Shown one piece after another: positions 1 to 64,000 of a stretch of 64,000 nt of DNA; positions within the stretch are counted from its first letter, which is position 1; each line of letters opens with the position of its first letter. Origin of the DNA: Daphnia pulex (taxonomy: Eukaryota; Arthropoda; Branchiopoda; Diplostraca; Daphniidae); the NCBI RefSeq assembly GCF_021134715.1, contig NC_060026.1:9725001-9789000 (forward strand). The letters run 5' to 3'. The translations under genes and the position numbers were made by a program. The notes under the pieces are model-generated. The model saw nothing but the letters and a program-made list of their open reading frames with translations, made no database searches and was not told the origin of the DNA.

Positions 1-913
1 TTTTCATTTGCAAATGTTTGCGTCACGAAAACCTTTCTTAAACGAAAATTTTCTGCAAAAAGAAAATTTATTTTTCCTCTTTCTATGTATACTCTATGCG
101 ACTCTATGCTATCATGTTTCGATGTCCAATCAGCAAATACTTCCGGAATCACATCCGGAATGTGTTTGGCTGTTTGCTACTGGTAGGTTGATTATTTATT
201 ATTCATTTCTGAATAACAAGTTAACAAGGATATATGTATCCTGAGCAATCGAGAAATTCTAAAACCTTCAAGACAATACAGATTTTTGATAACCAATAAT
301 TTCCCCAAATTATGCAAATCATCTGAAAATATTTTTCCATTTCTATTCGACTTCATTCCCTTTACTTTATGCAACAATAAAGAAGTGCATAACCCGCATG
401 TGTCTGTGCAGCGGGATTTCTTTTGTCTTCTCCCATATGCATTTGAAAAATAACGATAACGATAACTAATTAAAATTAACGATAAATTAAAATAAGAACA
501 ATGTTTTAGGATTAAAATTAAAAAAAAAAATATAATAATTCTTCTACTCAAAAAATTTCCTATTTAAAAATATTTTTTAGTTGCTGGTATTGATTGGGAT
601 AGGGGAAAAAATGCAGTAAATTATCAATGTGTCATTAGTATTAGGCCAACCGCATCTACACTCTTCACTATATGAATATGAACCCGTTAATTAACAGTGG
701 TTATGTCAAGTGGGTAGGCCTCCAGATGTATAATAGTACACAGCATTTCGTAATCGATGGTTCGTGCTCTGAAAACTCTTATCGCTTTCATACGTCAGTT
801 GCATGTTCATGACGTCAGTCGTATACAGTGCATGCTAGTGCTTGTAGTGTGTTGTCAACTTGTTGTTATCCTAGTCCTAGCTAATACGTCGCCATTCGCC
901 TAGTTCAAAAGGA
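1..913. other. Upstream flank, no gene recognised
   Basis: AT-rich DNA with only short unsupported reading frames. It ends just before the predicted start codon of the first glucosylceramidase gene, so its last few hundred bases presumably hold that promoter and 5' UTR. No TATA box, repeat or RNA gene could be assigned with confidence. Confidence 0.4.
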
Positions 914-3757
914 ATGAACATGGGCAAACTACATTTCTATTGGATCACTTTACCTATAATAATCTTTCATCAAGGTTATCGAGACAAGCAACAACTTTTA
1001 ATTCACAAATTATAATTATGTCATTTTTGAAAAATTAGCTGTACTGGCTAATAATTGCATCCCTCGTCATTACGGCAAAAGCAGCTTCGTGTGTGTGTGC
1101 AATGCTACTTACTGTGACAGTGGTAAGTACATTTCTATTATAAAGTTTATCTACAACCAAGTTTAGATTGGGATTGTTTTTAATCAATCCAACATTTTCT
1201 CAACAACAACTGTGGTTTTGAAGTGGCCTTATTTACCAATAATGTTTTGCTACTTTTTTCCTTACCAGCACCGATTGTTGGCGATCTAGCGGCAGGTCAG
1301 GCTACTTTGATCACATCCACTCGTGCAGACGCCCGCTTTCGAGTAACTAACCTGACTTTCGCGGGGTTTTCAAATTCACTTCTTGGTATTTAGTTATTTA
1401 CATTGCTTGCGTAAGTATTGCATAGTCAACGATAGTTAATGCATCTCCTCTTTACCTCACTCACTACACAGCCGACGAAATATTTATTGACGCTTCGGTT
1501 CAATACCAAAAAATTATGGGTTTCGGTGGAGCTTTTACCGACGCCAGTGGAATTAATATTGCGAAACTATCAGTTTTGGCTCAGCAAAATTTACTTAAGT
1601 AAAAAAAATATATAATTTCTAGATAATTTCTAAAATTTTCTTTTCCCGCTACCACTAGAGCAATACGTTTTTCTATTTTTCCTTCCCAAATTGAATAGGT
1701 CATATTTTAGCACTGACGGAATAGAGTACGGACTCGGCAGAGTTCCCATAGGTGGAAGTGATTTTTCTACACGGGCTTACACCTATGATGATTTTCCTGG
1801 AGATGATAGTCTGTCAAACTTTTCCCTCACCAGAGAAGATCTTTTCTTCAAGGTTAACAGTCCACCCATTTTAAATTATATTCAATTATTATTATTATTA
1901 TTTCCAAATTATAAAGCTAGTTCTTATTTAATTTATTCATAGGCCTGTGAATACTAAATATTTTTATTTTCAAATTTTCCAGATTCCATATATTTCATGG
2001 GCCCAAAGCTTAAGTTCCAAACCTATTAAGCTATTTGCTAGTCCATGGAGTGCCCCGGCATGGATGAAGAGTAACGGTAAACTCTACGGAAAAGGGTATT
2101 TTTTATAAATTAATTGAACTTTAATGTTATTTTTTTCATATGTATTTATTTTTTTTTTAAATTAAGGTACCTTCTTCAAGAATACTACCAAGTTTGGGCA
2201 GATTACTTTATCAGGTCAATGCGAGACATTTTTATTCTATCCCATTATAAACTTCTTTGTCCCTAATTATTTGAAATTACTAAAGCGCTGGCAACTTCAA
2301 CTGTGTTTATTATATTTGACAGATTTTTTGAAGAGTACAAAACACACAATTTGACTTTTTTCGCCGTTTCGCCTCAAAATGAACCAATGGATGGAAATAT
2401 CCCAGGTTGTCTTTTAACACCTATTTTTTTTTTAAATCACATTTTAATTCGATCAGTATTTCTTTTATTCCCCGAAAGATTTTCCTTTCAACTGTATGGG
2501 CTGGACCGCAGGTAAAAATTTTCATAGCAACCTTCGGGGTCACATGGTTTTAATTGTGTCAACTCCGTTATAGAACAACAATCTAATTTTATCGGCCTTA
2601 ATCTTGGACCTACGTTGGAGACAAAAGGATTTGCATCTATCAAAATCATGGTTATGGTAATAGTTTCATTTTCAGATAAAAATACTTTCTCAAACTAAAT
2701 TAGGCTTAATTATTACTTAGGATGATCAACGTATATTACTTCCGAAATGGGCCGAGACCGTAAGGCAATGATTTTTTTACCATAAATAATTTGAACACAT
2801 AGGAAAAAAAAATTATTCTAAAATAATAACATGTTAATAGATGCAACTGATTTCTTATTCCGATTCTAATATTTCTCTAAAAGGTTCTGGCTCATCCGGA
2901 GGCAAAGAAATATGTTGCAGGAGTGGCTGTTCATTGGTATGGTGACCTCCTGTCGCCACCAATGGCTCTTACCAGTTTCCATGAAAAGTTTCCAAATCAT
3001 TTTATCCTAGCCACCGAAGCTTGTGAAGGTATGGTGGCGAAGTAGTAATTGAAAAAGGTTAGAAATGTTAACGTTGATTCATGAAACAAGGTGATAAACC
3101 GTGGCAAAAAGCTGTAAGTCTCGGATCATGGGAACGACTCGAATCCTACGCTCACAATATAATAGAGGTAGTATGCGGTACATTAATTGTAAATTATTTT
3201 TTTTTGAACGCTATGCTGAAAAGATTCCTACAAATTTGACTTGGTGAATAAAAATGGTCCCATAACGTTGATCATTACTTTTTAGGATCTTAATCACTGG
3301 GTTACTGGTTGGGTTGACTGGAATCTTGTATTGGACGAAAAAGGAGGTCCCAACTGGTCTGGAAACTTTGTCGACTCACCCATTATCATTAACAACATTC
3401 TCGACGAATTCTACAAACAACCAATGTATTATGGAATGGGGCATTTCTCCAAGTACATCCCAGAAGATTCAGTCAGGATTGGTGTGACCGTTATTGACGG
3501 ATCAGATTTGTTTGGAACGGCCTTCTTACGTCCAGATGGAAAGCGCACAATAGTTATCCTCAATCGGTAAATTTGCGGTTCCAATGTATTTTTAGATTAA
3601 AATCCGGTAAATCGCACGAAACAAACATTTTTTGCTATTTTTATTTTATCACTTTAGATCAAAAGAGGATAAGCTCATTAGGTTGGTCGACCATGATCGT
3701 GGTTCTTTGGAGATCACTTGCCCAACTCGCTCTTTAAGTACGATGGTGTATGGTTAA
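914..3757 (+). CDS. Gba1-like: Lysosomal glucosylceramidase (GH30), paralogue 1
   Basis: Retaining beta-glucosidase that hydrolyses glucosylceramide to glucose and ceramide, normally in the lysosome. Exons read by eye: 914-974, 1039-1122, 1269-~1385, 1472-1598, 1699-1852, 1983-2095, 2167-2214, 2323-2405, 2479-2511, 2574-2656, 2721-2759, 2884-3028, 3091-3167, 3286-3566, 3658-3757. The first exon gives a hydrophobic signal peptide of about 24 residues. Next come the Cys-rich VCVCNATYCD segment, MGFGGAFTDA, the acid/base glutamate in PQNEP and the nucleophile in ATEACEG. The end is MVYG-stop. Phases agree at nearly all joins; only the donor near 1385 is uncertain. All landmarks are in family order and length looks normal. 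The gene looks intact and lies about 600 bp upstream of a tandem paralogue. Confidence 0.93.
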
Positions 3758-4355
3758 AACTGCACATTTTCTGCGCATATTTTCTAATAATTAAAAAAAT
3801 ATGTATAAATGCATATAAATAAAACGTAAATAAAGTAATACAAAAGTTTTTGAACAAAAACATTTTTCTAATTTCTATTTTTTAGTTTTCCCAAAGTAGT
3901 TTTATGCTTTTTAACAAACGGAATGACAAGTGAAATGAATTCTTTTAAGCTGTGTTTATAGAATTAAGGACCAGGATGTGTACCTGTAGGAGACTAATTA
4001 CCGGTACTGCAATAAGGATTAGAAGTATCGTTGTGACGCATTTTCACGTTTCTCTTCCTGGTTATTTAGTATCGATATATAGATTTATGACCAACTGACC
4101 ATTGCCCATTGCCATTGGTCTGTACATTTTACTACTGATATGGGCTAGCAAAGCGATTCAGTCGTCACGAGGAAGGAATAAATGCATAAACATACTGCCA
4201 CTAGATAAACATATCAAGATTAGATATAATATTGGGTAAACACGATGATATGAAAAGTTTTAAATTGCTTGAATAATCTCAAAAGAATTGATCGTTTTAA
4301 TTCTATTTTGATATCGAGACTACCTAACAACCTGTCGGTGTGGACTCCTAGTAAC
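3758..4355. other. Intergenic region between the glucosylceramidase paralogues
   Basis: AT-rich spacer. It has polyadenylation-like AATAAA motifs around 3820-3835, shortly after the upstream stop codon, and presumably the promoter of the second paralogue. No other feature was seen. Confidence 0.5.
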
Positions 4356-7300
4356 ATGGTCAAGTTAATCCCCGTTAATGTGTTATTCTTAATTTGGCTA
4401 TTTGTCTCGATAATAGCCTTATTTTCCTTTACGGGTAACTTATTTACATTTTTACATATTGTTTTTGGTAGAAAAAATTAATATGCGTATTTTTTTCTTC
4501 CTGAATCAACAACGCAGTGTCAGCTGAAGATTGCATTCGTCGCGATTACGGTAAAAGCAGCTTTGTATGCGTATGCAATGCTACCTACTGTGATACTGCT
4601 CCCAGTGTTGGATCTTTGGCGGCTGGGCAAGCAATTCAAATAACATCCAGTCAAAATGCAGCACGATTTCTCACTACAAATTTACAATTCGGGCGCAAGT
4701 CGGAACACAATAAGGCGATAAGTAATAAGCCCTTGCATATTTGAACCTATTATGATTTTTTAAAGTAATGATGATGATGTTATAATTTACCTTCAGTCGA
4801 CGAAATATTCATTGATCCCTTTATCACATACCAAAATGTGCTTGGTTTTGGAGGAGCCTTCACTGATGCGGCAGGAATAAATATAGCGCGACTATCTCAA
4901 TCTGCACAAGAAAATTTTATGAAGTAATCCGTTAGACCGTTATTACTTTTTCTTTCGCTACAGGCTTTATTAATATTGACCGACATTTTGCAATTAGTTT
5001 CACTAACCTTTTCTTATCTCATGAAAATGTCATAGCTCCTATTTCAGCGCAAAAGGAATTGAATACGGTATCGGACGTGTTCCGATGGCTGGGACAGATT
5101 TTTCGACTTATACATATTCTTACGATGACTATCCGGGTGATGTTACACTGTCAAATTTTTCCCTTACTGAAGAAGATTTGGTTTTCAAGGTGCACACCAT
5201 TTTTTCATGCGCTTAATAACATCTGTCATTTGTATTGATATCCGAGAAATATTCTTTTAGATACCATACGTCAACTGGGCCAAAAGCATAAGTTCTAAGC
5301 CGATCAATTTGTTTACAAGGTAGGCTACATTTATTGTTTTTGGTGGCTGGAGGAACACACAGATCATATCTCATATTGCTTAGTCCATGGAGTGCTCCAG
5401 CATGGATGAAAAGCAATAACGAGTTTTACGGTAAAGGATACCTGCTAGAAGAATATTATCAAGTCTGGGCAGAATATTTCGCCAGGTGATAATTTATACT
5501 GAACAATTATTTGAGGAAACAAAAATCTATGCGTTATTATCGAAAATTATATGCGCTATACTTCCAGGTTTTTCGAAGAGTACGAGAAATTTGGATTGAC
5601 CTTTTGGGGACTAACGGGTACCGAAATTTTTTTAAATTATAAAAAAAAGAACAAAAATCACTGATTTTCTGTATACTTTTAGCTCAAAACGAACCAGTTG
5701 ATGGAAGGGTACCAGGTAGTAGCATTCTTGGCAGACACACGAAATTTTTGCCGAACATATGCATATTTAGGCTTTGAAAAATTATTTTTTGTTTTTAATT
5801 ATTGTAATTTTCAATTCAAAGGTTTTCCCTTTAATTGCATGGGATGGACCTCAGGTAATTAGTTAAAACATTTTTTTTACAGATTATTTTTTTAATAGGT
5901 AGAGAAAAATAACCAGTTTCAGAGGTTTAACCAGAGCTATAGATACCTGGTCAGTTCATGGCTGTGTTGGCTTCCCTATCCCGGATTCAGGGTAAACGTA
6001 AGCCGATTTTCAGGGGGTTTTAGGGCGGAGCTTGTCAGAAGTTGTGAAGTGGAAGAATGAATCAGCGCCATCTAGTGATAAGACGTTGAATACTTTCGGC
6101 GGCCATTTTTGTGTAATATGTGAATACGGCGGCCATCATCGTGTATTACGTGAATGAAGCCTAACCATAATTTCTGTAAAAATGGTTGGCAGGTGTGCTG
6201 TTCCTGGTTGTAAAACAACATATTACAAAGGAAATCAAAAAGAAAACGAGGTTACCCTGTTTACAATTCCTAAAACTTCATTATCAAAATGGCAAGAACT
6301 AATTCCATGTAGCAATTTGACGAGCACCTCACGTATTTGCTGCCGTCATTTTGACGAAAGTGACTTTAAATCAGGGATTGAAATTTTGAACGTGTTCCAT
6401 CCTTTCAAACGTAGGAATCGTAATGCTGGAGCAATTCCCAAACATTTTCTGATAAATGGTATTGATATTATATTTCCTGTATAATCTGTAAAGCACAGAA
6501 ACTGAACCATTTTCATTTTAGATACACCTAGTCGACAAGCAATGCAAAATGTTGATGGTTTCAAATGGAGAAATAACCTTAATGGTATTTTTAAATATGT
6601 TTATTTTGTTTAATATCAAATAACGCAATTCTTAAATATGTATTGTAGTGGAAGCAAATGCTAGCAATGCATCAGTAAGGAAACGACCAAAAGTAGACAA
6701 AATACCTACTACGTCAAAGAGAAAAAAATTTGACAGTACAGGTATTGATAATAGTTCTCTTTACATTTTATTTTGAAGAGCAATTGCTTTAAATTTTATC
6801 TTATAGCACCCTCCATGGAAGTTACCTCTACTATTCAAGAATCAATCAACATTCCCCAGGCTGCTGAAGAATTAATTTTTGATCCACTTCCAGATTCAAT
6901 CAAAGAAAATCTTGCTGTTGTCATGGAAGATACGACAGTTGCATCGCCTTCTATGGAAGCTACCTCTACTATTCAAGAATCAATGGACACTCACCAGGCT
7001 GCTGAAGAAGCAATTTTTGATCCACTTCCTGATGTAATGAACGAAAATGTTGCTGTTGTCATTGAAGATTCGACAGTTACATCACCTTCTATGGAAGCAA
7101 GCTCTACTAATTTCAAGTCTAATTTTGTGACATTTCAGTCACTAGTAACTTCATCAATGGTACCAAAGAATTGGATATGGTCTTTTGATCAAATTAAACA
7201 AATGATTTTTTGCATTTCGATGGATCAACTACCAAATGGAAATTATAATGTGAAAAGTGTACATTTTCAAAACAAGAAGTAATGTATTATGTCAACGGAA

Positions 7301-10300
7301 CAATAAACAATTTACACAACCAAACAATAAAATGTAAGAATGTTTGGACACTTAGAAAGAATAAACAATTTACACAACCAAACAATAAAATGTAAGAATG
7401 TTTGGACACTTAGAAAAGACTTAGAGGTTTGACAGTTGGATACTTGTTCCTTTTTATTATTGTTTACTTCTTGTAGAAAAGTAAGCTGTGATTGGCCAAT
7501 GAGTTTTTCATAGACCCTTCCTGATTGGCTGGCTTCACGTAGTAGCTGACACACTCACTAGAGGCGCTCATTCATTCTTCCAAATCGGCTTACGTTTACC
7601 CTGAAACCGGGATAGGGAAGCCAACACAGCCATGAACTGACCAGGTATCTATAGCTCTGGTTTAACATGCGCTTTCTAAAATATAGGGCTGTTCGGCATC
7701 TTTTTTGACATTTGTTGCCATCACGACAACGCAGCATTTGAGTCAAGATTATGTCTGCTACAATTGTCCGCCCCGCCTTGTCTGACCAATTGACGTAGGT
7801 CACATGATGTCAGATTTTGTCTGACGCCATCTGACCTTCGTCAGTTAGTCAGACAAAGCCAGACAAGGCTTTGTCTGGGTGGGTTTTGGATGGAGTGGGG
7901 GGGGGGAGTGAGGTGGGGTGGTCGGATGCGATCGGTCAGACCATAGCCTACTCTAATCACGGCCAGGCATCTGGCTATCTCGCCGTTACCGAGAAGCCCC
8001 GCCTGCTTAAGATCACGTGCTTGTCTGTGATTTGTCGTCCCCCAAATTTTACTCTGCCTTGATTGGCAGTTTCAAAAAAATTTAAATTTAAAACTGCCAA
8101 TCAAGGCAGAGTAAAATTTGGGTGACGACAAATCACAGACAAGCACGTAGGCGGGGTTTCTCGGTAACGGCGAGATAGCCAGATGCGTGGCCGTGATTGA
8201 AGTAGGCTATGGGTCAGACAAAGCGGGGCGCAATGCCTGAGGCTCTCTAGCAGATGGAAACTTCCAACGACTGCTGCGTTGCCGCGATGGATACAAATGT
8301 GAAAATAAAACATGTCGAACAGCCCTATAGCTATAGACCAATTTCAACTTGCTTCGTATCCGCCATAGCCAAAAGTCGTGCGCACCGTCGTTGCGACTTG
8401 TGCGCACCGTGGCGAGGGATAGCATGGGTGAATGGTCTAGAGCATCAAAGCTTCAATCAAAAGATAATGAGGCCCTGGTTTCAAATCCCTGCTGAACCCG
8501 TCATAAAAATTGTTAGAAGCGCCCTATAGCGGCTGCACGCCAACACAGTTTCTTGATTGCTTTCAAGAAACATGACGTTAAACATACTGTGATGTGTATC
8601 ACATCTTGATAAACTGGAAAAAAGCGCCTTTGAGCACTTGGAAACGAGTGGAAAAGGCGCTATATAAATTGAAACATAACATAGCATAGCCGAAACATGC
8701 TGCAGACTTGGCTAGATTGGGCCGATGGCCTAGGCAGTTGTTTGCTTGTTTAGCTGTCATTTACTTCAATTTACCCAAACTATTGTGTTAATTTCTAGAA
8801 AAGGGTTGGAATGGGTAATGGCAAGCGTTGCATTGGTTTTTCTTTGAAGAATTTGTCAATTCGTTGCAAATTATAGTAAATGACAGCTAAACAAGCAAAC
8901 AACTGCCTAGGACATCGGCTACCCCCATAAATCCCATAATTGCTGAATGTTAAGGCATAACTGAATTATTTTCACCCTTTGAAAGTTTCTTTCAGAGGAC
9001 CAGCTTAGAAGTCCGTACTCATAATACAAAGAAATTTGCTAAATGCAATACGGTTCCCGGCATAGATTTTTTGTCTGGTGTAAACTATATATAGTTGTTT
9101 TAGTTTTACTTTCATATTTACCAAAGGAAAAACTAGAAAGTTTTAATTAGTGATAACATCATTTTTTTTGAAGAACAACAATCAACTTTTGTGGGTCTTA
9201 ATCTGGGACCTACTTTGGAGGCTAAAGGATTTGGGAACATAAAAATTATGATCATGGTAATAAGTTTGCGCATAAAAAAGGAATTTTTCAATTATTTAAT
9301 TGTATATTGCACGCGTAGGATGATCAGCGGAACTATTTGCCGGAATGGGCCGAAACTGTAAGTCCAAATGTTTATGTATAGTTCCTTATAATTCCAGATT
9401 TCATCCTGGATAAAAATATATTGTATTTAATTCTTTTATATTCTATGAAACATCGTGATGGGCGAATCTCATTTTTATTCTGATTAATGGCAGGTGTTGG
9501 CAAATGCTGATGCAAATACATATGTCTCGGGAATCGGAGTCCATTGGTATCAAAATTTCATTGCGCCGCCTTCCGTTTTGACGACAACACACGAAAAGTT
9601 TCCCGATCGGTTCATTTTAGCAACTGAAGCTTGTGAAGGTACTGTTTATCATTGCGAACATTATGTACCGTTATTTTTACTTTTATTATTTGGTAACCTA
9701 CCACATACACTACCCACACAAAGTTTTTAACACGGCGGCTTACGGTCCAAAATGTTCCGTTATTTTTTTAACCCAAAAAGATAATTATTTCCTCTATAAG
9801 AGGATTTTTTCGATTTTCTTTGCGATAACTCAAACGTGAGTAATGGCGAAAAATTGGGAAACATTTTGACCCGTAGGCCCACGTCTTAAAAGCGCGGAAA
9901 CACTCGCCGTGTTTGCAAACTTTGTGAGCTTGCTTTGAAGAATCAAGATGAAACACAGTTAATGTATTTTTTCACTTGTGATCCATCAGGTACTTTTCCA
10001 AAGGAAACGGTTGTACTAGTAGCTTGGGAACGATTAGAGTCATATGCCAAAGATATAATTGAAGTGAGTATTCTTTACATTTTTTCATTATTTTTACGAC
10101 CTCCAGGATTTTTGGTGCATTTGACTGTGGTGGATTGCTTATTGTAAAAATCTAATCAAATGTTTTTTATACACCTACTTATAGAATTTGAACAACTGGG
10201 CTGTGGGGTGGGTAGACTGGAATCTTGCATTGGATGAAGGTGGAGGTCCAAATTGGTCAGAAAATTTCGTCGATTCACCGATTATCGTTAACAATACGAA

Positions 10301-10622
10301 CGATGAGTTTTACAAACAACCGATGTTTTATGCCATGGGACACTTTTCCAAATACATTCCAGAAAATTCTGTAAGGGTAAACATGGAAATATCGAACGAT
10401 ACAACAATTATTGGATCCGCTTTTGTACTACCTGATGGAAACCGTGCAGTGGTCATTTTAAATCCGTAATTTTCCAACAATTTTTTCGTTATAAAATAGA
10501 AGTAATTATTTTTTTCCAATAGATCGGACGAAGAGAAAACGATTGTATTGAATGATGCTGAACTTGGATCTTTGGAGTTTTTTAGTGAAGCTCGCTCTAT
10601 GCACACAATCGTATATGGATAA
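4356..10622 (+). CDS. Gba1-like: Lysosomal glucosylceramidase (GH30), paralogue 2
   Basis: Same family and gene plan as the upstream paralogue. Exons read: 4356-4434 (signal peptide), 4518-~4694, 4797-4923, 5036-5189, 5261-5319, 5384-5485, 5568-5617, 5683-5715, 5822-5854, 9174-9256, 9319-9357, 9494-9638, 9990-10063, 10185-10465, 10523-10622. Both catalytic glutamates are present (AQNEP, ATEACEG), with the typical GHFSKYIPE block near the C-terminus. Two introns (5320-5383, 5618-5682) have no counterpart in paralogue 1. The 5855-9173 intron is about 3.3 kb, against about 60 bp in paralogue 1, because several mobile elements sit in it. The donor near 4694 fits a GC-AG intron (GCAAGT). No frameshift was seen, so it is probably functional if the long intron is spliced. 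Confidence 0.9.
6182..7282 (+). CDS. THAP-domain protein with tandem acidic repeats (transposon passenger)
   Basis: Four exons read by eye: 6182-6458, 6522-6584, 6649-6741, 6807-7282; phases match. Residues 1 to about 90 form a C2CH THAP zinc finger: CAVPGC at the start, a central tryptophan, then RICCRHF. Known THAP fingers bind DNA and are common in P-element- and Kolobok-type transposases. A short basic KRKK segment follows, then about 2.5 copies of a 46-residue unit containing STIQES and FDPLPD, and a unique hydrophobic tail. The whole gene lies inside a TIR element in an intron of a host gene. It may regulate or bind the transposon ends. It has no DDE core. No frameshift was seen. Confidence 0.7.
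7302..7417. repeat. Two-copy 58-bp tandem repeat
   Basis: A 58-bp unit beginning AATAAACAATTTACACAACC occurs twice in tandem, just downstream of the THAP gene and inside the same TIR element. The copies are practically identical, so the duplication is recent. Confidence 0.85.
7682..8329. mobile_element. Foldback (long palindromic) element
   Basis: A roughly 650-bp inverted repeat with a very short AT-rich loop near 8072-8080. The arms run from TATAGGGCTGTTCG at 7682 to its complement at 8329. The inner 130-140 bp of each arm are almost perfectly complementary; the outer parts are less alike. There is no coding capacity, so it is a MITE or foldback element. It sits about 20 bp beyond the THAP-bearing element, in the same host intron. 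Confidence 0.85.
8405..8690 (+). repeat. tRNA-derived SINE
   Basis: A pol III promoter-like A box (ATGGTCTAGAGC near 8433) and B box (GGTTTCAAATCCC near 8478) are spaced as in a tRNA. A non-tRNA body follows, then a tail with AAAGGCGCTATATAAAT at 8650-8670, resembling the 3' tails shared by L2-type LINEs and their SINE partners. The 5' boundary is approximate; an imperfect GTGCGCACCGT duplication lies just upstream. Family assignment rests on layout only. Confidence 0.65.
8721..8919. mobile_element. MITE with ~45-bp terminal inverted repeats
   Basis: GCCGATGGCCTAGGCAGTTG and the following ~25 bp recur inverted at 8875-8919 (one mismatch in the first 20). About 110 bp of non-coding DNA lies between. 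It is small, non-coding and AT-rich inside, as in a non-autonomous DNA transposon. Confidence 0.8.
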
Positions 10623-11200
10623 TGAAAAACACTTATATCTGTAGTATTCTACCGTAGCATAAAAAAAAGTCATGCATTTAAGAAAAAATCATTTGTTTAT
10701 TATCTTCGGAGTCGTGAACTAATTAAGAAAACCAGGTTTAGGAATTTATTGTCACCCCTACCATGGTATATTGAAAGGTTTCCGCCCTTAGCGGTCGATG
10801 AATCCTTACAATATACACGATATAATAGGGAAAATACACTCTCGCGTTATCCGAGGCTCTTGGAAGCTAAAGTAGGTGTTTAGTTAAGGGTCCCAAGATT
10901 ACCCGCCAAGTTCGCTAGGCTAGTAGACCGATCGCCTCTCGGGGGTATAGTAAAAATTAGAGTTTTTTTCGTTCGTAATCTATAAAATTACTTATCAATG
11001 TGCCCAGAAATTGATTTAATTTAAGCTTAATTTGATTCCCTATCCTTAAATACCTAATTCATCTAGATTAGGCAATTTTTTATATGTTTAAGTCGTGATT
11101 GAAATTCGCAATTTTTTGAAATTTGTGCCTTTTGCAACATTGCCTATTTCATTTATTTGAATGTCTTGTGTTATAGATCTAGATCTAGATTTCTTCTCTG
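10623..11200. other. Downstream flank of the glucosylceramidase pair, nothing recognised
   Basis: Contains AATAAA-like motifs soon after the stop codon and a moderately GC-rich stretch at 10750-10950 that matches no RNA gene or protein I recognise. Confidence 0.35.
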
Positions 11201-11210
11201 ATCGGCTAAA

Positions 11211-11911
11211 CTACAGATTGTTTGATAAGTGGCAATAACTCGTTGAGATGCTGACAAAATGACATGTCGAGCCTCGCTCGAGAACTTTTAGGCATCTCTT
11301 GGATAACCATTTCAATTTCCCCTGAGTGACGCTTTTCATTGTCACCAATTGCTCACCGAACTTTGGGTCACAGCCAAGACATAGTGAAGACGAATCAAAC
11401 CGAACATAGCATTTTGTAAATCTAAAATGCACACAAAACTTTTTGGTAAGAAAATTCGGTCTCACTAGTACACTCTTCGAACGATAAAACAACTCATTTC
11501 GTATTACGGTTACGGATTTTGAGTAAACTGCTTGATCGTCAACCTTTGTAAGCTCGCCAACCTTCGTCAACCTTTGTAAACACTGGTTCTTGTATAACTT
11601 TCTCGTCTCTCTTTGCCAAAAGCTTTCACTTCGTCAGGACGCCAGCACTAAGATGCATTAGGTGATTTGGCTTCAGTGGGATCTAAGATAAGACCGTCAA
11701 TAGATTCTCGCAATGAATTTTGTTTAACATTTTCTGGGTCTTCATTGGTGTCACTGGCAGTGCCATTATTAGATGATTCACCCTGCATGTTAACTGTTCC
11801 TTCCAAGTCATTATTTGAAACAGTTTGCACATTTGCTGTTACATCATAGCTACTGTGTGTAGCATACTGCATGCCAATTATATCCTGACCAGTGTGACTT
11901 TCTGGCTTCAT
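11211..11911 (-). pseudogene. Unrecognised coding-like fragment (possible)
   Basis: Two leftward open stretches (11648-11911 and 11211-11570) look protein-like. The first is rich in Asn, Ser, Asp and Glu; the second is basic with several Cys. They could be exons of one decayed gene from a transposon, as the following 5 kb are all transposon remains. No family was recognised and no clean splice signals link them. Chance ORFs are not excluded. Confidence 0.25.
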
Positions 11912-12009
11912 GTCGCTGGTAACATTCTTAGCCCTATGACTATTTCTAGGGTTACTTGAATCTTAAATTCAAATTATTCATGAGTAATTACATTTCAAAA
12001 ATAGTATTG

Positions 12010-12420
12010 TTACCTTTTCCTATAGTACAGGAATTGCTCCTTCTGTTAGACACCAGTAGCCCAAGGAGCTGAGGCCAGGCCAAAAAAAGCAGGTGAACTG
12101 GAATACTTCCCCTTCCCATACGAACTGCAGGAACTCGTGGAAATCCCTATGGACCAGGGCCGTCAAAAACGCGTCCTTCAAGTCTAACTTCAGCATCTAA
12201 TCCCTCTTCACGATCAGGTGTCTGAATGAAGCCAGGTTCTCCATCTTAAAATTTCTGTGCACCACAAACTGGCCTGAATCCTCCCGACTGCTTCTTTATT
12301 ATGAACATCGGGCTGACAAATTGGATTCTAATGGCCCTTACGGCCGCACCTTTCTAAACCAACGATCTGAATTCCTCACGCCTAATGCTTAACTGTTCTT
12401 CGCTCATTCGTTTGTTTGTC
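12010..12420 (-). pseudogene. Degenerate DIRS/Gypsy-type reverse transcriptase fragment
   Basis: On the minus strand the stretch around 12050-12190 reads KLDLKDAFLTALVH, then FLQFVWEGE and FQFTCF, ending in a decayed version of the PFGLSSAP motif. This order matches the palm start of DIRS/Gypsy reverse transcriptases (compare the better copy at 23.4 kb). No YxDD motif or long frame survives, so it is a dead remnant. Confidence 0.6.
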
Positions 12421-13380
12421 GGAAACCGAAACATTGCAAGAGGTGACTCAAACTCAAGTTCCAGCCAGCTCGACCACTTTAAGTATCCAAGGATTGGCGG
12501 AAATAAGCCCCCAAGCTAAAAAAAAATGTCTAATCCTTCCCGAAATATTGCTTAAAGCTACTGAGGGAGAGATTAAGAATAGGAATATATAAAATCTATT
12601 GCATAGGGGAGAACGGGGTTATTTTGGACGAGGCTACCCGCACTACCATCTCCTTCCCACTCTTTGGATTCCAAAAACACAAGCACTGAACACATCGGGA
12701 GCATGGATTGATGGACTTTGTATAGAGTCTTCTTCACGTCATTGACTCCTTTCCCGGTTGACGGGCGTAACAACTTTTGCAACTTCAAGTGCTCCTCGAA
12801 ATCGATTGTCGTGACTTTAAAATCTAGCCTGTCTTCCACGTCCAAACTTTATTTGGAGTTCAGTTGCCCAACACTTTTGTTGCTCACTTCACCTTCGCAA
12901 TCTTTTCACTATGAGCCTGCTTTGCTTGATGGAAGGCTTGAGCCATTTTTTATTATTACTCCTAGGGGCGTGTTGAGCTTTGAGGAAGGAGGCTAGTTGC
13001 ATCAGTGCCTGCCCCTCTGGATTCGGTCTTTCCTAACCCACTGCGTCTGCTGCTGCTGCAGCAACTGCCGGTACTTCGATTCCACCTGCCTCACCCTCTG
13101 CTTGAGCATCCAATTCTCCTTATCTGCTGCTTCTTGGGTTCGGGCTAACCTTTCGTGGTTGCGTGGGCAGAGCTACCGATGCTGCTGAAGCTTTCCCTGA
13201 ACGCACTCACCAAAGTGACTATACCGAAAACGACGAAGATGTAGAGTCACTTGGACTAGAATCTTCAAAGTCCCTACACCTTTTCCCCATCTTGCAGTCG
13301 AACTTTTCAAAAATAACTGTCGGGTAAAGAACTCCGATACTACGACTGCTCTACGTTAACAGCTAGAATAATCTGAAGAG
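12421..13380 (-). pseudogene. Possible ORF1 remnant linked to the RT fragment
   Basis: The minus strand holds short coding-like stretches. One (about 13020-13170) is Gln-rich and predicted coiled coil, with a run of glutamines. Another starts MGKRC followed by a Ser/Asp-rich segment near 13280. DIRS ORF1 products often begin this way, and the position just upstream of the RT fragment fits. Frames are broken throughout, so the assignment is tentative. Confidence 0.3.
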
Positions 13381-13506
13381 ACAACGGCTGTTTTTTTTTT
13401 CGTTATGGGGCACTGGGGAGGAGATCTGGAGATTTGTCACCAGATAGGTAGATATTCTTTGAATAAAGCTGCTTGCTCTGCTGATGACAGTTGGTTCTGG
13501 TTGCTC

Positions 13507-13993
13507 CTAGTTGGAAATAGATGATTGCTTATCTTCTGAGGCTAATCGATCTGCCACTTCATTGCCTGGGATTCCAACATGGCTCGGTATCCAATATAAG
13601 TTGACTTTGATGCCTGATGACTTACAGTTGTCTAGAGTGGTGAGCTCTGCCACTTGATCGTCTAGATGGTAGATTAGTTCCATTGCTCTGTTGATGGCTT
13701 TGGCTTCAGCTGTGAAGACGGAAGAGTTTCTTGTAAGGGTTGTCACTTCCTCGATTTCCAGGCTTGGGATTGTTACTGCAAAGGTAGTTTTTTTCTGTGG
13801 ATTTATTAGGAGATCCGTCGGTGTAGGCGATGGTGGTTGTCTCGAATTGGGCGCGTTTGATCTCGTTGAATAGAGTTTGGGCTCCTGTCGGGTTGCTCAT
13901 TCCCATTCTTTTAGAGTGGGAAGTATTTGATTGCGATTGGGGGTTCTTTCTAGGAGAGTCTCTCTTGTGGGTGGAGATAGTGACCTGGTTCAT
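13507..13993 (-). pseudogene. LINE ORF2 RNase H domain, frameshifted
   Basis: The first catalytic Asp is in AYTDGSP (frame at 13706-13993), Glu in TAEAKAI, and the last block is WIPSHVGIPGNEVADRLA (frame at 13507-13746). A frameshift near 13740 separates the halves. The central DS motif is degraded, so the domain is inactive. Confidence 0.8.
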
Positions 13994-14462
13994 TTTGAAA
14001 TAATGTTATGTCAGCTAGGATGGTGGTGCCCCATTGCTAGTTTAAGTGAAGGGACGTTGAGGTCTTTCCAAGTCTTGGGTCTTTTTCTTAACTCCCAGCA
14101 TCTGGTGTGTAGAGGGTGGTCTTGTTATTTTCAATTCTAAAGATGTATCGTGCGGCCAGCCAGGTTCTTCTATTTTCTAAGGGGAGGATGTCAAGTTCAA
14201 ACTGCATTTCTTTGACTGTGGTAGATTTAGGGGCTCCTTGGATGATCCGGAGAATGTTATTTTGGACCGCCTCGAGTTTATCCTTTCTTCCTTCGCTAGA
14301 TGATCCGTAAATCGTAAGTCTGTATTCTAGTCTGCTTCTGACTAGAGCTTTGTAGAGAATGCAGAGTGGGTCTATTGATGGTCCATGTTTTGTCCTGGAG
14401 AGCCCTTTGAAGAGATTCTGAATGTTTATTGCTTTGCTGATGGCTACCTCCGTTTCCTTTAT

Positions 14463-15280
14463 CTAACGTAACCCTTTTTCAAAATAGATTCCTAGGTGTT
14501 TGACTCCGTTTGCTTGCGGAATTATTTTGCCGTTTAGGAATATTAAGGGTTCAATTTGGGGTCTTCTCTGTCTACTGAAGTTAATAAAGGTCGATTTTTC
14601 TAGGGAAAATTTAATTCTCCACTTTTTGCTCCATTTGCTGACCACGTCTAGACGGAGGGTTAGAAGTTCTTCCGGTTGGTGGCCGTCGCTCGAGTGGATG
14701 TTACTTTCTATGTCGTCTGTGAACATGAAGGTTTCTCCTGGGGATTTTAGTATGGGGAAGTCGTCTATCATTACTGAAAATAAGAAGGGGCTTAGTGGTG
14801 ATCCTTGGGGGACTCCAACTTTGAGTGGGCGATCGTCCGATAGGGTGTTGCCTATTCTGACGTTGTACGTTTGGTTGCGGAGGAAGTTGTTTAGCCAGCC
14901 AGTGATGTTACCATTCACGCCTTTGGTGCTTAGCTTGTAGAGGAGGCCTTGGATCCAAGTGGTTTTGAAGGCTTTAGCGATGCCTTGGAAGATGGCGTAG
15001 GTGTTGAGCGGCTTCGTTTTGTTGAATCCGTCCCAAATGTAGTGTTCGAGGCCTGTTAGGTTTTCCATCGTGATTCTTCCTTTCCTAAAACCGCATTGCG
15101 TCTTCAGTCTCAGCCCTTTTGTTTCAAACATCCATAGTCATTGATTGATGATTTTCTCCAATATTTTTCCGAAGCAAGATGTGATTGAGATGGGCCAGTA
15201 TGACTCTGGTTTTTCTGCTGGCTTTTCAGGCTTATGGATGGGGATGATGGTGGCCGTTTTCCAGTCGGATGATACGTAGT
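14463..15280 (-). pseudogene. LINE ORF2 reverse transcriptase domain, catalytic residues lost
   Basis: Frame 14463-15131 has GFRKGR, then an A-box degraded to FQGIAKAFKT, the B-box GVPQGSPLSPFLF, and FTDD in place of YADD. Both A-box aspartates are gone, so polymerisation is not expected. The N-terminal part (YWPISITSCFGKILEKI) lies at 15130-15280 in another frame, showing a frameshift or stop near 15130. Confidence 0.85.
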
Positions 15281-15676
15281 GAGTCTGAGGCTAGTTATCA
15301 TTTTGTTGTGGATGAGGTATTTTCCCATTGAGTTGCTTTTGAGTTGTCTTGTTGCTTGCTCCAATTCGTTGCTTGTTATTTGGGAATTAAGGGCATTAGG
15401 TTCGCTGGATTTTATTCCTCTGCTTATGTTGAGCTTTAGTCTGGGGTCGTCTGGGATGTCTTTTTTTGTGGTCGTATCGGATGGAGAATATACTTGCTTT
15501 TTCTTTGGCTAGTTACGATTTGGTTTGAATCAGGATTTTAAATAGGTGAGCAATTGAGATCTGGGGCTCTTGTGCTATTTATCCTGGCCTTGGCAAAGGC
15601 CCAGGTTTTATTTGCATTGCTTCTTGGACTAAGGTTGTTAATGAATTTATCCATTGATTCTTTTTGGCCTTGCTAA

Positions 15677-16170
15677 TTATTCTTTTCTTCTCGTTTTTTT
15701 TGGATTTCGTTTTGTGCCTAAATGTGTTGGGGTGACTAATTTTAAGTCGTTGTCTTCTTCTAGTAGGTGGGTGGTAGCACGTCCTCTTTGATTTGAATTA
15801 CTGTCATGGTGGGCGTTGATGTCACCCCCTATGATTAAATTTTCACTCCTGCCCTGGATTAGATGACTGAGTTCTTCTTTTTCTTCGAGGTTTGCTTCCG
15901 TTGGGTACATAAACTGAAAATATGTCCATTAGAGTATTTTTGTTGTTTTTTCTTATGGCTATGGATACACAAATTTTTTTAAGGGTTTTAAACTCGGGTG
16001 TTGGTAGCTGGTTGAACTGAAGTGACTCGTGTATTAGAATGGTGATTCCGCCACTTGGGCTGTCCGCCCGGTTTTTGTGCGCTACGTGGTAATTTTTGAA
16101 TTTAACTGAAAAGTGGTCCTTCCAATAGGTTTCAGAGATAAGTGCGACTAGGGGTGAAGGTGGTATTTAA
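15677..16170 (-). pseudogene. LINE ORF2 apurinic-type endonuclease domain, frameshifted
   Basis: Minus-strand motifs ISETYW (near 16140) and GGDINAHH (near 15815) mark an APE-type endonuclease of non-LTR retrotransposons. The sequence between is readable only in several frames, so the domain is broken. Confidence 0.7.
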
Positions 16171-16380
16171 ATTGAACTAAATTTGCTTTCGTCAGAGCCA
16201 TTAACTATGGTTATCCGACTCTTATGGCGGAAGATTCTCTCGGAGACGGCGTCGTCTTGATGGGTCCTCTACGGACATGCCTCCTTCAAACTCTATTCCG
16301 CCCCTCGAATTCCTGACGAGATGGTCCCGCCACTAGCGGCGATAGTTTCAACTTAATACAACAAATGGTGAAAGATTAGC

Positions 16381-16902
16381 ATGGCTAAGCCATCGTTACG
16401 AAATTGTATAGTTCCCAATTGCATTAATAGATATTCACTATTCAGGAAACGCCGAGAATAGAGAGAATCATACATTATTTGGAGTGCCAAACAATAGTTT
16501 GAATGCATGGCAACTGGCAGGACCTAATGCCAAACGTAAAATTTCATAAAACATCGAGGCTGTGCAATCACCACTTTGACGATTCTAACATTGTCAAAGG
16601 GTGCAATATTTTGGGTAAGTTTCATCTTTTCAAGTGCTGGAGATTAAATGAAGGCTCAAATCCTAAGTATCATATTGGTTATTCTAGTATAATGTTAATA
16701 TGTATGTATTATAAAATAATTGGGTAATTTTCTATACAGAAGTTGGCGTTGAACAACCAAAAGTAAGGAAAAGAGCTTTGCAAGATGTGACTTATACCAA
16801 TCTACCTGCTTCCACACTACAGATATTGGCAAATGTCCCTCTAACTGTCAACCAGCCTCCTCTGAAAAGGTCTCGTGTGAGAAAATTACTTACTATTGAG
16901 AG
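16381..16902 (+). pseudogene. Broken THAP-domain gene
   Basis: Begins MAKPSLRNCIVPNC, the start of a C2CH THAP finger. After a frameshift near 16450 it resumes with HTLFGVP, and after another near 16500 ends the finger with RLCNHHFDDSNIVKG. A second exon (about 16740-16902, after a good AG acceptor) encodes a basic tail including VRKRALQD. Layout parallels the THAP gene at 6.2 kb, but sequence identity is modest. It is likely a remnant of a related transposon. It ends just before the tRNA-Leu gene. Confidence 0.6.
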
Positions 16903-16976
16903 GTATGTGTTGGATCAGTCTTCTCATCTGAACGACCAGTTTTATTTAATTTGTTCTTGTCCAAACATTCTAACGT

Positions 16977-17058
16977 GGTAGCGTGGCCGAGCGGTCCAAG
17001 GCGCTGGTTTAAGGCACCAGTCTCTTCGGGGGCATGGGTTCGAATCCCATCGCTGCCA
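16977..17058 (+). tRNA. tRNA-Leu: tRNA-Leu(AAG)
   Basis: 82 nt with a 7-bp acceptor stem (GGTAGCG/CGCTGCC, one G-U), long class II variable arm, anticodon loop TTAAGGC (anticodon AAG) and a normal T arm GGTTCGAATCCC. No intron. An inverted second copy is at 25228-25309. Confidence 0.93.
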
Positions 17059-17404
17059 ACGTCAATTTTGCTCAAACTGTTGTAGCATAGCAAGGAATCG
17101 ATGATTGTGCACTTAGGGGCGACGTTAATGGTCTTGTGGCCTAATGGATAAGGCGTCGGACTTCGGATCCGAAGATTGCAGGTTCGAGTCCTGCTACGAT
17201 CACTCGCAAACGGTTAATTTGGCTATTTCGAAATGCGCGCGCGAAAAGTTAAAAACAAAGAATTAGCAATCCATTTGCAATTAATAAATCGAACGAGGCA
17301 GCGCTTCGCGCTGCCGATGGACAATTGGGATTGCATGAAATAAATAAAGGAAGCCTTATAGCGTTGTTGACCTACACTCTATTCCCTACTAACACAGCGA
17401 TGTA
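17059..17404. repeat. tRNA spacer and flank, partly duplicated elsewhere
   Basis: Bases 17203-17282 recur inverted at about 25003-25082 as part of a duplicated Leu-Arg tRNA block. Bases about 17291-17370, including the palindrome GGCAGCGCTTCGCGCTGCC, recur inverted at about 20855-20925. No gene. Confidence 0.6.
17130..17202 (+). tRNA. tRNA-Arg: tRNA-Arg(TCG)
   Basis: 73 nt. Anticodon loop CTTCGGA gives TCG, with a regular D arm and GGTTCGAGTCC T loop. The acceptor stem has one T-C mismatch (position 5/68) that the inverted copy at 25084 does not have, so this copy may be weakened. Confidence 0.85.
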
Positions 17405-17938
17405 CAGTATGGTCCAAAAAAATCCGAACACCGATTTTATTTTGAAAGCCACCTAGCCACATTACGGGAAACTATGTTTCACTTTTGGTCCTAATTGTGG
17501 GGGGCTAGGAACAAAGCGAAAGGTGGGAAGAAGGGAAAAGGAGTAATAAGCTCATTTAGCCACCGGTCATGCCTTTCCCCCCAAAAAAATCATGAATGAA
17601 ACCAGACAGGCTGTCTGGAATTTCCTTTGCGGGTAAAAACGAATAACCGCATTGCAATAGCCTTAGGCCTTAGGCCCTAGGCTCACCGTCAATATTTCGT
17701 CAAGTGACAAGAAAAGGAAAAAGCTGTCCAAATCCTGCACCATAAAGCGGGAAAAATTCAAAGTTATAGTAAGGTGGCTTTGAATCACGTTTCATGCAAG
17801 TCAATTTTGACCGAATGTCGTGACGTCAATGAAATCATTTCATTGGCGATTAATAATCATTTCCTATTATTTCCCTATCATTTAATTAAACCAGTAATGA
17901 AAAACGACAATTGTCAATTTAACAAGATTCCATTTTTT

Positions 17939-18010
17939 GGAAATACCGAGATTTGAACTCGGGACCTTAGGGGTAGGAGAAAACCCCCGTATCCACTAGA
18001 CTAACAAAGA
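17939..18010 (-). other. tRNA-like sequence in the left inner TIR of Tc1 element A
   Basis: On the minus strand a tRNA-like A box (TTAGTCTAGTGGATAC) and B box (GAGTTCAAATCTC) with a closing stem end in a TCC tail. The anticodon arm is poorly paired, so it is probably a tRNA-derived relic or internal pol III promoter rather than a working tRNA. Its partner in the other TIR is at 19399-19470. Confidence 0.6.
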
Positions 18011-18089
18011 GATGGCATAAGTTCAAAGAAACGAATAGCAATGGGTATGAATTACTTTCAGGAATCAATTTTTTTTTTATAATGAATAT

Positions 18090-19352
18090 GTGGCAATAAG
18101 GCAAAAGTTTTCTTCATCTGTTACCGTGTTAATTTGCAATCATTCACCCGTGATGTTACGTGAAAATCCAAACAAAAAACTCTCCTTTGCGGAGAGGGGA
18201 GCTATTGTCGCGTTGACGAATTCTGGTTTGGGTGTGAGAGAAATTGCAAGGCAATTAGGCATATCTCCAGCCACAGTCGGACTTTGGCAATTCCGATTTC
18301 TTGAAACGGGAGACATTTTGCGACGAGAAGGATCGGCCAGACCAAGAGTTACCACTCCACTCCAAGATCTGCGATTGTTACGTGTGGTTCTAAACAAACC
18401 TATCACGACATCAAAGGAAATTGCCGGTAAAGTGTAGTTTTTGTTCTCATGAATGAAATTATTTGTTAATTGCTAATTGAAATAGATACTGCCGATGTCG
18501 ATGTCTCTCGTCAGACAATTGTTCGACGATTGAAAGCCGTCAATCGAATTCCGAGGAGAGCTGTGCGGAAATTCTTTCTTTCTCCACAACACATTGAAGA
18601 TCGATTTGAGTTTGCTGCTCTTCATGCTTATCGTGATGCTCAGTGGTGGCGATCTGTTATTTTAACAGACGAAAACACATTTGGGTAACTTTAAATTATT
18701 ACTGGCCGGTAGTGTAGTGGTTAAACCGGTTGCCTTCCACGCCGGAGTCTCGAGTTCAAATCTGATGTCGTCCCTTTTTTTTTTAAATTTTAGATCTGAC
18801 GAATGTGGCAGAGTTTTTGTTTACCGCCCCAACGGCACTAGATTTGAAAAAGACCATGTCCAAATTTACGACCGTAGTGGGAGAAAGACTGTGCCAGTAT
18901 GGGGCTGTTTTTCGGCTGAGGGGTCTGGGCCCTTGATTCAGATTCACGGCAGATTTACCGGGCAGCAATATGTTGAAATTCTTGAGAATCATCTCCTCCC
19001 ATGGGCAATAGAAAGGTTTTTCCCAAATTTTCCATATAAATTAGTTCAAGACAAATCTCCCATCCATACTTCAATTGTTGCCAAAACCTGGTTCCGTCAA
19101 CACCCAGAATTTCAATTACTGCCATGGCCTTCTAAGGGTGCTGATCTCAACCCCATTGAAAATGTGTGGGGTGACATAGTCAAAGACTTTGATGCCAGAG
19201 ACGCCACTAATTCATTGCAAGTTTTTGCAAAAGCAACCGAATTGTGGGCGAGTTATGACCGTAGGCCGGGATACTGGGAGAGATTGTCTGATTCAATGGT
19301 CTCTCGTTTAGACTTATGTTGTCAGGCTGAAGGGCATTGGACTAAATATTGA
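18090..19352 (+). CDS. Tc1-like transposase (element A), three exons
   Basis: Exons 18090-18426, 18486-18684 and 18794-19352; phases agree. An alternative start is the Met at 18153. The N-terminus has a paired-like helix-turn-helix (GVREIARQLGISPATV), then a second HTH region (VSRQTIVRRLK). The catalytic domain has the first Asp in VILTDENTFG, the second in QDKSPIHTS and the Glu in ADLNPIENVWG. By hand count 35 residues separate the last two (DD35E, one more than classic Tc1 DD34E). No stop or frameshift was seen, so the gene may be active. The second intron (18685-18793) consists largely of a tRNA-like sequence, probably an insertion now spliced out. Confidence 0.88.
18704..18774 (+). other. 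tRNA-like sequence inside the transposase intron
   Basis: GGCCGGTAGTGTAGTGG begins a tRNA-Gly-like sequence with a CTTCCAC anticodon-loop-like segment, B box GAGTTCAAATCTG and a T run directly after it (a pol III terminator). Acceptor pairing is poor. It fills intron 2 of the element A transposase; a copy sits at the same place in element B (26555-26625). Confidence 0.6.
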
Positions 19353-19398
19353 CTTTCTTGTTTTGTTTTTATTTTTAAAATAAAACTGTTCAAAACAT

Positions 19399-19470
19399 TC
19401 TGTGTTGGTCTAGTGGTTACGGTTGTTAATTCCTACCCCTATGGTCCCGAGTTCAAATCTCGGCATCTCC
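19399..19470 (+). other. tRNA-like sequence in the right inner TIR of Tc1 element A
   Basis: A box TTGGTCTAGTGGTTAC and B box GAGTTCAAATCTC, ending CGGCATCTCC. It is the inverted partner of 17939-18010 but differs in the anticodon region. It lies about 45 bp after the transposase stop codon. Confidence 0.55.
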
Positions 19471-20001
19471 AAAAAATGGAATCTTGTTTAATTAACAAAC
19501 AAATTGTCGTTTTTCATTACTGGTTTAATTAAATGATAGGGAAATAATAGGAAATGATTATTAATCGCCAATGAAATGATTTCATTGACGTCACGACATT
19601 CGGTCAAAATTGACTTGCATGAAACGTGATTCAAAGCCACCTTACTATAACTTTGAATTTTTCCCGCTTTATGGTGCAGGATTTGGACAGCTTTTTCCTT
19701 TTCTTGTCACTTGACGAAATATTGACGGTGAGCCTAGGGCCTAAGGCCTAAGGCTATTGCAATGCGGTTATTCGTTTTTACCCGCAAAGGAAATTCCAGA
19801 CAGCCTGTCTGGTTTCATTCATGATTTTTTTGGGGGGAAAGGCATGACCGGTGGCTAAATGAGCCTATTACTCCTTTTTCCTTCTTCCCACCTTTCGCTT
19901 TGTTCCAGCCCCCCACAATTAGGACCAAAAAGCCTAACATAGTTCCCGCATGACTGATAGGTGGCTTTTAGGTTGTTCGGATTTTTTTGGACCATACTGT
20001 A

Positions 20002-20960
20002 CCATGGATATGACTGAAGCGTACTCCCAAGGATAAGGGAGATACAAACAGCATATCCATGGAATGCTTCATGTTTATCCTTATTTCCCCTTCCCCGCAC
20101 GTACCATTTGTATGTCCCTTGAATATACCGGTTTGTGTATACACAGTATCCTTAAATAACATCCATCTTTGGATATGATTTCTGTCAGAAATTAAAAGAT
20201 AAAAGTCTACCCCGAGACTTGAACTACTGACCTTCAATTCCGTAGCTCACCTCTCTAACCATTTGACTAACTGTTCGTACAATTTAGGAACAAACATTTG
20301 GAAGTAATGGAAATAGAGATATTTTTTAGCTTTTTCGTCCACTGTGTACCTAATATGGTTATACTGTGATGCACATTCTGTGTATGTACCAAATGGTATC
20401 ACAACAAAATCATACCCCCGAGTATATTACTTTGATGTACAATCAGTATGTTAATGAATATACGCTGGTGGATCTACGATGAATATTCTTTATTTGATCC
20501 CATCCTAGATCCGAATAAATTTATACCTTCGCTATACTACCGCCCCACAATTGCGACCTGGATCTATCCATCCCATATTTATCTACATCTTACATAAAGA
20601 GGATGGGCCGTGTTAGTAGGGTTAGCTATTCAAAGCCACAAAACCATTGTCAAGGCCCTCTGGCCCCATAAGCCTCAGACCTTTTTACAACAAGAGAATG
20701 AACTTATAACATTTTGGTCGTCTTAATGTTTGTTCTGCTCGCGATTGTCTTGCTTGTAGTTCCTTCCGCGGCCACGACCTCTTGGTTGATGATAAATAAA
20801 GTAAAAAAGGAAAAAGCGGTTATCATTGGGAATGAGGATGGGTGGGTAGGATACCGCTATAAGGCTTCCTTTATTTATTTCATACAATCCCAATTGTCCA
20901 TCGGCAGCGCTTCGCGCTGCCTTGAACAATGTATTAATTATATTACATAAATTCGTTCGC
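20002..20960. other. Spacer between Tc1 element A and the DIRS element
   Basis: No protein gene supported. The short hydrophobic frame at 20714-20950 lacks any recognisable feature. A tRNA-like segment lies at 20209-20280, and 20855-20925 repeats 17291-17370 in inverted orientation, including the GGCAGCGCTTCGCGCTGCC palindrome. Confidence 0.4.
20209..20280 (-). other. tRNA-like sequence, SINE head candidate
   Basis: Minus strand: TAGTCAAATGGTTAGAGAGG (A box), then AGTTCAAGTCTCGGGG (B box and T arm). The sequence continues without a normal acceptor 3' strand into AT-rich DNA, so a SINE head or tRNA relic is likelier than a working tRNA. Confidence 0.45.
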
Positions 20961-21018
20961 TTTCTAGTGGTGATTTCAAAGCACTTAAGCCGATCCAAAT
21001 GTATATAAGTTACCCACA

Positions 21019-22317
21019 TTAATTTTCGGATAGGATTGTTGTCCCCACATCCTGCTCTGGGATCTCTCTCCTATAGTATCTAACGAAGGTTGATTCGGAT
21101 GCGCAACTTGCCGTTTTCAAAATTGAGTCTGTTGGAACGCCCTTCTTAGCCGCTTTCGAAGCGGGGGCTCCTCGGGTGGAATGAGCCGAGTAGATCGACG
21201 TGTCTACTCCCGCCAAATCCAAAGTCTTTTTGATCCAATGGCTAATCGTCGACCCTTTCACTTGACTGTGCGGTTTGACCGAGCCCAAAAGCAGATTTCC
21301 GCTCTCGCCTGGCTTACGTAAAGCGAGTGTCGCTTTCCAATAATCTTCCGTCGTTGAAACCGGGCATATCTTGGCGTCTTCTAGACGGGTTATAGTACGA
21401 GAGAGAAGAGGTCTGGCTCTTTGCGACTTCCTAAGCTTAGATAGACTGAACTGAAGACCACTATCTGAAAAAACTAGCGACGCCGAGTCGATCGCTGCCA
21501 GTTCTGAGACTCGAAACCTGGTCACCAAGGCCAAAAGCATAGCTGTCTTACGTGATAGCTGGATCAGCGACAATTCCTTGTTGGGCGGGGCGGATTTAAA
21601 GAATTTTATTACTAGATCCACATCCCATGTACCCGAGTACTTTGGCTTGGGTGGGTTGGAATTAAAGATTCCCTTCATAAGTTTAAGAACGGTCGGATGT
21701 TTTCCTAAATCATGCCCGTTCACCTGCGGTAGAGTGCCCGATAGCATGGACCGATAGACGTTTATGGTACTGTATGCTTTCCCGTTCTGAAAAGAATCGG
21801 ACAAAAAGGTAATTACGTTAATAAGAGAGCCATGCATGGGATGGTGACCGTTCCTATTGCACCAATCTGTCCACTGGTTCCAGGTGGTTTCGTAGCCAGT
21901 GTGTGTGGCTGGTTGGTTGCTGGCCAGTATAAGGTCGATAGCCTGGTCCTGAATTCCCTCGCTTCTGAAGCGACTCCTGATAATCTCCATGCGATCAGGC
22001 ACAGAGCGTTGGTTGTCAATAGTGGGTGGGCTTCCCCGTTCGCATCCAACAGCAGATCCTCGCGGTACGGCAGGATCCTCGGTACATCGACTATCGTCTC
22101 TAGAAGCAACGGGAACCAGGGTTGGCTGGGCCAATACGGGCAAACTAGCGTCAACTGGGCCTGATCTTGGCGCATCTTCCGGATGCAGTGCCCTATCAGG
22201 TTGAATGGAGGGAATGCATATCCCTAGATGTACTTCCAATTGAGAGAGAAGGCATCTATCATCCATGCCGCTGGATCGGGGTGCCAGCAGACAAACTCCG
22301 GCAACTGGGCGTTCCAC
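21019..22317 (-). CDS. DIRS tyrosine recombinase
   Basis: 432-residue frame. The recombinase domain starts near TGYETTWNQW. The catalytic tetrad is visible: first Arg in RFRVSELAAID, the H-x-x-R box in HSTRGAPASKA, and Tyr in FVRYYRR near the C-terminus. The N-terminal part overlaps, in another frame, the region joining RNase H to the recombinase (LPYREDLLLDANGEAH in frame 21813-22175), so the true start is uncertain. The recombinase core looks intact. It would insert circular cDNA by site-specific recombination. Confidence 0.85.
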   Translation of the reverse strand: MERPVAGVCLLAPRSSGMDDRCLLSQLEVHLGICIPSIQPDRALHPEDAPRSGPVDASLPVLAQPTLVPVASRDDSRCTEDPAVPRGSAVGCERGSPPTIDNQRSVPDRMEIIRSRFRSEGIQDQAIDLILASNQPATHTGYETTWNQWTDWCNRNGHHPMHGSLINVITFLSDSFQNGKAYSTINVYRSMLSGTLPQVNGHDLGKHPTVLKLMKGIFNSNPPKPKYSGTWDVDLVIKFFKSAPPNKELSLIQLSRKTAMLLALVTRFRVSELAAIDSASLVFSDSGLQFSLSKLRKSQRARPLLSRTITRLEDAKICPVSTTEDYWKATLALRKPGESGNLLLGSVKPHSQVKGSTISHWIKKTLDLAGVDTSIYSAHSTRGAPASKAAKKGVPTDSILKTASCASESTFVRYYRREIPEQDVGTTILSEN

Positions 22318-22381
22318 TGCAACGCAAATAGATCTATTTTCGGGTGCCAGCGCTCCCAGATCTTTTGAAAAATCAGACGAT

Positions 22382-23701
22382 TTAGCTGCCAGTCCCCCTG
22401 TCCTGAAACGATCTCCTGGATTCCATATCTGCCACGATATTAAGAACGCCGGGTAGATATTTTGCCTCTAGATTTATGCTTCTCACTTCGCTCCATTTTG
22501 CGATTTTTAGCGCTATTTCTAAGGGGTGAGGCGATCTTGTGCCCCCGCTTTTATTGATGTGAGCTACTGCTGTTGTGTTATCAATATTAATTCTGATGGA
22601 GAAATTCCGCGACGCGCTTGCAAAATATTGTAATGCCAAGAAAGCTGCCAATAATTCAAGTTCATTGATATGGCGCCCGGTATCTTGCTTGGGCCATTTC
22701 CCCCCTGTGCTACAAAAGTTGTCAGTCGCTCCCCAGCCAGTCATGGATGCGTCCGAACAAAGCACTAAATCCGGGTCTGCGGTTAAGAAAGATTTCCCAG
22801 TTCCTTGCTCTAAATGTCGAACCCACCAGTTCAGGTCTGTCCTGGCATCTTCTGTTAGAGTTGTTTTTACCCCTAAATTTCCTTCTGCCATCTTTGAATG
22901 GTAAATGTACAAATTCTGGATATTCCGAAGATTAGCTTGAGCAAACGGGACCGCCGCTGTGGCCCAATTGAAGTTACCCAATAACGAGGCCAGATCCCAG
23001 AGAGCCACCTCTCCGCTGGACAGAAGGCTTTTTTACATGCTTGCAAAACTGCCTCTTTTTTTCCCGAGGTCAGAGCCAGAGTCGAGTGGACAGTGTCTAC
23101 TATCAACCCCAAAAATTCTATGCTTTGGGTGGGCTCGGTTTCCGATTTTTGAACGTTTATAATAAACCCTGCCTCCTCTAGCGTTGATTTGACTATCTCG
23201 ACATCTCTGGTTAAATCGTCCCGATCCGAATTCATGATGAGGATGTCATCAAGATAAATCACCAACCTAATTCCTTTCTTCCTCAAAAAGGCAACTACGG
23301 GTTTTAAAAGTTTGGTAAATGTTCTCGGTGCAGAAGATAACCCAAATGGAAGACAAGTGAACTGATAGATCTTCTCCTTCCATGTGAATTGCAAAAAGCG
23401 GCGGTGGGACTGGTGGATCGGCACTGTTAAATACGCATCTGTGAGGTCGATTTTTGCTAGCCAATCTTTCGGTTGTATAATGCTTTTCACTGTCTGCAAG
23501 CCTTCCATTTTTAAAATGATTATACACTACAAAGTTATTAAGCGCTTTAAGGTTAATCACGGGACGAAAACCTCCTGACTTTTTGGGAATTGTAAAAATG
23601 CTACTTATAAACCCTATTTCTTGTGTCTCTTCAATCGCCCGTTTCTCCAATAGCGCGCTGATTTCGGATTCTATAATCTCTAGTTGCAAATCGCCTGTCA
23701 C
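22382..23701 (-). pseudogene. DIRS reverse transcriptase-RNase H, frameshifted
   Basis: RT: KIDLTDAYLTVPIH (A box), CLPFGLSSAPRTF (B box) and VIYLDDILIM (catalytic YLDD). RNase H: CSDASMTGWGA, ELELLAAFLAL, RINIDNTTAV and a final LPGVLNIVAD. The frame changes at about 23510, where an A run on the coding strand seems one base too long, and again near 23010. Catalytic residues are otherwise intact, so decay is recent or the breaks are assembly errors. Confidence 0.85.
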
Positions 23702-24260
23702 TTTATTGGGAGGGGGGACCTTTGCGTAGGTGTAGACATAAAATCAATTTGAAGGCAGTAAGAGACAATATTTAACACCCACGTGTCCTTTGAGAAACGA
23801 TGCCATGCTGAAGCAAACGAACCCAGCCTTCCCCCTACTGGGGTGGGCGTTCTATCGACTGGTGAAATAATTTTAAGAGAAGAAGAGACATACTTGTTTT
23901 GTTGTGGAAAACCAGGATTTTTGTTGCCGTAACCTTTGTCGCTGCGGTAGGGGTGAAGATCTTTCCTGTGATCATGCCGTCCTCTCGACTCGCGTCTATG
24001 GCGGCTGGTGGATGATCCGCTGCTTCTGTTCACCGTTTTTAATACCTATAAAGCAATCATGATAAATAACACAAAAAATAAGAAACTCTAACTATTTTTT
24101 GCAATGAATTCTGCATCAGGCAAGAAGGCGGGTTCGTTCTTCAGAGTTTTCCAACGAGGCTTTCCCTTCAGCATCATTAGAAGAGCCTTTGCGTTCACGG
24201 GGAGGGAGCCTTTGGAGGACTTCGATGAACTCGTCAACGAGTCCTGGTGTTGAACCGCGA
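23702..24260 (-). pseudogene. DIRS ORF1 (Gag-like) C-terminal remnant
   Basis: Minus strand. Upstream part ends in a Lys-rich segment (KGKPRWKTLKNEPAFLPD, 24100-24150). A Ser/Arg/His-rich basic part follows at 23900-24030, then WVLNIVSY, which leads into the RT frame. Basic composition suits a nucleic-acid-binding Gag-like protein. Its 5' part is missing at the tRNA-Tyr junction. Confidence 0.55.
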
Positions 24261-24274
24261 TGTAAAGAAGAAGA

Positions 24275-24360
24275 CGGAGTTGAACCAGCGACCTATGGAT
24301 TCCTTGCATTTTACATCGTATCATTACAGTCCACCGCTCTACCAACTGAGCTATCGAAGG
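24275..24360 (-). pseudogene. tRNA-Tyr(GTA) truncated at its 3' end
   Basis: Minus strand: CCTTCGATAGCTCAGTTGG, then GACTGTA anticodon with a short intron, then a normal T arm. The 3' acceptor strand present in the copy at 28225 is replaced by DIRS-side sequence. It cannot form an acceptor stem. Confidence 0.85.
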
Positions 24361-24510
24361 TTGTTTTCTTTCAGTCGACCATCGCCATATACTCCATTAA
24401 CATGCACCAAAAGATCCTGTTTTAAATCATCGAAATCACTGAGTTGAAGGAATCAGCACATGGCACTAAATTCCACCAAATTTAACGACAAATTTACATT
24501 GTAGTAGCAG
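24275..24510. repeat. tRNA-Tyr flank duplicated at 28238-28446
   Basis: The tRNA-Tyr body plus about 130 bp upstream of it recur in the same orientation near 28238-28446 with a few differences. This marks a direct duplication of the tRNA-Tyr locus, later separated by Tc1 element B and other tRNAs. Confidence 0.8.
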
Positions 24511-24531
24511 TGCTGGTGACATTCGTTGGAA

Positions 24532-24603
24532 GGTTCCATGGTGTAATGGTTATCACATCAGACTTTGACTCTGATAATCTGAGTTCGATTCTCAGTGGTA
24601 CCT
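24532..24603 (+). tRNA. tRNA-Gln: tRNA-Gln(TTG)
   Basis: GGTTCCATGGTGTAATGG start, anticodon loop CTTTGAC (TTG) and T arm GAGTTCGATTCTC. The acceptor stem has one T-T mismatch (GGTTCCA/TGGTACC), so function may be reduced. Confidence 0.85.
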
Positions 24604-24703
24604 TTTTAAATCCAATTTCTATCAATCGTGTTTATTTTTATGCACGACATTTGGATTGTAATAATAATAAAATAATTTTCGAATCAATAATGAAAGACAA
24701 TAG

Positions 24704-24775
24704 GGCTCATTGGTCTAGTAGTATGATACTTGCTTCGGGTGTAAGTGATCCCGGGTTCAATTCCCGGATGGGCCC
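24704..24775 (+). tRNA. tRNA-Pro: tRNA-Pro(CGG)
   Basis: GGCTCAT/ATGGGCC acceptor (one G-U), anticodon CGG in CTTCGGGT and T arm CGGGTTCAATTCCCG. Full-length, no intron. Related to tRNA-Pro(TGG) at 27917 on the other strand. Confidence 0.9.
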
Positions 24776-25083
24776 CATTTGTTTTACTTTTGGCACCGAT
24801 CCCTGCCATTAGACACATCATGTGTTCTAAGGTACAGTCACAAGTCCCAAATGTTTTTTCCTAAGGAAATACCACAGCTTAATTTGGTATAGGGAATAGA
24901 GATCGTACGATAGGAATTCATTGATTCTACTCCTTAGACCAATTTTTTGGGCGGGAACCTCGGATGTTCTCTTTGATGTGTACTTTGGCTTACAACCAGG
25001 ACCAATTGCAAATGGATTGCTAATTCTTTGTTTGTAACTTTTCGCGCGCGCATTTCGAAATAGCCAAAATAACCGTTTGCGAG

Positions 25084-25156
25084 TGATCGTAGCAGGCCTC
25101 GAAGCTGCAATCTACGGATCCGAAGTCCGACGCCTTATCCATTAGGCCACACGACC
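25084..25156 (-). tRNA. tRNA-Arg: tRNA-Arg(TCG), inverted duplicate
   Basis: Inverted copy of the tRNA-Arg at 17130. The acceptor stem pairs well, but the anticodon stem and T stem each have a mismatch not present in the other copy. Possibly a pseudo-tRNA. Confidence 0.75.
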
Positions 25157-25227
25157 ATTAACGTTGCCCGTAAGTGCACAATCATCGATTCCTTGCTATG
25201 CTACAACAGTTTGAGCAAAATTGACGT

Positions 25228-25309
25228 TGGCAGCGATGGGATTCGAACCCATGCCCCCGAAGAGACTGGTGCCTTAAACCAGCGCCTTGGACCGCTCGGT
25301 CACGCTACC
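25228..25309 (-). tRNA. tRNA-Leu: tRNA-Leu(AAG), inverted duplicate
   Basis: Practically identical to the tRNA-Leu at 16977 but on the minus strand, and 20 bp from Tc1 element B. Leu and Arg keep the same relative order and spacing as in the plus-strand pair, showing duplication as one block. Confidence 0.9.
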
Positions 25310-25858
25310 ACGTTTGAAATGTTAACATACAGTATGGTCCAAAAAAATCCGAACAACCTAAAAGCCACCTATCAGTCATGCGGGAACTATGTTAGGCTTT
25401 TTGGTCCTAATTGTGGGGGGCTGGAACAAAGCGAAAGGTGGGAAGAAGGAAAAAGGAGTAATAGGCTCATTTAGCCACCGGTCATGCCTTTCCCCCCCAA
25501 AAAATCATGAATGAAACCAGACAGGCTGTCTGGAATTTCCTTTGCGGGTAAAAACGAATAACCGCATTGTAATAGCCTTAGGCCTTAGGCCCTAGGCTCA
25601 CCGTCAATATTTCGTCAAGTGACAAGAAAAGGAAAAAGCTGTCCAAATCCTGCACCATAAAGCGGGAAAAATTCAAAGTTATAGTAAGGTGGCTTTGAAT
25701 CACGTTTCATGCAAGTCAATTTTGACCGAATGTCGTGACGTCAATGAAATCATTTCATTGGCGATTAATAATCATTTCCTATTATTTCCCTATCATTTAA
25801 TTAAACCAGTAATGAAAAACGACAATTTGTTTGTTAATTAAACAAGATTCCATTTTTT

Positions 25859-25930
25859 GGAGATGCCGAGATTTGAACTCGGGACCATAGGGGTAGGAAT
25901 TAACAACCGTAACCACTAGACCAACACAGA
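25859..25930 (-). other. tRNA-like sequence in the inner TIR of Tc1 element B
   Basis: Equivalent of 19399-19470 in element A: A box TTGGTCTAGTGGTTAC and B box GAGTTCAAATCTC on the minus strand. Confidence 0.55.
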
Positions 25931-25976
25931 ATGTTTTGAACAGTTTTATTTTAAAAATAAAAACAAAACAAGAAAG

Positions 25977-27239
25977 TCAATATTTAGTCCAATGCCCTTC
26001 AGCCTGACAACATAAGTCTAAACGAGAGACCATTGAATCAGACAATCTCTCCCAGTATCCCGGCCTACGGTCATAACTCGCCCACAATTCGGTTGCTTTT
26101 GCAAAAACTTGCAATGAATTAGTGGCGTCTCTGGCATCAAAGTCTTTGACTATGTCACCCCACACATTTTCAATGGGGTTGAGATCAGCACCCTTAGAAG
26201 GCCATGGCAGTAATTGAAATTCTGGGTGTTGACGGAACCAGGTTTTGGCAACAATTGAAGTATGGATGGGAGATTTGTCTTAAACTAATTTATATGGAAA
26301 ATTTGGGAAAAACCTTTCTATTGCCCATGGGAGGAGATGATTCTCAAGAATTTCAACATATTGCTGCCCGGTAAATCTGCCGTGAATCTGAATCAAGGGC
26401 CCAGACCCCTCAGCCGAAAAACAGCCCCATACTGGCACAGTCTTTCTCCCACTACGGTCGTAAATTTGGACATGGTCTTTTTCAAATCTAGTGCCGTTGG
26501 GGCGGTAAACAAAAACTCTGCCACATTCGTCAGATCTAAAATTAAAAAAAAAAAGGGACGACATCAGATTTGAACTCGAGACTCCGGCGTGGAAGGCAAC
26601 CGGTTTAACCACTACACTATCGGCCAGTAATAATTTTAAGTTACCCAAATGTTTTTTCGTCTGTTAAAATAACAGATCGCCACCACTGAGCATCACGATA
26701 AGCATGAAGAGCAGCAAACTCAAATCGATCTTCAATGTGTTGTGGAGAAAGAAAGAATTTCCGCACAGCTCTCCTCGGAATTCGATTGACGGCTTTCAAT
26801 CGTCGAACAATTGTCTGACGAGAGACATCGACATCGGCAGTATCTATTTCAATTAGCAATTAACAAATAATTTCATTCATGAGAACAAAAACTACACTTT
26901 ACCGGCAATTTCCTTTGATGTCGTGATAGGTTTGTTTAGAACCACACGTAACAATCGCAGATCTTGGAGTGGAGTGGTAACTCTTGGTCTGCCCGATCCT
27001 TCTCGTCGCAAAATGTCTCCCGTTTCAAGAAATCGGAATTGCCAAAGTCCGACTGTGGCTGGAGATATGCCTAATTGCCTTGCAATTTCTCTCACACCCA
27101 AACCAGAATTCGTCAACGCGACAATAGCTCCCCTCTCCGCAAAGGAGAGTTTTTTGTTTGGATTTTCACGTAACATCACGGGTGAATGATTGCAAATTAA
27201 CACGGTAACAGATGAAGAAAACTTTTGCCTTATTGCCAC
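25977..27239 (-). pseudogene. Tc1-like transposase (element B), nonsense-mutated
   Basis: Same three-exon gene as element A, read leftward: HTH part 26892-27239, middle exon from 26859, catalytic part to 25977. The codon before the second catalytic Asp (CAA in A) is TAA here, near 26281, so the protein stops at KLV just before DKSPIHTS. Otherwise it is almost identical to A (for example EKTFG for ENTFG). Loss of the second Asp and the Glu makes it inactive. Confidence 0.88.
26555..26625 (-). other. tRNA-like sequence inside the element B transposase intron
   Basis: Copy of 18704-18774 at the same intron position, with one or two differences. It was therefore present before the two elements separated. 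Confidence 0.55.
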
Positions 27240-27318
27240 ATATTCATTATAAAAAAAAAATTGATTCCTGAAAGTAATTCATACCCATTGCTATTCGTTT
27301 CTTTGAACTTATGCCATC

Positions 27319-27390
27319 TCTTTGTTAGTCTAGTGGATACGGGGGTTTTCTCCTACCCCTAAGGTCCCGAGTTCAAATCTCGGTATTTCC
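27319..27390 (+). other. tRNA-like sequence in the outer inner-TIR of Tc1 element B
   Basis: Copy of the 17939-18010 sequence in element A, again inverted relative to its partner at 25859. Confidence 0.55.
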
Positions 27391-27916
27391 AAAAAATGGA
27401 ATCTTGTTAAATTGACAATCAAATTGTCGTTTTTCATTACTGGTTTAATTAAATGATAGGGAAATAATAGGAAATGATACGTGATTCAAAGCCACCTTAC
27501 TATAACTTTGAATTTTTCCCGCTTTATGGTGCAGGATTTGGACAGCTTTTTCCTTTTCTTGTCACTTGACGAAATATTGACGGTGAGCCTAGGGCCTAAG
27601 GCCTAAGGCTATTGCAATGCGGTTATTCGTTTTTACCCGCAAAGGAAATTCCAGACAGCCTGTCTGGTTTCATTCATGATTTTTTTGGGGGGAAAGGCAT
27701 GACCGGTGGCTAAATGAGCTTATTACTCCTTTTCCCTTCTTCCCACCTTTCGCTTTGTTCCTAGCCCCCCACAATTAGGACCAAAAGTGAAACATAGTTT
27801 CCCGTAATGTGGCTAGGTGGCTTTCAAAATAAAATCGGTGTTCGGATTTTTTTGGACCATACTGTACATCTAAATAATACAATAAGAGGTTTACCATCTC
27901 AGCTGAAATATTGTAG

Positions 27917-27988
27917 GGGCTCATCCGGGATTTGAACCCGGGGCCTCTTACACCCAAAGCAAGAATCATACCACTAGACCAATGAGCC
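27917..27988 (-). tRNA. tRNA-Pro: tRNA-Pro(TGG)
   Basis: Minus strand GGCTCAT/ATGAGCC acceptor, anticodon TGG in CTTTGGGT and T arm CGGGTTCAAATCCCG. Well paired and full-length. Confidence 0.92.
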
Positions 27989-28224
27989 ACACAATTTTTC
28001 TAACACCGTTTGTTACCGGCTACAATTACTAGCCATTAATTGTGTCCCATTTTTGAGCTATACATTTCATATTTACACGGTGATGTTGTCAACTTTCCGT
28101 TGTAGATATGCGTACCCCAATAGTAAATGTTGGAATTTCCATTACTACACTCTATTTTGAATATATATGACTATCAGCTTTATCTATTTTCTGTTGCCCA
28201 CTCAATGCGTAATCACAAGTGCTC

Positions 28225-28320
28225 TCCTTCGAGCCGGAGTTGAACCAGCGACCTATGGATTCCTTGCATTTTACATCGTATCACTACAGTCCACCGCTCT
28301 ACCAACTGAGCTATCGAAGT
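28225..28320 (-). tRNA. tRNA-Tyr: tRNA-Tyr(GTA) with intron
   Basis: Minus strand, about 96 nt. Body as in the truncated copy at 24275 but with the complete 3' acceptor strand TCGAAGG and discriminator A. A short intron follows the GTA anticodon, as is usual for eukaryotic tRNA-Tyr. The first acceptor base is A, giving one terminal mismatch. Confidence 0.88.
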
Positions 28321-28446
28321 TTCGACCATCGCAATATACTCCATTAACATGCACCAAAAAATCATGTTTTAAATCATCGAAATCACTGAGTTGAAGGAAT
28401 CAGCACATGGCACTAAATTCCACCAAATTTAATGACAAATTTACAT

Positions 28447-28756
28447 TTTTGCGTCTCCTTTTTGTGTCTCACTTCAATTGCGTCGCCACTGCATAATTAG
28501 AATAAGAATTATGCAAGCTCACTTGTTCTAATAATATATTATTATGCTTGAAATTCAGCTTGCTAACCTTGCTTTCAATTATATTTTAATTAATTGCTTT
28601 TTCGATGTTAATTGATACAGCAAATATATGCAGTGTATATGGTGATGGGCGGTGGTGCTGGTGGGTGCTGATGCTTGGTGCCGATGGGTGCTGAGAGGTG
28701 GTGGTGGGCGATGCATGCGTTTGAGCGTGTTTGACGAGTGTGAGTATAGTATTTAA
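28447..28756. other. Spacer left of Element I, no gene
   Basis: AT-rich stretch followed at 28640-28720 by a G-rich, GGTG/GGGTGCTGATG-type low-complexity run. No gene or transposon end recognised. Confidence 0.4.
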
Positions 28757-28925
28757 TGGTTGGCTGAACCGGCGTCACTAAATTTACTGGTTGGCGTACT
28801 GGTTTTTTGTGCTTTTATTTTTAGTATTGATTTTACTGGTTGGCACTGGTTATGGTAGTATTGATTTTACTGGTTGGCACAGGTTATGGTAGTATTGATT
28901 TTACTGGTTGGCACTGGTTATGGCT
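28757..28925. repeat. Element I left subterminal array
   Basis: Includes at least two full copies of a 34-bp unit (ACTGGTTGGCACTGGTTATGG then TAGTATTGATTTT) plus partial units. The GGTTGGCACTGG motif reappears inverted in the right array. Possible transposase-binding sites. Confidence 0.8.
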
Positions 28926-29019
28926 TAATTATTTAACTCGTTTTTTCTGTGTTTTGGTTGTGCAATTATTTTTATTAAGTTTATTTGGTTTCATAATGTT
29001 TTAGTTAATTAAAAATGGG

Positions 29020-29850
29020 TTATTGAACTTGTCTTTGAATTTGTCGGATGAGTATTAAAGGATCAAAGTCTTCTTTTGAATGCGTTGTATACTTGTATTT
29101 AAAGAACATTAATAATGTGTTCCTAGCGCTTGTAAATTGATTCTCCGTCACCTGTGGCACTTCGATTACTGGTTGTGATGACGAGTTATAAGAAAAGAGA
29201 AATATGGCCAAGAGTGTGTACATGCCACAATCAGAATCGTTTTCTTGTTACCAAATGGTTGTAGGGATGATTTGCCATTGCGCCAGTTCGCTTATCCTGA
29301 TGCTAAGTATTTGGTTAGCATGTGCGCGGTCTACTGGATTGTCGATCCAAAGTGGTCCTCCGACTTCGGTTATTAATCGCTTAGTTGTTTTTAGTTCGTC
29401 CCGTAGCCAGTGGAAGCAGTATTCGCCGATTTTTTTGGTTGCGGAATCCTGATAACCTTTGTATGAATCTATTGTTGACACTTTGCGTTCGTTTATATCT
29501 ATAATGCAGCATAGCCAGTGCGCTCTGTTTATATGAACCGGTATACATATTCTGTCGAGCAGCCAAATGCTCTGATTATAATTTCTGAAGTAGCGTCTTG
29601 CACTTTGAAAGTCGTATCTTCCGATTTCACCGTGTGTATTGGTCGAAGAGAGTTTTGTGAAGAACCAAGTGGGGCATATAAAAGATTTAATAGAAGAATG
29701 AAGACGCGAGTTACTGGCATTGACACTGGCGATAAAGAAATGTATAAATTCGTCGTCTAACCATCAGCCCTTGTTTAATGTGGCAGCATTCTTCTTGAAG
29801 ATTGTGATGCCGTCGTTGTTCGTGGAGCAGATAACAGTTTTGTCATCGAA
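29020..29850 (-). pseudogene. Ulp1-type (C48) SUMO-protease-like gene, Element I, broken
   Basis: Related to the intact gene in Element V. Minus-strand pieces: a His box with RAHWLCCIID (about 29505), the Asp in VSTIDSYKG (about 29470), then IGEYCFHWLRDELK, and the Cys box ENDSDCG (about 29230), ending FDPLILI as FDPYLVI does in Element V. A TAA replaces the codon before the catalytic Gln, and a frame change near 29480 splits the His and Asp boxes. The N-terminal third (to about 29850) is hard to read. C48 peptidases remove SUMO or NEDD8 from proteins; this copy should be inactive. Confidence 0.75.
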
Positions 29851-29851
29851 C

Positions 29852-31558
29852 TTAGAAAAAAAAATGCCAGGGGTTGTTTGGGAGTTCTAGGTTTTCACAA
29901 TCGTCGCCATTTGTTTCTGGGAATGTTGAATCATCCATCGTATAGTCACTGGTTAGCGCTGGCGTTGCTGGTAAGGATGAGTCGTCATCATCTTCGACAT
30001 TCCCTTTACCAAGTTCGCAAAGAAATTCTTGGTCGAGAAATGTAATTTCATCTTCCAAATCATCTTTATATTCATCATCCGATGACTGCGCTTGTAATGA
30101 AGAGGGTAGTGATATGTGAGGCTGGTCGTTATTTTGTTCGAAGAAGGATGTAGATGCTAGTATTATAAAATGAGAAAGGATGGGGCATTCATTGGAGTTC
30201 TTAACTCTCTGAAAAATGTTTTTTGGGTTAACCCCTGTCTTGCAGACCTTTTTGTTGGCTGAACGGGTTGAAAATACCATCCACGCATCCAGTAACATTG
30301 GCTTTCGTGAACCCTTGAATGTTCTCGTCGAAAACCCAGACATGATCACTAGTACGAAAAGATGTATGGTTGTTTTTGTAGTCAATATCTTTGCATAAAT
30401 AGAATTGCTCGTGAGATATTCTATTAAGCTTGGAAAGCTGATGATGTAAATAGGATCGCATTCTAAGGTTCTCGGGCGTCAAATTGTGAGGAGGGCACAA
30501 CGGTACACCATCTTCGTCTCTTGCGTATAATCTAATATTACGTTTATTGCTTCCGAATATGGTAAATCTCGCGTTGTACAACTCGCAGCAAAATCGCATT
30601 GCTGTAGATAGAAAATGATAACCAGTGTCTGTCAGTAGCATTCCGCGATAGATCGTCCCTAAAATAGCCCATGTTTTGAGGTAACCGAACTCTTGCTCGA
30701 TCGTGGATCGTGTGCTACCCAGGAAGTTGTTGTATTCAGTTTCTATTGGGTCTAGTTTTCTTTTAGAGTCTTTATATTTAGGGATAGGAACTGCACACTG
30801 AGGAGAGTTAACGTAATGTCCATCACCAATAAAAAATTCATATCTGTGCTTGTGTTCGGGGTTATCGTAGTCGACGCCGTTCCATAAACCAAGTTCTTCG
30901 AATGTTTCGTTCCAGATGGTACCATTGTAATCTAAAGATGAAAAAGGTCCTCTCAGGTGAATTATGCCCCAAGTGGTTGCATAACACTTGCCACTTTAGA
31001 CATCATGTCTTTGATTTTCCTGTGTAAATCTAACTTTGATGCGCCGAATCACTTGGCTTTCTTGTGGTCACATCAACAGTATCGACACTGCCAGTTGTGA
31101 AGACGGAAAAAAATGAGGTAACATATTGTCTGCCGAGAATCTTTGTTTGTACCAGTAGTCAACGTAAGCAGTCTTTGAAATTAAATATTCCATTTGAAGT
31201 TGAAAGCGTGTTATATAATTATCATACTGCTGTACGAAGTTTTGTTTCCAAATAGAAATCCACATTGACTGGTGGTGGGGTATACACGCAAATAATAGAG
31301 GAGCTGGAAACGTTCTTGTCTGTATATTGAGGCGATATCGTTTTCAAAACAAAAATTGTTTAAGTTATAATTATGAGTATACTTGTTTTTCAGGATGGGC
31401 ACTCCTACGAATTGCGAATAGTACTCGAAGATCCGAGGATGAACAGCAACCGACGAAAAATTTCGAACAGTGTATTCTCGACAAGTCTCGTCTTCTGTGA
31501 ATAAATGAGAGAATACGTTCTTCATTAAACGGGAGACAGTTTTACTATAATGGGTCAC
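29852..31558 (-). pseudogene. HARBI1-like DDE transposase, Element I, broken
   Basis: N-terminal part (31211-31558) has YTVRNFSSVAVHP and the helical LLYYLRVYPT block. The first Asp is probably in GSVDTVDV near 31080. Next come GPFSSLDYNGTIWNET, the second Asp in IGDGHYVN (about 30810) and the Glu in RSTIEQEFGYLKTWAILG (about 30690). The C-terminal part (29852-30641) ends in an acidic tail. The order matches DDE_Tnp_4/HARBI1 nucleases. A frame change near 31085 and stops near 31015-31035 break the gene. It lies head to tail with the Ulp1 remnant and diverges from gene A. Confidence 0.75.
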
Positions 31559-31871
31559 TTTAAGGAAACTTTTGTTGAATTGCGCAACATGTCTGTGTAG
31601 ACTTGATTATATTGGGACTGGCTAGCCTGACGTCATTGGCTTGCACCCTACTGGCTATTGCAGGTATGATCATTTAAAATGTCCTAAAACATTGTGTTTT
31701 ACTATTTTCCTGGATACCTTACTTGAAACAGAATTATCTAAATGTATCCTATTTCTAACCCTGCGTTCAGAAAAGAAAGCCAAAGAAAAACATGAAACAT
31801 TCACAGGAGCGACTCCTACCGATCTCCAAAATGGTTCGTTATATATGTTTACTTTTTATTTTTTTTATTAG
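31559..31871. promoter_or_regulatory. Divergent intergenic region of Element I
   Basis: About 300 bp between the leftward transposase and rightward gene A, presumably holding both promoters. No specific box assigned. Short reading frames here are not supported. Confidence 0.3.
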
Positions 31872-33564
31872 GCGTCACGTTTTTACAAACAACACAATCA
31901 ACCGGGCCAAACAGAATTGATATCCTACTTTGGGACGAAAAAGTCAAACAGTTCGCTCAGTTGCTACTGTCAGGGTCTCGAGATCAAGGACTCGATAGCC
32001 TAACAAATGCTCCTACAACAAATACTATTCTATCAGCGATAAACTCGATCTCAGGCAACAACGTATCTGAGAATCTTTGTTCTTCGAACTCTCGTGTGTT
32101 AACCAACACCTCGCCTAGTTCCAGAAGAGTTGTAGGTGACACTATTAGTACGTCTACCAGTGCAAACCAGTGCATCGAAGCGTCTGATGTATATCGTTGA
32201 TACCGAAACTGGTTGTAATAATAAGCAGCAAGACCAAATAACCTCGAATACTGTTCCGAATCCACCATTGAAAAATTCTCCTTCGTCTACAGTGGCTCCG
32301 CGGCTAAGCCAGTTGAATATTCATTTTGAGCAATCTCCGGATTCGGCATCAGGGAATCATCAGCTACAAAGTAACTTGAATGTTGATTTCGAACATTCGG
32401 TTAATACAACAGGAATTCAACCAGGCAACTTGAAGGTTGTGTCTCGACCATCCGTGACATCATCAGAGACTGCTGAGCAACTACTGAGGTTAAAAGCCTT
32501 TTCTCAGCATCCACAGAATTCTACAACTTCTTTTGACACTATGCAGCAATCTACCAACTCGCAGGTTGTCTCTCGACCTACAGAAACATCCTCGGATACT
32601 GCTGAGCAATTAATAAAGTTAAATGTTGTTTCTCGTCAGTCAGAGAATTTGTCGGACATCCTTCAGCATTCAAACCAATTTAATCATATCGCTCAAAACA
32701 ACACTTCGTTTATAACTGGCATTCCTCATGACAACTTTCGTCATGTCTTCCCTTTTCAGTACAATACCTTTACGAATCAACAAAACCCAAAATTTGTCCG
32801 CGCATCTCACACGCACATTAATTCTAATTATCAATTGCCACATCATACCACTAACATCGGCCATTACTCTCAGCAACCACTTGTTCCGTCTCACATGTCT
32901 CGACAAACCAGTTACTTTCCAGTGACTTCTCAACCACCAATTGTTCCGTCTCACATGCCACAGCAAACCAGTTATTTTCCAGTGACTTCTAAGCCTCCAC
33001 TTATTTCGTCTCAAACTACTCAACAGACAACTTTCTTTAATGGGAAATCTCAACAAAAAACGATGTCATCCACAACCGCTCGGCAGACTAACCTACTTGA
33101 GCTCATACAGTCAAAACAATACGATGACGACTTGTCATGTGAAAACAACAACGAAGAAAATTCATCCCAACCAAATATACAAAGATATGGATCAAGTACA
33201 TTCAAGCAAGTCCCATTTCCTATTGAACATCATGAAGAATACGATTTGGCATTACAGAAACTGCAACCTTCAACAAAGACGAGAAAGACTATTATTCAGC
33301 GTAATCTCGCTAAAGGTAATTTTTAAATCTCATTATAGTTTAATGAGGTATTTTATTTTAATAATATTAGACTTTGATTCAGTTCAGGAAAATTTCGGCG
33401 AACCAGTAGCCGAAAAAGACGAAAATCAAAGCGACGACGAGGTCGACGAAGACACGAAAGTTGACGATCAGAATGATTCAACATCGGATGATGAGCATAA
33501 TATACAGACCACGACAAAGAATGAAAAGACAAAGAAGACGTATGCATATTGGTTACATTATTAA
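31872..33564 (+). pseudogene. Element I accessory gene A (Ser/Thr/Gln-rich repeat protein)
   Basis: An N-terminal stretch around 31915-32200 (ILLWDEKVKQFAQLLLSG) aligns by eye with gene A of Element V. The frame shifts near 32180 into a 396-residue frame (32136-33326) rich in Ser, Thr, Gln and Asn, with repeats such as VVSRP-TSSDTAEQL and SQPPIVPSHMPQQT. After an intron (33318-33370) an acidic tail with EDENQSDDEVDED follows, ending KTKKT. No enzyme motif. The composition suggests a disordered DNA- or chromatin-associated protein, but function is unknown. Confidence 0.5.
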
Positions 33565-33616
33565 TAATCTCGATTTTAGTAGGACATACATCTCGCATCG
33601 CTGCAACCATGAACAA

Positions 33617-34375
33617 TTATCTTTTTTTTTCGTTTCTTGCACACTATGAAATTGTCAATAACGATCCGGAAGGTCTCACAGCTGAGTAGAAACTGTCAAA
33701 GATTCTAGGGAAGAAGTGCAAATCCCACAACCAGGATTTTGTTATTTGGCTTGAAGACAACATTATTTTTATCGCATTAATTTTTTATTATTCCAGGAAC
33801 GAGCCCATCTTAACCTATACAGCACTAACAAATGGGATCCTATCGAAAATCCACATCATGCTGCTTTCCTAGCGAAGTATCATAAATACACAGCAGTGGT
33901 CGAAGATGCACACCCCTGTCCTTTCTCAAGACAAGAATTGCGTCTGTGTTCTCGAGTGGTTATTACGACCCTAACACAAACACGCGTTCGTATCCAGCCC
34001 GTCGAAAGAAACTGACTTCTCTACGTGGCGAATCCCGCCAATTGAATCCTGACGATGAGGACGACGATGTAGCCATTGACGACGATCAAAAAAATTCTAA
34101 GCAGTTATCGAAGTATACAAAAACAATTAAAAAGGGCTCCACTTCAACAGCGAAATCATCCAAAACCACTCCGGCGAAAAAACTGGTGACAATAACAAGA
34201 AGATGGCATCAATGGCTCAAACCAATACATCTAAGCCTGTAAAAGCCAGTGGACCGATCCATGCGGCAAAACAAGCACAGAAGCCAGTGTCATCTCAAAA
34301 TTTTCAACAAAATAAAGTAGAAAAGGCTCTTCAAGTTCCAGTTAGCAAACCACTACGCCTAGAAGAACCACTGGA
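33617..34375 (+). pseudogene. Element I accessory gene B, 5' part
   Basis: Begins MNNYLFFF; a conserved KSHNQDFVIWLED block (about 33725-33765) matches FHNQDLTIWLED in Element V gene B. An in-frame TAG at 33686 breaks it. Later parts are acidic (NPDDEDDDVAIDDD) and Lys/Ser/Thr-rich, then a Pro/Gln/Lys-rich segment in another frame. Coding sequence is cut at 34375 by Element II and seems to resume at 42259. Confidence 0.55.
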
Positions 34376-34386
34376 CACAGCAAAAC

Positions 34387-35090
34387 TTTCTACACCTTTT
34401 TTACTCTCATTCTACACTTTCTTACACTCTCAAGTGTAATAATTACACTAATTTACACTTTCTTACACGTTAATTGTGATCGTGTATAACATTACACTGT
34501 AGTTACACTATAATTACACTATGAATTCATCGAAAATTACACCATTTTACACTTTTTTACACCTTCCAATTTTTTTATCGACAACCAGTATAACTTTACA
34601 CTTAGATTACACCATAATTACACTTCAATTTTGTCGATTTGTGGTGTAAAATATTACACTTACTATTGTATTTTGTCGTTTTACACTGAAATTACACCTT
34701 CGTTACACTTACTGCAGTGACTGACGTTATTTACACTATTTTTAAACCGTTGAGTGTAATAAAGGTGTAAATTCTGCATGGTTGTTTGAAGTGTAAAAAA
34801 TTACACTACTTACCGAATTTGTTCAATTTACACGATTATTACACCCATTATACACTTACAGTTAATACCGGCTTTAATTACACTAGAATTACACCATTTA
34901 GTGTAATAAAGGTGTAAATTCTGCATACATTACACCTTTAGTAAGAATTACACTAAAATTACACTTTCTGTTCTGATTCGGGTAATATAGGTAAACTAAG
35001 TGTAATATATGTATATATTACACTTAGTTTACAAGATTTGGAATAATATTAGTGTAATTATCATCAAATTTACACCATATACACGCATTT
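34387..35090. repeat. Element II left subterminal TTACAC array
   Basis: About 700 bp crowded with more than twenty copies of TTACAC or its complement at irregular spacing, mostly TTACAC-oriented. It contains no gene. The right-end array (41820-42250) has the opposite orientation. It may bind transposase or an accessory zinc-finger protein. Confidence 0.9.
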
Positions 35091-35186
35091 TTTTCTATTT
35101 CGATCGTATTTTACTCGTCTGTTACGCTCAATTATATTGCTTTATTGATAAACGATTTCAATTGAATCTGAAAACAAACAATATGA

Positions 35187-36590
35187 TTAAGACTTTGGCG
35201 GAAAGCACGGAGACTTTGTGAAGTGCTTATAGTTATTGAGTACCCATCGATACAAACTGGAGTTGCCGAACTGCTCACTCAGAACATCAACATAGTATAA
35301 ATGATGTAAAGTTGGTCGGGGTCTCTGCTCGTAAAAAAGAGTTGTCCTCGTTAGGTTTGGTTTTGTATCATCATATTTCCACCTAGCGCAGTTGTCACCG
35401 TCCTTTTCTTTCAAAAGTGCCGCAGATGTGAAGTGCTTGTCCGCATGAAAAACTTCGGCTATCAATACATAAATATGTGTATCCTTCTCGTTTTCTTTGA
35501 TTCTAATGATATCCGGAGGGATGAAACTTTCTGCAGCTGACTTTCTGATGCTGAAGCTTAGGATTGGGTTTTTCCGCACTAAATATTTCGTTTCCATGTA
35601 GGAGAAGCTGGACTCGATGCACATGACATTATCTTTGCTGTCCTCGGCGTCGTCTTGATCTGCGTCATTGATTCGATTGTCTTTTCTTGTACTAGAAGGA
35701 TTACAGCATTTCTTGTGCATCGAAGATCTTCCCGAGAAGCATTGCTTGTAAAGTTCATAATTGTCCAAAAACAAGCGCGGCTTCAGTCTTAAAGTTGTGT
35801 CCTTTTGCTCTGTTAGAAGAGATGTGGAGCTGCTAAACTCTCCTTGGGTAATCGGTAGATTTAAATAAAAGAAGTATTGGGATTTATTTCTTCTAGTTTT
35901 TACTTCTGCCGCATTCAGCCTCCCACAACAAGGAACTGCAAGGTCCTTCATCCACAATAAATCTCCAAGCTCCGAACCACTGCTCCGCTGCGTCTTTGTA
36001 CTCAGGTATAGTACTCGCAGGTGATGAGATACATTCAGATAAGCAAAAAAGGTAACTGGTGAATTTGTGTGAGTCGGTAGATTTTTGCCGTACACTGTTG
36101 CGAAGCTCATAGCACGTATCTGTATCTTTTTCGGTGATGAAATTGTAAATTATTTTGATTAATGTTATGAACATGTTGTCATTATGCACGCTAGAGAGGA
36201 CAATGTTTGGGTCATATTGAAATGTTGCATGGTTTAATAAGATAGCGTAGAATGAAAATAAAACGCAATCTAAAGCACAATCTAATACGCTATTCCGCAA
36301 GAAAGTTGGAGCATTTGCATCCTTTTTTTCGATGGGGGCTTCATTCCTTTCCCGTATTTGGGTAATTTCTTCGAGCGTTCATTATTATGGAATATTTCCC
36401 AATCTTCTTTGGAAATGAATGGCTTCAATGGCTGAGGAGCCAGTAGTACTTCTTGTCCACTTGCATCGTTGCTAGAGGATAATGTTATTTTTTCTTCTTG
36501 ATCGTCATCATGGCTTTCCATTCCAAAAGATAATCGTCGCGGGGTATGTGAAAGCAGATCTAAAGGTAAACGTCTTCCATCATCAGGCAC
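35187..36590 (-). pseudogene. USP-like (C19) deubiquitinase candidate, Element II
   Basis: An N-terminal acidic segment (36282-36590) leads, after a frame change in a T7 run near 36330, into FLRNSVLDCALDCVLFSFYA, a possible Cys box. A second frame change near 35900 leads into the 35187-36110 frame. Its C-terminal part has HFTSAALLKEKDGDNCARW followed by KYDD, resembling the His box of USP peptidases (HYTA...W...FDD), then YYVDVL. It holds the place that Ulp1 holds in Elements I and V. Family assignment rests on these two boxes only; an unrelated Cys protease is possible. Confidence 0.4.
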
Positions 36591-36762
36591 ATCTACAACA
36601 GATATCGCTGAGAAAGTCTTCGTTGTTGTTATGTGTTCGGGTGTTCTTCATGCAGGGTTTAGCGATATAGTTGTAGTCTGTAAGGGAGTTGTGTTAGATC
36701 CAAGATTGTTTAGTAGATCGCTTAGCCTTGACGTACATGATCTGGTAATGTTTGCCCACTCG

Positions 36763-39700
36763 TCAGTGTGAACCCCAGAGATAGAATGAAGCAAGAGCGA
36801 TCGAACTGTCTAAACTATTTTGCGAGCGCCGCATCGAGAACAATGTCAATGAATCACTGAGATCGTGTTGATCTGGAAAAGTGTTAAATGAACGTTCGGC
36901 AGCGTTGCTATCTATCAACTGATTGTTCACCCATGATGGAGGGTCGAAAACATGAGACACTTGAATTGGGTTGATGTTAGCGAATGGGTCATTTAATTTG
37001 TCGAACTCTTCCAGTGACGATCGCGCAGCTGATTGTACATGTAAATCAGCTGCAGGTGCACTCGAAGACGTTTGTGAAGAAGATGCGTGTGGAGATGATG
37101 GTGCGGAATCAGGTACATGTGGAGACGAAGGCCGGGAAATTTGCGGAGAAGTTGGTGGGAAACATTCTTGATCAGCTTCTGAAGGCAGTTGCTGCCGATC
37201 ATTTTTTGTTTTTTTTTTGCTGGTGAAGAGTCAACATGATCGTGGGGCATAGGTCTTTTCTTCGACGACCGACCTATTATTTGGCTGTTGGTATCAATGG
37301 CAGCGCTTTTTAAGAATGCTTGATCAAAGGAAAGATCCCCGTACCCCTCATCTTCGATCTCCTCGTAGGAGTAAGAAGGTTTCTTTCTCGCTGGGGCTTG
37401 GCGTTTTTTAATAGAGCCCCCTTCATCTTTAGTTTGCGCTGCGTTTGATTTGTTGTTCGCAGATGAAACTTTGACATCTGAGACTTTCGCAACTGAAACT
37501 TTCGAAGTTAGAGTCGTTATCTTGGATGTCAGCATCTTCTTAACACTGTGATTGTCTTTGTTTGTCGCTGCTTCTCTTAGATTCTTTTCGGTGATGCGAC
37601 CTTTCTTCACAGAACCAAATTGATTTCGAGGAACGAAAGGCTTTGATCCAGTATCCTTTGAACCATTCTCCAGGAAGTTGGAGGTTGGTTCCCAGGGAGC
37701 ATAAGTAATGGGACCATGTCCCAATCGAATAACACACCAAGAGACAGGATTGGAAAGAAGGTCGTGCTCCACAAGAACAATTTTTCGATGGATTAGTTGT
37801 TGTGGCTGAATTAAAAGACGCTCAAACTCGTACAATTTTTCAGAATCAACGAACCAGGATCCGAAAGCACCAATTCTCAATTTTCGAACAACAAAAAACC
37901 AAAATATTTTGTTTTTTCCAAGAGAAACAGATAACAAGTGCTTGACAACACAGAAAAAAGGAAAATCTCGTTCATTTGATTGCATATTAAAAACTTTAGA
38001 TTCGCGGGGTTGATCTTCCCCGCTCACTAATTCAATATACGCATCGCTAGATAGAAGCCCTTGCTCGCGTTTAAGACAACCAATGTCGCCGTCGCCAACA
38101 GACAGTTTGTGATATTCTATTATAGATATACTCAAAGATGACAACGAATTAAAATCCTGTATGGTAGGATCACGACGTAATGTTTGTTCGACAGTGTCGA
38201 CAACGTAAGGCTTAAAGTCTCTCGGGGTTAATTTCTTTCCTTTCAATGTGGCTCTGGCGATATTAGGATCGTTGCTGTCACTGTATTCAGGATCATATAC
38301 ATCGTTATCCATGATTCCGAACTTTTGAGCGAAGCGAGCTAAATGCTCATGAGCTACCACCGCTTTTGTCATAGAGATTTCAAGATTTTTACCAGATCGG
38401 ACTTGATCAGCTATTACCGCCTGTAAGCGCTCATTAATCATACAAGAGTAACCAGGCAGAGGGCCAAGATCGTATATATAGTTAGCCAGAAGAATCAATA
38501 AAATCCACTGGACACCTTTAAAAGAATTTGAGAAGTTAAAGTCTGTGTCTTTCTGAAGGATCGCGACAGACGTCACTAATCGCTTTCTGAGAGAGATAAT
38601 TGAGTTCTTCGAGTGAGAGAAAAACTGCAATTCATCCATACAGAATAACAATAGAATAAGATACTTGAACGGACGCGTTTTCAATCTATGATTAGGTATA
38701 ACGCAGTTCAGAAGGAAAACAAATCCTTCTCCGCATAAAAGATTTTTTTGTGTTGTTTTGAGAAAGCTCATCCCAGAAATAACTTTTGGAGGGAAACGGT
38801 ACTTCGAAGAAAAATGTATTTTGTCGAATGCATAGTCCATAATATCATGGCCTGCCTTAGTAAGTCGAAGAGGGGAATAATCAGATTTAAGTTCTTCCAC
38901 AATTTTAATTGCACAGTTTGATATGACATGCGCGCTACAATAGACAGCCTGGCGAGCTAAGGGAAACCATGGACAGAATTTAAGAACGGGAACAACAGAC
39001 AGCCAACCATGCTCGTGTTTCGATTGTCTGGCATCAGGGACGCCAGCGGCGACTTGACTCTCATTTGATCTACCATGTCGAATAATTTCGTCGTTATCAC
39101 TATTAACTTTTTAAGGACCAAGCGTACGCAAAGCAGTATTCTGCGAAGCCACTGTAGCTGTTTCAGCAAGTTCTTTTCGAAACCAATGATTAAAAGGAAG
39201 AAGACGCCATACATCATCGTAATGAGGATATATGAGATTTTTTCCTCGAGAATCTACCACTGATCTCCTGACTACCTGCCACGAATGTATTGGAATTAAA
39301 GCTGGCTGTTGAACGTGGCAGGTGTAAATAGGGATCCGTTTGCCATCAGCAGCCAAAATGCTAAGAATAATGCGAACATTCCAAGATTTTCTTGTAGTTT
39401 TATCGACCCACTCGAACGAATGATTGTATAAGTAATTGGCTTCTTTAAGGAAGGGCTTATAATATAAACGTTCGTTCTTTGAGTTCGGACCAGGTATAAA
39501 AAAAGAGCATGCGAAGTTAGCGCGCGTGTAGAAGGGGGAAGAGAAAGAATGGCTTGAAAAATAGGTGAGGATTGGTACTGACCCCCTTGAATGCAATGTT
39601 CACTAACTATTTGCAAGTCTCCGAATGACGCTACTGGAATAATTATAGTATCATCGGATTCGAAGTCGCGCAGTTCTTTACCGACGGTTGCGTTCGAATA

Positions 39701-40430
39701 GAAATCGTCAAAGTAAACGTCGTCAGCATGCGAGGAAGGCTGGTTTTTTATTAGAAGTTTGGAATAACGCTCATCATTAAGGATTGAAAGAACGCCATCT
39801 TTAATAGATCTAGCGTAGAAATTCTTGGGAGCTTTAGAAAAGATTATAATAATAAAGAAATAGCTTCCGTACCAGGTTCGTCTTCCTCAAGCTTTTTATA
39901 ATCTATGCCGCATGAAGGGCATATGCTTCTAGCTTTATCCAAGAAAATGTGATCCTCTTTACCACAAACAATATGATGCTTAAACTGGCCCATTGAATTA
40001 GAAACACCCAAAGCATAAAGACTTGTTTTAAAGGATTTGGGTAGCTGCTCGAGTAAAGGATTCAAAGTCAAGCTATTGAGAAATTCGCAAAGTTTGTTGA
40101 ATGAAGAGTCACTCAAATTAGAAAGAATCTTAATCTTGCATAGATTATATACAATCCAAATAAAAGACGACTTATCTAAGGATTGCGGGGCTAAAGTAGA
40201 TCGAGGCAGCTGCATAATTTGGCCTTTGGATTCTTCGAAGTTGTCACTTTGATCAAGATGGATATTATCTTCACCATAAAATGGTTGTTCGAGTTCACCG
40301 CGATTGTAATCATGATCTTCTCTTGTTTATAACCCGATTCTGGCAAATCTAAGCATACGTCGTCATCGGATTCGCGGGAGAGTTCCTCGCTCGCAGAGGA
40401 GATAGAGGTGTTGTTTCGGATCTTGGCAAG
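36763..40430 (-). pseudogene. tnp2/Plavaka/KDZ-like DDE transposase, Element II
   Basis: Starts with an acidic segment (SRESDDDVCLDLPESGY, about 40350), then a helical N-terminal domain (LSDSSFNKLCEFLNSL, LPKSFKTSLYAL) and a zinc-binding CPSCGIDYKKL near 39905. The core has PIFQAILSLPPSTR (39550), FIPGPNS (39480), WNVRIILSILAADGKR (39360), FPPKVISGMSF (38780) and the late GPLPGYSCMINERLQAVIAD (38440). A long Lys-rich tail ends at 36763. This order fits the tnp2-like family common near KDZ elements. A frame change lies in a T-run near 39505, and there is an in-frame break near 38905-39110, which may be an intron. Catalytic residues were not pinned down. Confidence 0.55.
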
Positions 40431-40730
40431 AGCTTCTCATTGAAGCGATTGGTTCTTCGCAAAGACATTTCTTTCTTCTTCTTTCCATTTGCAAAGTACA
40501 GACTCATGAATCAGACTTGCATTCGAATCAAAATTAGGCATTTAGACTTAGACTGGGAGACATTTAGACTGGGAAGATGGGAAAGTCCCTGCTACAGGCA
40601 CAGCAACAGTCTTCTCAGCCTGACTCAGTCGTAGTTCTCGTAACTCACAAATGATATGTTGAAAGGTAACTAATGTACATAGTCAACATATGTTCTAGGC
40701 ACACAATTTCATCTTTCTTTTATTTCATCG

Positions 40731-41738
40731 ATGGAAGGAGAAGTGCAAGCTAGCGCTAACGAGCAAGTTGCAGAACACAAGAGCAATGTAGCTCTACGTT
40801 TTCAATTCAACAATGGACTTATCCGAGGCTTCACTTGCGGATTGGAAGATGAAGTAAAACGAAGTCGTCATCAAATTTATTGGGACATTCGGGCTTTGGA
40901 AAAGGGATTTGGAAATGCTTTGGAACCAAGTAAGTCATCTCATGCCTTATTTATATTGCTTGTAGTTCGTCTTTTGCCGATGTCCCAATGCACCTCTTCC
41001 ACTCCAAACAAGGCAGCTCCTCGGAAACAAGCAAATCGCTCGGTATGTTATAACTATATGTAATTATTTTGTTTACGCTAGCTTTTACCTTCAGAATTGG
41101 AGGACATAAATGAGGATGAAGAAAAATTGATTACTGCGACAGCATTAACTCGGCAGAAGAAAGAACATCAGTGTCAAAACTCACGTTGCTAAATATTTCC
41201 AAGAGTAAGTATTGCTTCTCGTATTCCTAACTTTGAATTATTTTTATAGTACTGGCGATGAGTGGTGTACGTGGAAGAGTTTAAAGGCGAAGTATAGCGA
41301 TACAATCATCAAGACAGTCGTCAAAGACTGCGAGCCTTTCTTGCACCACTATGCAAAGGATGAAAAGAAAAAATTCGTTGATTCGCTCGATACTGCTTCA
41401 ACAACCACGTGAAGTATGTTTACTACAAAGTAAAACCCAAACGAGAAAGCGATACAAGGAGTCCTCTGTCTAAGTCCTCTTCTTCGGGACAAACAAGTGA
41501 TCTCCTCTTTGACGCAGAAGATCAGGACGAAGATGGAGAGCCGAATGGCGAAGATGATACAGTTAAAGAACAAGACAACGAAAATGATGATGCCGATGAG
41601 GAAGAGTTATTCGCTCAGATTAAACAACTCCAAGAAAGAGCCGCGGCCAAGAAAAGAAAATCCGCGAGCTCTAGTGAATCATATTCATCAAGAGGTGCAA
41701 AGGCGCCGAGAAGAGGCTCAGCGAAAGGCACGAAATAA
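40731..41738 (+). CDS. Element II accessory gene (unrecognised, acidic/basic C-terminus)
   Basis: Plus-strand spliced gene diverging from the transposase. Exon 1 (from 40731) starts MEGEVQASANEQ and includes RHQIYWDIRALEKGFGNAL. Middle parts include EDINEDEEKLITATALTR (41100) and DEWCTWKSLKAKYSDTIIK (41250). The last part (about 41409-41738) is Ser-rich, then acidic (EDQDEDGEPNGEDD), then has a coiled-coil-like LFAQIKQLQERAAAKKRK and a basic tail. Exact exon joins are uncertain. No family recognised; acidic then basic tails recur in the accessory genes of the other elements. Confidence 0.5.
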
Positions 41739-41819
41739 AAAGATTTATATTTATTGCCGGCGATTTATTTAAATAAAATATTTCTTGAAAATTTGAAATA
41801 ACTGAGCGTAAGCTAGGAG

Positions 41820-42250
41820 CGTGTAAATATTACACGATTGCATGCGGGAATATTTACACCATTAAGTGTAAATAAAGTGCTAGTAGCAGTGTAATTTTTG
41901 CCCAAAAAGTGTAATTTATGCCACAGGTTAACCGAGCGACGGTGTAAAATTGACACAATCGAGTGTAAAATATTTACAAAAATTACAACCGATAGTGTAA
42001 TTTCTACACTTTATAATGTAATTTCTACAATATTTGGTGTAATTTCTACACTTTTTGGTGTAAATTTTGCCACCGAACCGTGTAAATAGTTTAAAAATGT
42101 CCATTATTGGTGTAATATTTCCGGTGTAAAACGGTGTAAATTTGGTGTAAACTGAGTGTAAAACTGAGTGTAAGGAAGTGTTAACACCTTGCAGAATTTC
42201 CACGATTACACTATGGTGTAAAAAAAGTGTAATTCGGAGTGTAGAAAGTT
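41820..42250. repeat. Element II right subterminal GTGTAA array
   Basis: About 430 bp dense in GTGTAA (complement of TTACAC), the mirror image of the left array. It ends in the TIR at 42258. Confidence 0.9.
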
Positions 42251-42258
42251 TTGCTGTG

Positions 42259-43489
42259 GAGTCACTTAGCATCGAGTAACAACTTGCTTACTACAAAGCG
42301 CTTGCCAATAGCCTACACAATAAAATCAGTAAATAGTCAATGTATGCCTTATTCGTTTGTTTAGACGGTCAATCACCACAAGCCATGAGCAAAGCAATAT
42401 TCGACGACAAAGCTAAAGACTACAACGACCCCACGACAAACCTTAAAGCCAAACAGGTCATGTGTATCACGACACTAATAATGAATTACATAGGCTCTTG
42501 CTGTCCTAGCATTGAAGACCATTCAACCTCCGCCTGCCGGCAAAACAACAAAAAAAGCAGAAAGGACAACCAAAGCCACCACCCCCAACAGCAGTACAGC
42601 GGGTGTCAGTCAAAATGACTGGTAAGCCTCCTCCGAAAAAGACTCCCGCAAAGAATTCGTGGAATGAAATGGAGGTGGAGTGTGTGAAGGAAACTTGTTT
42701 TGCGAGTTATCTGGATTCTGCAGACGAACGCAATAAAAAGCAAGCACTCGTAAGTAGTACCTATATTTTCTTTATGAATACAAAAAGGCCAAAAAAGCTA
42801 CACTCGATTCTGACCAACGGGCACAAGAACGGGTAAATCACGCGTTGACAGTTATTATATCTAATTTTCACAGCATGAAAACTTTGTCCAAGGAAAGTCG
42901 TAAGAGACACAGAAAAAGCAAAAGAGAGAAGAATCACCATATTCTGTATACAGCGATGAACCCGACGGAGATGAGGAAGATGTCGAGGACATCGAAGAAT
43001 TGGACTTAACTGTCGATGAACCGGAATCAAATACAAGCGATTATTGGAAAACAGTAGACAAAGACGGCGACTATCTATTCTGTTATCACTGCCTTGACAC
43101 CAAAGGAATCGAAGTATACTGCTGCGACACCATCGGATGCCACAAGGCCTCACTTAGAGTGCAGTCATGCAATAGACAAAGCAAACCACAAAGTAAAGTC
43201 ACTTGATCCACTTTCTGACGACAATTGGGAGTGCCATTATTGTGCGGGGTTCCCCGGCCTGGTGTCAGACCCCCTTAAAGAGTTCATGAAGTTGGTAGCG
43301 AAACAAAAGAAGAAAGAGAACACTAGAAAGCCTACTACTACCGCGCCAACCAGTGTATCTCCAAAGAAAACGACGAGAAAGGAACCAAGGAAAGAGCATC
43401 ACCAGTAAAGAATCAACGACAGCGTAAAATTACTAACGAACGACCAACGAAATTAAGCAAAATCGATCAGAAGCCAAAGAAGTAAAACA
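42259..43489 (+). pseudogene. Element I accessory gene B, 3' part with PHD finger
   Basis: Resumes after Element II with YKALANSLHNKI (42280-42320). Further exons follow: SKAIFDDKAKDYND (42385), then GKPPPKKTPAK...CFASYLDSADERNKKQA (42615-42750), which matches an exon of Element V. An acidic segment (DGDEEDVEDIEELD) leads to a PHD-type zinc finger: FCYHC (43080), VYCCD, HLECSH and WECHYC (43230). PHD fingers usually read histone tails. A frame change near 43145 splits the finger between the CC and HLEC ligand pairs. A Lys/Arg-rich tail follows. Confidence 0.6.
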
Positions 43490-43611
43490 GTCACTCTTAC
43501 AAGTGATGTTAACAAGAAGTGCCCTGCTCCTGCATATTACTTATGGCCTTTTACAATTGCTTTATATTTTTTAAATTGCAATTAAAATTCCATATGATAG
43601 CCAGTGTTGAA
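43490..43611. other. Short spacer before the Element I right array
   Basis: AT-rich, non-coding. Nothing recognised. Confidence 0.4.
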
Positions 43612-43905
43612 CACCAGCGCTAACCAGTAACAAAAACCAGTGCTAACCAGTAACAAAAACCACTGCTAACCAGTAACAAAAACCAGTGCTAACCAGTTAC
43701 AAAAACCAGTGCTAACCAGTAACAAAAACCAGTGCTAACCAGTAACAAAAACCAGTGCTAACCAGTAACAAAAACCAGTGTCAACCAGTAAGAAAAATCA
43801 GTGCTTACCAGTGCAAAACAGTGTGCTAACCAGTAAATTTGCCAACCAGAAAAAATGTCATTCAGCCAGTAATTTTTTTTTGCCACCAACCAGTGTGCCA
43901 ACCAC
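43612..43905. repeat. Element I right subterminal array
   Basis: At least seven copies of a 23-bp unit (CCAGTGCTAACCAGTAACAAAAA), then more divergent CCAGT/GCCAACC-containing units. In inverted orientation it shares GGTTRGCACTGG with the left array at 28757. Its inner units are more uniform than those on the left. Confidence 0.85.
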
Positions 43906-43913
43906 TGACGTGC

Positions 43914-45913
43914 TACCGCACAACTCCCGTATCATGTACTTCGTCGGAGTCGTCGCTAACGTCGATTATTTCGGAGTAATTGACCTTGCGTGTTTTCCGT
44001 CTTGGGATCTTGTCTGGCTTAGATACTGACTTGCTATATATGTGACGCAGGTTTGAGCGAAGAATCCCCTAAAATATTTAAAAAACCAATAATACGGTAC
44101 CGACACGATCCTTGACTTCTATCGTCACAACAACGACACGTTTCGTTTGTTGCTTATTCGATACGGTCTCTCCAACGACCGACTCGGATACGTCTTCATC
44201 GCTTTCGTCGTCCGACGAGTAACTTGAAGTATAGATATTGTCGTCCTCCGACTCGTAATCTTGGTCGGAGTCGCTTGAGTCCGTATCTTCAGTGGACGAT
44301 GGTACTCGCTCTGGTCTACGCATGATTCTAACGGTCTTCTTGATGTGAAGAACGCTCTTGGCCTTCCTGGAAGACATTGTGTGTTGCACGGTATCGAATA
44401 CGTCCTTCGAGTTTAACTGTTTGTTTCGTTTGACGTTCTTCAAGGTACGGTTTCTCGTGATGCCAGGAAGAGACATATCATCGTCATCTTTCTCGATCAA
44501 ATTCTGAAAAAGAACGAAATCTTCAATAGTCGGGTTTCGAGAAAGGTCGAAAGGGATTAGCATCCTGGCGAGAAGTTGTTGCTCGTAGTGACCATTGGAT
44601 GTGCGCACAGAGCAGTAAGGTTCGCAGGCATGCATTGTCTCTATTCTTTGACACTATCCAAATGTCACTCACCTTTATCGACACATTTGGCATCGATTCG
44701 ATAGCACCAGACTTGATCTTTCTTTGAGAAGAAGCTGCTGTCGTAGCCAGTGTCGATATGCTTCTTGTGGGTGATCATATCGAAGTTGAAGAATCTCCCT
44801 TGCTGGCGATGAAGACGTCTGCGGAGTAATCGAATTGCAGGTGAGTCGTCCATCCGCGGTAACACGTTAACGCCGTTCGCGTCTACGAATACAGGTTGTA
44901 GTGTACGGTGCTGATTACTCTGCAGAACATAGTGTAGATTGAATACCTCGAAAATTAACCTCATGAACTTTTGATAACGACTAATTGACTTGTCGGTTAT
45001 CCCAATGTGACCCCGGTGCTTCTGTCGTAAAAAACCAAAGACGCGGGCGAATCCGATGCAGTGCTCTACTGTAACGCGATAAAAACCGTGAATGGAGTTC
45101 CAGAACTTTTTGAACTCGCTGAGGGGCTTTCCAACTGGCTTCTTGAATTGGCCTGAACACGTTAAGCGTAAAAATGAAAAATAAGAAGGAACCTGTTATA
45201 GTTGCTTGTCCGATGTAAGCCTTATCGGCTAGAAAACTCTCTTGAGGGTGCATCATTTCGATTGGGTTCTCGTAACGCCAGACGACGCAATCATGATCAG
45301 ATCCTGGGTGAGGCCCTGATATTCATATGACTCTACCACGTAGATCGCATATTACTTGAAGCTTCATGACATGCTCCTTATACTTCCCGTTTTAACTCCG
45401 TTTCTTTACTGCGTGGAAGACGCTCTTTGTTCTCGTCATTACCGCAGTATCCAAAATGCCAGTCACCATCGTCCCGAAAATGTGAGGAATCATGTTATCC
45501 TCGCTGAAGCGATTGTGCCAGAAACGCTGGATCAGGTTAATTTTTCCTGACAAGAACTCCGCGCGTTCAGCAAGTGCGTCTATTTCGAAAGTAATAAAAA
45601 ACACGACAGATGGTATACCTATTAACCTATCCGTGTTGACCTCCTTCCCGAGAATGCACATATTGATGCATTCCTGAGGGGGGTACACCTTGAGATAATG
45701 CAACAGAAGGAACACATGGAACCTTAGAAGTCGAGGTAAGCGAAAAAGATGTCTTAGAAGTTACTTTAACTGGAATGGCGAGTAAGGTTTTCCAATGTCT
45801 GCAAGTTTACAAAGCTCTGTGAACACAGCTTTCTTAACACCTGTTGATGCAATGAAACTACTCTCATTGAAGCGTTCGTAGTACGCCTCATTGGAAAAGT
45901 CCGGTCCCGACAT
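43914..45913 (-). pseudogene. HARBI1-like DDE transposase, Element III
   Basis: Starts MSGPDFSNEAYYERFNESSF (45913). Next are LLLHYLKVYPPQECINMCIL, then RFSEDNMIPHIFG with the first Asp in GILDTAV (about 45430). After gaps that look like introns come GSDHDCVVW, the second Asp in FLADKAYIG (about 45235) and the Glu in VTVEHCIGFARVFGFLR (about 45060). The C-terminal domain (44665-44964; then 44078-44635) has LHRQQGRFF and QVWCYR and an acidic Ser/Asp tail. A final exon ends at 43914. The triad is present. Several joins need introns that I could not all confirm, so it may be intact but spliced. Confidence 0.65.
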
Positions 45914-46129
45914 GTTTGAATATAAGTGTATTTCTTACACAAGTTGCTGCATATAGCACAATTATTCGTCGATAGGTTGCAACTCCCGTCACAATTCGAT
46001 TTCAATGTACCTATCGATTTGCTAAACTTATAGTCTTTTTATTTTTTTGGGTTTATTTCATGTCTCCTTTCTTAATATTACCATCTCAATCTCATTGTCA
46101 TTCCTTGACTTTAGTATCCCTGCGGACAC

Positions 46130-46550
46130 ATGATGGCAAGAACACACCAGACAGGAAACAAACAAACGCCTAAACCTATGACAGCCGATGACAATTTCCT
46201 TGGCAACGCCATGAAAAGTAGCAACATGACATCTCAAAAAACCGATACCGCCCCGAAGAAAGCTGAAAGTGCCTCTAAATCAAAAACGTATGTTGTTTCT
46301 CTCGAATTCTTAAAAAATAATTGGTTTACATTGTTAGAAAAACATATGAAAAGAAAAGATCATCAAGCGAAGCTCGGGAGGAGGCACAGGACGCAACTTA
46401 CAACCAAGACGTAGTATCACAGAGCGAGGATGAAGAAGATGACGGTGACGACGACGAAGAGGAGGAAGACGAAGAAGATGAAGAAGTATCAAAGTCAATT
46501 AAAAAGCAACGAGTAGTCCTACTTCATTATTCATGTTTAATGTCGCCGTA
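46130..46550 (+). CDS. Element III accessory gene with acidic tract (unrecognised)
   Basis: From MMARTHQTGNKQ (46130) a Lys/Thr/Ser-rich exon runs to about 46290. It is followed, in another frame after a probable intron, by SSSEAREEAQDATYNQ and an acidic run of about 20 Asp/Glu, then KSIKKQ. Element IV has a counterpart at 57083-57545 on the other strand with the same basic-then-acidic layout. No family recognised. Confidence 0.4.
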
Positions 46551-46566
46551 GAGAGGAAGATTCGAC

Positions 46567-47340
46567 ATGAGCGAAGTCCAAGTAGTTGCACTGAAGTTAG
46601 CGTTTGCTTTGTCAGGAGCTGACCCTACTAAGAACAACAAGTGGACTATAGCTTCATCTTTCTGGAAGAGGAAAGGTCTACTGGGATTGGACAATAACTG
46701 CTTCAAACGGGTACGGCGATCTGTCTCTCTCTGATCCTTTCATCGTAGTATGGCAACAAATATGGGATACTCAGAAATGGCGATAAATTGCCGCAAAAGG
46801 TAACATGTTAACGCAGGACGACAAAGACACAATCGACGGAGAACACGCCAGATACAACAAAAAACATTCTGAGTCTGAAGTTGAGCGTCCGGAATTCTTT
46901 GAAATATTCATATTCGACGAATTAGCCCATTTCAAATCCGTTAACGTGACGAAGAAGTCATCGAATTCGATGACAAGCAAGACGTCGAAGGGATCTCAAG
47001 GTGCGGACACGCGCGATGAGAAAACCAAGAAAAAAAATCTTAGCTCTCCAGCGCAACTCATCAGCTAGAACGATTCTTCCATTTGTTACTGACACAATCA
47101 CAGCGCAGAGGGTTGTAATTCAAAAGCTATCAAGCATTTCCCAACTTCTCGACGACCTGGCCGACGGAGATGCAGACTCTGCGGACAACGACGGAGGTAA
47201 TCCAGTGTCCGTTAGCAATACGGCACAGACAAAGAAATCCTCTGATAAATCCTTCTTGTCCTCAACTCAAAGTGTCGCTACCAAAAAAACCACAACCACC
47301 AAAGCAGTGACAACCAGTGCCACCAAAAATCTTGAAAGTT
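46567..47340 (+). pseudogene. Element III accessory gene C (conserved with Element IV)
   Basis: Starts MSEVQVVALKLAFALSGADP, followed by KWTIASSFWKRKG. After an intron (46711-46749) it continues YGILRNGDKLPQKGNM, then DDKDTIDGEHARYNKKH. The frame changes in an A8 run near 47035 and continues ILALQRNSSARTILPF to a Ser/Thr/Lys-rich end. Element IV (56100-56876, minus strand) has the same blocks at roughly half identity. Spaced Trp residues in the first exon might form a small DNA-binding helical domain (Myb-like genes are usual Harbinger partners), but this is a guess. Confidence 0.5.
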
Positions 47341-47375
47341 AGTTATTTTATTTAGTGTTATTCATTTACCAACTC

Positions 47376-48367
47376 CAAATTAGTCGTCGCCATCATGAAA
47401 CCAGCAATCGAAACTAAGTGTATGCCTCTACTTTATCCTATTTACATTCTCTCACTTATTTGATCTACTTAGTCAAAGACAGATCACTGATCCCCGAATT
47501 CATATCCGGATTCGTCGACAAAAGGCTTATGGTATCTTTAGTATATTTTGATGTTATCAAATCGTATAGGAAAAGAACTTATCTCTTGACGAGTTGATCT
47601 TGAAACTCGACAAACGAGAAATAACCCAAGCATATCGCAATGAAAAACGTATTGTTACTGAATGGAAAGTCGACCGCAGCGACAACATAGAGGAACTGGA
47701 GAAATACTTCACGAAAAATGCTCATGTCCCACATGCCGATGTAAGCTCTGTCATTTTGGTAGTAGTTCACTATTAATTTGTTTGTTAGGCTTTTAAAAGA
47801 TGTACAATATCATTATCAATGATCCAGAAAACTCAAAACAAGTCCTCGTGAAGTGCGCTCCTCTGCAACCCACGGACAAGGTTCTGGAGAAGAACATGGC
47901 TGTTGCAAAGAGTCATGTCACCAAAAAAAGAAAGCGCGAATACGGGCACAGCGACGATGGCAGCGAGGAGGAGAATGACCAAGACCAAGAGGACAACGAG
48001 GAATCCGATGCGTCAGGCAACGGAAACAAATCAAAAACAAAAGCTCAACCAAAAAAAATCAAAATCAGCTCAGAAGAAAGAAAACGAAGAAAGGGCTGCG
48101 GAGACAGAGAAGAAAGCGAAGTCCGACCGGTTGGCTGCAGCTGACAAGCGAAGCTCCAATGGCGATAAGACTGCTGCAGACAAGGAGGCAAACAACGACT
48201 ATCTTAATCAAGTACAAAAAGGAGCCCAACAAGCAGCGGAAGCAGAAAACAAGAAAACAAAGCCAAAGAGAAGAGAAACAAAGCAAAGGCAGACAAAGAA
48301 GCTGAAGAGGCCGAAGACGACGCTGAAGAGGATGATGACAACGGGAACTAACTTTTCTTTTAATTAG
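47376..48367 (+). pseudogene. Element III accessory gene D with charged tail
   Basis: Exons: VVAIMKPAIETK (47383-47420), KDRSLIPEFISGFVDKRLM (47473-47530), then SLDELILKLDKREITQAYR...HVPHAD (47571-47740). Continues with MYNIIINDPENSKQVLVK (47800) and, after KNMAVAKSHVTKKRK (47890), a long Lys/Glu/Asp/Ser-rich tail. From 47882 on, the sequence is duplicated inverted at 51139. Two overlapping frames are open in the tail; which is used is unclear. No family recognised. Confidence 0.45.
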
Positions 48368-48665
48368 AGCTTTTTTTACGTTTTTTATGTGTTTTTATTT
48401 GGGGACTCGAGCGACGTCACAGTTTTCCGATAGTTAGCGCGTAGACAAGATTGAGGCTTTGTTAAAGGAACTCTTATCCACGGATGGACTGACGCGCGGC
48501 TACCATAGAGCCGACACGACGCGCTCTAGACAGGCAATAGACCACGTCCTGACACCGTCCCGGTAACAACCGCACATGCAAACATGCAAACATGCAAACA
48601 TGCAGACACACACGCACGCATTCACATGGCGCCTCGTCAATCATTCACCTTGTTGTGTATCCCAC
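47882..48665. repeat. Left arm of the 784-bp inverted repeat
   Basis: Near-identical to the reverse complement of 50356-51139. It contains the gene D tail, a GC-rich stretch and a short tandem run of CAAACATG ending near 48600. The arms flank a 1.69-kb spacer. Confidence 0.92.
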
Positions 48666-48885
48666 ACAAAAGGAGGCAAATCGGGGAGGAAAGCCTATCG
48701 GTAGGCCAACCTAGAGGCCGCGATCCGACCCTACGAAGGTATGCCCCGCATACGCGACTAGGGTGGCTCTCCTCCCACGCCACGTGGGTGAGCAAAGATA
48801 AGACACGTTGCACCCCCAAAAGGGGGATGCGAACGAAGGAACACACACAGTAGAAGTAAGGGCCATCATGGAAATGAGGGCTTGA
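48666..48885. other. GC-rich spacer start between the inverted arms
   Basis: GC-rich, no supported gene. Short reading frames on both strands are compositional. Confidence 0.4.
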
Positions 48886-49800
48886 AGAAGATGGCCAGCC
48901 CGAAAGAAGGTGAAGACCGGAATAAAAGGGCGAGCATGAGAACGACGACGTGACCGCGCGGGTCTGGGACGCTAGGGGGCGCAAGGAAACAATTTAGAGG
49001 GCGGGGATGGGAATCAAGGATGAACATCGGAAGGGGGACGAGCATATGAGATTGACACGGGACGGACACAGAAGAGAAGGCCTAGCTTGGGAAACTGGGG
49101 GCGAGCTCGGATAAGGAGGGCTTATGGGCCCGAGGGTCTGTATGGGAGCGGCGGTGCGAAGGAAAACACGAGGGCAGGTGTGGGGACAATGGGATGTATG
49201 ACAACCAGGGCCCCCAACAAGCAACCGAGAATGGGAGGAAAGAGAAAGGACACAGGGGGAGAAAAAGAGAGCACAGCAAAAAAAAACGAAAAAAACAACA
49301 CTAAAACTAAAAGAAAGGAAAGAAGAAATTCTTGAGATGACGTTGGATCGAAGAAGATGGTCAACACGGAAGAAGGGGGAGCACGGACGAACAGGGCGAG
49401 CATGGGAACGATGATGCGATCGCGCGAGCCCTGGACAATATGGGGCGCATTGAAACGAGTTCAAGGGCGGGGATGGGGATCGCGGACGAACATCGAAAGG
49501 GGGGACGAGCATATAAGATTGACGCGGGACGGACATAGGAGGGGAGAACCAGCTTGGGAAACTGAGGCGAGGTCGGACGAGGAGGGCTTATGGGCCCGGG
49601 GTCTGTGTGGGAGTGACGGTGTGCAAAGAAAAGCACGAGGGCAGGTGTGGGGACAATGGGGAGCATGACAACAAGGGCCACCACCAAGCGATCGAGAATG
49701 AGAGGAAGAGAGTAAGGAAACAGGGGAGAAAGAAGAGAGCACAGAAAAAAGAACAAAAACAAAAACCAAGAGAAAGGAACAAAGAAAGTCCGGTCGACGT
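48886..49800. repeat. Tandem duplication of a ~465-bp purine-rich unit
   Basis: A unit starting AAGAAGATGG at 48886 recurs at 49352 with about 80% similarity, including the sub-blocks GGGACGAGCATAT, AGGGCTTATGGGCCCG and GGGCAGGTGTGGGGACAATG in the same order. The plus strand is strongly purine-rich, so the minus strand shows long Pro/Ser/Phe/Leu frames that I regard as artefacts. Confidence 0.85.
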
Positions 49801-49869
49801 TACGGTCGTCTCGGGTGATCAAAACGTCTTACCTTGTTTTTCTTGCACCTCGGGTGTAAGGTGAACAAA

Positions 49870-50031
49870 GGTAGCGTTTGGCGCTGACATCTGTGAGATG
49901 CATGTTCATCCATGTGGGGAGGGCTGTGCCAGGGTGTCCTGGTTGAGCCCAATGGCCAGAGTTATCTTTTCATATGCATACTTCGTGGTGCGTGCTGACG
50001 CTCAGTTTCGCTGATAATAGTTAGCGCTGTG
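49870..50031. repeat. 162-bp dispersed repeat, copy 1
   Basis: Starts ACAAAGGTAGCGTTTGGCGC and ends GATAATAGTTA. Practically identical to 56881-57042 in the same orientation. It has no clear TIR or pol III boxes, so its class is unknown. Confidence 0.9.
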
Positions 50032-50355
50032 CCTGCTGGGACACGACATGTGTACTACCGCCGCTGACCCGGCCAGGTCGTGGGGGTGGTTCTCGCTCTT
50101 GGATGGTAGAGATAGTTCGCACGTCTCGAAAGACGACGTGCATTTCTTCAAATCCAGCTTTGCGGTTGACTGTGACCGAATCGATGCCGAGTGCACGGTT
50201 GCAGTTGGTTGCAAGGATTGTCGGATTGACGTGCGCTAAAGGAACGGTGGGGATGTGGTGTCTCAACGACGCGTCCTTGTGCACGTGGACCCGGGTGGTG
50301 TCTGGCACCGCTGATCGTGTAATTGCACGCTCTATGGGCTTTGGTGCAGCTGCAG
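50032..50355. other. Spacer end between the inverted arms, no gene recognised
   Basis: Moderately GC-rich; overlapping short reading frames on both strands, none with a recognisable domain. Confidence 0.4.
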
Positions 50356-51139
50356 TTGTGTGGGATACACAACAAGGTGAATGATTGACGAGGCGCCATG
50401 TGAATGCGTGCGTGTGTGTCTGCATGTTTGCATGTTTGCATGTTTGCATGTGCGGTTGTTACCGGGACGGTGTCAGGACGTGGTCTATTGCCTGTCTAGA
50501 GCGCGTCGTGTCGGCTCTATGGTAGCCGCGCGTCAGTCCATCCGTGGATAAGAGTTCCTTTAACAAAGCCTCAATCTTGTCTACGCGCTAACTATCGGAA
50601 AACTGTGACGTCGCTCGAGTCCCCAAATAAAAACACATAAAAAACGTAAAAAAAGCTCTAATTAAAAGAAAAGTTAGTTCCCGTTGTCATCATCCTCTTC
50701 AGCGTCGTCTTCGGCCTCTTCAGCTTCTTTGTCTGCCTTTGCTTTGTTTCTCTTCTCTTTGGCTTTGTTTTCTTGTTTTCTGCTTCCGCTGCTTGTTGGG
50801 CTCCTTTTTGTACTTGATTAAGATAGTCGTTGTTTGCCTCCTTGTCTGCAGCAGTCTTATCGCCATTGGAGCTTCGCTTGTCAGCTGCAGCCAACCGGTC
50901 GGACTTCGCTTTCTTCTCTGTCTCCGCAGCCCTTTCTTCGTTTTCTTTCTTCTGAGCTGATTTTGATTTTTTTTGGTTGAGCTTTTGTTTTTGATTTGTT
51001 TCCGTTGCCTGACGCATCGGATTCCTCGTTGTCCTCTTGGTCTTGGTCATTCTCCTCCTCGCTGCCATCGTCGCTGTGCCCGTATTCGCGCTTTCTTTTT
51101 TTGGTGACATGACTCTTTGCAACAGCCATGTTCTTCTCC
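50356..51139. repeat. Right arm of the 784-bp inverted repeat
   Basis: Reverse complement of 47882-48665, nearly without differences, and includes the charged tail of gene D read leftward (as in 50658-51129). It belongs to Element IV. The DIRS element begins just beyond its outer end. Confidence 0.92.
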
Positions 51140-51304
51140 AGAATTAGGGGTGGTAATTCAGAACTAGCATCTCACTTTGATGACTCGTTCCCTTACCTCC
51201 CGAGTACAAAACATAAGCCAGCGGTTGTGCGCTACAGGACACAGTAACTGTCACCGCTGCTGTTTAACTCACGTGGACGAACCCACGACGTTGACCCCCC
51301 AACA

Positions 51305-52582
51305 GTGTGGAAACGGGTTGGAGATCTTACTCCCTCTGATACGGTACTCTACGAGTCGATGTATCACGACTTCCCAGACCCGGCTTCCCACTGGGACTAC
51401 TACTTACGGCACTGGAGGGCGCGCATTACGGCATCGCCTCTGTCGCTCTCAGCCTTCCACAGGAGCTGCTCTTCGCATCCTGACAGAACATTCGCCAAGG
51501 CCCTCGCCGCGGTCATTGCATTCGGCGCTGACGCCGGTTACTTCGGACTACGACAAGGAACAATCGCCTCGTCCCCGAACTATGTTAGGGATCCAGAAGC
51601 CGTTCAGAAAGTGATGCGGGTACTCGCCGAAGACATCGAACTAAAACGGCTCATCCCAATCACCGAGAACCAGATATCCCGATCTGATCTTCCAGCGAGG
51701 ATCATCAACATCTGTCCCATCGGTGCTGTCCCGAAAGTAACCCCGGGCTCAGGGAAGATTCGAGTCATCATTGACCCATCCTGCCCACAGAGGCAATCAA
51801 ACAACCTGCACTTCGTGTCGGCAAACGATCACACGCCCCACTTTGCAGCGCCAATGGCGTCCCTCGACGAACTGTTGCGCCTTGTCGCCATCTTTGGTCG
51901 TGAGGCCCTTATCGCTAAAGTCGATTTCAAAGCCGCATACAAACTCACCGGCCTCAACGATCGAAGCATTGGTTTGTATTGCATCCGTTGCCCAGTTACT
52001 GGAAACGTTTACGCATCCACTACCGACGTCTTCGGGGCAGCATCGAGCTACGCAATGTACGATCTACCCGCTCGAGGTCTAGAATACGAAATAAGATCGA
52101 CTGGTGTAGCATTGTTTACCAGATCCTCAGACGATACTGCAATTATTGGGCTACCCCACGAATCATCCCCGCATCGTCTCGGCTTTGACCATGGTCTCAT
52201 GGGCCTACCATCCCCACACTCACGGATACCAACATGCCAGTCATCGTACGAACTATTCGTCACGACAGCCACACGCATGGATTTGACGATAGCGGAAGAA
52301 GATATGATTAAAACTCACCCTCCTGCGAAACGCGCAAACCACATTGGTTGGCTCATCGAACCCGAAACGATGACGTTCCGCGTCACGCCAGAGAAGAGGA
52401 TGAGAGCTATCGACCTCATTCACGCTTGCCTGCCATATGGCTCCACTGTCACAGTTGTCGATCTTCAAGCTACTTCAGTTCTTTGCGCGAGGCATAAGAC
52501 ACGGGCGAATCTATCTCGCCGATCTTTATGGCCTGATCGCCGAAACAGACGACGAAACAACACGGCGCCCACACGAACATGA
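51305..52582 (+). pseudogene. DIRS-like reverse transcriptase (copy 2)
   Basis: N-terminal part is gag- or linker-like (MWKRVGDLTPSD). RT motifs: KIRVIIDPSCPQRQ, AKVDFKAAYKLTGLNDRS (A box), TDVFGAASSYAMYD (B box) and RSSDDTAIIGLP, where SSDD replaces YxDD. The first catalytic Asp is present. The frame should switch near 52440 into the RNase H frame, so a frameshift is likely there. The RT is more divergent than usual DIRS, suggesting a less-known lineage. Confidence 0.75.
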
Positions 52583-53192
52583 CCCTCCCAAGCGGGTAAT
52601 CACCGCGGCAGCAGCTCGCGAATTGAAGTGGTGGTTCAACACACTCACGTTGTGGAAAGGAACTTTCATCATTCTCCCGATTGCATATGATTCCATCAAG
52701 CTGTTCACCGACGCATCCAAGAGCGGCGCGGGAGCCGTTTTCGGTAAGTACTACGGACGTGACGAGTGGACCGAGCCCGAACGAGCAGCGTCCTTTATCA
52801 CTAAATCCGAGTCATTAGTGTTCCTAGAACTACTGGCATTCGCACATGCACTTGAAACCTTCATAACGCATCTGAAGGGACGTAAGATCCTTGCATACTG
52901 CGACAATCTGGACATGGTGCACATCATCACGAGGAGGACATCTTCTTCCAGGAACGTGCGAGCCCTCCTCGACAAGATTTTCACTTACTTCGTGGTCAAC
53001 GACTTCGACGTCATCGTCAATCATATCCCGTCCGAGCCGAACAAATTGGCGGATCCTTTGTCACGCCTCAAGGAAGCCACCTTCCTAAAGCGATATAATC
53101 ACCCCAGAAGGTCATCGAGCGACCCACCGACCCCAGCAGGCGGCCCAATCAAACTGCAGCGAGGAGATACACCAAACACCCGATACTTTTAA
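52437..53192 (+). CDS. DIRS-like RNase H (copy 2)
   Basis: Begins at the switch from the RT frame (LLQFFARGIRHGRIYLADLYG). RNase H motifs in order: KLFTDASKSGAGAVFG, FLELLAFAHALE, AYCDNLDMVHII and IPSEPNKLADPLSR. All four acidic positions are visible. Probably the C-terminal part of one RT-RNase H protein. Confidence 0.78.
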   Translation: MAPLSQLSIFKLLQFFARGIRHGRIYLADLYGLIAETDDETTRRPHEHDPPKRVITAAAARELKWWFNTLTLWKGTFIILPIAYDSIKLFTDASKSGAGAVFGKYYGRDEWTEPERAASFITKSESLVFLELLAFAHALETFITHLKGRKILAYCDNLDMVHIITRRTSSSRNVRALLDKIFTYFVVNDFDVIVNHIPSEPNKLADPLSRLKEATFLKRYNHPRRSSSDPPTPAGGPIKLQRGDTPNTRYF

Positions 53193-53384
53193 ATGCACCC
53201 CCCGGTCATCCCATTCTTTGATTTCCTCGTCATGATGTTTCCATCACCACCACGCGATACACTCCCTTCTTACTCTCTCCGACCTTCTTTCAATCACACT
53301 TCACATACTCAAACACGATCTAAATTTTATTACTTATCTTCTGTTTGTTATTGATCGTAAAACTAATTATCACATGAATTCAGA

Positions 53385-54531
53385 ATGCCTAAATCATCGA
53401 CCCAACGAAGATCAGGACGGAGGCAAACACAGTCAGCATCGGCAGCTAAGGCATCAGCGTCTGACCATGTGCATGAGCGTGGATCGGACCCGTTAGAACT
53501 ATTACAACAGGTCATCGATATCTTTCAAAGCGGCCTCGCACCCTCGACCAGGAGAACATACGCCACACCGGTCCGATCGTATGAGAGATTCTGTCAAGAA
53601 ACAACGAAGCGCCAGCCATACCCCCTCGAGAAAGAGACAATGTTCATGTGGATGGCTAGTCTTGCTAATCGATCCAGTAATCCCGACAGCAAGATCATCC
53701 AGTCGAAACGCACCATCAGCGTCCCAAAGCCAATACTCGCCAAGACCATCAAGAACTATGCGAAATGCGTCGGACTGCACTGCGAGCGACAAGGTGGAAC
53801 CAACATCACAAGCTCCCTCCCATTTCAGACCTTCTTCAATGGCCTCAAACGCACCCTGGGAGCACCCCCTTCGAAAACCAAGTTCCCTGTAGGCCACGAT
53901 ACCCTCACGCGCCTCAGCCACTCCATCAACATCACATCATTCGACGAGATACTCTGCTGGGCAGCACTAGCTACGACCACCTACGGTCTCTTGAGAAAGT
54001 CCGAGATCACATGTGATCGATCACCCAGATCTCCCGCTCCTACCCCAGAAGCAAACCAGCATGCCATAAAATGGAGCGAACGGAGCTCACATTCGAAGGC
54101 ACTGAACTTGCGAAAGTCACCTTGTCGTTACAATCATCGAAGACGAACCAGTTTAGAGGTCAGCCCGACACGGCTCATATCACACACAAGCTGGCCCTGA
54201 AAGCACTGAATGACTACCTTTTCATTCGACCCGATAGTGACCCTTCATCACAGCTCTTCATAAACGAAGATAAGTCCCCTCTAACACGTTCGAAGCTCAA
54301 CCGATTGATACTCAGTTGGTTGAAGGCCAAGAAACTGTTCCACCCAGAGATGCACAGAGGCTGGAGTGGCAGAAAAGGCGGCGCGACGTCCCTCCTAGCG
54401 AACGGCGTCTCCCTTGACGTAATACTACTCTGCGACCGTTTGAAATAGGTGAAAACAGTACTAAACCACTACGTGCAACTGAAACAAACCGATTTGGAAG
54501 CAATTGTCGAAAAGGCCACAGCTGCCCAAAA
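53385..54531 (+). pseudogene. DIRS-like tyrosine recombinase (copy 2), active site damaged
   Basis: Starts MPKSSTQRRSGRR (53385). A SAM-like N-terminal domain has LAPSTRRTYATPVRSYERFC. The first Arg is in TYGLLRKSEIT (about 53995). The frame then shifts near 54010-54070. In the second frame the HxxR box reads GWSGRKGGATSLL, with Trp where His is expected. A TAG at 54446 precedes the Tyr in VLNHYVQL (about 54470). Frameshift, lost His and nonsense codon together make it inactive. Confidence 0.78.
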
Positions 54532-54534
54532 GTA

Positions 54535-55300
54535 GAATCAATCGATTCACGCGTCAGGGGGCTATCACAGTGGCCCCCAACCGACCTTAAGCTCACAGTC
54601 ATAACAGCAAGTCACGACTTATACTTTCAATCAATTGAAACCTTATATAACCAATACAAGCCAATATGAGTAAGGGTAATGCGCAGTGGACAGAAGCCCG
54701 AATGTCACTTTCCTAGATGACATCCTCCATACATCTGTACACGGATATGTGAGATGACGGGACTACCCCACGCACATCACACGTGTTCACGTCATACCAC
54801 ACCATGTAGCCACATATGTGCATGTCACACCATCACGCCAACTTGCGCATAACACGCACATACTCACCACAGTACGCAGGTGCAACATCTGTCATATTCG
54901 CGTAGCGTTAACATATGTGCATCCAGGCATGGTCACAAATCGTGTACAGATCTATATGCGAGCGAGGCTTCCAAGCTCGCATATACCACAACGCATATCT
55001 TCAATCAAGACGTCACCCATGGCCACAAAGCAACAAGGAGCTCAGCGAGCTTAAGCAGGTCCAACATCAGATTGGATAGGCCCATCAACTAAGTTCGAGA
55101 TCCACATTCGAACAGAGCGAAAATGATTACACTCACAGAGTCCAACCGACCGAAACAACAATGTGGTCAGCGCCACGCACACTCTCGAACTATGTATACC
55201 GGATGTGTGTGTGGCGCTAACCGATCGACCCCTCACGAGAGGAAGAAAATTTCGTGAGAAAGAGCGAATTTAATTATAGAATAAAAAACCTCGAAAACGC
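54535..55300. other. Region downstream of DIRS copy 2, no gene
   Basis: Rich in ACACGCACATAC-like and CATATGTGCAT-like short motifs between 54720 and 55000. An imperfect inverted GTCAGCGCCACGCACAC / GTGTGTGTGGCGCTAAC pair lies at 55158-55223. No coding feature supported. Confidence 0.4.
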
Positions 55301-55677
55301 TACATTGAACCGTGTCTTAATCGTATCAGAAACGCATTTAGCATCGTTTTGATACGGATCTTATTTAAAAATCGCTCATTAATACGATACATGAATCGAA
55401 TCAGAATCGGCATAGGACGCAACATAGCCATATCGATCTTTTTTGCAGAAGTTGAATCGTCTCGGAATCGGCATAGAGCGGAACATAATCCGTATCGATT
55501 TAGTTCACGATAGTTATATCGTCTCAGAATCGTTTTAGAACGGAACAATATCGCATTACGGACTTACATCGTACTTACGATGTTATGGTCCGTACACTAT
55601 ATCGTATCGTACTGCAATCGACGTCGTAAGTCTGACGGAACTTACTTCGGCTCTTAATCGTTCGGTACGGTTCAATA
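55301..55677. mobile_element. Small TIR-like element made of AATCG repeats (candidate MITE)
   Basis: ATTGAACCGT at 55301 recurs inverted at about 55667-55676. Between them are several degenerate 60-65-bp units containing ATCGTCTCAGAATCGG and TAGAACGGAACA, plus a palindrome CGGACTTACATCGTACTTAC around 55560-55600. Non-coding. A subterminal array of a lost transposon end is the alternative. Confidence 0.45.
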
Positions 55678-55689
55678 AAAGTGTAAAAG

Positions 55690-56056
55690 CTCTACTAACC
55701 ATCACATTCGATTAAAGGCTTCATAATGTTGATCACGATTTTGTCAATTCCTTCTTGATCGTTTTGGTCATTGGCTTCGTTCATGACGGCATCATTCACC
55801 ACACTGAGGAATAAGCGATTAGGGGCTAACTCGAAAATATTTATCTGTTGACTTCTTCCAATGAGGTACTTGTCTTGTTTGCAGGGGAATGTCTGTGGTA
55901 TGTTCAGTTTGATTTACATTGGCGATTTCAGGATGCAAAATTTGTCCTGTCAAAATATTTAGCTGCGCGTCGTTGGCGCCGAGCAACAGATCGTCAATGT
56001 GTTTGCTTTCCTCGGCATTGCTGGCTGATGATTCGGCTTTTGTGAACTCCTCTAAG
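55690..56056 (-). pseudogene. Element IV accessory gene D, 5' exons
   Basis: Minus strand: EEFTKAESSASNAEESKHID, then DAQLNILTGQI, then FELAPNRLFLSVVNDAVMNE and IVINIMKPLIECD, the last matching VVAIMKPAIETK in Element III. Coding-like sequence stops at about 55690; the following exons are absent. Frame changes occur near 55860. Confidence 0.45.
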
Positions 56057-56099
56057 TAATTAATTTCTATTAGACATTATACATTGTTTATATTGACCT

Positions 56100-56876
56100 T
56101 CAAGTTTTTTTTGTTGCTTTAGACATCGGTGTCGCGACGGAGGTTGGTGGGTTCGATGAAAAAAAATCTTTATCCGGATTCATTTTTCTCTGTGACGCAG
56201 TAGTGGCGGACTTTGATGTAGTACCGTGCTCTTCATCATCGTCGGATCCTTGTACATCGTTACAAGACTCAGCCAGATCATCCATTAATTCGTGCATACT
56301 AGAGAGCTTCTGTAACACAATTTTTTGTGATGTAACTGTATCAGCGAGAAATGCTAAGTTGGTCCGCGCCGATGTATTGCGTTGAAGCACTGTGATTCTT
56401 TTCTTTGTATTTGCATCTTTCGAGTCAATACCAAGCGATCCTTTTGATGTCTTGCTTTTCAGTGTCGTCTTCTTCCCTGTCGCAAGATTTCCTTGTTCGA
56501 AATGAGACAACTCAGATAACACGAAATGTCGAAGAAAGTCGTTGCGGGCCAGTTCGTTCTTTGTGTGTTTCTTGTTGCGTAGAGCGTGCTCTTCGTTAAT
56601 ACATTCTTTGTCTTCATCAGACAAGATGCTTCCTTTTGTCACTAGCCCATCAACGTTTTTTAAAATCGAGAATTTATTTCCATACTAATAAAATGAGTTT
56701 TCAGATGATGATAATGCCGAAATAAAGTATTACACGTTTGAAACATTTATTATCTAATCCTAGTAAGCCATTTTTTGCCAAAACGATGCTGCGATGGTCC
56801 ATTTATTCTGCTTCGTTGGATCAGCTCCCGATAGCGCGAAAGCTAATTTCAGCGCGTTTACTTGATTATCGTTGGC
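56100..56876 (-). pseudogene. Element IV accessory gene C
   Basis: Minus strand: a first exon (about 56765-56876) with VNALKLAFALSGADPTK and KWTIAASFWQKM. After an intron, GNKFSILKNVDGLVTKG (from about 56680) leads into the 180-residue frame 56100-56642: DEDKECINEEHALRNKKH, ITVLQRNTSARTNLAFLADT and a Ser/Thr/Lys-rich end. Roughly half identical to gene C of Element III. A stop follows QKMAY in the first exon unless it is spliced out. The 162-bp repeat copy 2 lies directly before its 5' exon. Confidence 0.5.
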
Positions 56877-56880
56877 GTTA

Positions 56881-57042
56881 CAAAGGTAGCGTTTGGCGCT
56901 GACATCTGTGAGATGCATGTTCATCCATGTGGGGAGGGCTGTGCCAGGGTGTCCTGGTTGAGCCCAATGGCCAGAGTTATCTTTTCATATGCATACTTCG
57001 TGGTGCGTGCTGACGCTCAGTTTCGCTGATAATAGTTAACGA
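56881..57042. repeat. 162-bp dispersed repeat, copy 2
   Basis: Same sequence and orientation as 49870-50031. It sits between genes C and the acidic gene of Element IV, where Element III has no counterpart, so it is an insertion or conversion tract. Confidence 0.9.
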
Positions 57043-57082
57043 TAATATCAGCTGCATGTCCACTCTACCCCTCTGAATTAAA

Positions 57083-57545
57083 ATGAATAATAAAAAAATC
57101 AAAATTATATACTCATTTCTTTTTTTCTTCAAAAGATTCTTCCTCTTCTTCTTCTTCTTCATCATCTCCGCTCTCCTCATCGCTTTCTTCATGATCTTCA
57201 TCGTTTTCGTCGTCTTCATCTTCGCTTCGCTTTCATCACCATCTTCGTATGAAGCATCTTTGGGATCATCTTTGGAATCCTTTTCGTCTTCACTTGATGC
57301 TGTTTTACTTTTTTTTCGAATTGGAAGATGTATAAAAGAATGATTATTTTTAGTTGCATAGAATTTACGGGGCTCTTTTCTTCTCAGTGGAGTTTTTATT
57401 TGTGGTGCTTTTGCATTTCATTTGTATTTCGCTAACGAAGAAAATTTCATCCGCTGTATTTTTTGATGAATTTTTCTTTTTTCTTGTTTTGGTTTTTCCT
57501 GTTTTTGCCATAACGATTGTGACCGTAGGGGTGTCAATAGGCTAA
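57083..57545 (-). CDS. Element IV accessory gene with acidic/basic tract
   Basis: Minus strand, from about MAKTGKTKTRKKKNSS (57510) through TADEIFFVSEIQMKC, then a short intron. Then SSNSKKKSKTASSEDEKDSK, an acidic run and a Lys/Glu-rich end near 57110. Positional match to the acidic gene at 46130 in Element III. No domain recognised; probably disordered. Confidence 0.4.
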
Positions 57546-57728
57546 AGAATGAATATTAGGATAATAAAAATTGTGAAAAAAGGATCATGCGAATTTGTGA
57601 TGTTGACGTTTTCGTGTTACGTACTTAAGACGATTAAGAGACGGTAAGTGCTATCTTCCGATCAGAAATAACTTCGGCGTTAACTTATGTTGCCCCTAGA
57701 AGATTTATCACGTTAAGTGCAAGCGAAA

Positions 57729-58083
57729 ATGTCTGGTCCACGTTTCTCGGATGATAGTTACTATGAGGACTTTAATGAACGTAGCTTCATAGCATCAACA
57801 GGTGCCAACAGGATGGTCTTCAACAAGCTTTGCGAATTAGCGGATATCGGCAAATCGTTCTCTCCGTTCAAACTAAAGTTTTCGACCTTTGCTGCATTCT
57901 CTTAATTTTTCATTTTTTTATCAACCTACAGATTCCATGTGTTCTTGTTGTTTCACTACCTCAAATGTATCCTCCTCAAGAAAGTATCAACATGTGCATT
58001 CTCGGCAAAGAGGTCAACACAGACCGACTAATCGATCTTCTAGCAGAAAGAGCAACTTACCTCTCGGATAAGATCAACCTCAG
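57729..58083 (+). pseudogene. HARBI1-like transposase N-terminal fragment, Element IV
   Basis: MSGPRFSDDSYYEDFNERSF begins the protein and matches the start of the Element III transposase. After an intron, LPQMYPPQESINMCILGKE and LAERATYLSDKINL follow (to 58083). The catalytic domain is missing: the sequence changes at about 58083 to unrelated DNA at the edge of Element V. Confidence 0.7.
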
Positions 58084-58266
58084 GAGTTGTCTGAAACCAT
58101 TGGCAGCGCTGCGCGCAGCCGTTACGTCACGTCACAATACCCCCTTTTTATATGATCATTCGATAGCCCTTGGTCGGGGCTACACAACTGCGCATGGGGG
58201 CGCAGTAACTGGTCGCCGTTACCTTCAGCGTCCAATGTTAAAAATTTGCCCCGTTACATCAAGTGG

Positions 58267-58440
58267 CATCCAATGTCAACATTGGACGCCAGGTGGCAAC
58301 CAATGATTTCGTAGCTGGCGTCCAATGTTTTCCAGCTGGAGGCCAATGATTTAAGCTGGCGGCCAATGATTTAAGCTGGCGGCCAATAATTATAGCTGGC
58401 TGCCTGTGTCTTACATCTGGCAGACAGCGAATTTAAATGG
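58267..58440. repeat. Element V left subterminal array
   Basis: Several copies of a 20-bp unit (TTAAGCTGGCGGCCAATGAT) and variants with GGCGTCCAATG. Located just left of the Ulp1 gene, as the arrays of Elements I and II are left of their isopeptidase-like genes. Confidence 0.85.
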
Positions 58441-58516
58441 CGTCCAATGTCTTTTACATCGCAATTGATTTTTTATTAAAATTCAAATCGATGAAACAAA
58501 AAATATACAGCCTATT

Positions 58517-59374
58517 TCAGTGCATTAAATTTATTACTAGGTAAGGATCAAATATTTCTTTAGACTTCGTGACATATTTATAGCGAATGAAGTTGAGCAG
58601 CATCGAACGCATCGTCGAAATTGCTTCGTTACACTTGGCATCGTCTGTGTGGAACTTTGATCTAGTTGCGCCAGTGAAGTGAATGAACATCGCGACAATT
58701 GTATGAAGGCCGCAATCGGAAGTATTATCTTGGCACCAGTAATTTGCGTAGTCAACTCGCCATTTACCCTCCGACAGATATTCCAAGCGAGAGTTGATGT
58801 ATGCAATGGTTTCTTCCCGCGCGAATGGATCTTCGATGTAGAATACTGTGCCAGTATCGATTATTCCTTTTTTGTTCTCTTTCAGTTCATCTTTCATCCA
58901 GTGAATGAGGTATTCACCGATCTTTGATATCGTCTGGTCGTCCAATGAACCAGTAAGAGAATCAATAACAATAACTCTGCTATTCTTGACGTCGATGATG
59001 GCAGCAATCCAGTGATTGTTGTGGACGTGGACAGGGATGCAGATAGTCTCTAAATTCCAGGGTCTTACGCCATCTTGGCGAAAGAAACGACGGACAGGAC
59101 TGTAGCGATAAGGTCCAATGGCGCCATGAAGGTCAACCGTTCCTAGTTTCAAGAAGAAAAATGTAGAGCATATATAGGCACTTGGACAATAATCGCTTTC
59201 GTCTAATGAATAGTTGGCACAATCCGAGAAAAAATTGATTATTTGATCATTTAGCCAATGATTATGTAACAACGTGTAGGCATCTCTCTTCCATATCTCG
59301 ATTTTACCGGAAGGTGAAGTGCAAATCGTTAAGTTGTCTGCAACGGAAGCAATCACCTCCCAAGGATGTGCCAA
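58517..59374 (-). CDS. Ulp1-type (C48) cysteine protease, Element V
   Basis: 285 residues, uninterrupted. Family landmarks in order: HNHWLNDQIINFF near residue 37, CSTFFFLKLG, the catalytic His in VHVHNNHWIAAII, the Asp in RVIVIDSLTG, and the Gln and Cys in YWCQDNTSDCGLH. The full His-Asp-Gln-Cys set of ULP1/SENP peptidases, which process SUMO or NEDD8, is present. It ends IFDPYLVINLMH. Ten bases separate it from the transposase upstream, in the same direction. The intact frame beside broken neighbours suggests selection or recent activity. It may deconjugate modifiers from transposase or host repressors; this is inference. Confidence 0.9.
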   Translation of the reverse strand: MAHPWEVIASVADNLTICTSPSGKIEIWKRDAYTLLHNHWLNDQIINFFSDCANYSLDESDYCPSAYICSTFFFLKLGTVDLHGAIGPYRYSPVRRFFRQDGVRPWNLETICIPVHVHNNHWIAAIIDVKNSRVIVIDSLTGSLDDQTISKIGEYLIHWMKDELKENKKGIIDTGTVFYIEDPFAREETIAYINSRLEYLSEGKWRVDYANYWCQDNTSDCGLHTIVAMFIHFTGATRSKFHTDDAKCNEAISTMRSMLLNFIRYKYVTKSKEIFDPYLVINLMH

Positions 59375-59383
59375 ATTGAGAAG

Positions 59384-60678
59384 TCACTCCTTCTCCTCCT
59401 CGTCCATGGAGTAGTCAAGTACGACATCATCGTCATAAGAGCCACTGGATACAATATCGATTCCAAGTTCCACAAGAAAATCTTCATCTAGATAATGCTG
59501 ATCTTGCTCTTGGTCACCTTCGTCTTCATGTGGTATAGGGATCGCTTCCTTACAGTCAGTATCAGCGTCAGCAACGACATTCGATGCGTCCGCGTCATCG
59601 GCAGCGGACAGATTAAATGATGGCGTCGGACCTATTGGATTCTTTCGCAACTGGTTCAAAGACGTTAGATACGAAGAAGAAATCGCAAAGTCAGAGATAT
59701 TAGGTTTGTCTTGAGCGCCTTTGTCTCTTTTAAATAAAATCGACGGTATGAGACCTGAGAATGTGTATTTTTTGTTGAATGATCTCACGGAGAAGAGACC
59801 ATTGACACACCCGGTTATGTTACCTTTTAAGAAGTCTTGGCTATTTTCATCGAACATCCAGATCGAGTCTGTCATCTTGAATGAGGTGACATTGTTTCCC
59901 GAGCAAATGTCTTCGGCGCGATAGAAAGTCTTATTGGATACAGATTTATATTTAGAGAGTTGTCTGTGAATGTTGTCACGAATGTTCAGATTTTCCGGTG
60001 TCAGGTTAGGTGGGGGGGGGGGGCACATTGGAGCTCCATTGTCATCGAACACGACTACCTTGATCTCTCTTTTATTGTGATTAAGAATAGCGAAGCGGGC
60101 GTTGTATAATTCGCAACAGAAAAAAAAGCTGTGCATAAAAAAGAATATCCATTGTCGTTCATTAACATCCCGCGGTATACTGTACCGAGTATAGCCCACG
60201 TCTTCAGGTAGCCGAAGATCTTCTCTATCGTCGATCTGACACTGCCGAGGAAATTATTGTATTGTTGCTCAAGGGGGTCCAGTGTTTTCCCACTTGGAGT
60301 TTTTATTGGGGAAGTGCATTGGACACCGTTCATGTAGTGGTTGTCTCCAATGATCACCTCGTACCTTCTCGAATGCTCCGGATTATCGTCGTCAACACCA
60401 ACCCATAGATCTAGGTGGGGATGTGTTTCGTTCCAAATAGTACCGTCAAAGTCGAGGGATGAGAAGGGGCCATCAACTTGAATAATATGACCATAGATCA
60501 CTTGCCATTTAATGCAGCAAGTTTTAGAATTTCCAGTGTAAATCGCATTTCTCTGCCGGGAAACAGTTGGTTTCCTCATTTTGGGGTGAACGGCTACAGC
60601 GGAGAAGTTGCGTACTGTGTAACGACGCCAGAGTTGGTCCTCCCCAAATAAGTTGGAAAACACGTTTGGAAACGACAT
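59384..60678 (-). pseudogene. HARBI1-like DDE transposase, Element V, internally deleted and frameshifted
   Basis: N-terminus MSFPNVFSNLFGEDQLWRRY and NFSAVAVHPKM, as in Element I. It then jumps to RKPTVSRQRNAIYTG, missing about 120 residues that in Elements I and III contain the helical block and the first Asp. Retained: GPFSSLDFDGTIWNET, the second Asp in IIGDNHYMNG and the Glu in RSTIEKIFGYLKTWAILG. A frame change in an A8 run near 60121 separates the C-terminal domain (59384-60199), which ends in an acidic tail. Probably inactive. Confidence 0.78.
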
Positions 60679-60829
60679 AACACATGTGGTAAGCTGCGCT
60701 AATGTATATTAAAGACATTGGGCGACATTGTCATTGGGTGTCAGCCGTCATTGGTAACTGGCTATTGTTGAATATGAATTTTTTCACTTGATCCCAGCAA
60801 AAACGAACTACTAAAGTATTTACTCTAAA
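60679..60829. promoter_or_regulatory. Divergent intergenic region of Element V
   Basis: About 150 bp between the transposase start and gene A start on opposite strands. Presumably holds both promoters. No box assigned. Confidence 0.3.
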
Positions 60830-62210
60830 ATGCAGAATGCTTCCACGATCGCTACAACTCGACACCCTGCGTCTCGAGGAAATGTTGAACAAGTCGCAGA
60901 CACTTGCGATGAGTCTTCTAAATTTCTACCACCGACCGGATTTCTCCTGACTGGTTGTTTAGAGCAAAGTAATTTGTTTCTTTTTAAGTAAGTCTGCTAC
61001 TTCTTGTTAGCCACTTTTTCCAAACCTACTAGCCTTGAGACACACGAAGATGCGAGCATTGGCATTTTGTTCCCAGCGAAAAACATAGTTATTATATTTT
61101 TTAATGTTTTTCTCTAAGTTATCTGATAAGTCGATCGTGACACAGAACCCACTCGAAGCCATTTCCAGCTGCAGCGCGTTGGAAAATGATAAAAGTTTCA
61201 CAAACAACCGACAAAACTTACTTTTTTTAAGTCACCGAGACCGCTGAGTTAAATTCGGCAAAATTACGTTTCGAAGATGTGACTTCTTCGATCTCCGACG
61301 TAGCTGCACTTTTATCGAATCCAGACGTCATGTGCTTCATCAACCTGATAAAGAATAACAACGACAGCAACATTAACAGTGTCATCTCACACACTATGAG
61401 TCAACTCGACTCACATTCGGTCCAACGATCTCCGATAATTTGCTTCCCTGAAACACCGGTCAGATCAATATTTGTCTCTGGTACCGACGCACATACTGTT
61501 GGCGTTGCTACTGCAGGTTCCGCCAATCTCCATATGCAACATGCTACCTATCTCCAACCGAACGCCAATCTCCAACATGCCGCCAATGTCGAGGTCCAAC
61601 CTACCGTCATTCCCCAAACAACTATCCATTCCCAAGCCTCTTCGAACTGCCAACTTTCTTCAACATTACAGTTTGGCTTAACCTTGAATTCTCACACTTC
61701 TTCAAACTTCCAAATTGTATCCGCTCCTCAACCTGTCACTAATATCGCATCACTACCAAACATCGAAGCCAAAACTACATGCACTTACTAGCAAACCTTT
61801 TGGATTTACTCAGCGCGGCGAAGCGAATGCCCATGACCCCGAGAATTGTCGACTCCGACGACACCATGGTCAATAGCAGTTTATTTCCGGAGATTGTGTT
61901 CACCCCCGAAGCCTCTGAGCAATCGGCATCAATGCATGTGCCCAGTGACCTCGACAGTATCAACTGTAGCAGACAGTTGGACTTCGAGGATGCCTTCATG
62001 TCTGTGTCGACACCAATGCCGAAACCGAAAGGCAGTAATGCACGCACTCGATGGTTTGTCCAACCCAACTCCGATTCCGAGTCCGAAGCCGCCGCCGACG
62101 CCGACACCCAAGATGGAACATGTAGAGTGGAACCAGAGGAAGCTGATCCAGAAGAAGAGGAAGCCGAAGAAGAGGAAAAAAGTAACAACACTAAAAGAGT
62201 AAGGAGGTAA
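60830..62210 (+). pseudogene. Element V accessory gene A
   Basis: Exon 1 60830-60968 (MQNASTIATTRHPASRG), intron to 61231, then TETAELNSAKLRFEDVTSS leading into the frame 61279-61791: rich in His, Gln, Asn and Ser with QPNANLQHAANVEVQP-type repeats. The frame changes near 61785 into 61779-62210, with LDLLSAAKRMPMTP, then an acidic Glu-rich end and KRVRR. Same layout as gene A of Element I: conserved short N-terminal region, low-complexity middle, charged end. Function unknown. Confidence 0.5.
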
Positions 62211-62275
62211 ATCTTACAGACTCGCCTGTGTAATGTGATTCTAGGCCGAGAGATCTGACGACTTCAAAGTACACA

Positions 62276-64000
62276 ATGGAACAACAAGCTATTCTATCCT
62301 TCTGGGCCTTTCATTTCATCCTCGACGGCGGTGGAAAAAATTACAAGGAGAATTTAGCAAAAATCAAGAGAAAGGTATCTAAATTCCACAATCAAGATCT
62401 CACAATCTGGTTGGAAGATCGAAAAGTGTTCTTACCGACTACTAACCTTAGAAAGGTACCGATTATCATTCCGACATAATTTTTATTATAAACCTTTGCA
62501 GGATCGACATCATCTTCAACTGTATACAGCTAATTTATGGAACCCAAACGTGAACCAATATCATGCCGTCCTTCAAGCTGAGTTCAATTCTTTCACTTTA
62601 GCTGTACGCGACGCGACACCGGAGAGTTTCCTCGAGTACAAATTAAAATACACATTCAAGCAGTACCTGGACACGAGCGAGAACATTCAATCTCATCCAC
62701 AGCGAAGGTGCGCTTTAGCCAATATGAAAAAGAAACAATTGGAATTAGAAAAAAAAACAATCCGACTCGGCACCTGATCAAGGCGAAGACGATGACTCCA
62801 AACGTCAGTCGAAGACGTCCAAGCATACTTCGAAACCATATGCAAAGCCTCCCGCCAATGCTATAAAGCCTCCCGCCAATGCTACAAAGCCTCCCGCCAA
62901 TGCTACTAAGCCTGCCGCCAATGCTACTAAGCCTGTCAGCAATGTCACCAAGCCTCCCGCCAATCTCGCCAACCCTTCCACCAGCGCACCGGTACCTGCC
63001 GCCAATGACGTGTTGACAGAGGTTCTAAAAAATCTTCCTTTGAACGAACAAGACATCGGTGGTATCAGAGGAATGATAGCGAGCATTATGAAGAAAAGGA
63101 GCAAGCATCCCAGCCTCAACACGCGAACGCTTATCTCAATTCGTCATCAGTGACAAGTGCAACTATACAACAGCGTCCAGCGACATCGACATCCTACAAT
63201 CCATCTTGTGGCGGCGACGTCATTCAAACCCCTACTCATATTGCCACTGAGATGTTCACTGACACACTGACGGAAACCGACCCCGACTCAAACCAGAAAA
63301 GCAAAACAGTAAAATCGATGCATTAAATATTATGTTTTTCTTGTTGAAAAGGCATTGTCGCATCTTCGAGGCATCCCACCGGTTAACAGCATAGCAGTGG
63401 AAAAAGCCCTAAAGAAAAAAGCAACTGACCGAAAGCCAATCGATAACATATGCATGAAGAGTGTTGGTAATCCTCCCAAAAAAGCCCAGTGATAAATCCT
63501 CCATCTTCGAATCCCAGACAGCCAAAAGCTGCACGAATTCGACCGGATTCGCCTCTTTCATGAGTTCCTCCGCACTCCGTGCCGACAAACAAAAGGAAGC
63601 AGTTAGTATCCTCAATCCTCGACTTCAAATTTTTTAAATATTTTAGAAAGAGAAAAAGGTTGCTAACCATGCAAATCAAAAGATGACTTCAGAAGACCAG
63701 TTGCTACTTGATGTATGCTATTTATCATTGTATTTATTCGATCTAATTGTTTGGTTTATCCTTTCTTTCATGCATGCAGCACGAAATGGAAGTTCAAGGG
63801 AAAAAGAAACGAAAACGGACAGATCAAGACGATGATCCTGACTACATGGACACCGATATCAGCACTGGCAGCCAATTGGACACATATGCAGAGCAAGTTG
63901 ACATCGAAGAAGAAGACGATGTCCTCGATTTGACAATTGCAATACCAGTAGAAACGGAGACTGCCAGTGCACCAGCTGCAGCGATTATCACCAAAAAAGA
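62276..64000 (+). pseudogene. Element V accessory gene B (partial, runs off the window)
   Basis: MEQQAILSFWAFHFILDGGG starts it, then FHNQDLTIWLED, conserved with Element I. After an intron (62457-62503) comes HHLQLYTANLWNPNVNQYHA. The frame changes in an A-run near 62750. A KPPANAT tandem repeat (62830-62960) follows, then NEQDIGGIRGMIASIMKKR, further exons including AVEKALKKKA (63395) and FASFMSSSALRADKQKEA (63555), and KKKRKRTDQDDDPDYMD (63800). The Element I counterpart ends in a PHD finger, so one is expected just beyond the window. Confidence 0.55.
62830..62965 (+). repeat. Coding tandem repeat (KPPANAT units)
   Basis: Six to seven copies of a 21-bp unit (AAGCCTCCCGCCAATGCTACA type) in frame within gene B of Element V. 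Confidence 0.85.

Follow-up and report, generated by a model that had tools for sequence, protein, structure and literature searches.

Self-nested transposons of Daphnia pulex with a predicted transposase-Ulp1 protease fusion

A 64,000-nucleotide stretch of the Daphnia pulex genome (contig NC_060026.1, positions 9,725,001 to 9,789,000; hereafter the window) contains several large elements. An earlier note, made from these letters alone, proposed that elements I, II and V share one plan: a subterminal array, a leftward isopeptidase-like gene, a leftward transposase and several rightward accessory genes. Which of these elements form a family, how many genes does it have, and what might a protease do for a transposon? 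Our answer, to which we assign a probability of roughly 0.75, is that I and V belong to a PHIS-kind family of cut-and-paste transposons with two divergent genes, in which transposase and Ulp1 are fused, arrays would tether the protease and insertion would be self-directed.

Elements I and V and their neighbors

The proposed leftward protease and transposase were borne out in elements I and V by Pfam matches above cut-off, which in element I lie at 29251-29763 (Peptidase_C48) and 30231-30995 (DDE_Tnp_4). The left terminus of element I is degenerate and was positioned by eye; the right was placed by pattern.

28758..43927, no strand: element I, whole, in two pieces (about 28758-34375 and 42259-43927) on either side of nested element III (tblastn map)
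28822..28923, forward: left subterminal array containing ACTGGTTGGCACTGGT, 34-bp period, with ACCAGT end enrichment
29050..29859, reverse: gene 1, Ulp1 (C48) part; stops interrupt, H, D, Q and C positions recognizable
29981..31321, reverse: gene 1, DDE_Tnp_4 part, with frame breaks
31391..31525, reverse: gene 1, exon 1 (tblastn map)
31625..31669, no strand: divergent promoter region; contains CGTCATTGG as well as ACTGGC, both shared with element ends
32136..33323, forward: gene 2, low-complexity exon region (ORF list; no Pfam match)
33582..34023, forward: gene 2, conserved exons 2 and 3 (tblastn map)
42370..42465, forward: gene 2, exon 4/5, right of the element III insertion (5.5e-4)
43045..43378, forward: gene 2, PHD-like exon (1.9e-15 to the copy A exon)
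43613..43836, forward: right subterminal array of ACCAGTGCTAACCAGTAACAAAA, 23-bp period
43903..43927, reverse: right terminus, terminal pattern with 2 mismatches

Element V runs past the end of the window, and near 64029 its PHD exon is interrupted by a further insertion that also extends beyond the window. Its DDE_Tnp_4 match, again leftward and above cut-off, covers 60058-60708 (1.9e-9).

58083..64000, no strand: element V; left terminal core at 58083-58095 (1 mismatch)
58300..58404, forward: left subterminal array, 20-bp period, containing GGCCAATGA
58520..59383, reverse: gene 1, Ulp1 part (C48 2.3e-15); H, D, Q and C all kept
59384..59386, reverse: TGA stop, in frame, that separates the transposase part from the Ulp1 part
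59387..60708, reverse: gene 1, DDE part, in two overlapping frames
60740..60784, no strand: divergent promoter region with CGTCATTGG and ACTGGC
61231..63999, forward: gene 2, conserved exons 62258-62434 and 62508-62708

The tandem arrays described at 28822-28923, 43613-43836 and 58300-58404 are all present. The second of these and the PHD-like exon at 43045-43378 are reassigned here: both are parts of element I, at its right end.

Three further mapped parts belong to other elements.

44081..45760, reverse: element II transposase region, a distant DDE relative without Ulp1
57785..58082, forward: element-II-like transposase gene fragment, interrupted at the left end of element V (ORF, inverted repeat I2)
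34376..42258, no strand: element III, nested in element I and not a family member

Because the element II transposase is only 21-29% identical to that of the family, and element II has no C48 or PHD match, it falls outside the family; I and V are copies of one family, with a plan that differs from the one proposed. Element III has inverted CACAGCAAAACTTTCTACAC ends, a 2-bp GA on either side and a weak, sub-cut-off Transposase_21 match.

Two divergent genes and the element ends

Isopeptidase and transposase had been described as a pair of genes. Since intact copy A (C4:8099682-8102036) has a single open 785-aa frame spanning both domains (DDE_Tnp_4, PF13359, 8.1e-15; Peptidase_C48, 4e-11; both over the Pfam cut-off), and six of the ten database relatives from our first protein search contain both domains, the two are, on sequence evidence, one gene (gene 1), with the protease as one domain of the transposase protein. 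Other genomic copies, too, have frames (745 and 627 aa) that continue from transposase into Ulp1. Many family copies in the genome are broken, as are those in the window. The linkage is not confined to the window copies, an outcome that would have counted against the note: Ulp1 sequence lies downstream of 11 of the 14 family transposase cores in the D. pulex genome (tblastn map) and the six outside relatives carry both parts in one protein.

Gene 1 probably consists of two exons joined by a predicted splice. Its product contains, in order, a DDE transposase, a variable acidic linker that evolves rapidly and an Ulp1/SENP-like cysteine protease. An IS5-family model matched the transposase at 7e-9, below the model cut-off of 140 bits. 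The catalytic D, D and E are well conserved among the 14 outside transposase proteins: D167 is kept in all 14, E209 in 13 (P0007 has D) and D80 in all nine that cover that position. The protease part resembles solved Ulp1/SENP structures (best sequence match 1.9e-6; profile match 2.2e-19), and its H, D, Q and C are all present in genome copies A, VI, C, V and I and in five of the six fused relatives (P0002, P0003, P0006, P0007 and P0009). The sixth, P0005, has Y at the H position, with the Q and C positions unaligned; copy B also has H changed to Y, and copy D has R at the Q position.

Comparisons between copies gave third-position differences of 0.57-0.61 against second-position differences of 0.15-0.16 in DDE codons, and 0.60-0.69 against 0.30-0.37 in Ulp1 codons. 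As third-position differences exceed second-position differences in Ulp1 too, the codons point to purifying selection on the protease, as on the DDE part. The protease may have a SUMO-related function. A SUMO-interaction-like pattern in the linker, written after viewing the sequences and given little weight here, occurs in 8 of 19 sequences or pieces, some of which lack the linker (A, VI, B, I, P0001, P0002, P0004 and P0005). Among viral contigs, a search based on the family alignment yielded 15 pattern matches and 0 confirmed relatives.

The rightward accessory genes proved to be exons of one divergent spliced gene, gene 2, whose last exon is PHD-like (tblastn map), so that a rightward spliced gene stands and several genes do not. 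Gene 2 probably has about six exons and encodes a long protein whose middle region is conserved and which ends, at the C-terminus, in a PHD-like domain. A search with the PHD exon retrieved one protein, 97% identical, as the sole sign of gene 2 outside the D. pulex genome. In element C, exons 2 and 3 had no Pfam match; in element V, the same exons matched RLL, WzyE and DLIC weakly and below cut-off, which was judged to be chance. Myb/SANT, YqaJ and THAP had no match in the parts scanned, which for Myb/SANT excluded gene 2 exons 4 and 5.

The terminal core of the family is GGAGTTGTSYGGA; element VI has the terminal inverted repeat GGAGTTGTGCGGAA, with 14 of 14 bases inverted. An extended right-end pattern matched the genome 14 times, always inside the two clusters described below (backward control, 0). 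Duplications of 3 bp (ATT, ACT, AGT and TTA) flank four of seven end pairs, and a matching duplication is absent from the other three (I, VI and B). Together with the relatives outside the genome, these repeats and duplications uphold the proposal of a real family that combines a HARBI1-like DDE transposase, Ulp1 and a PHD-like domain. The subterminal arrays are built of ACCAGT or ACCAATG, and the array motif is enriched at the ends of all five elements compared, with ACCAGT also fairly frequent, at about 3 copies per kb, in the interiors of A, C and VI. Four of six divergent promoters scanned (A, VI, I and V) contain CGTCATTGG, as does that of C, by eye; element D has the variant TGTCATTGG both at its right end and in its divergent promoter.

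Genome distribution and alternative explanations

All genome matches to the family (31 transposase, 19 protease, 17 PHD-exon and 14 terminus matches) lie in two small nested clusters. Three insertions are confirmed by duplications, all into the family's own copies: copy A lies in the Ulp1 codons of copy B, whose rejoined flanks read open; element C lies in the array of an outer element; and a short non-autonomous copy lies in the array of VI.

In the reading we prefer, the family would be a DNA transposon of the cut-and-paste type, about 6-7 kb long and with a pair of divergent genes. The transposase or the gene 2 protein would bind both to the arrays of ACCAGT/ACCAATG and to the motif that matches them in the divergent promoter, bringing the protease to the chromatin of the element itself. 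Once there, the protease might take SUMO, or a modifier related to it, off proteins that act in silencing or repair, or off the transposition complex. Array binding could also steer insertions into the family's own copies, generating nested clusters. A narrower version, in which a tethered deSUMOylase strips SUMO locally so that the element escapes silencing and the same binding drives self-insertion, seems unlikely to hold in full; if true, this would be a self-targeting family that lives almost only inside itself.

Other explanations concern the protease. Ulp1 could be a gene in its own right, carried as a passenger next to the transposase, and a stop codon in V and frame breaks and stops in I do split the two parts. 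We nonetheless consider this very improbable, given the open frames of copy A and the other genomic copies and the six fused outside relatives. Alternatively, the protease could act on the element's own polyprotein and cut the tail off the transposase. In adenoviruses and Polintons, Ulp1-like proteases process their own polyproteins, typically at GG-type sites, and a C-terminal position behind a variable, fast-evolving linker would suit such a role; however, no GG is common to the linkers of the eight proteins scanned. Self-processing appears unlikely.

The clusters raise their own alternatives. They could be a mere refuge, with random insertion and survival there, which is the most serious competitor although we would still bet against it. 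Other rare elements are confined there too: all four genome matches to element III relatives lie in or beside the two clusters, as does the single match to a DIRS-like frame, and element II is likewise seen nowhere outside them. Since the clusters hold elements seen nowhere else, a refuge could explain part of the confinement. The neighborhood of the C10 cluster is also rich in tRNA genes, the cluster lying between tRNA-gene blocks in a scan that scored 63 of 11988 genome candidates. Against a refuge, DDE_Tnp_4 copies in general are spread genome-wide, with 15 of 148 among the matches listed falling in the clusters (150 of 207 candidates scored), and the three duplicated-flank insertions are into the family's own copies. 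Insertion targeted to tRNA genes was considered and dropped: seven C4 loci searched with Rfam (30.6 kb) contained a single marginal tRNA match, lying about 50 kb to the left of the cluster, and ARAGORN found 0 tRNA genes in ten loci (six C4, four C10). That the two loci are clusters of domesticated host genes is hardly credible; low copy number and purifying selection would fit, but terminal repeats, duplications, nested insertions, a short non-autonomous copy and many broken copies would not.

We retain, as the likeliest reading, the self-directed transposon with a fused, array-tethered protease. The two self-nested clusters offer a natural setting for testing array-guided self-insertion. As the protease is fused with catalytic residues kept and shows signs of purifying selection, its role is testable: mutating one catalytic residue of this one protein would be enough to ask what the protease is for.

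Comparison with known transposons

Some plant and fungal DNA transposons, among them Mutator-like and KDZ elements, are Ulp1-bearing. On sequence grounds, our family is a PHIS (HARBI1/IS5-like) transposon with an Ulp1 fusion, Pangu-like by terminal repeat and, less clearly, by duplication. A full-text literature search, covering few subscription journals, turned up no such fusion family that we recognized. Strict PIF/Harbinger elements have a TWA duplication and a Myb/SANT second protein, whereas here TTA is one of four duplications; ISL2EU elements have a 2-bp AT duplication, a THAP transposase and a YqaJ second protein, whereas duplications here are 3 bp.

The family is set apart from Ginger1 and Pangu by their published descriptions, which for Pangu stand in place of reference sequences. 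The passages on Ginger1 in PMC2836005 describe a C-terminal Ulp1 in one protein with the DDE enzyme, a PHD finger in one family, a DDE core of the Gypsy-integrase type, the motifs GPY/F and H2C2, and CCGG duplications of 4 bp. Both groups join DDE and C-terminal Ulp1 in one transposase, occur in animal hosts and are similar in length. Unlike Ginger1, as so described, our family has a DDE_Tnp_4/IS5-like core, 3-bp duplications and its PHD-like domain in a second gene, and rve had no match at E<=1 in the six fused proteins. The Ulp1 fusion here is convergent with that of Ginger1. The same passages name Ulp1-bearing Mutator elements, and those of PMC3212892 report C48 protease in some Cryptons; these use Mutator enzymes or tyrosine recombinases, in contrast to the DDE_Tnp_4 fusion here.

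HarbingerS, once considered as a possible SUMO-protease clade, is a SET clade according to the relevant part of PMC12730594, in which HarbingerS carries a SET methyltransferase and PHISTA a TET/JBP dioxygenase, in oomycetes and fungi. Our family resembles both as a Harbinger-type element carrying a chromatin- or DNA-modifying enzyme; the enzyme and hosts differ. Pangu, which PMC12730594 equates with Harbinger2 in Repbase, is described in the pertinent sections of PMC4482050 with a transposase without other domains and autonomous elements averaging 3.5 kb. As described there, Pangu shares with our family a PHIS-kind DDE transposase, termini starting GG, two genes and IS5 affinity. Its terminal repeats, which measure 11-40 bp and usually open with AG or GG, are matched by GGAGTTGTGCGGAA in element VI and by the GGAGTTGTSYGGA core elsewhere. 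Its ANT duplication corresponds to ATT, ACT and AGT at three of the seven end pairs, with TTA at a fourth and no matching duplication at the other three. Against that account of Pangu, the fused Ulp1 domain and the length of 6-7 kb distinguish the present elements. SUMO- and ubiquitin-type proteases recur in several unrelated transposons, and this family adds another such fusion, in which the partner is a different DDE transposase.

Fusion of transposase and protease

The transposon family represented in the window by elements I and V carries two divergent genes, and the protease of gene 1 is, as its reading frames predict, part of the transposase protein. In copy A, an intact gene-1 copy elsewhere in the genome, a single open frame of 785 amino acids (aa; C4:8099682-8102036) contains both a DDE_Tnp_4 domain (8.1e-15) and a Peptidase_C48 (Ulp1) domain (3.6e-11), each over the Pfam cut-off. 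Frames of 745 and 627 aa in other copies likewise continue from transposase into Ulp1. Elements I and V both contain leftward C48 and DDE_Tnp_4 domains above Pfam cut-offs and share a rightward spliced gene. The two domains of element V lie in one frame with a single TGA between them, and frame breaks and stops part them in element I. The earlier note had proposed a transposon family with a protease; the family is real, its protease is a predicted transposase fusion rather than a separate gene, and the gene-1 copies in the window are broken.

A search of 5.8 billion proteins yielded 10 relatives, and in six of these both domains are annotated on a single protein. For these six, identity is 34-50% across 69-99% of the query, or 59% across 37% of it. 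A profile search returned 14 relatives, the earlier 10 and four more, with both domains in the same six. Against Ulp1/SENP structures, the best match of the C48 part was 1.9e-6, composed of two weak stretches; comparison by profile gave 2.2e-19.

The catalytic residues of the transposase (D80/D167/E209) and protease (H621/D638/Q715/C723) are complete in copies A, VI, and C, although VI has a frame shift within Ulp1 and C contains stops. All four protease residues are kept in elements V and I, though these genes are broken, and in five of the six outside fused proteins (P0002, P0003, P0006, P0007, and P0009). The protease H is replaced by Y in copy B and at the same position in P0005; copy D has R in place of Q, and P0007 has D instead of the final transposase E. 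Codon differences between copy A and other copies at second and third positions were 0.15-0.16 and 0.57-0.61 for DDE (three comparisons), 0.30-0.37 and 0.60-0.69 for Ulp1 (five comparisons), and 0.35-0.50 and 0.64-0.67 for the linker (three comparisons). From these differences, the protease appears to have been under purifying selection, weaker than that on the transposase. The acidic linker includes, at about residues 430-450 in copy A, a short motif like [IV]xFLDDEFLxEMGI, which resembles a SUMO-interaction motif; of the 19 sequences or partial sequences scanned, 8 contain it.

Elements of the window and the second gene

About 28758 (left end placed by eye) to 43927: element I, a family copy split by element III
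34376-42258: element III, nested in element I; inverted 20-bp ends CACAGCAAAACTTTCTACAC, with a GA dinucleotide on either side
44081-45760: element II, its transposase 21-29% identical to that of the family
58083 to beyond the window: element V, a family copy starting within an element-II-like transposase fragment

Because element III splits element I, the right end of the latter comprises the PHD-like exon (43045-43378) and the array (43613-43836), neither of which belongs to element II. Element II, once counted as a third member of the same plan, is excluded: its transposase is distant, and we found no C48 or PHD match within it. A genome search with element II returned itself and 11 family matches at 22-24% identity, all in clusters on contigs C10 and C4.

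What had been read as several accessory genes are, judging by a recurring exon set and GT/AG introns, exons of one predicted divergent gene. Gene 2 of copy A has about six exons and five introns with GT and AG borders (8102439-8105067); a frame break close to the beginning of exon 3 means that this copy is damaged or spliced otherwise. In A, C, VI, and I, exons 2, 3, and 4/5 and the PHD-like exon recur, divergent from gene 1. Copies B and D lack the exon 4/5 match, and element V has gene-2 exons 2 and 3 only, its PHD exon being interrupted near 64029 by a further insertion. As the last exon of copy VI matches zf-HC5HC2H (3.4e-4) and PHD_Oberon (3.6e-3) below cut-off, and that of copy A more weakly still, we call it PHD-like.

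Element III is array-rich, with weak, sub-cut-off similarity to tnp2 (Transposase_21); its 705-aa frame has no Pfam match, and relatives lie at C4:8170641, C10:9791628, and C10:9801273. Elsewhere in the window, at 16977-28320, Rfam gave nine tRNA matches and ARAGORN seven, the run stopping about 440 bp short of element I. A 788-nt inverted repeat (47882-48669 and 50356-51143; arms 100% complementary, 1686 nt apart) may be a fold-back duplication or an assembly artefact. At 51248-54445 we noted by eye frames like those of a DIRS-type retroelement (reverse transcriptase, tyrosine recombinase), the first without a Pfam match.

Termini, insertion sites, and genomic distribution

The termini have a common core, GGAGTTGTSYGGA, which in copy VI is an exact 14-bp inverted repeat. 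A longer pattern, GGAGTTGTSYGGAANNACGTCATTG, fits mainly right ends and, allowing ≤3 mismatches, has 14 matches in 133 Mb (backward control, 0). The termini are also found on a short copy:

C10:9808416-9808955: 540-bp non-autonomous copy with family termini and an AGT duplication, within element VI's own array

Among seven end pairs compared, target-site duplications matched in A (ATT/ATT), the short copy (AGT/AGT), D (TTA/TTA), and C (ACT/ACT, choosing the matching one of two candidate right ends); none matched in VI, I, or B. Element A interrupts copy B within its Ulp1 codons, and the joined flanks give a continuous reading frame across the site.

The two terminal 600-bp stretches contain 20 (A), 26 (C), 11 (VI), and 27 (I) ACCAGT motifs, compared to means of 0.6-1.0 (maximum 4-5) in first-order shuffles; within A, C, and VI the motif occurs about three times per kb. 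The ends of copy D show no ACCAGT excess and contain 10 ACCAATG (shuffles, 0.36; maximum 2). A divergent promoter with CGTCATTGG is present in A, VI, I, and V and, read by eye, in C; copy D has TGTCATTGG there and at its right end.

All family matches fall within C10:9.754-9.810 Mb or C4:8.090-8.163 Mb (transposase, 31/31; Ulp1, 19/19; PHD-like exon, 17/17; right-end pattern, 14/14), the C4 counts deriving partly from a ~20-kb segment carrying family members in three tandem copies (C4:8110-8160 kb). DDE_Tnp_4 overall has at least 148 scattered genome-wide matches (150 of 207 candidates scored), 15 of them, by our own count, in the clusters. Ulp1 sequence lies downstream in 11 of 14 family transposase cores; the remaining three represent a single truncated piece repeated in tandem, two of the repeats stopping near residue 373 and one near 95. 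Right of the transposon cluster, C10:9819908-9880246 holds a run of tRNA genes, many ~1.42 kb apart.

Three duplication-backed insertions, those of A, C, and the short copy, have members of the family as their targets, and the family may therefore target itself. Against this, other elements share the restriction to these clusters or their immediate surroundings, so that a refuge effect is possible: element III relatives (4/4 matches, one 8 kb outside the C4 range), the DIRS-like frame (1/1, itself), and element II.

Comparison with known systems

Within PHIS, the nearest system is Pangu, with ANT duplications, GG or AG termini, and a transposase described without other domains (PMC4482050); the main text of that paper does not mention Ulp1, SUMO, peptidase, or PHD. 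A study of TET-bearing fungal transposons names SET and TET as cargo that Harbinger-type elements carry, with no mention of Ulp1, C48, SUMO, peptidase, or PHD (PMC12730594), and the words protease, peptidase, and Ulp are absent from a paper on Harbinger elements of fish (PMC9179366). We found no published Ulp1-PHIS fusion in the literature searched, which spanned few subscription journals. The finding is real, richer in its fusion than had been described and smaller in that element II drops out, the accessory genes reduce to one, and the window copies are broken.

The closest design is that of Ginger1: its DDE transposases bear an Ulp1 or OTU domain at the C-terminus and, in one case, a PHD finger (PMC2836005). 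Our family has another kind of DDE core and other duplications. The Ginger1 authors suggest a role in transposition or repair (PMC2836005). In our family, the C48 part may have a SUMO-related function.
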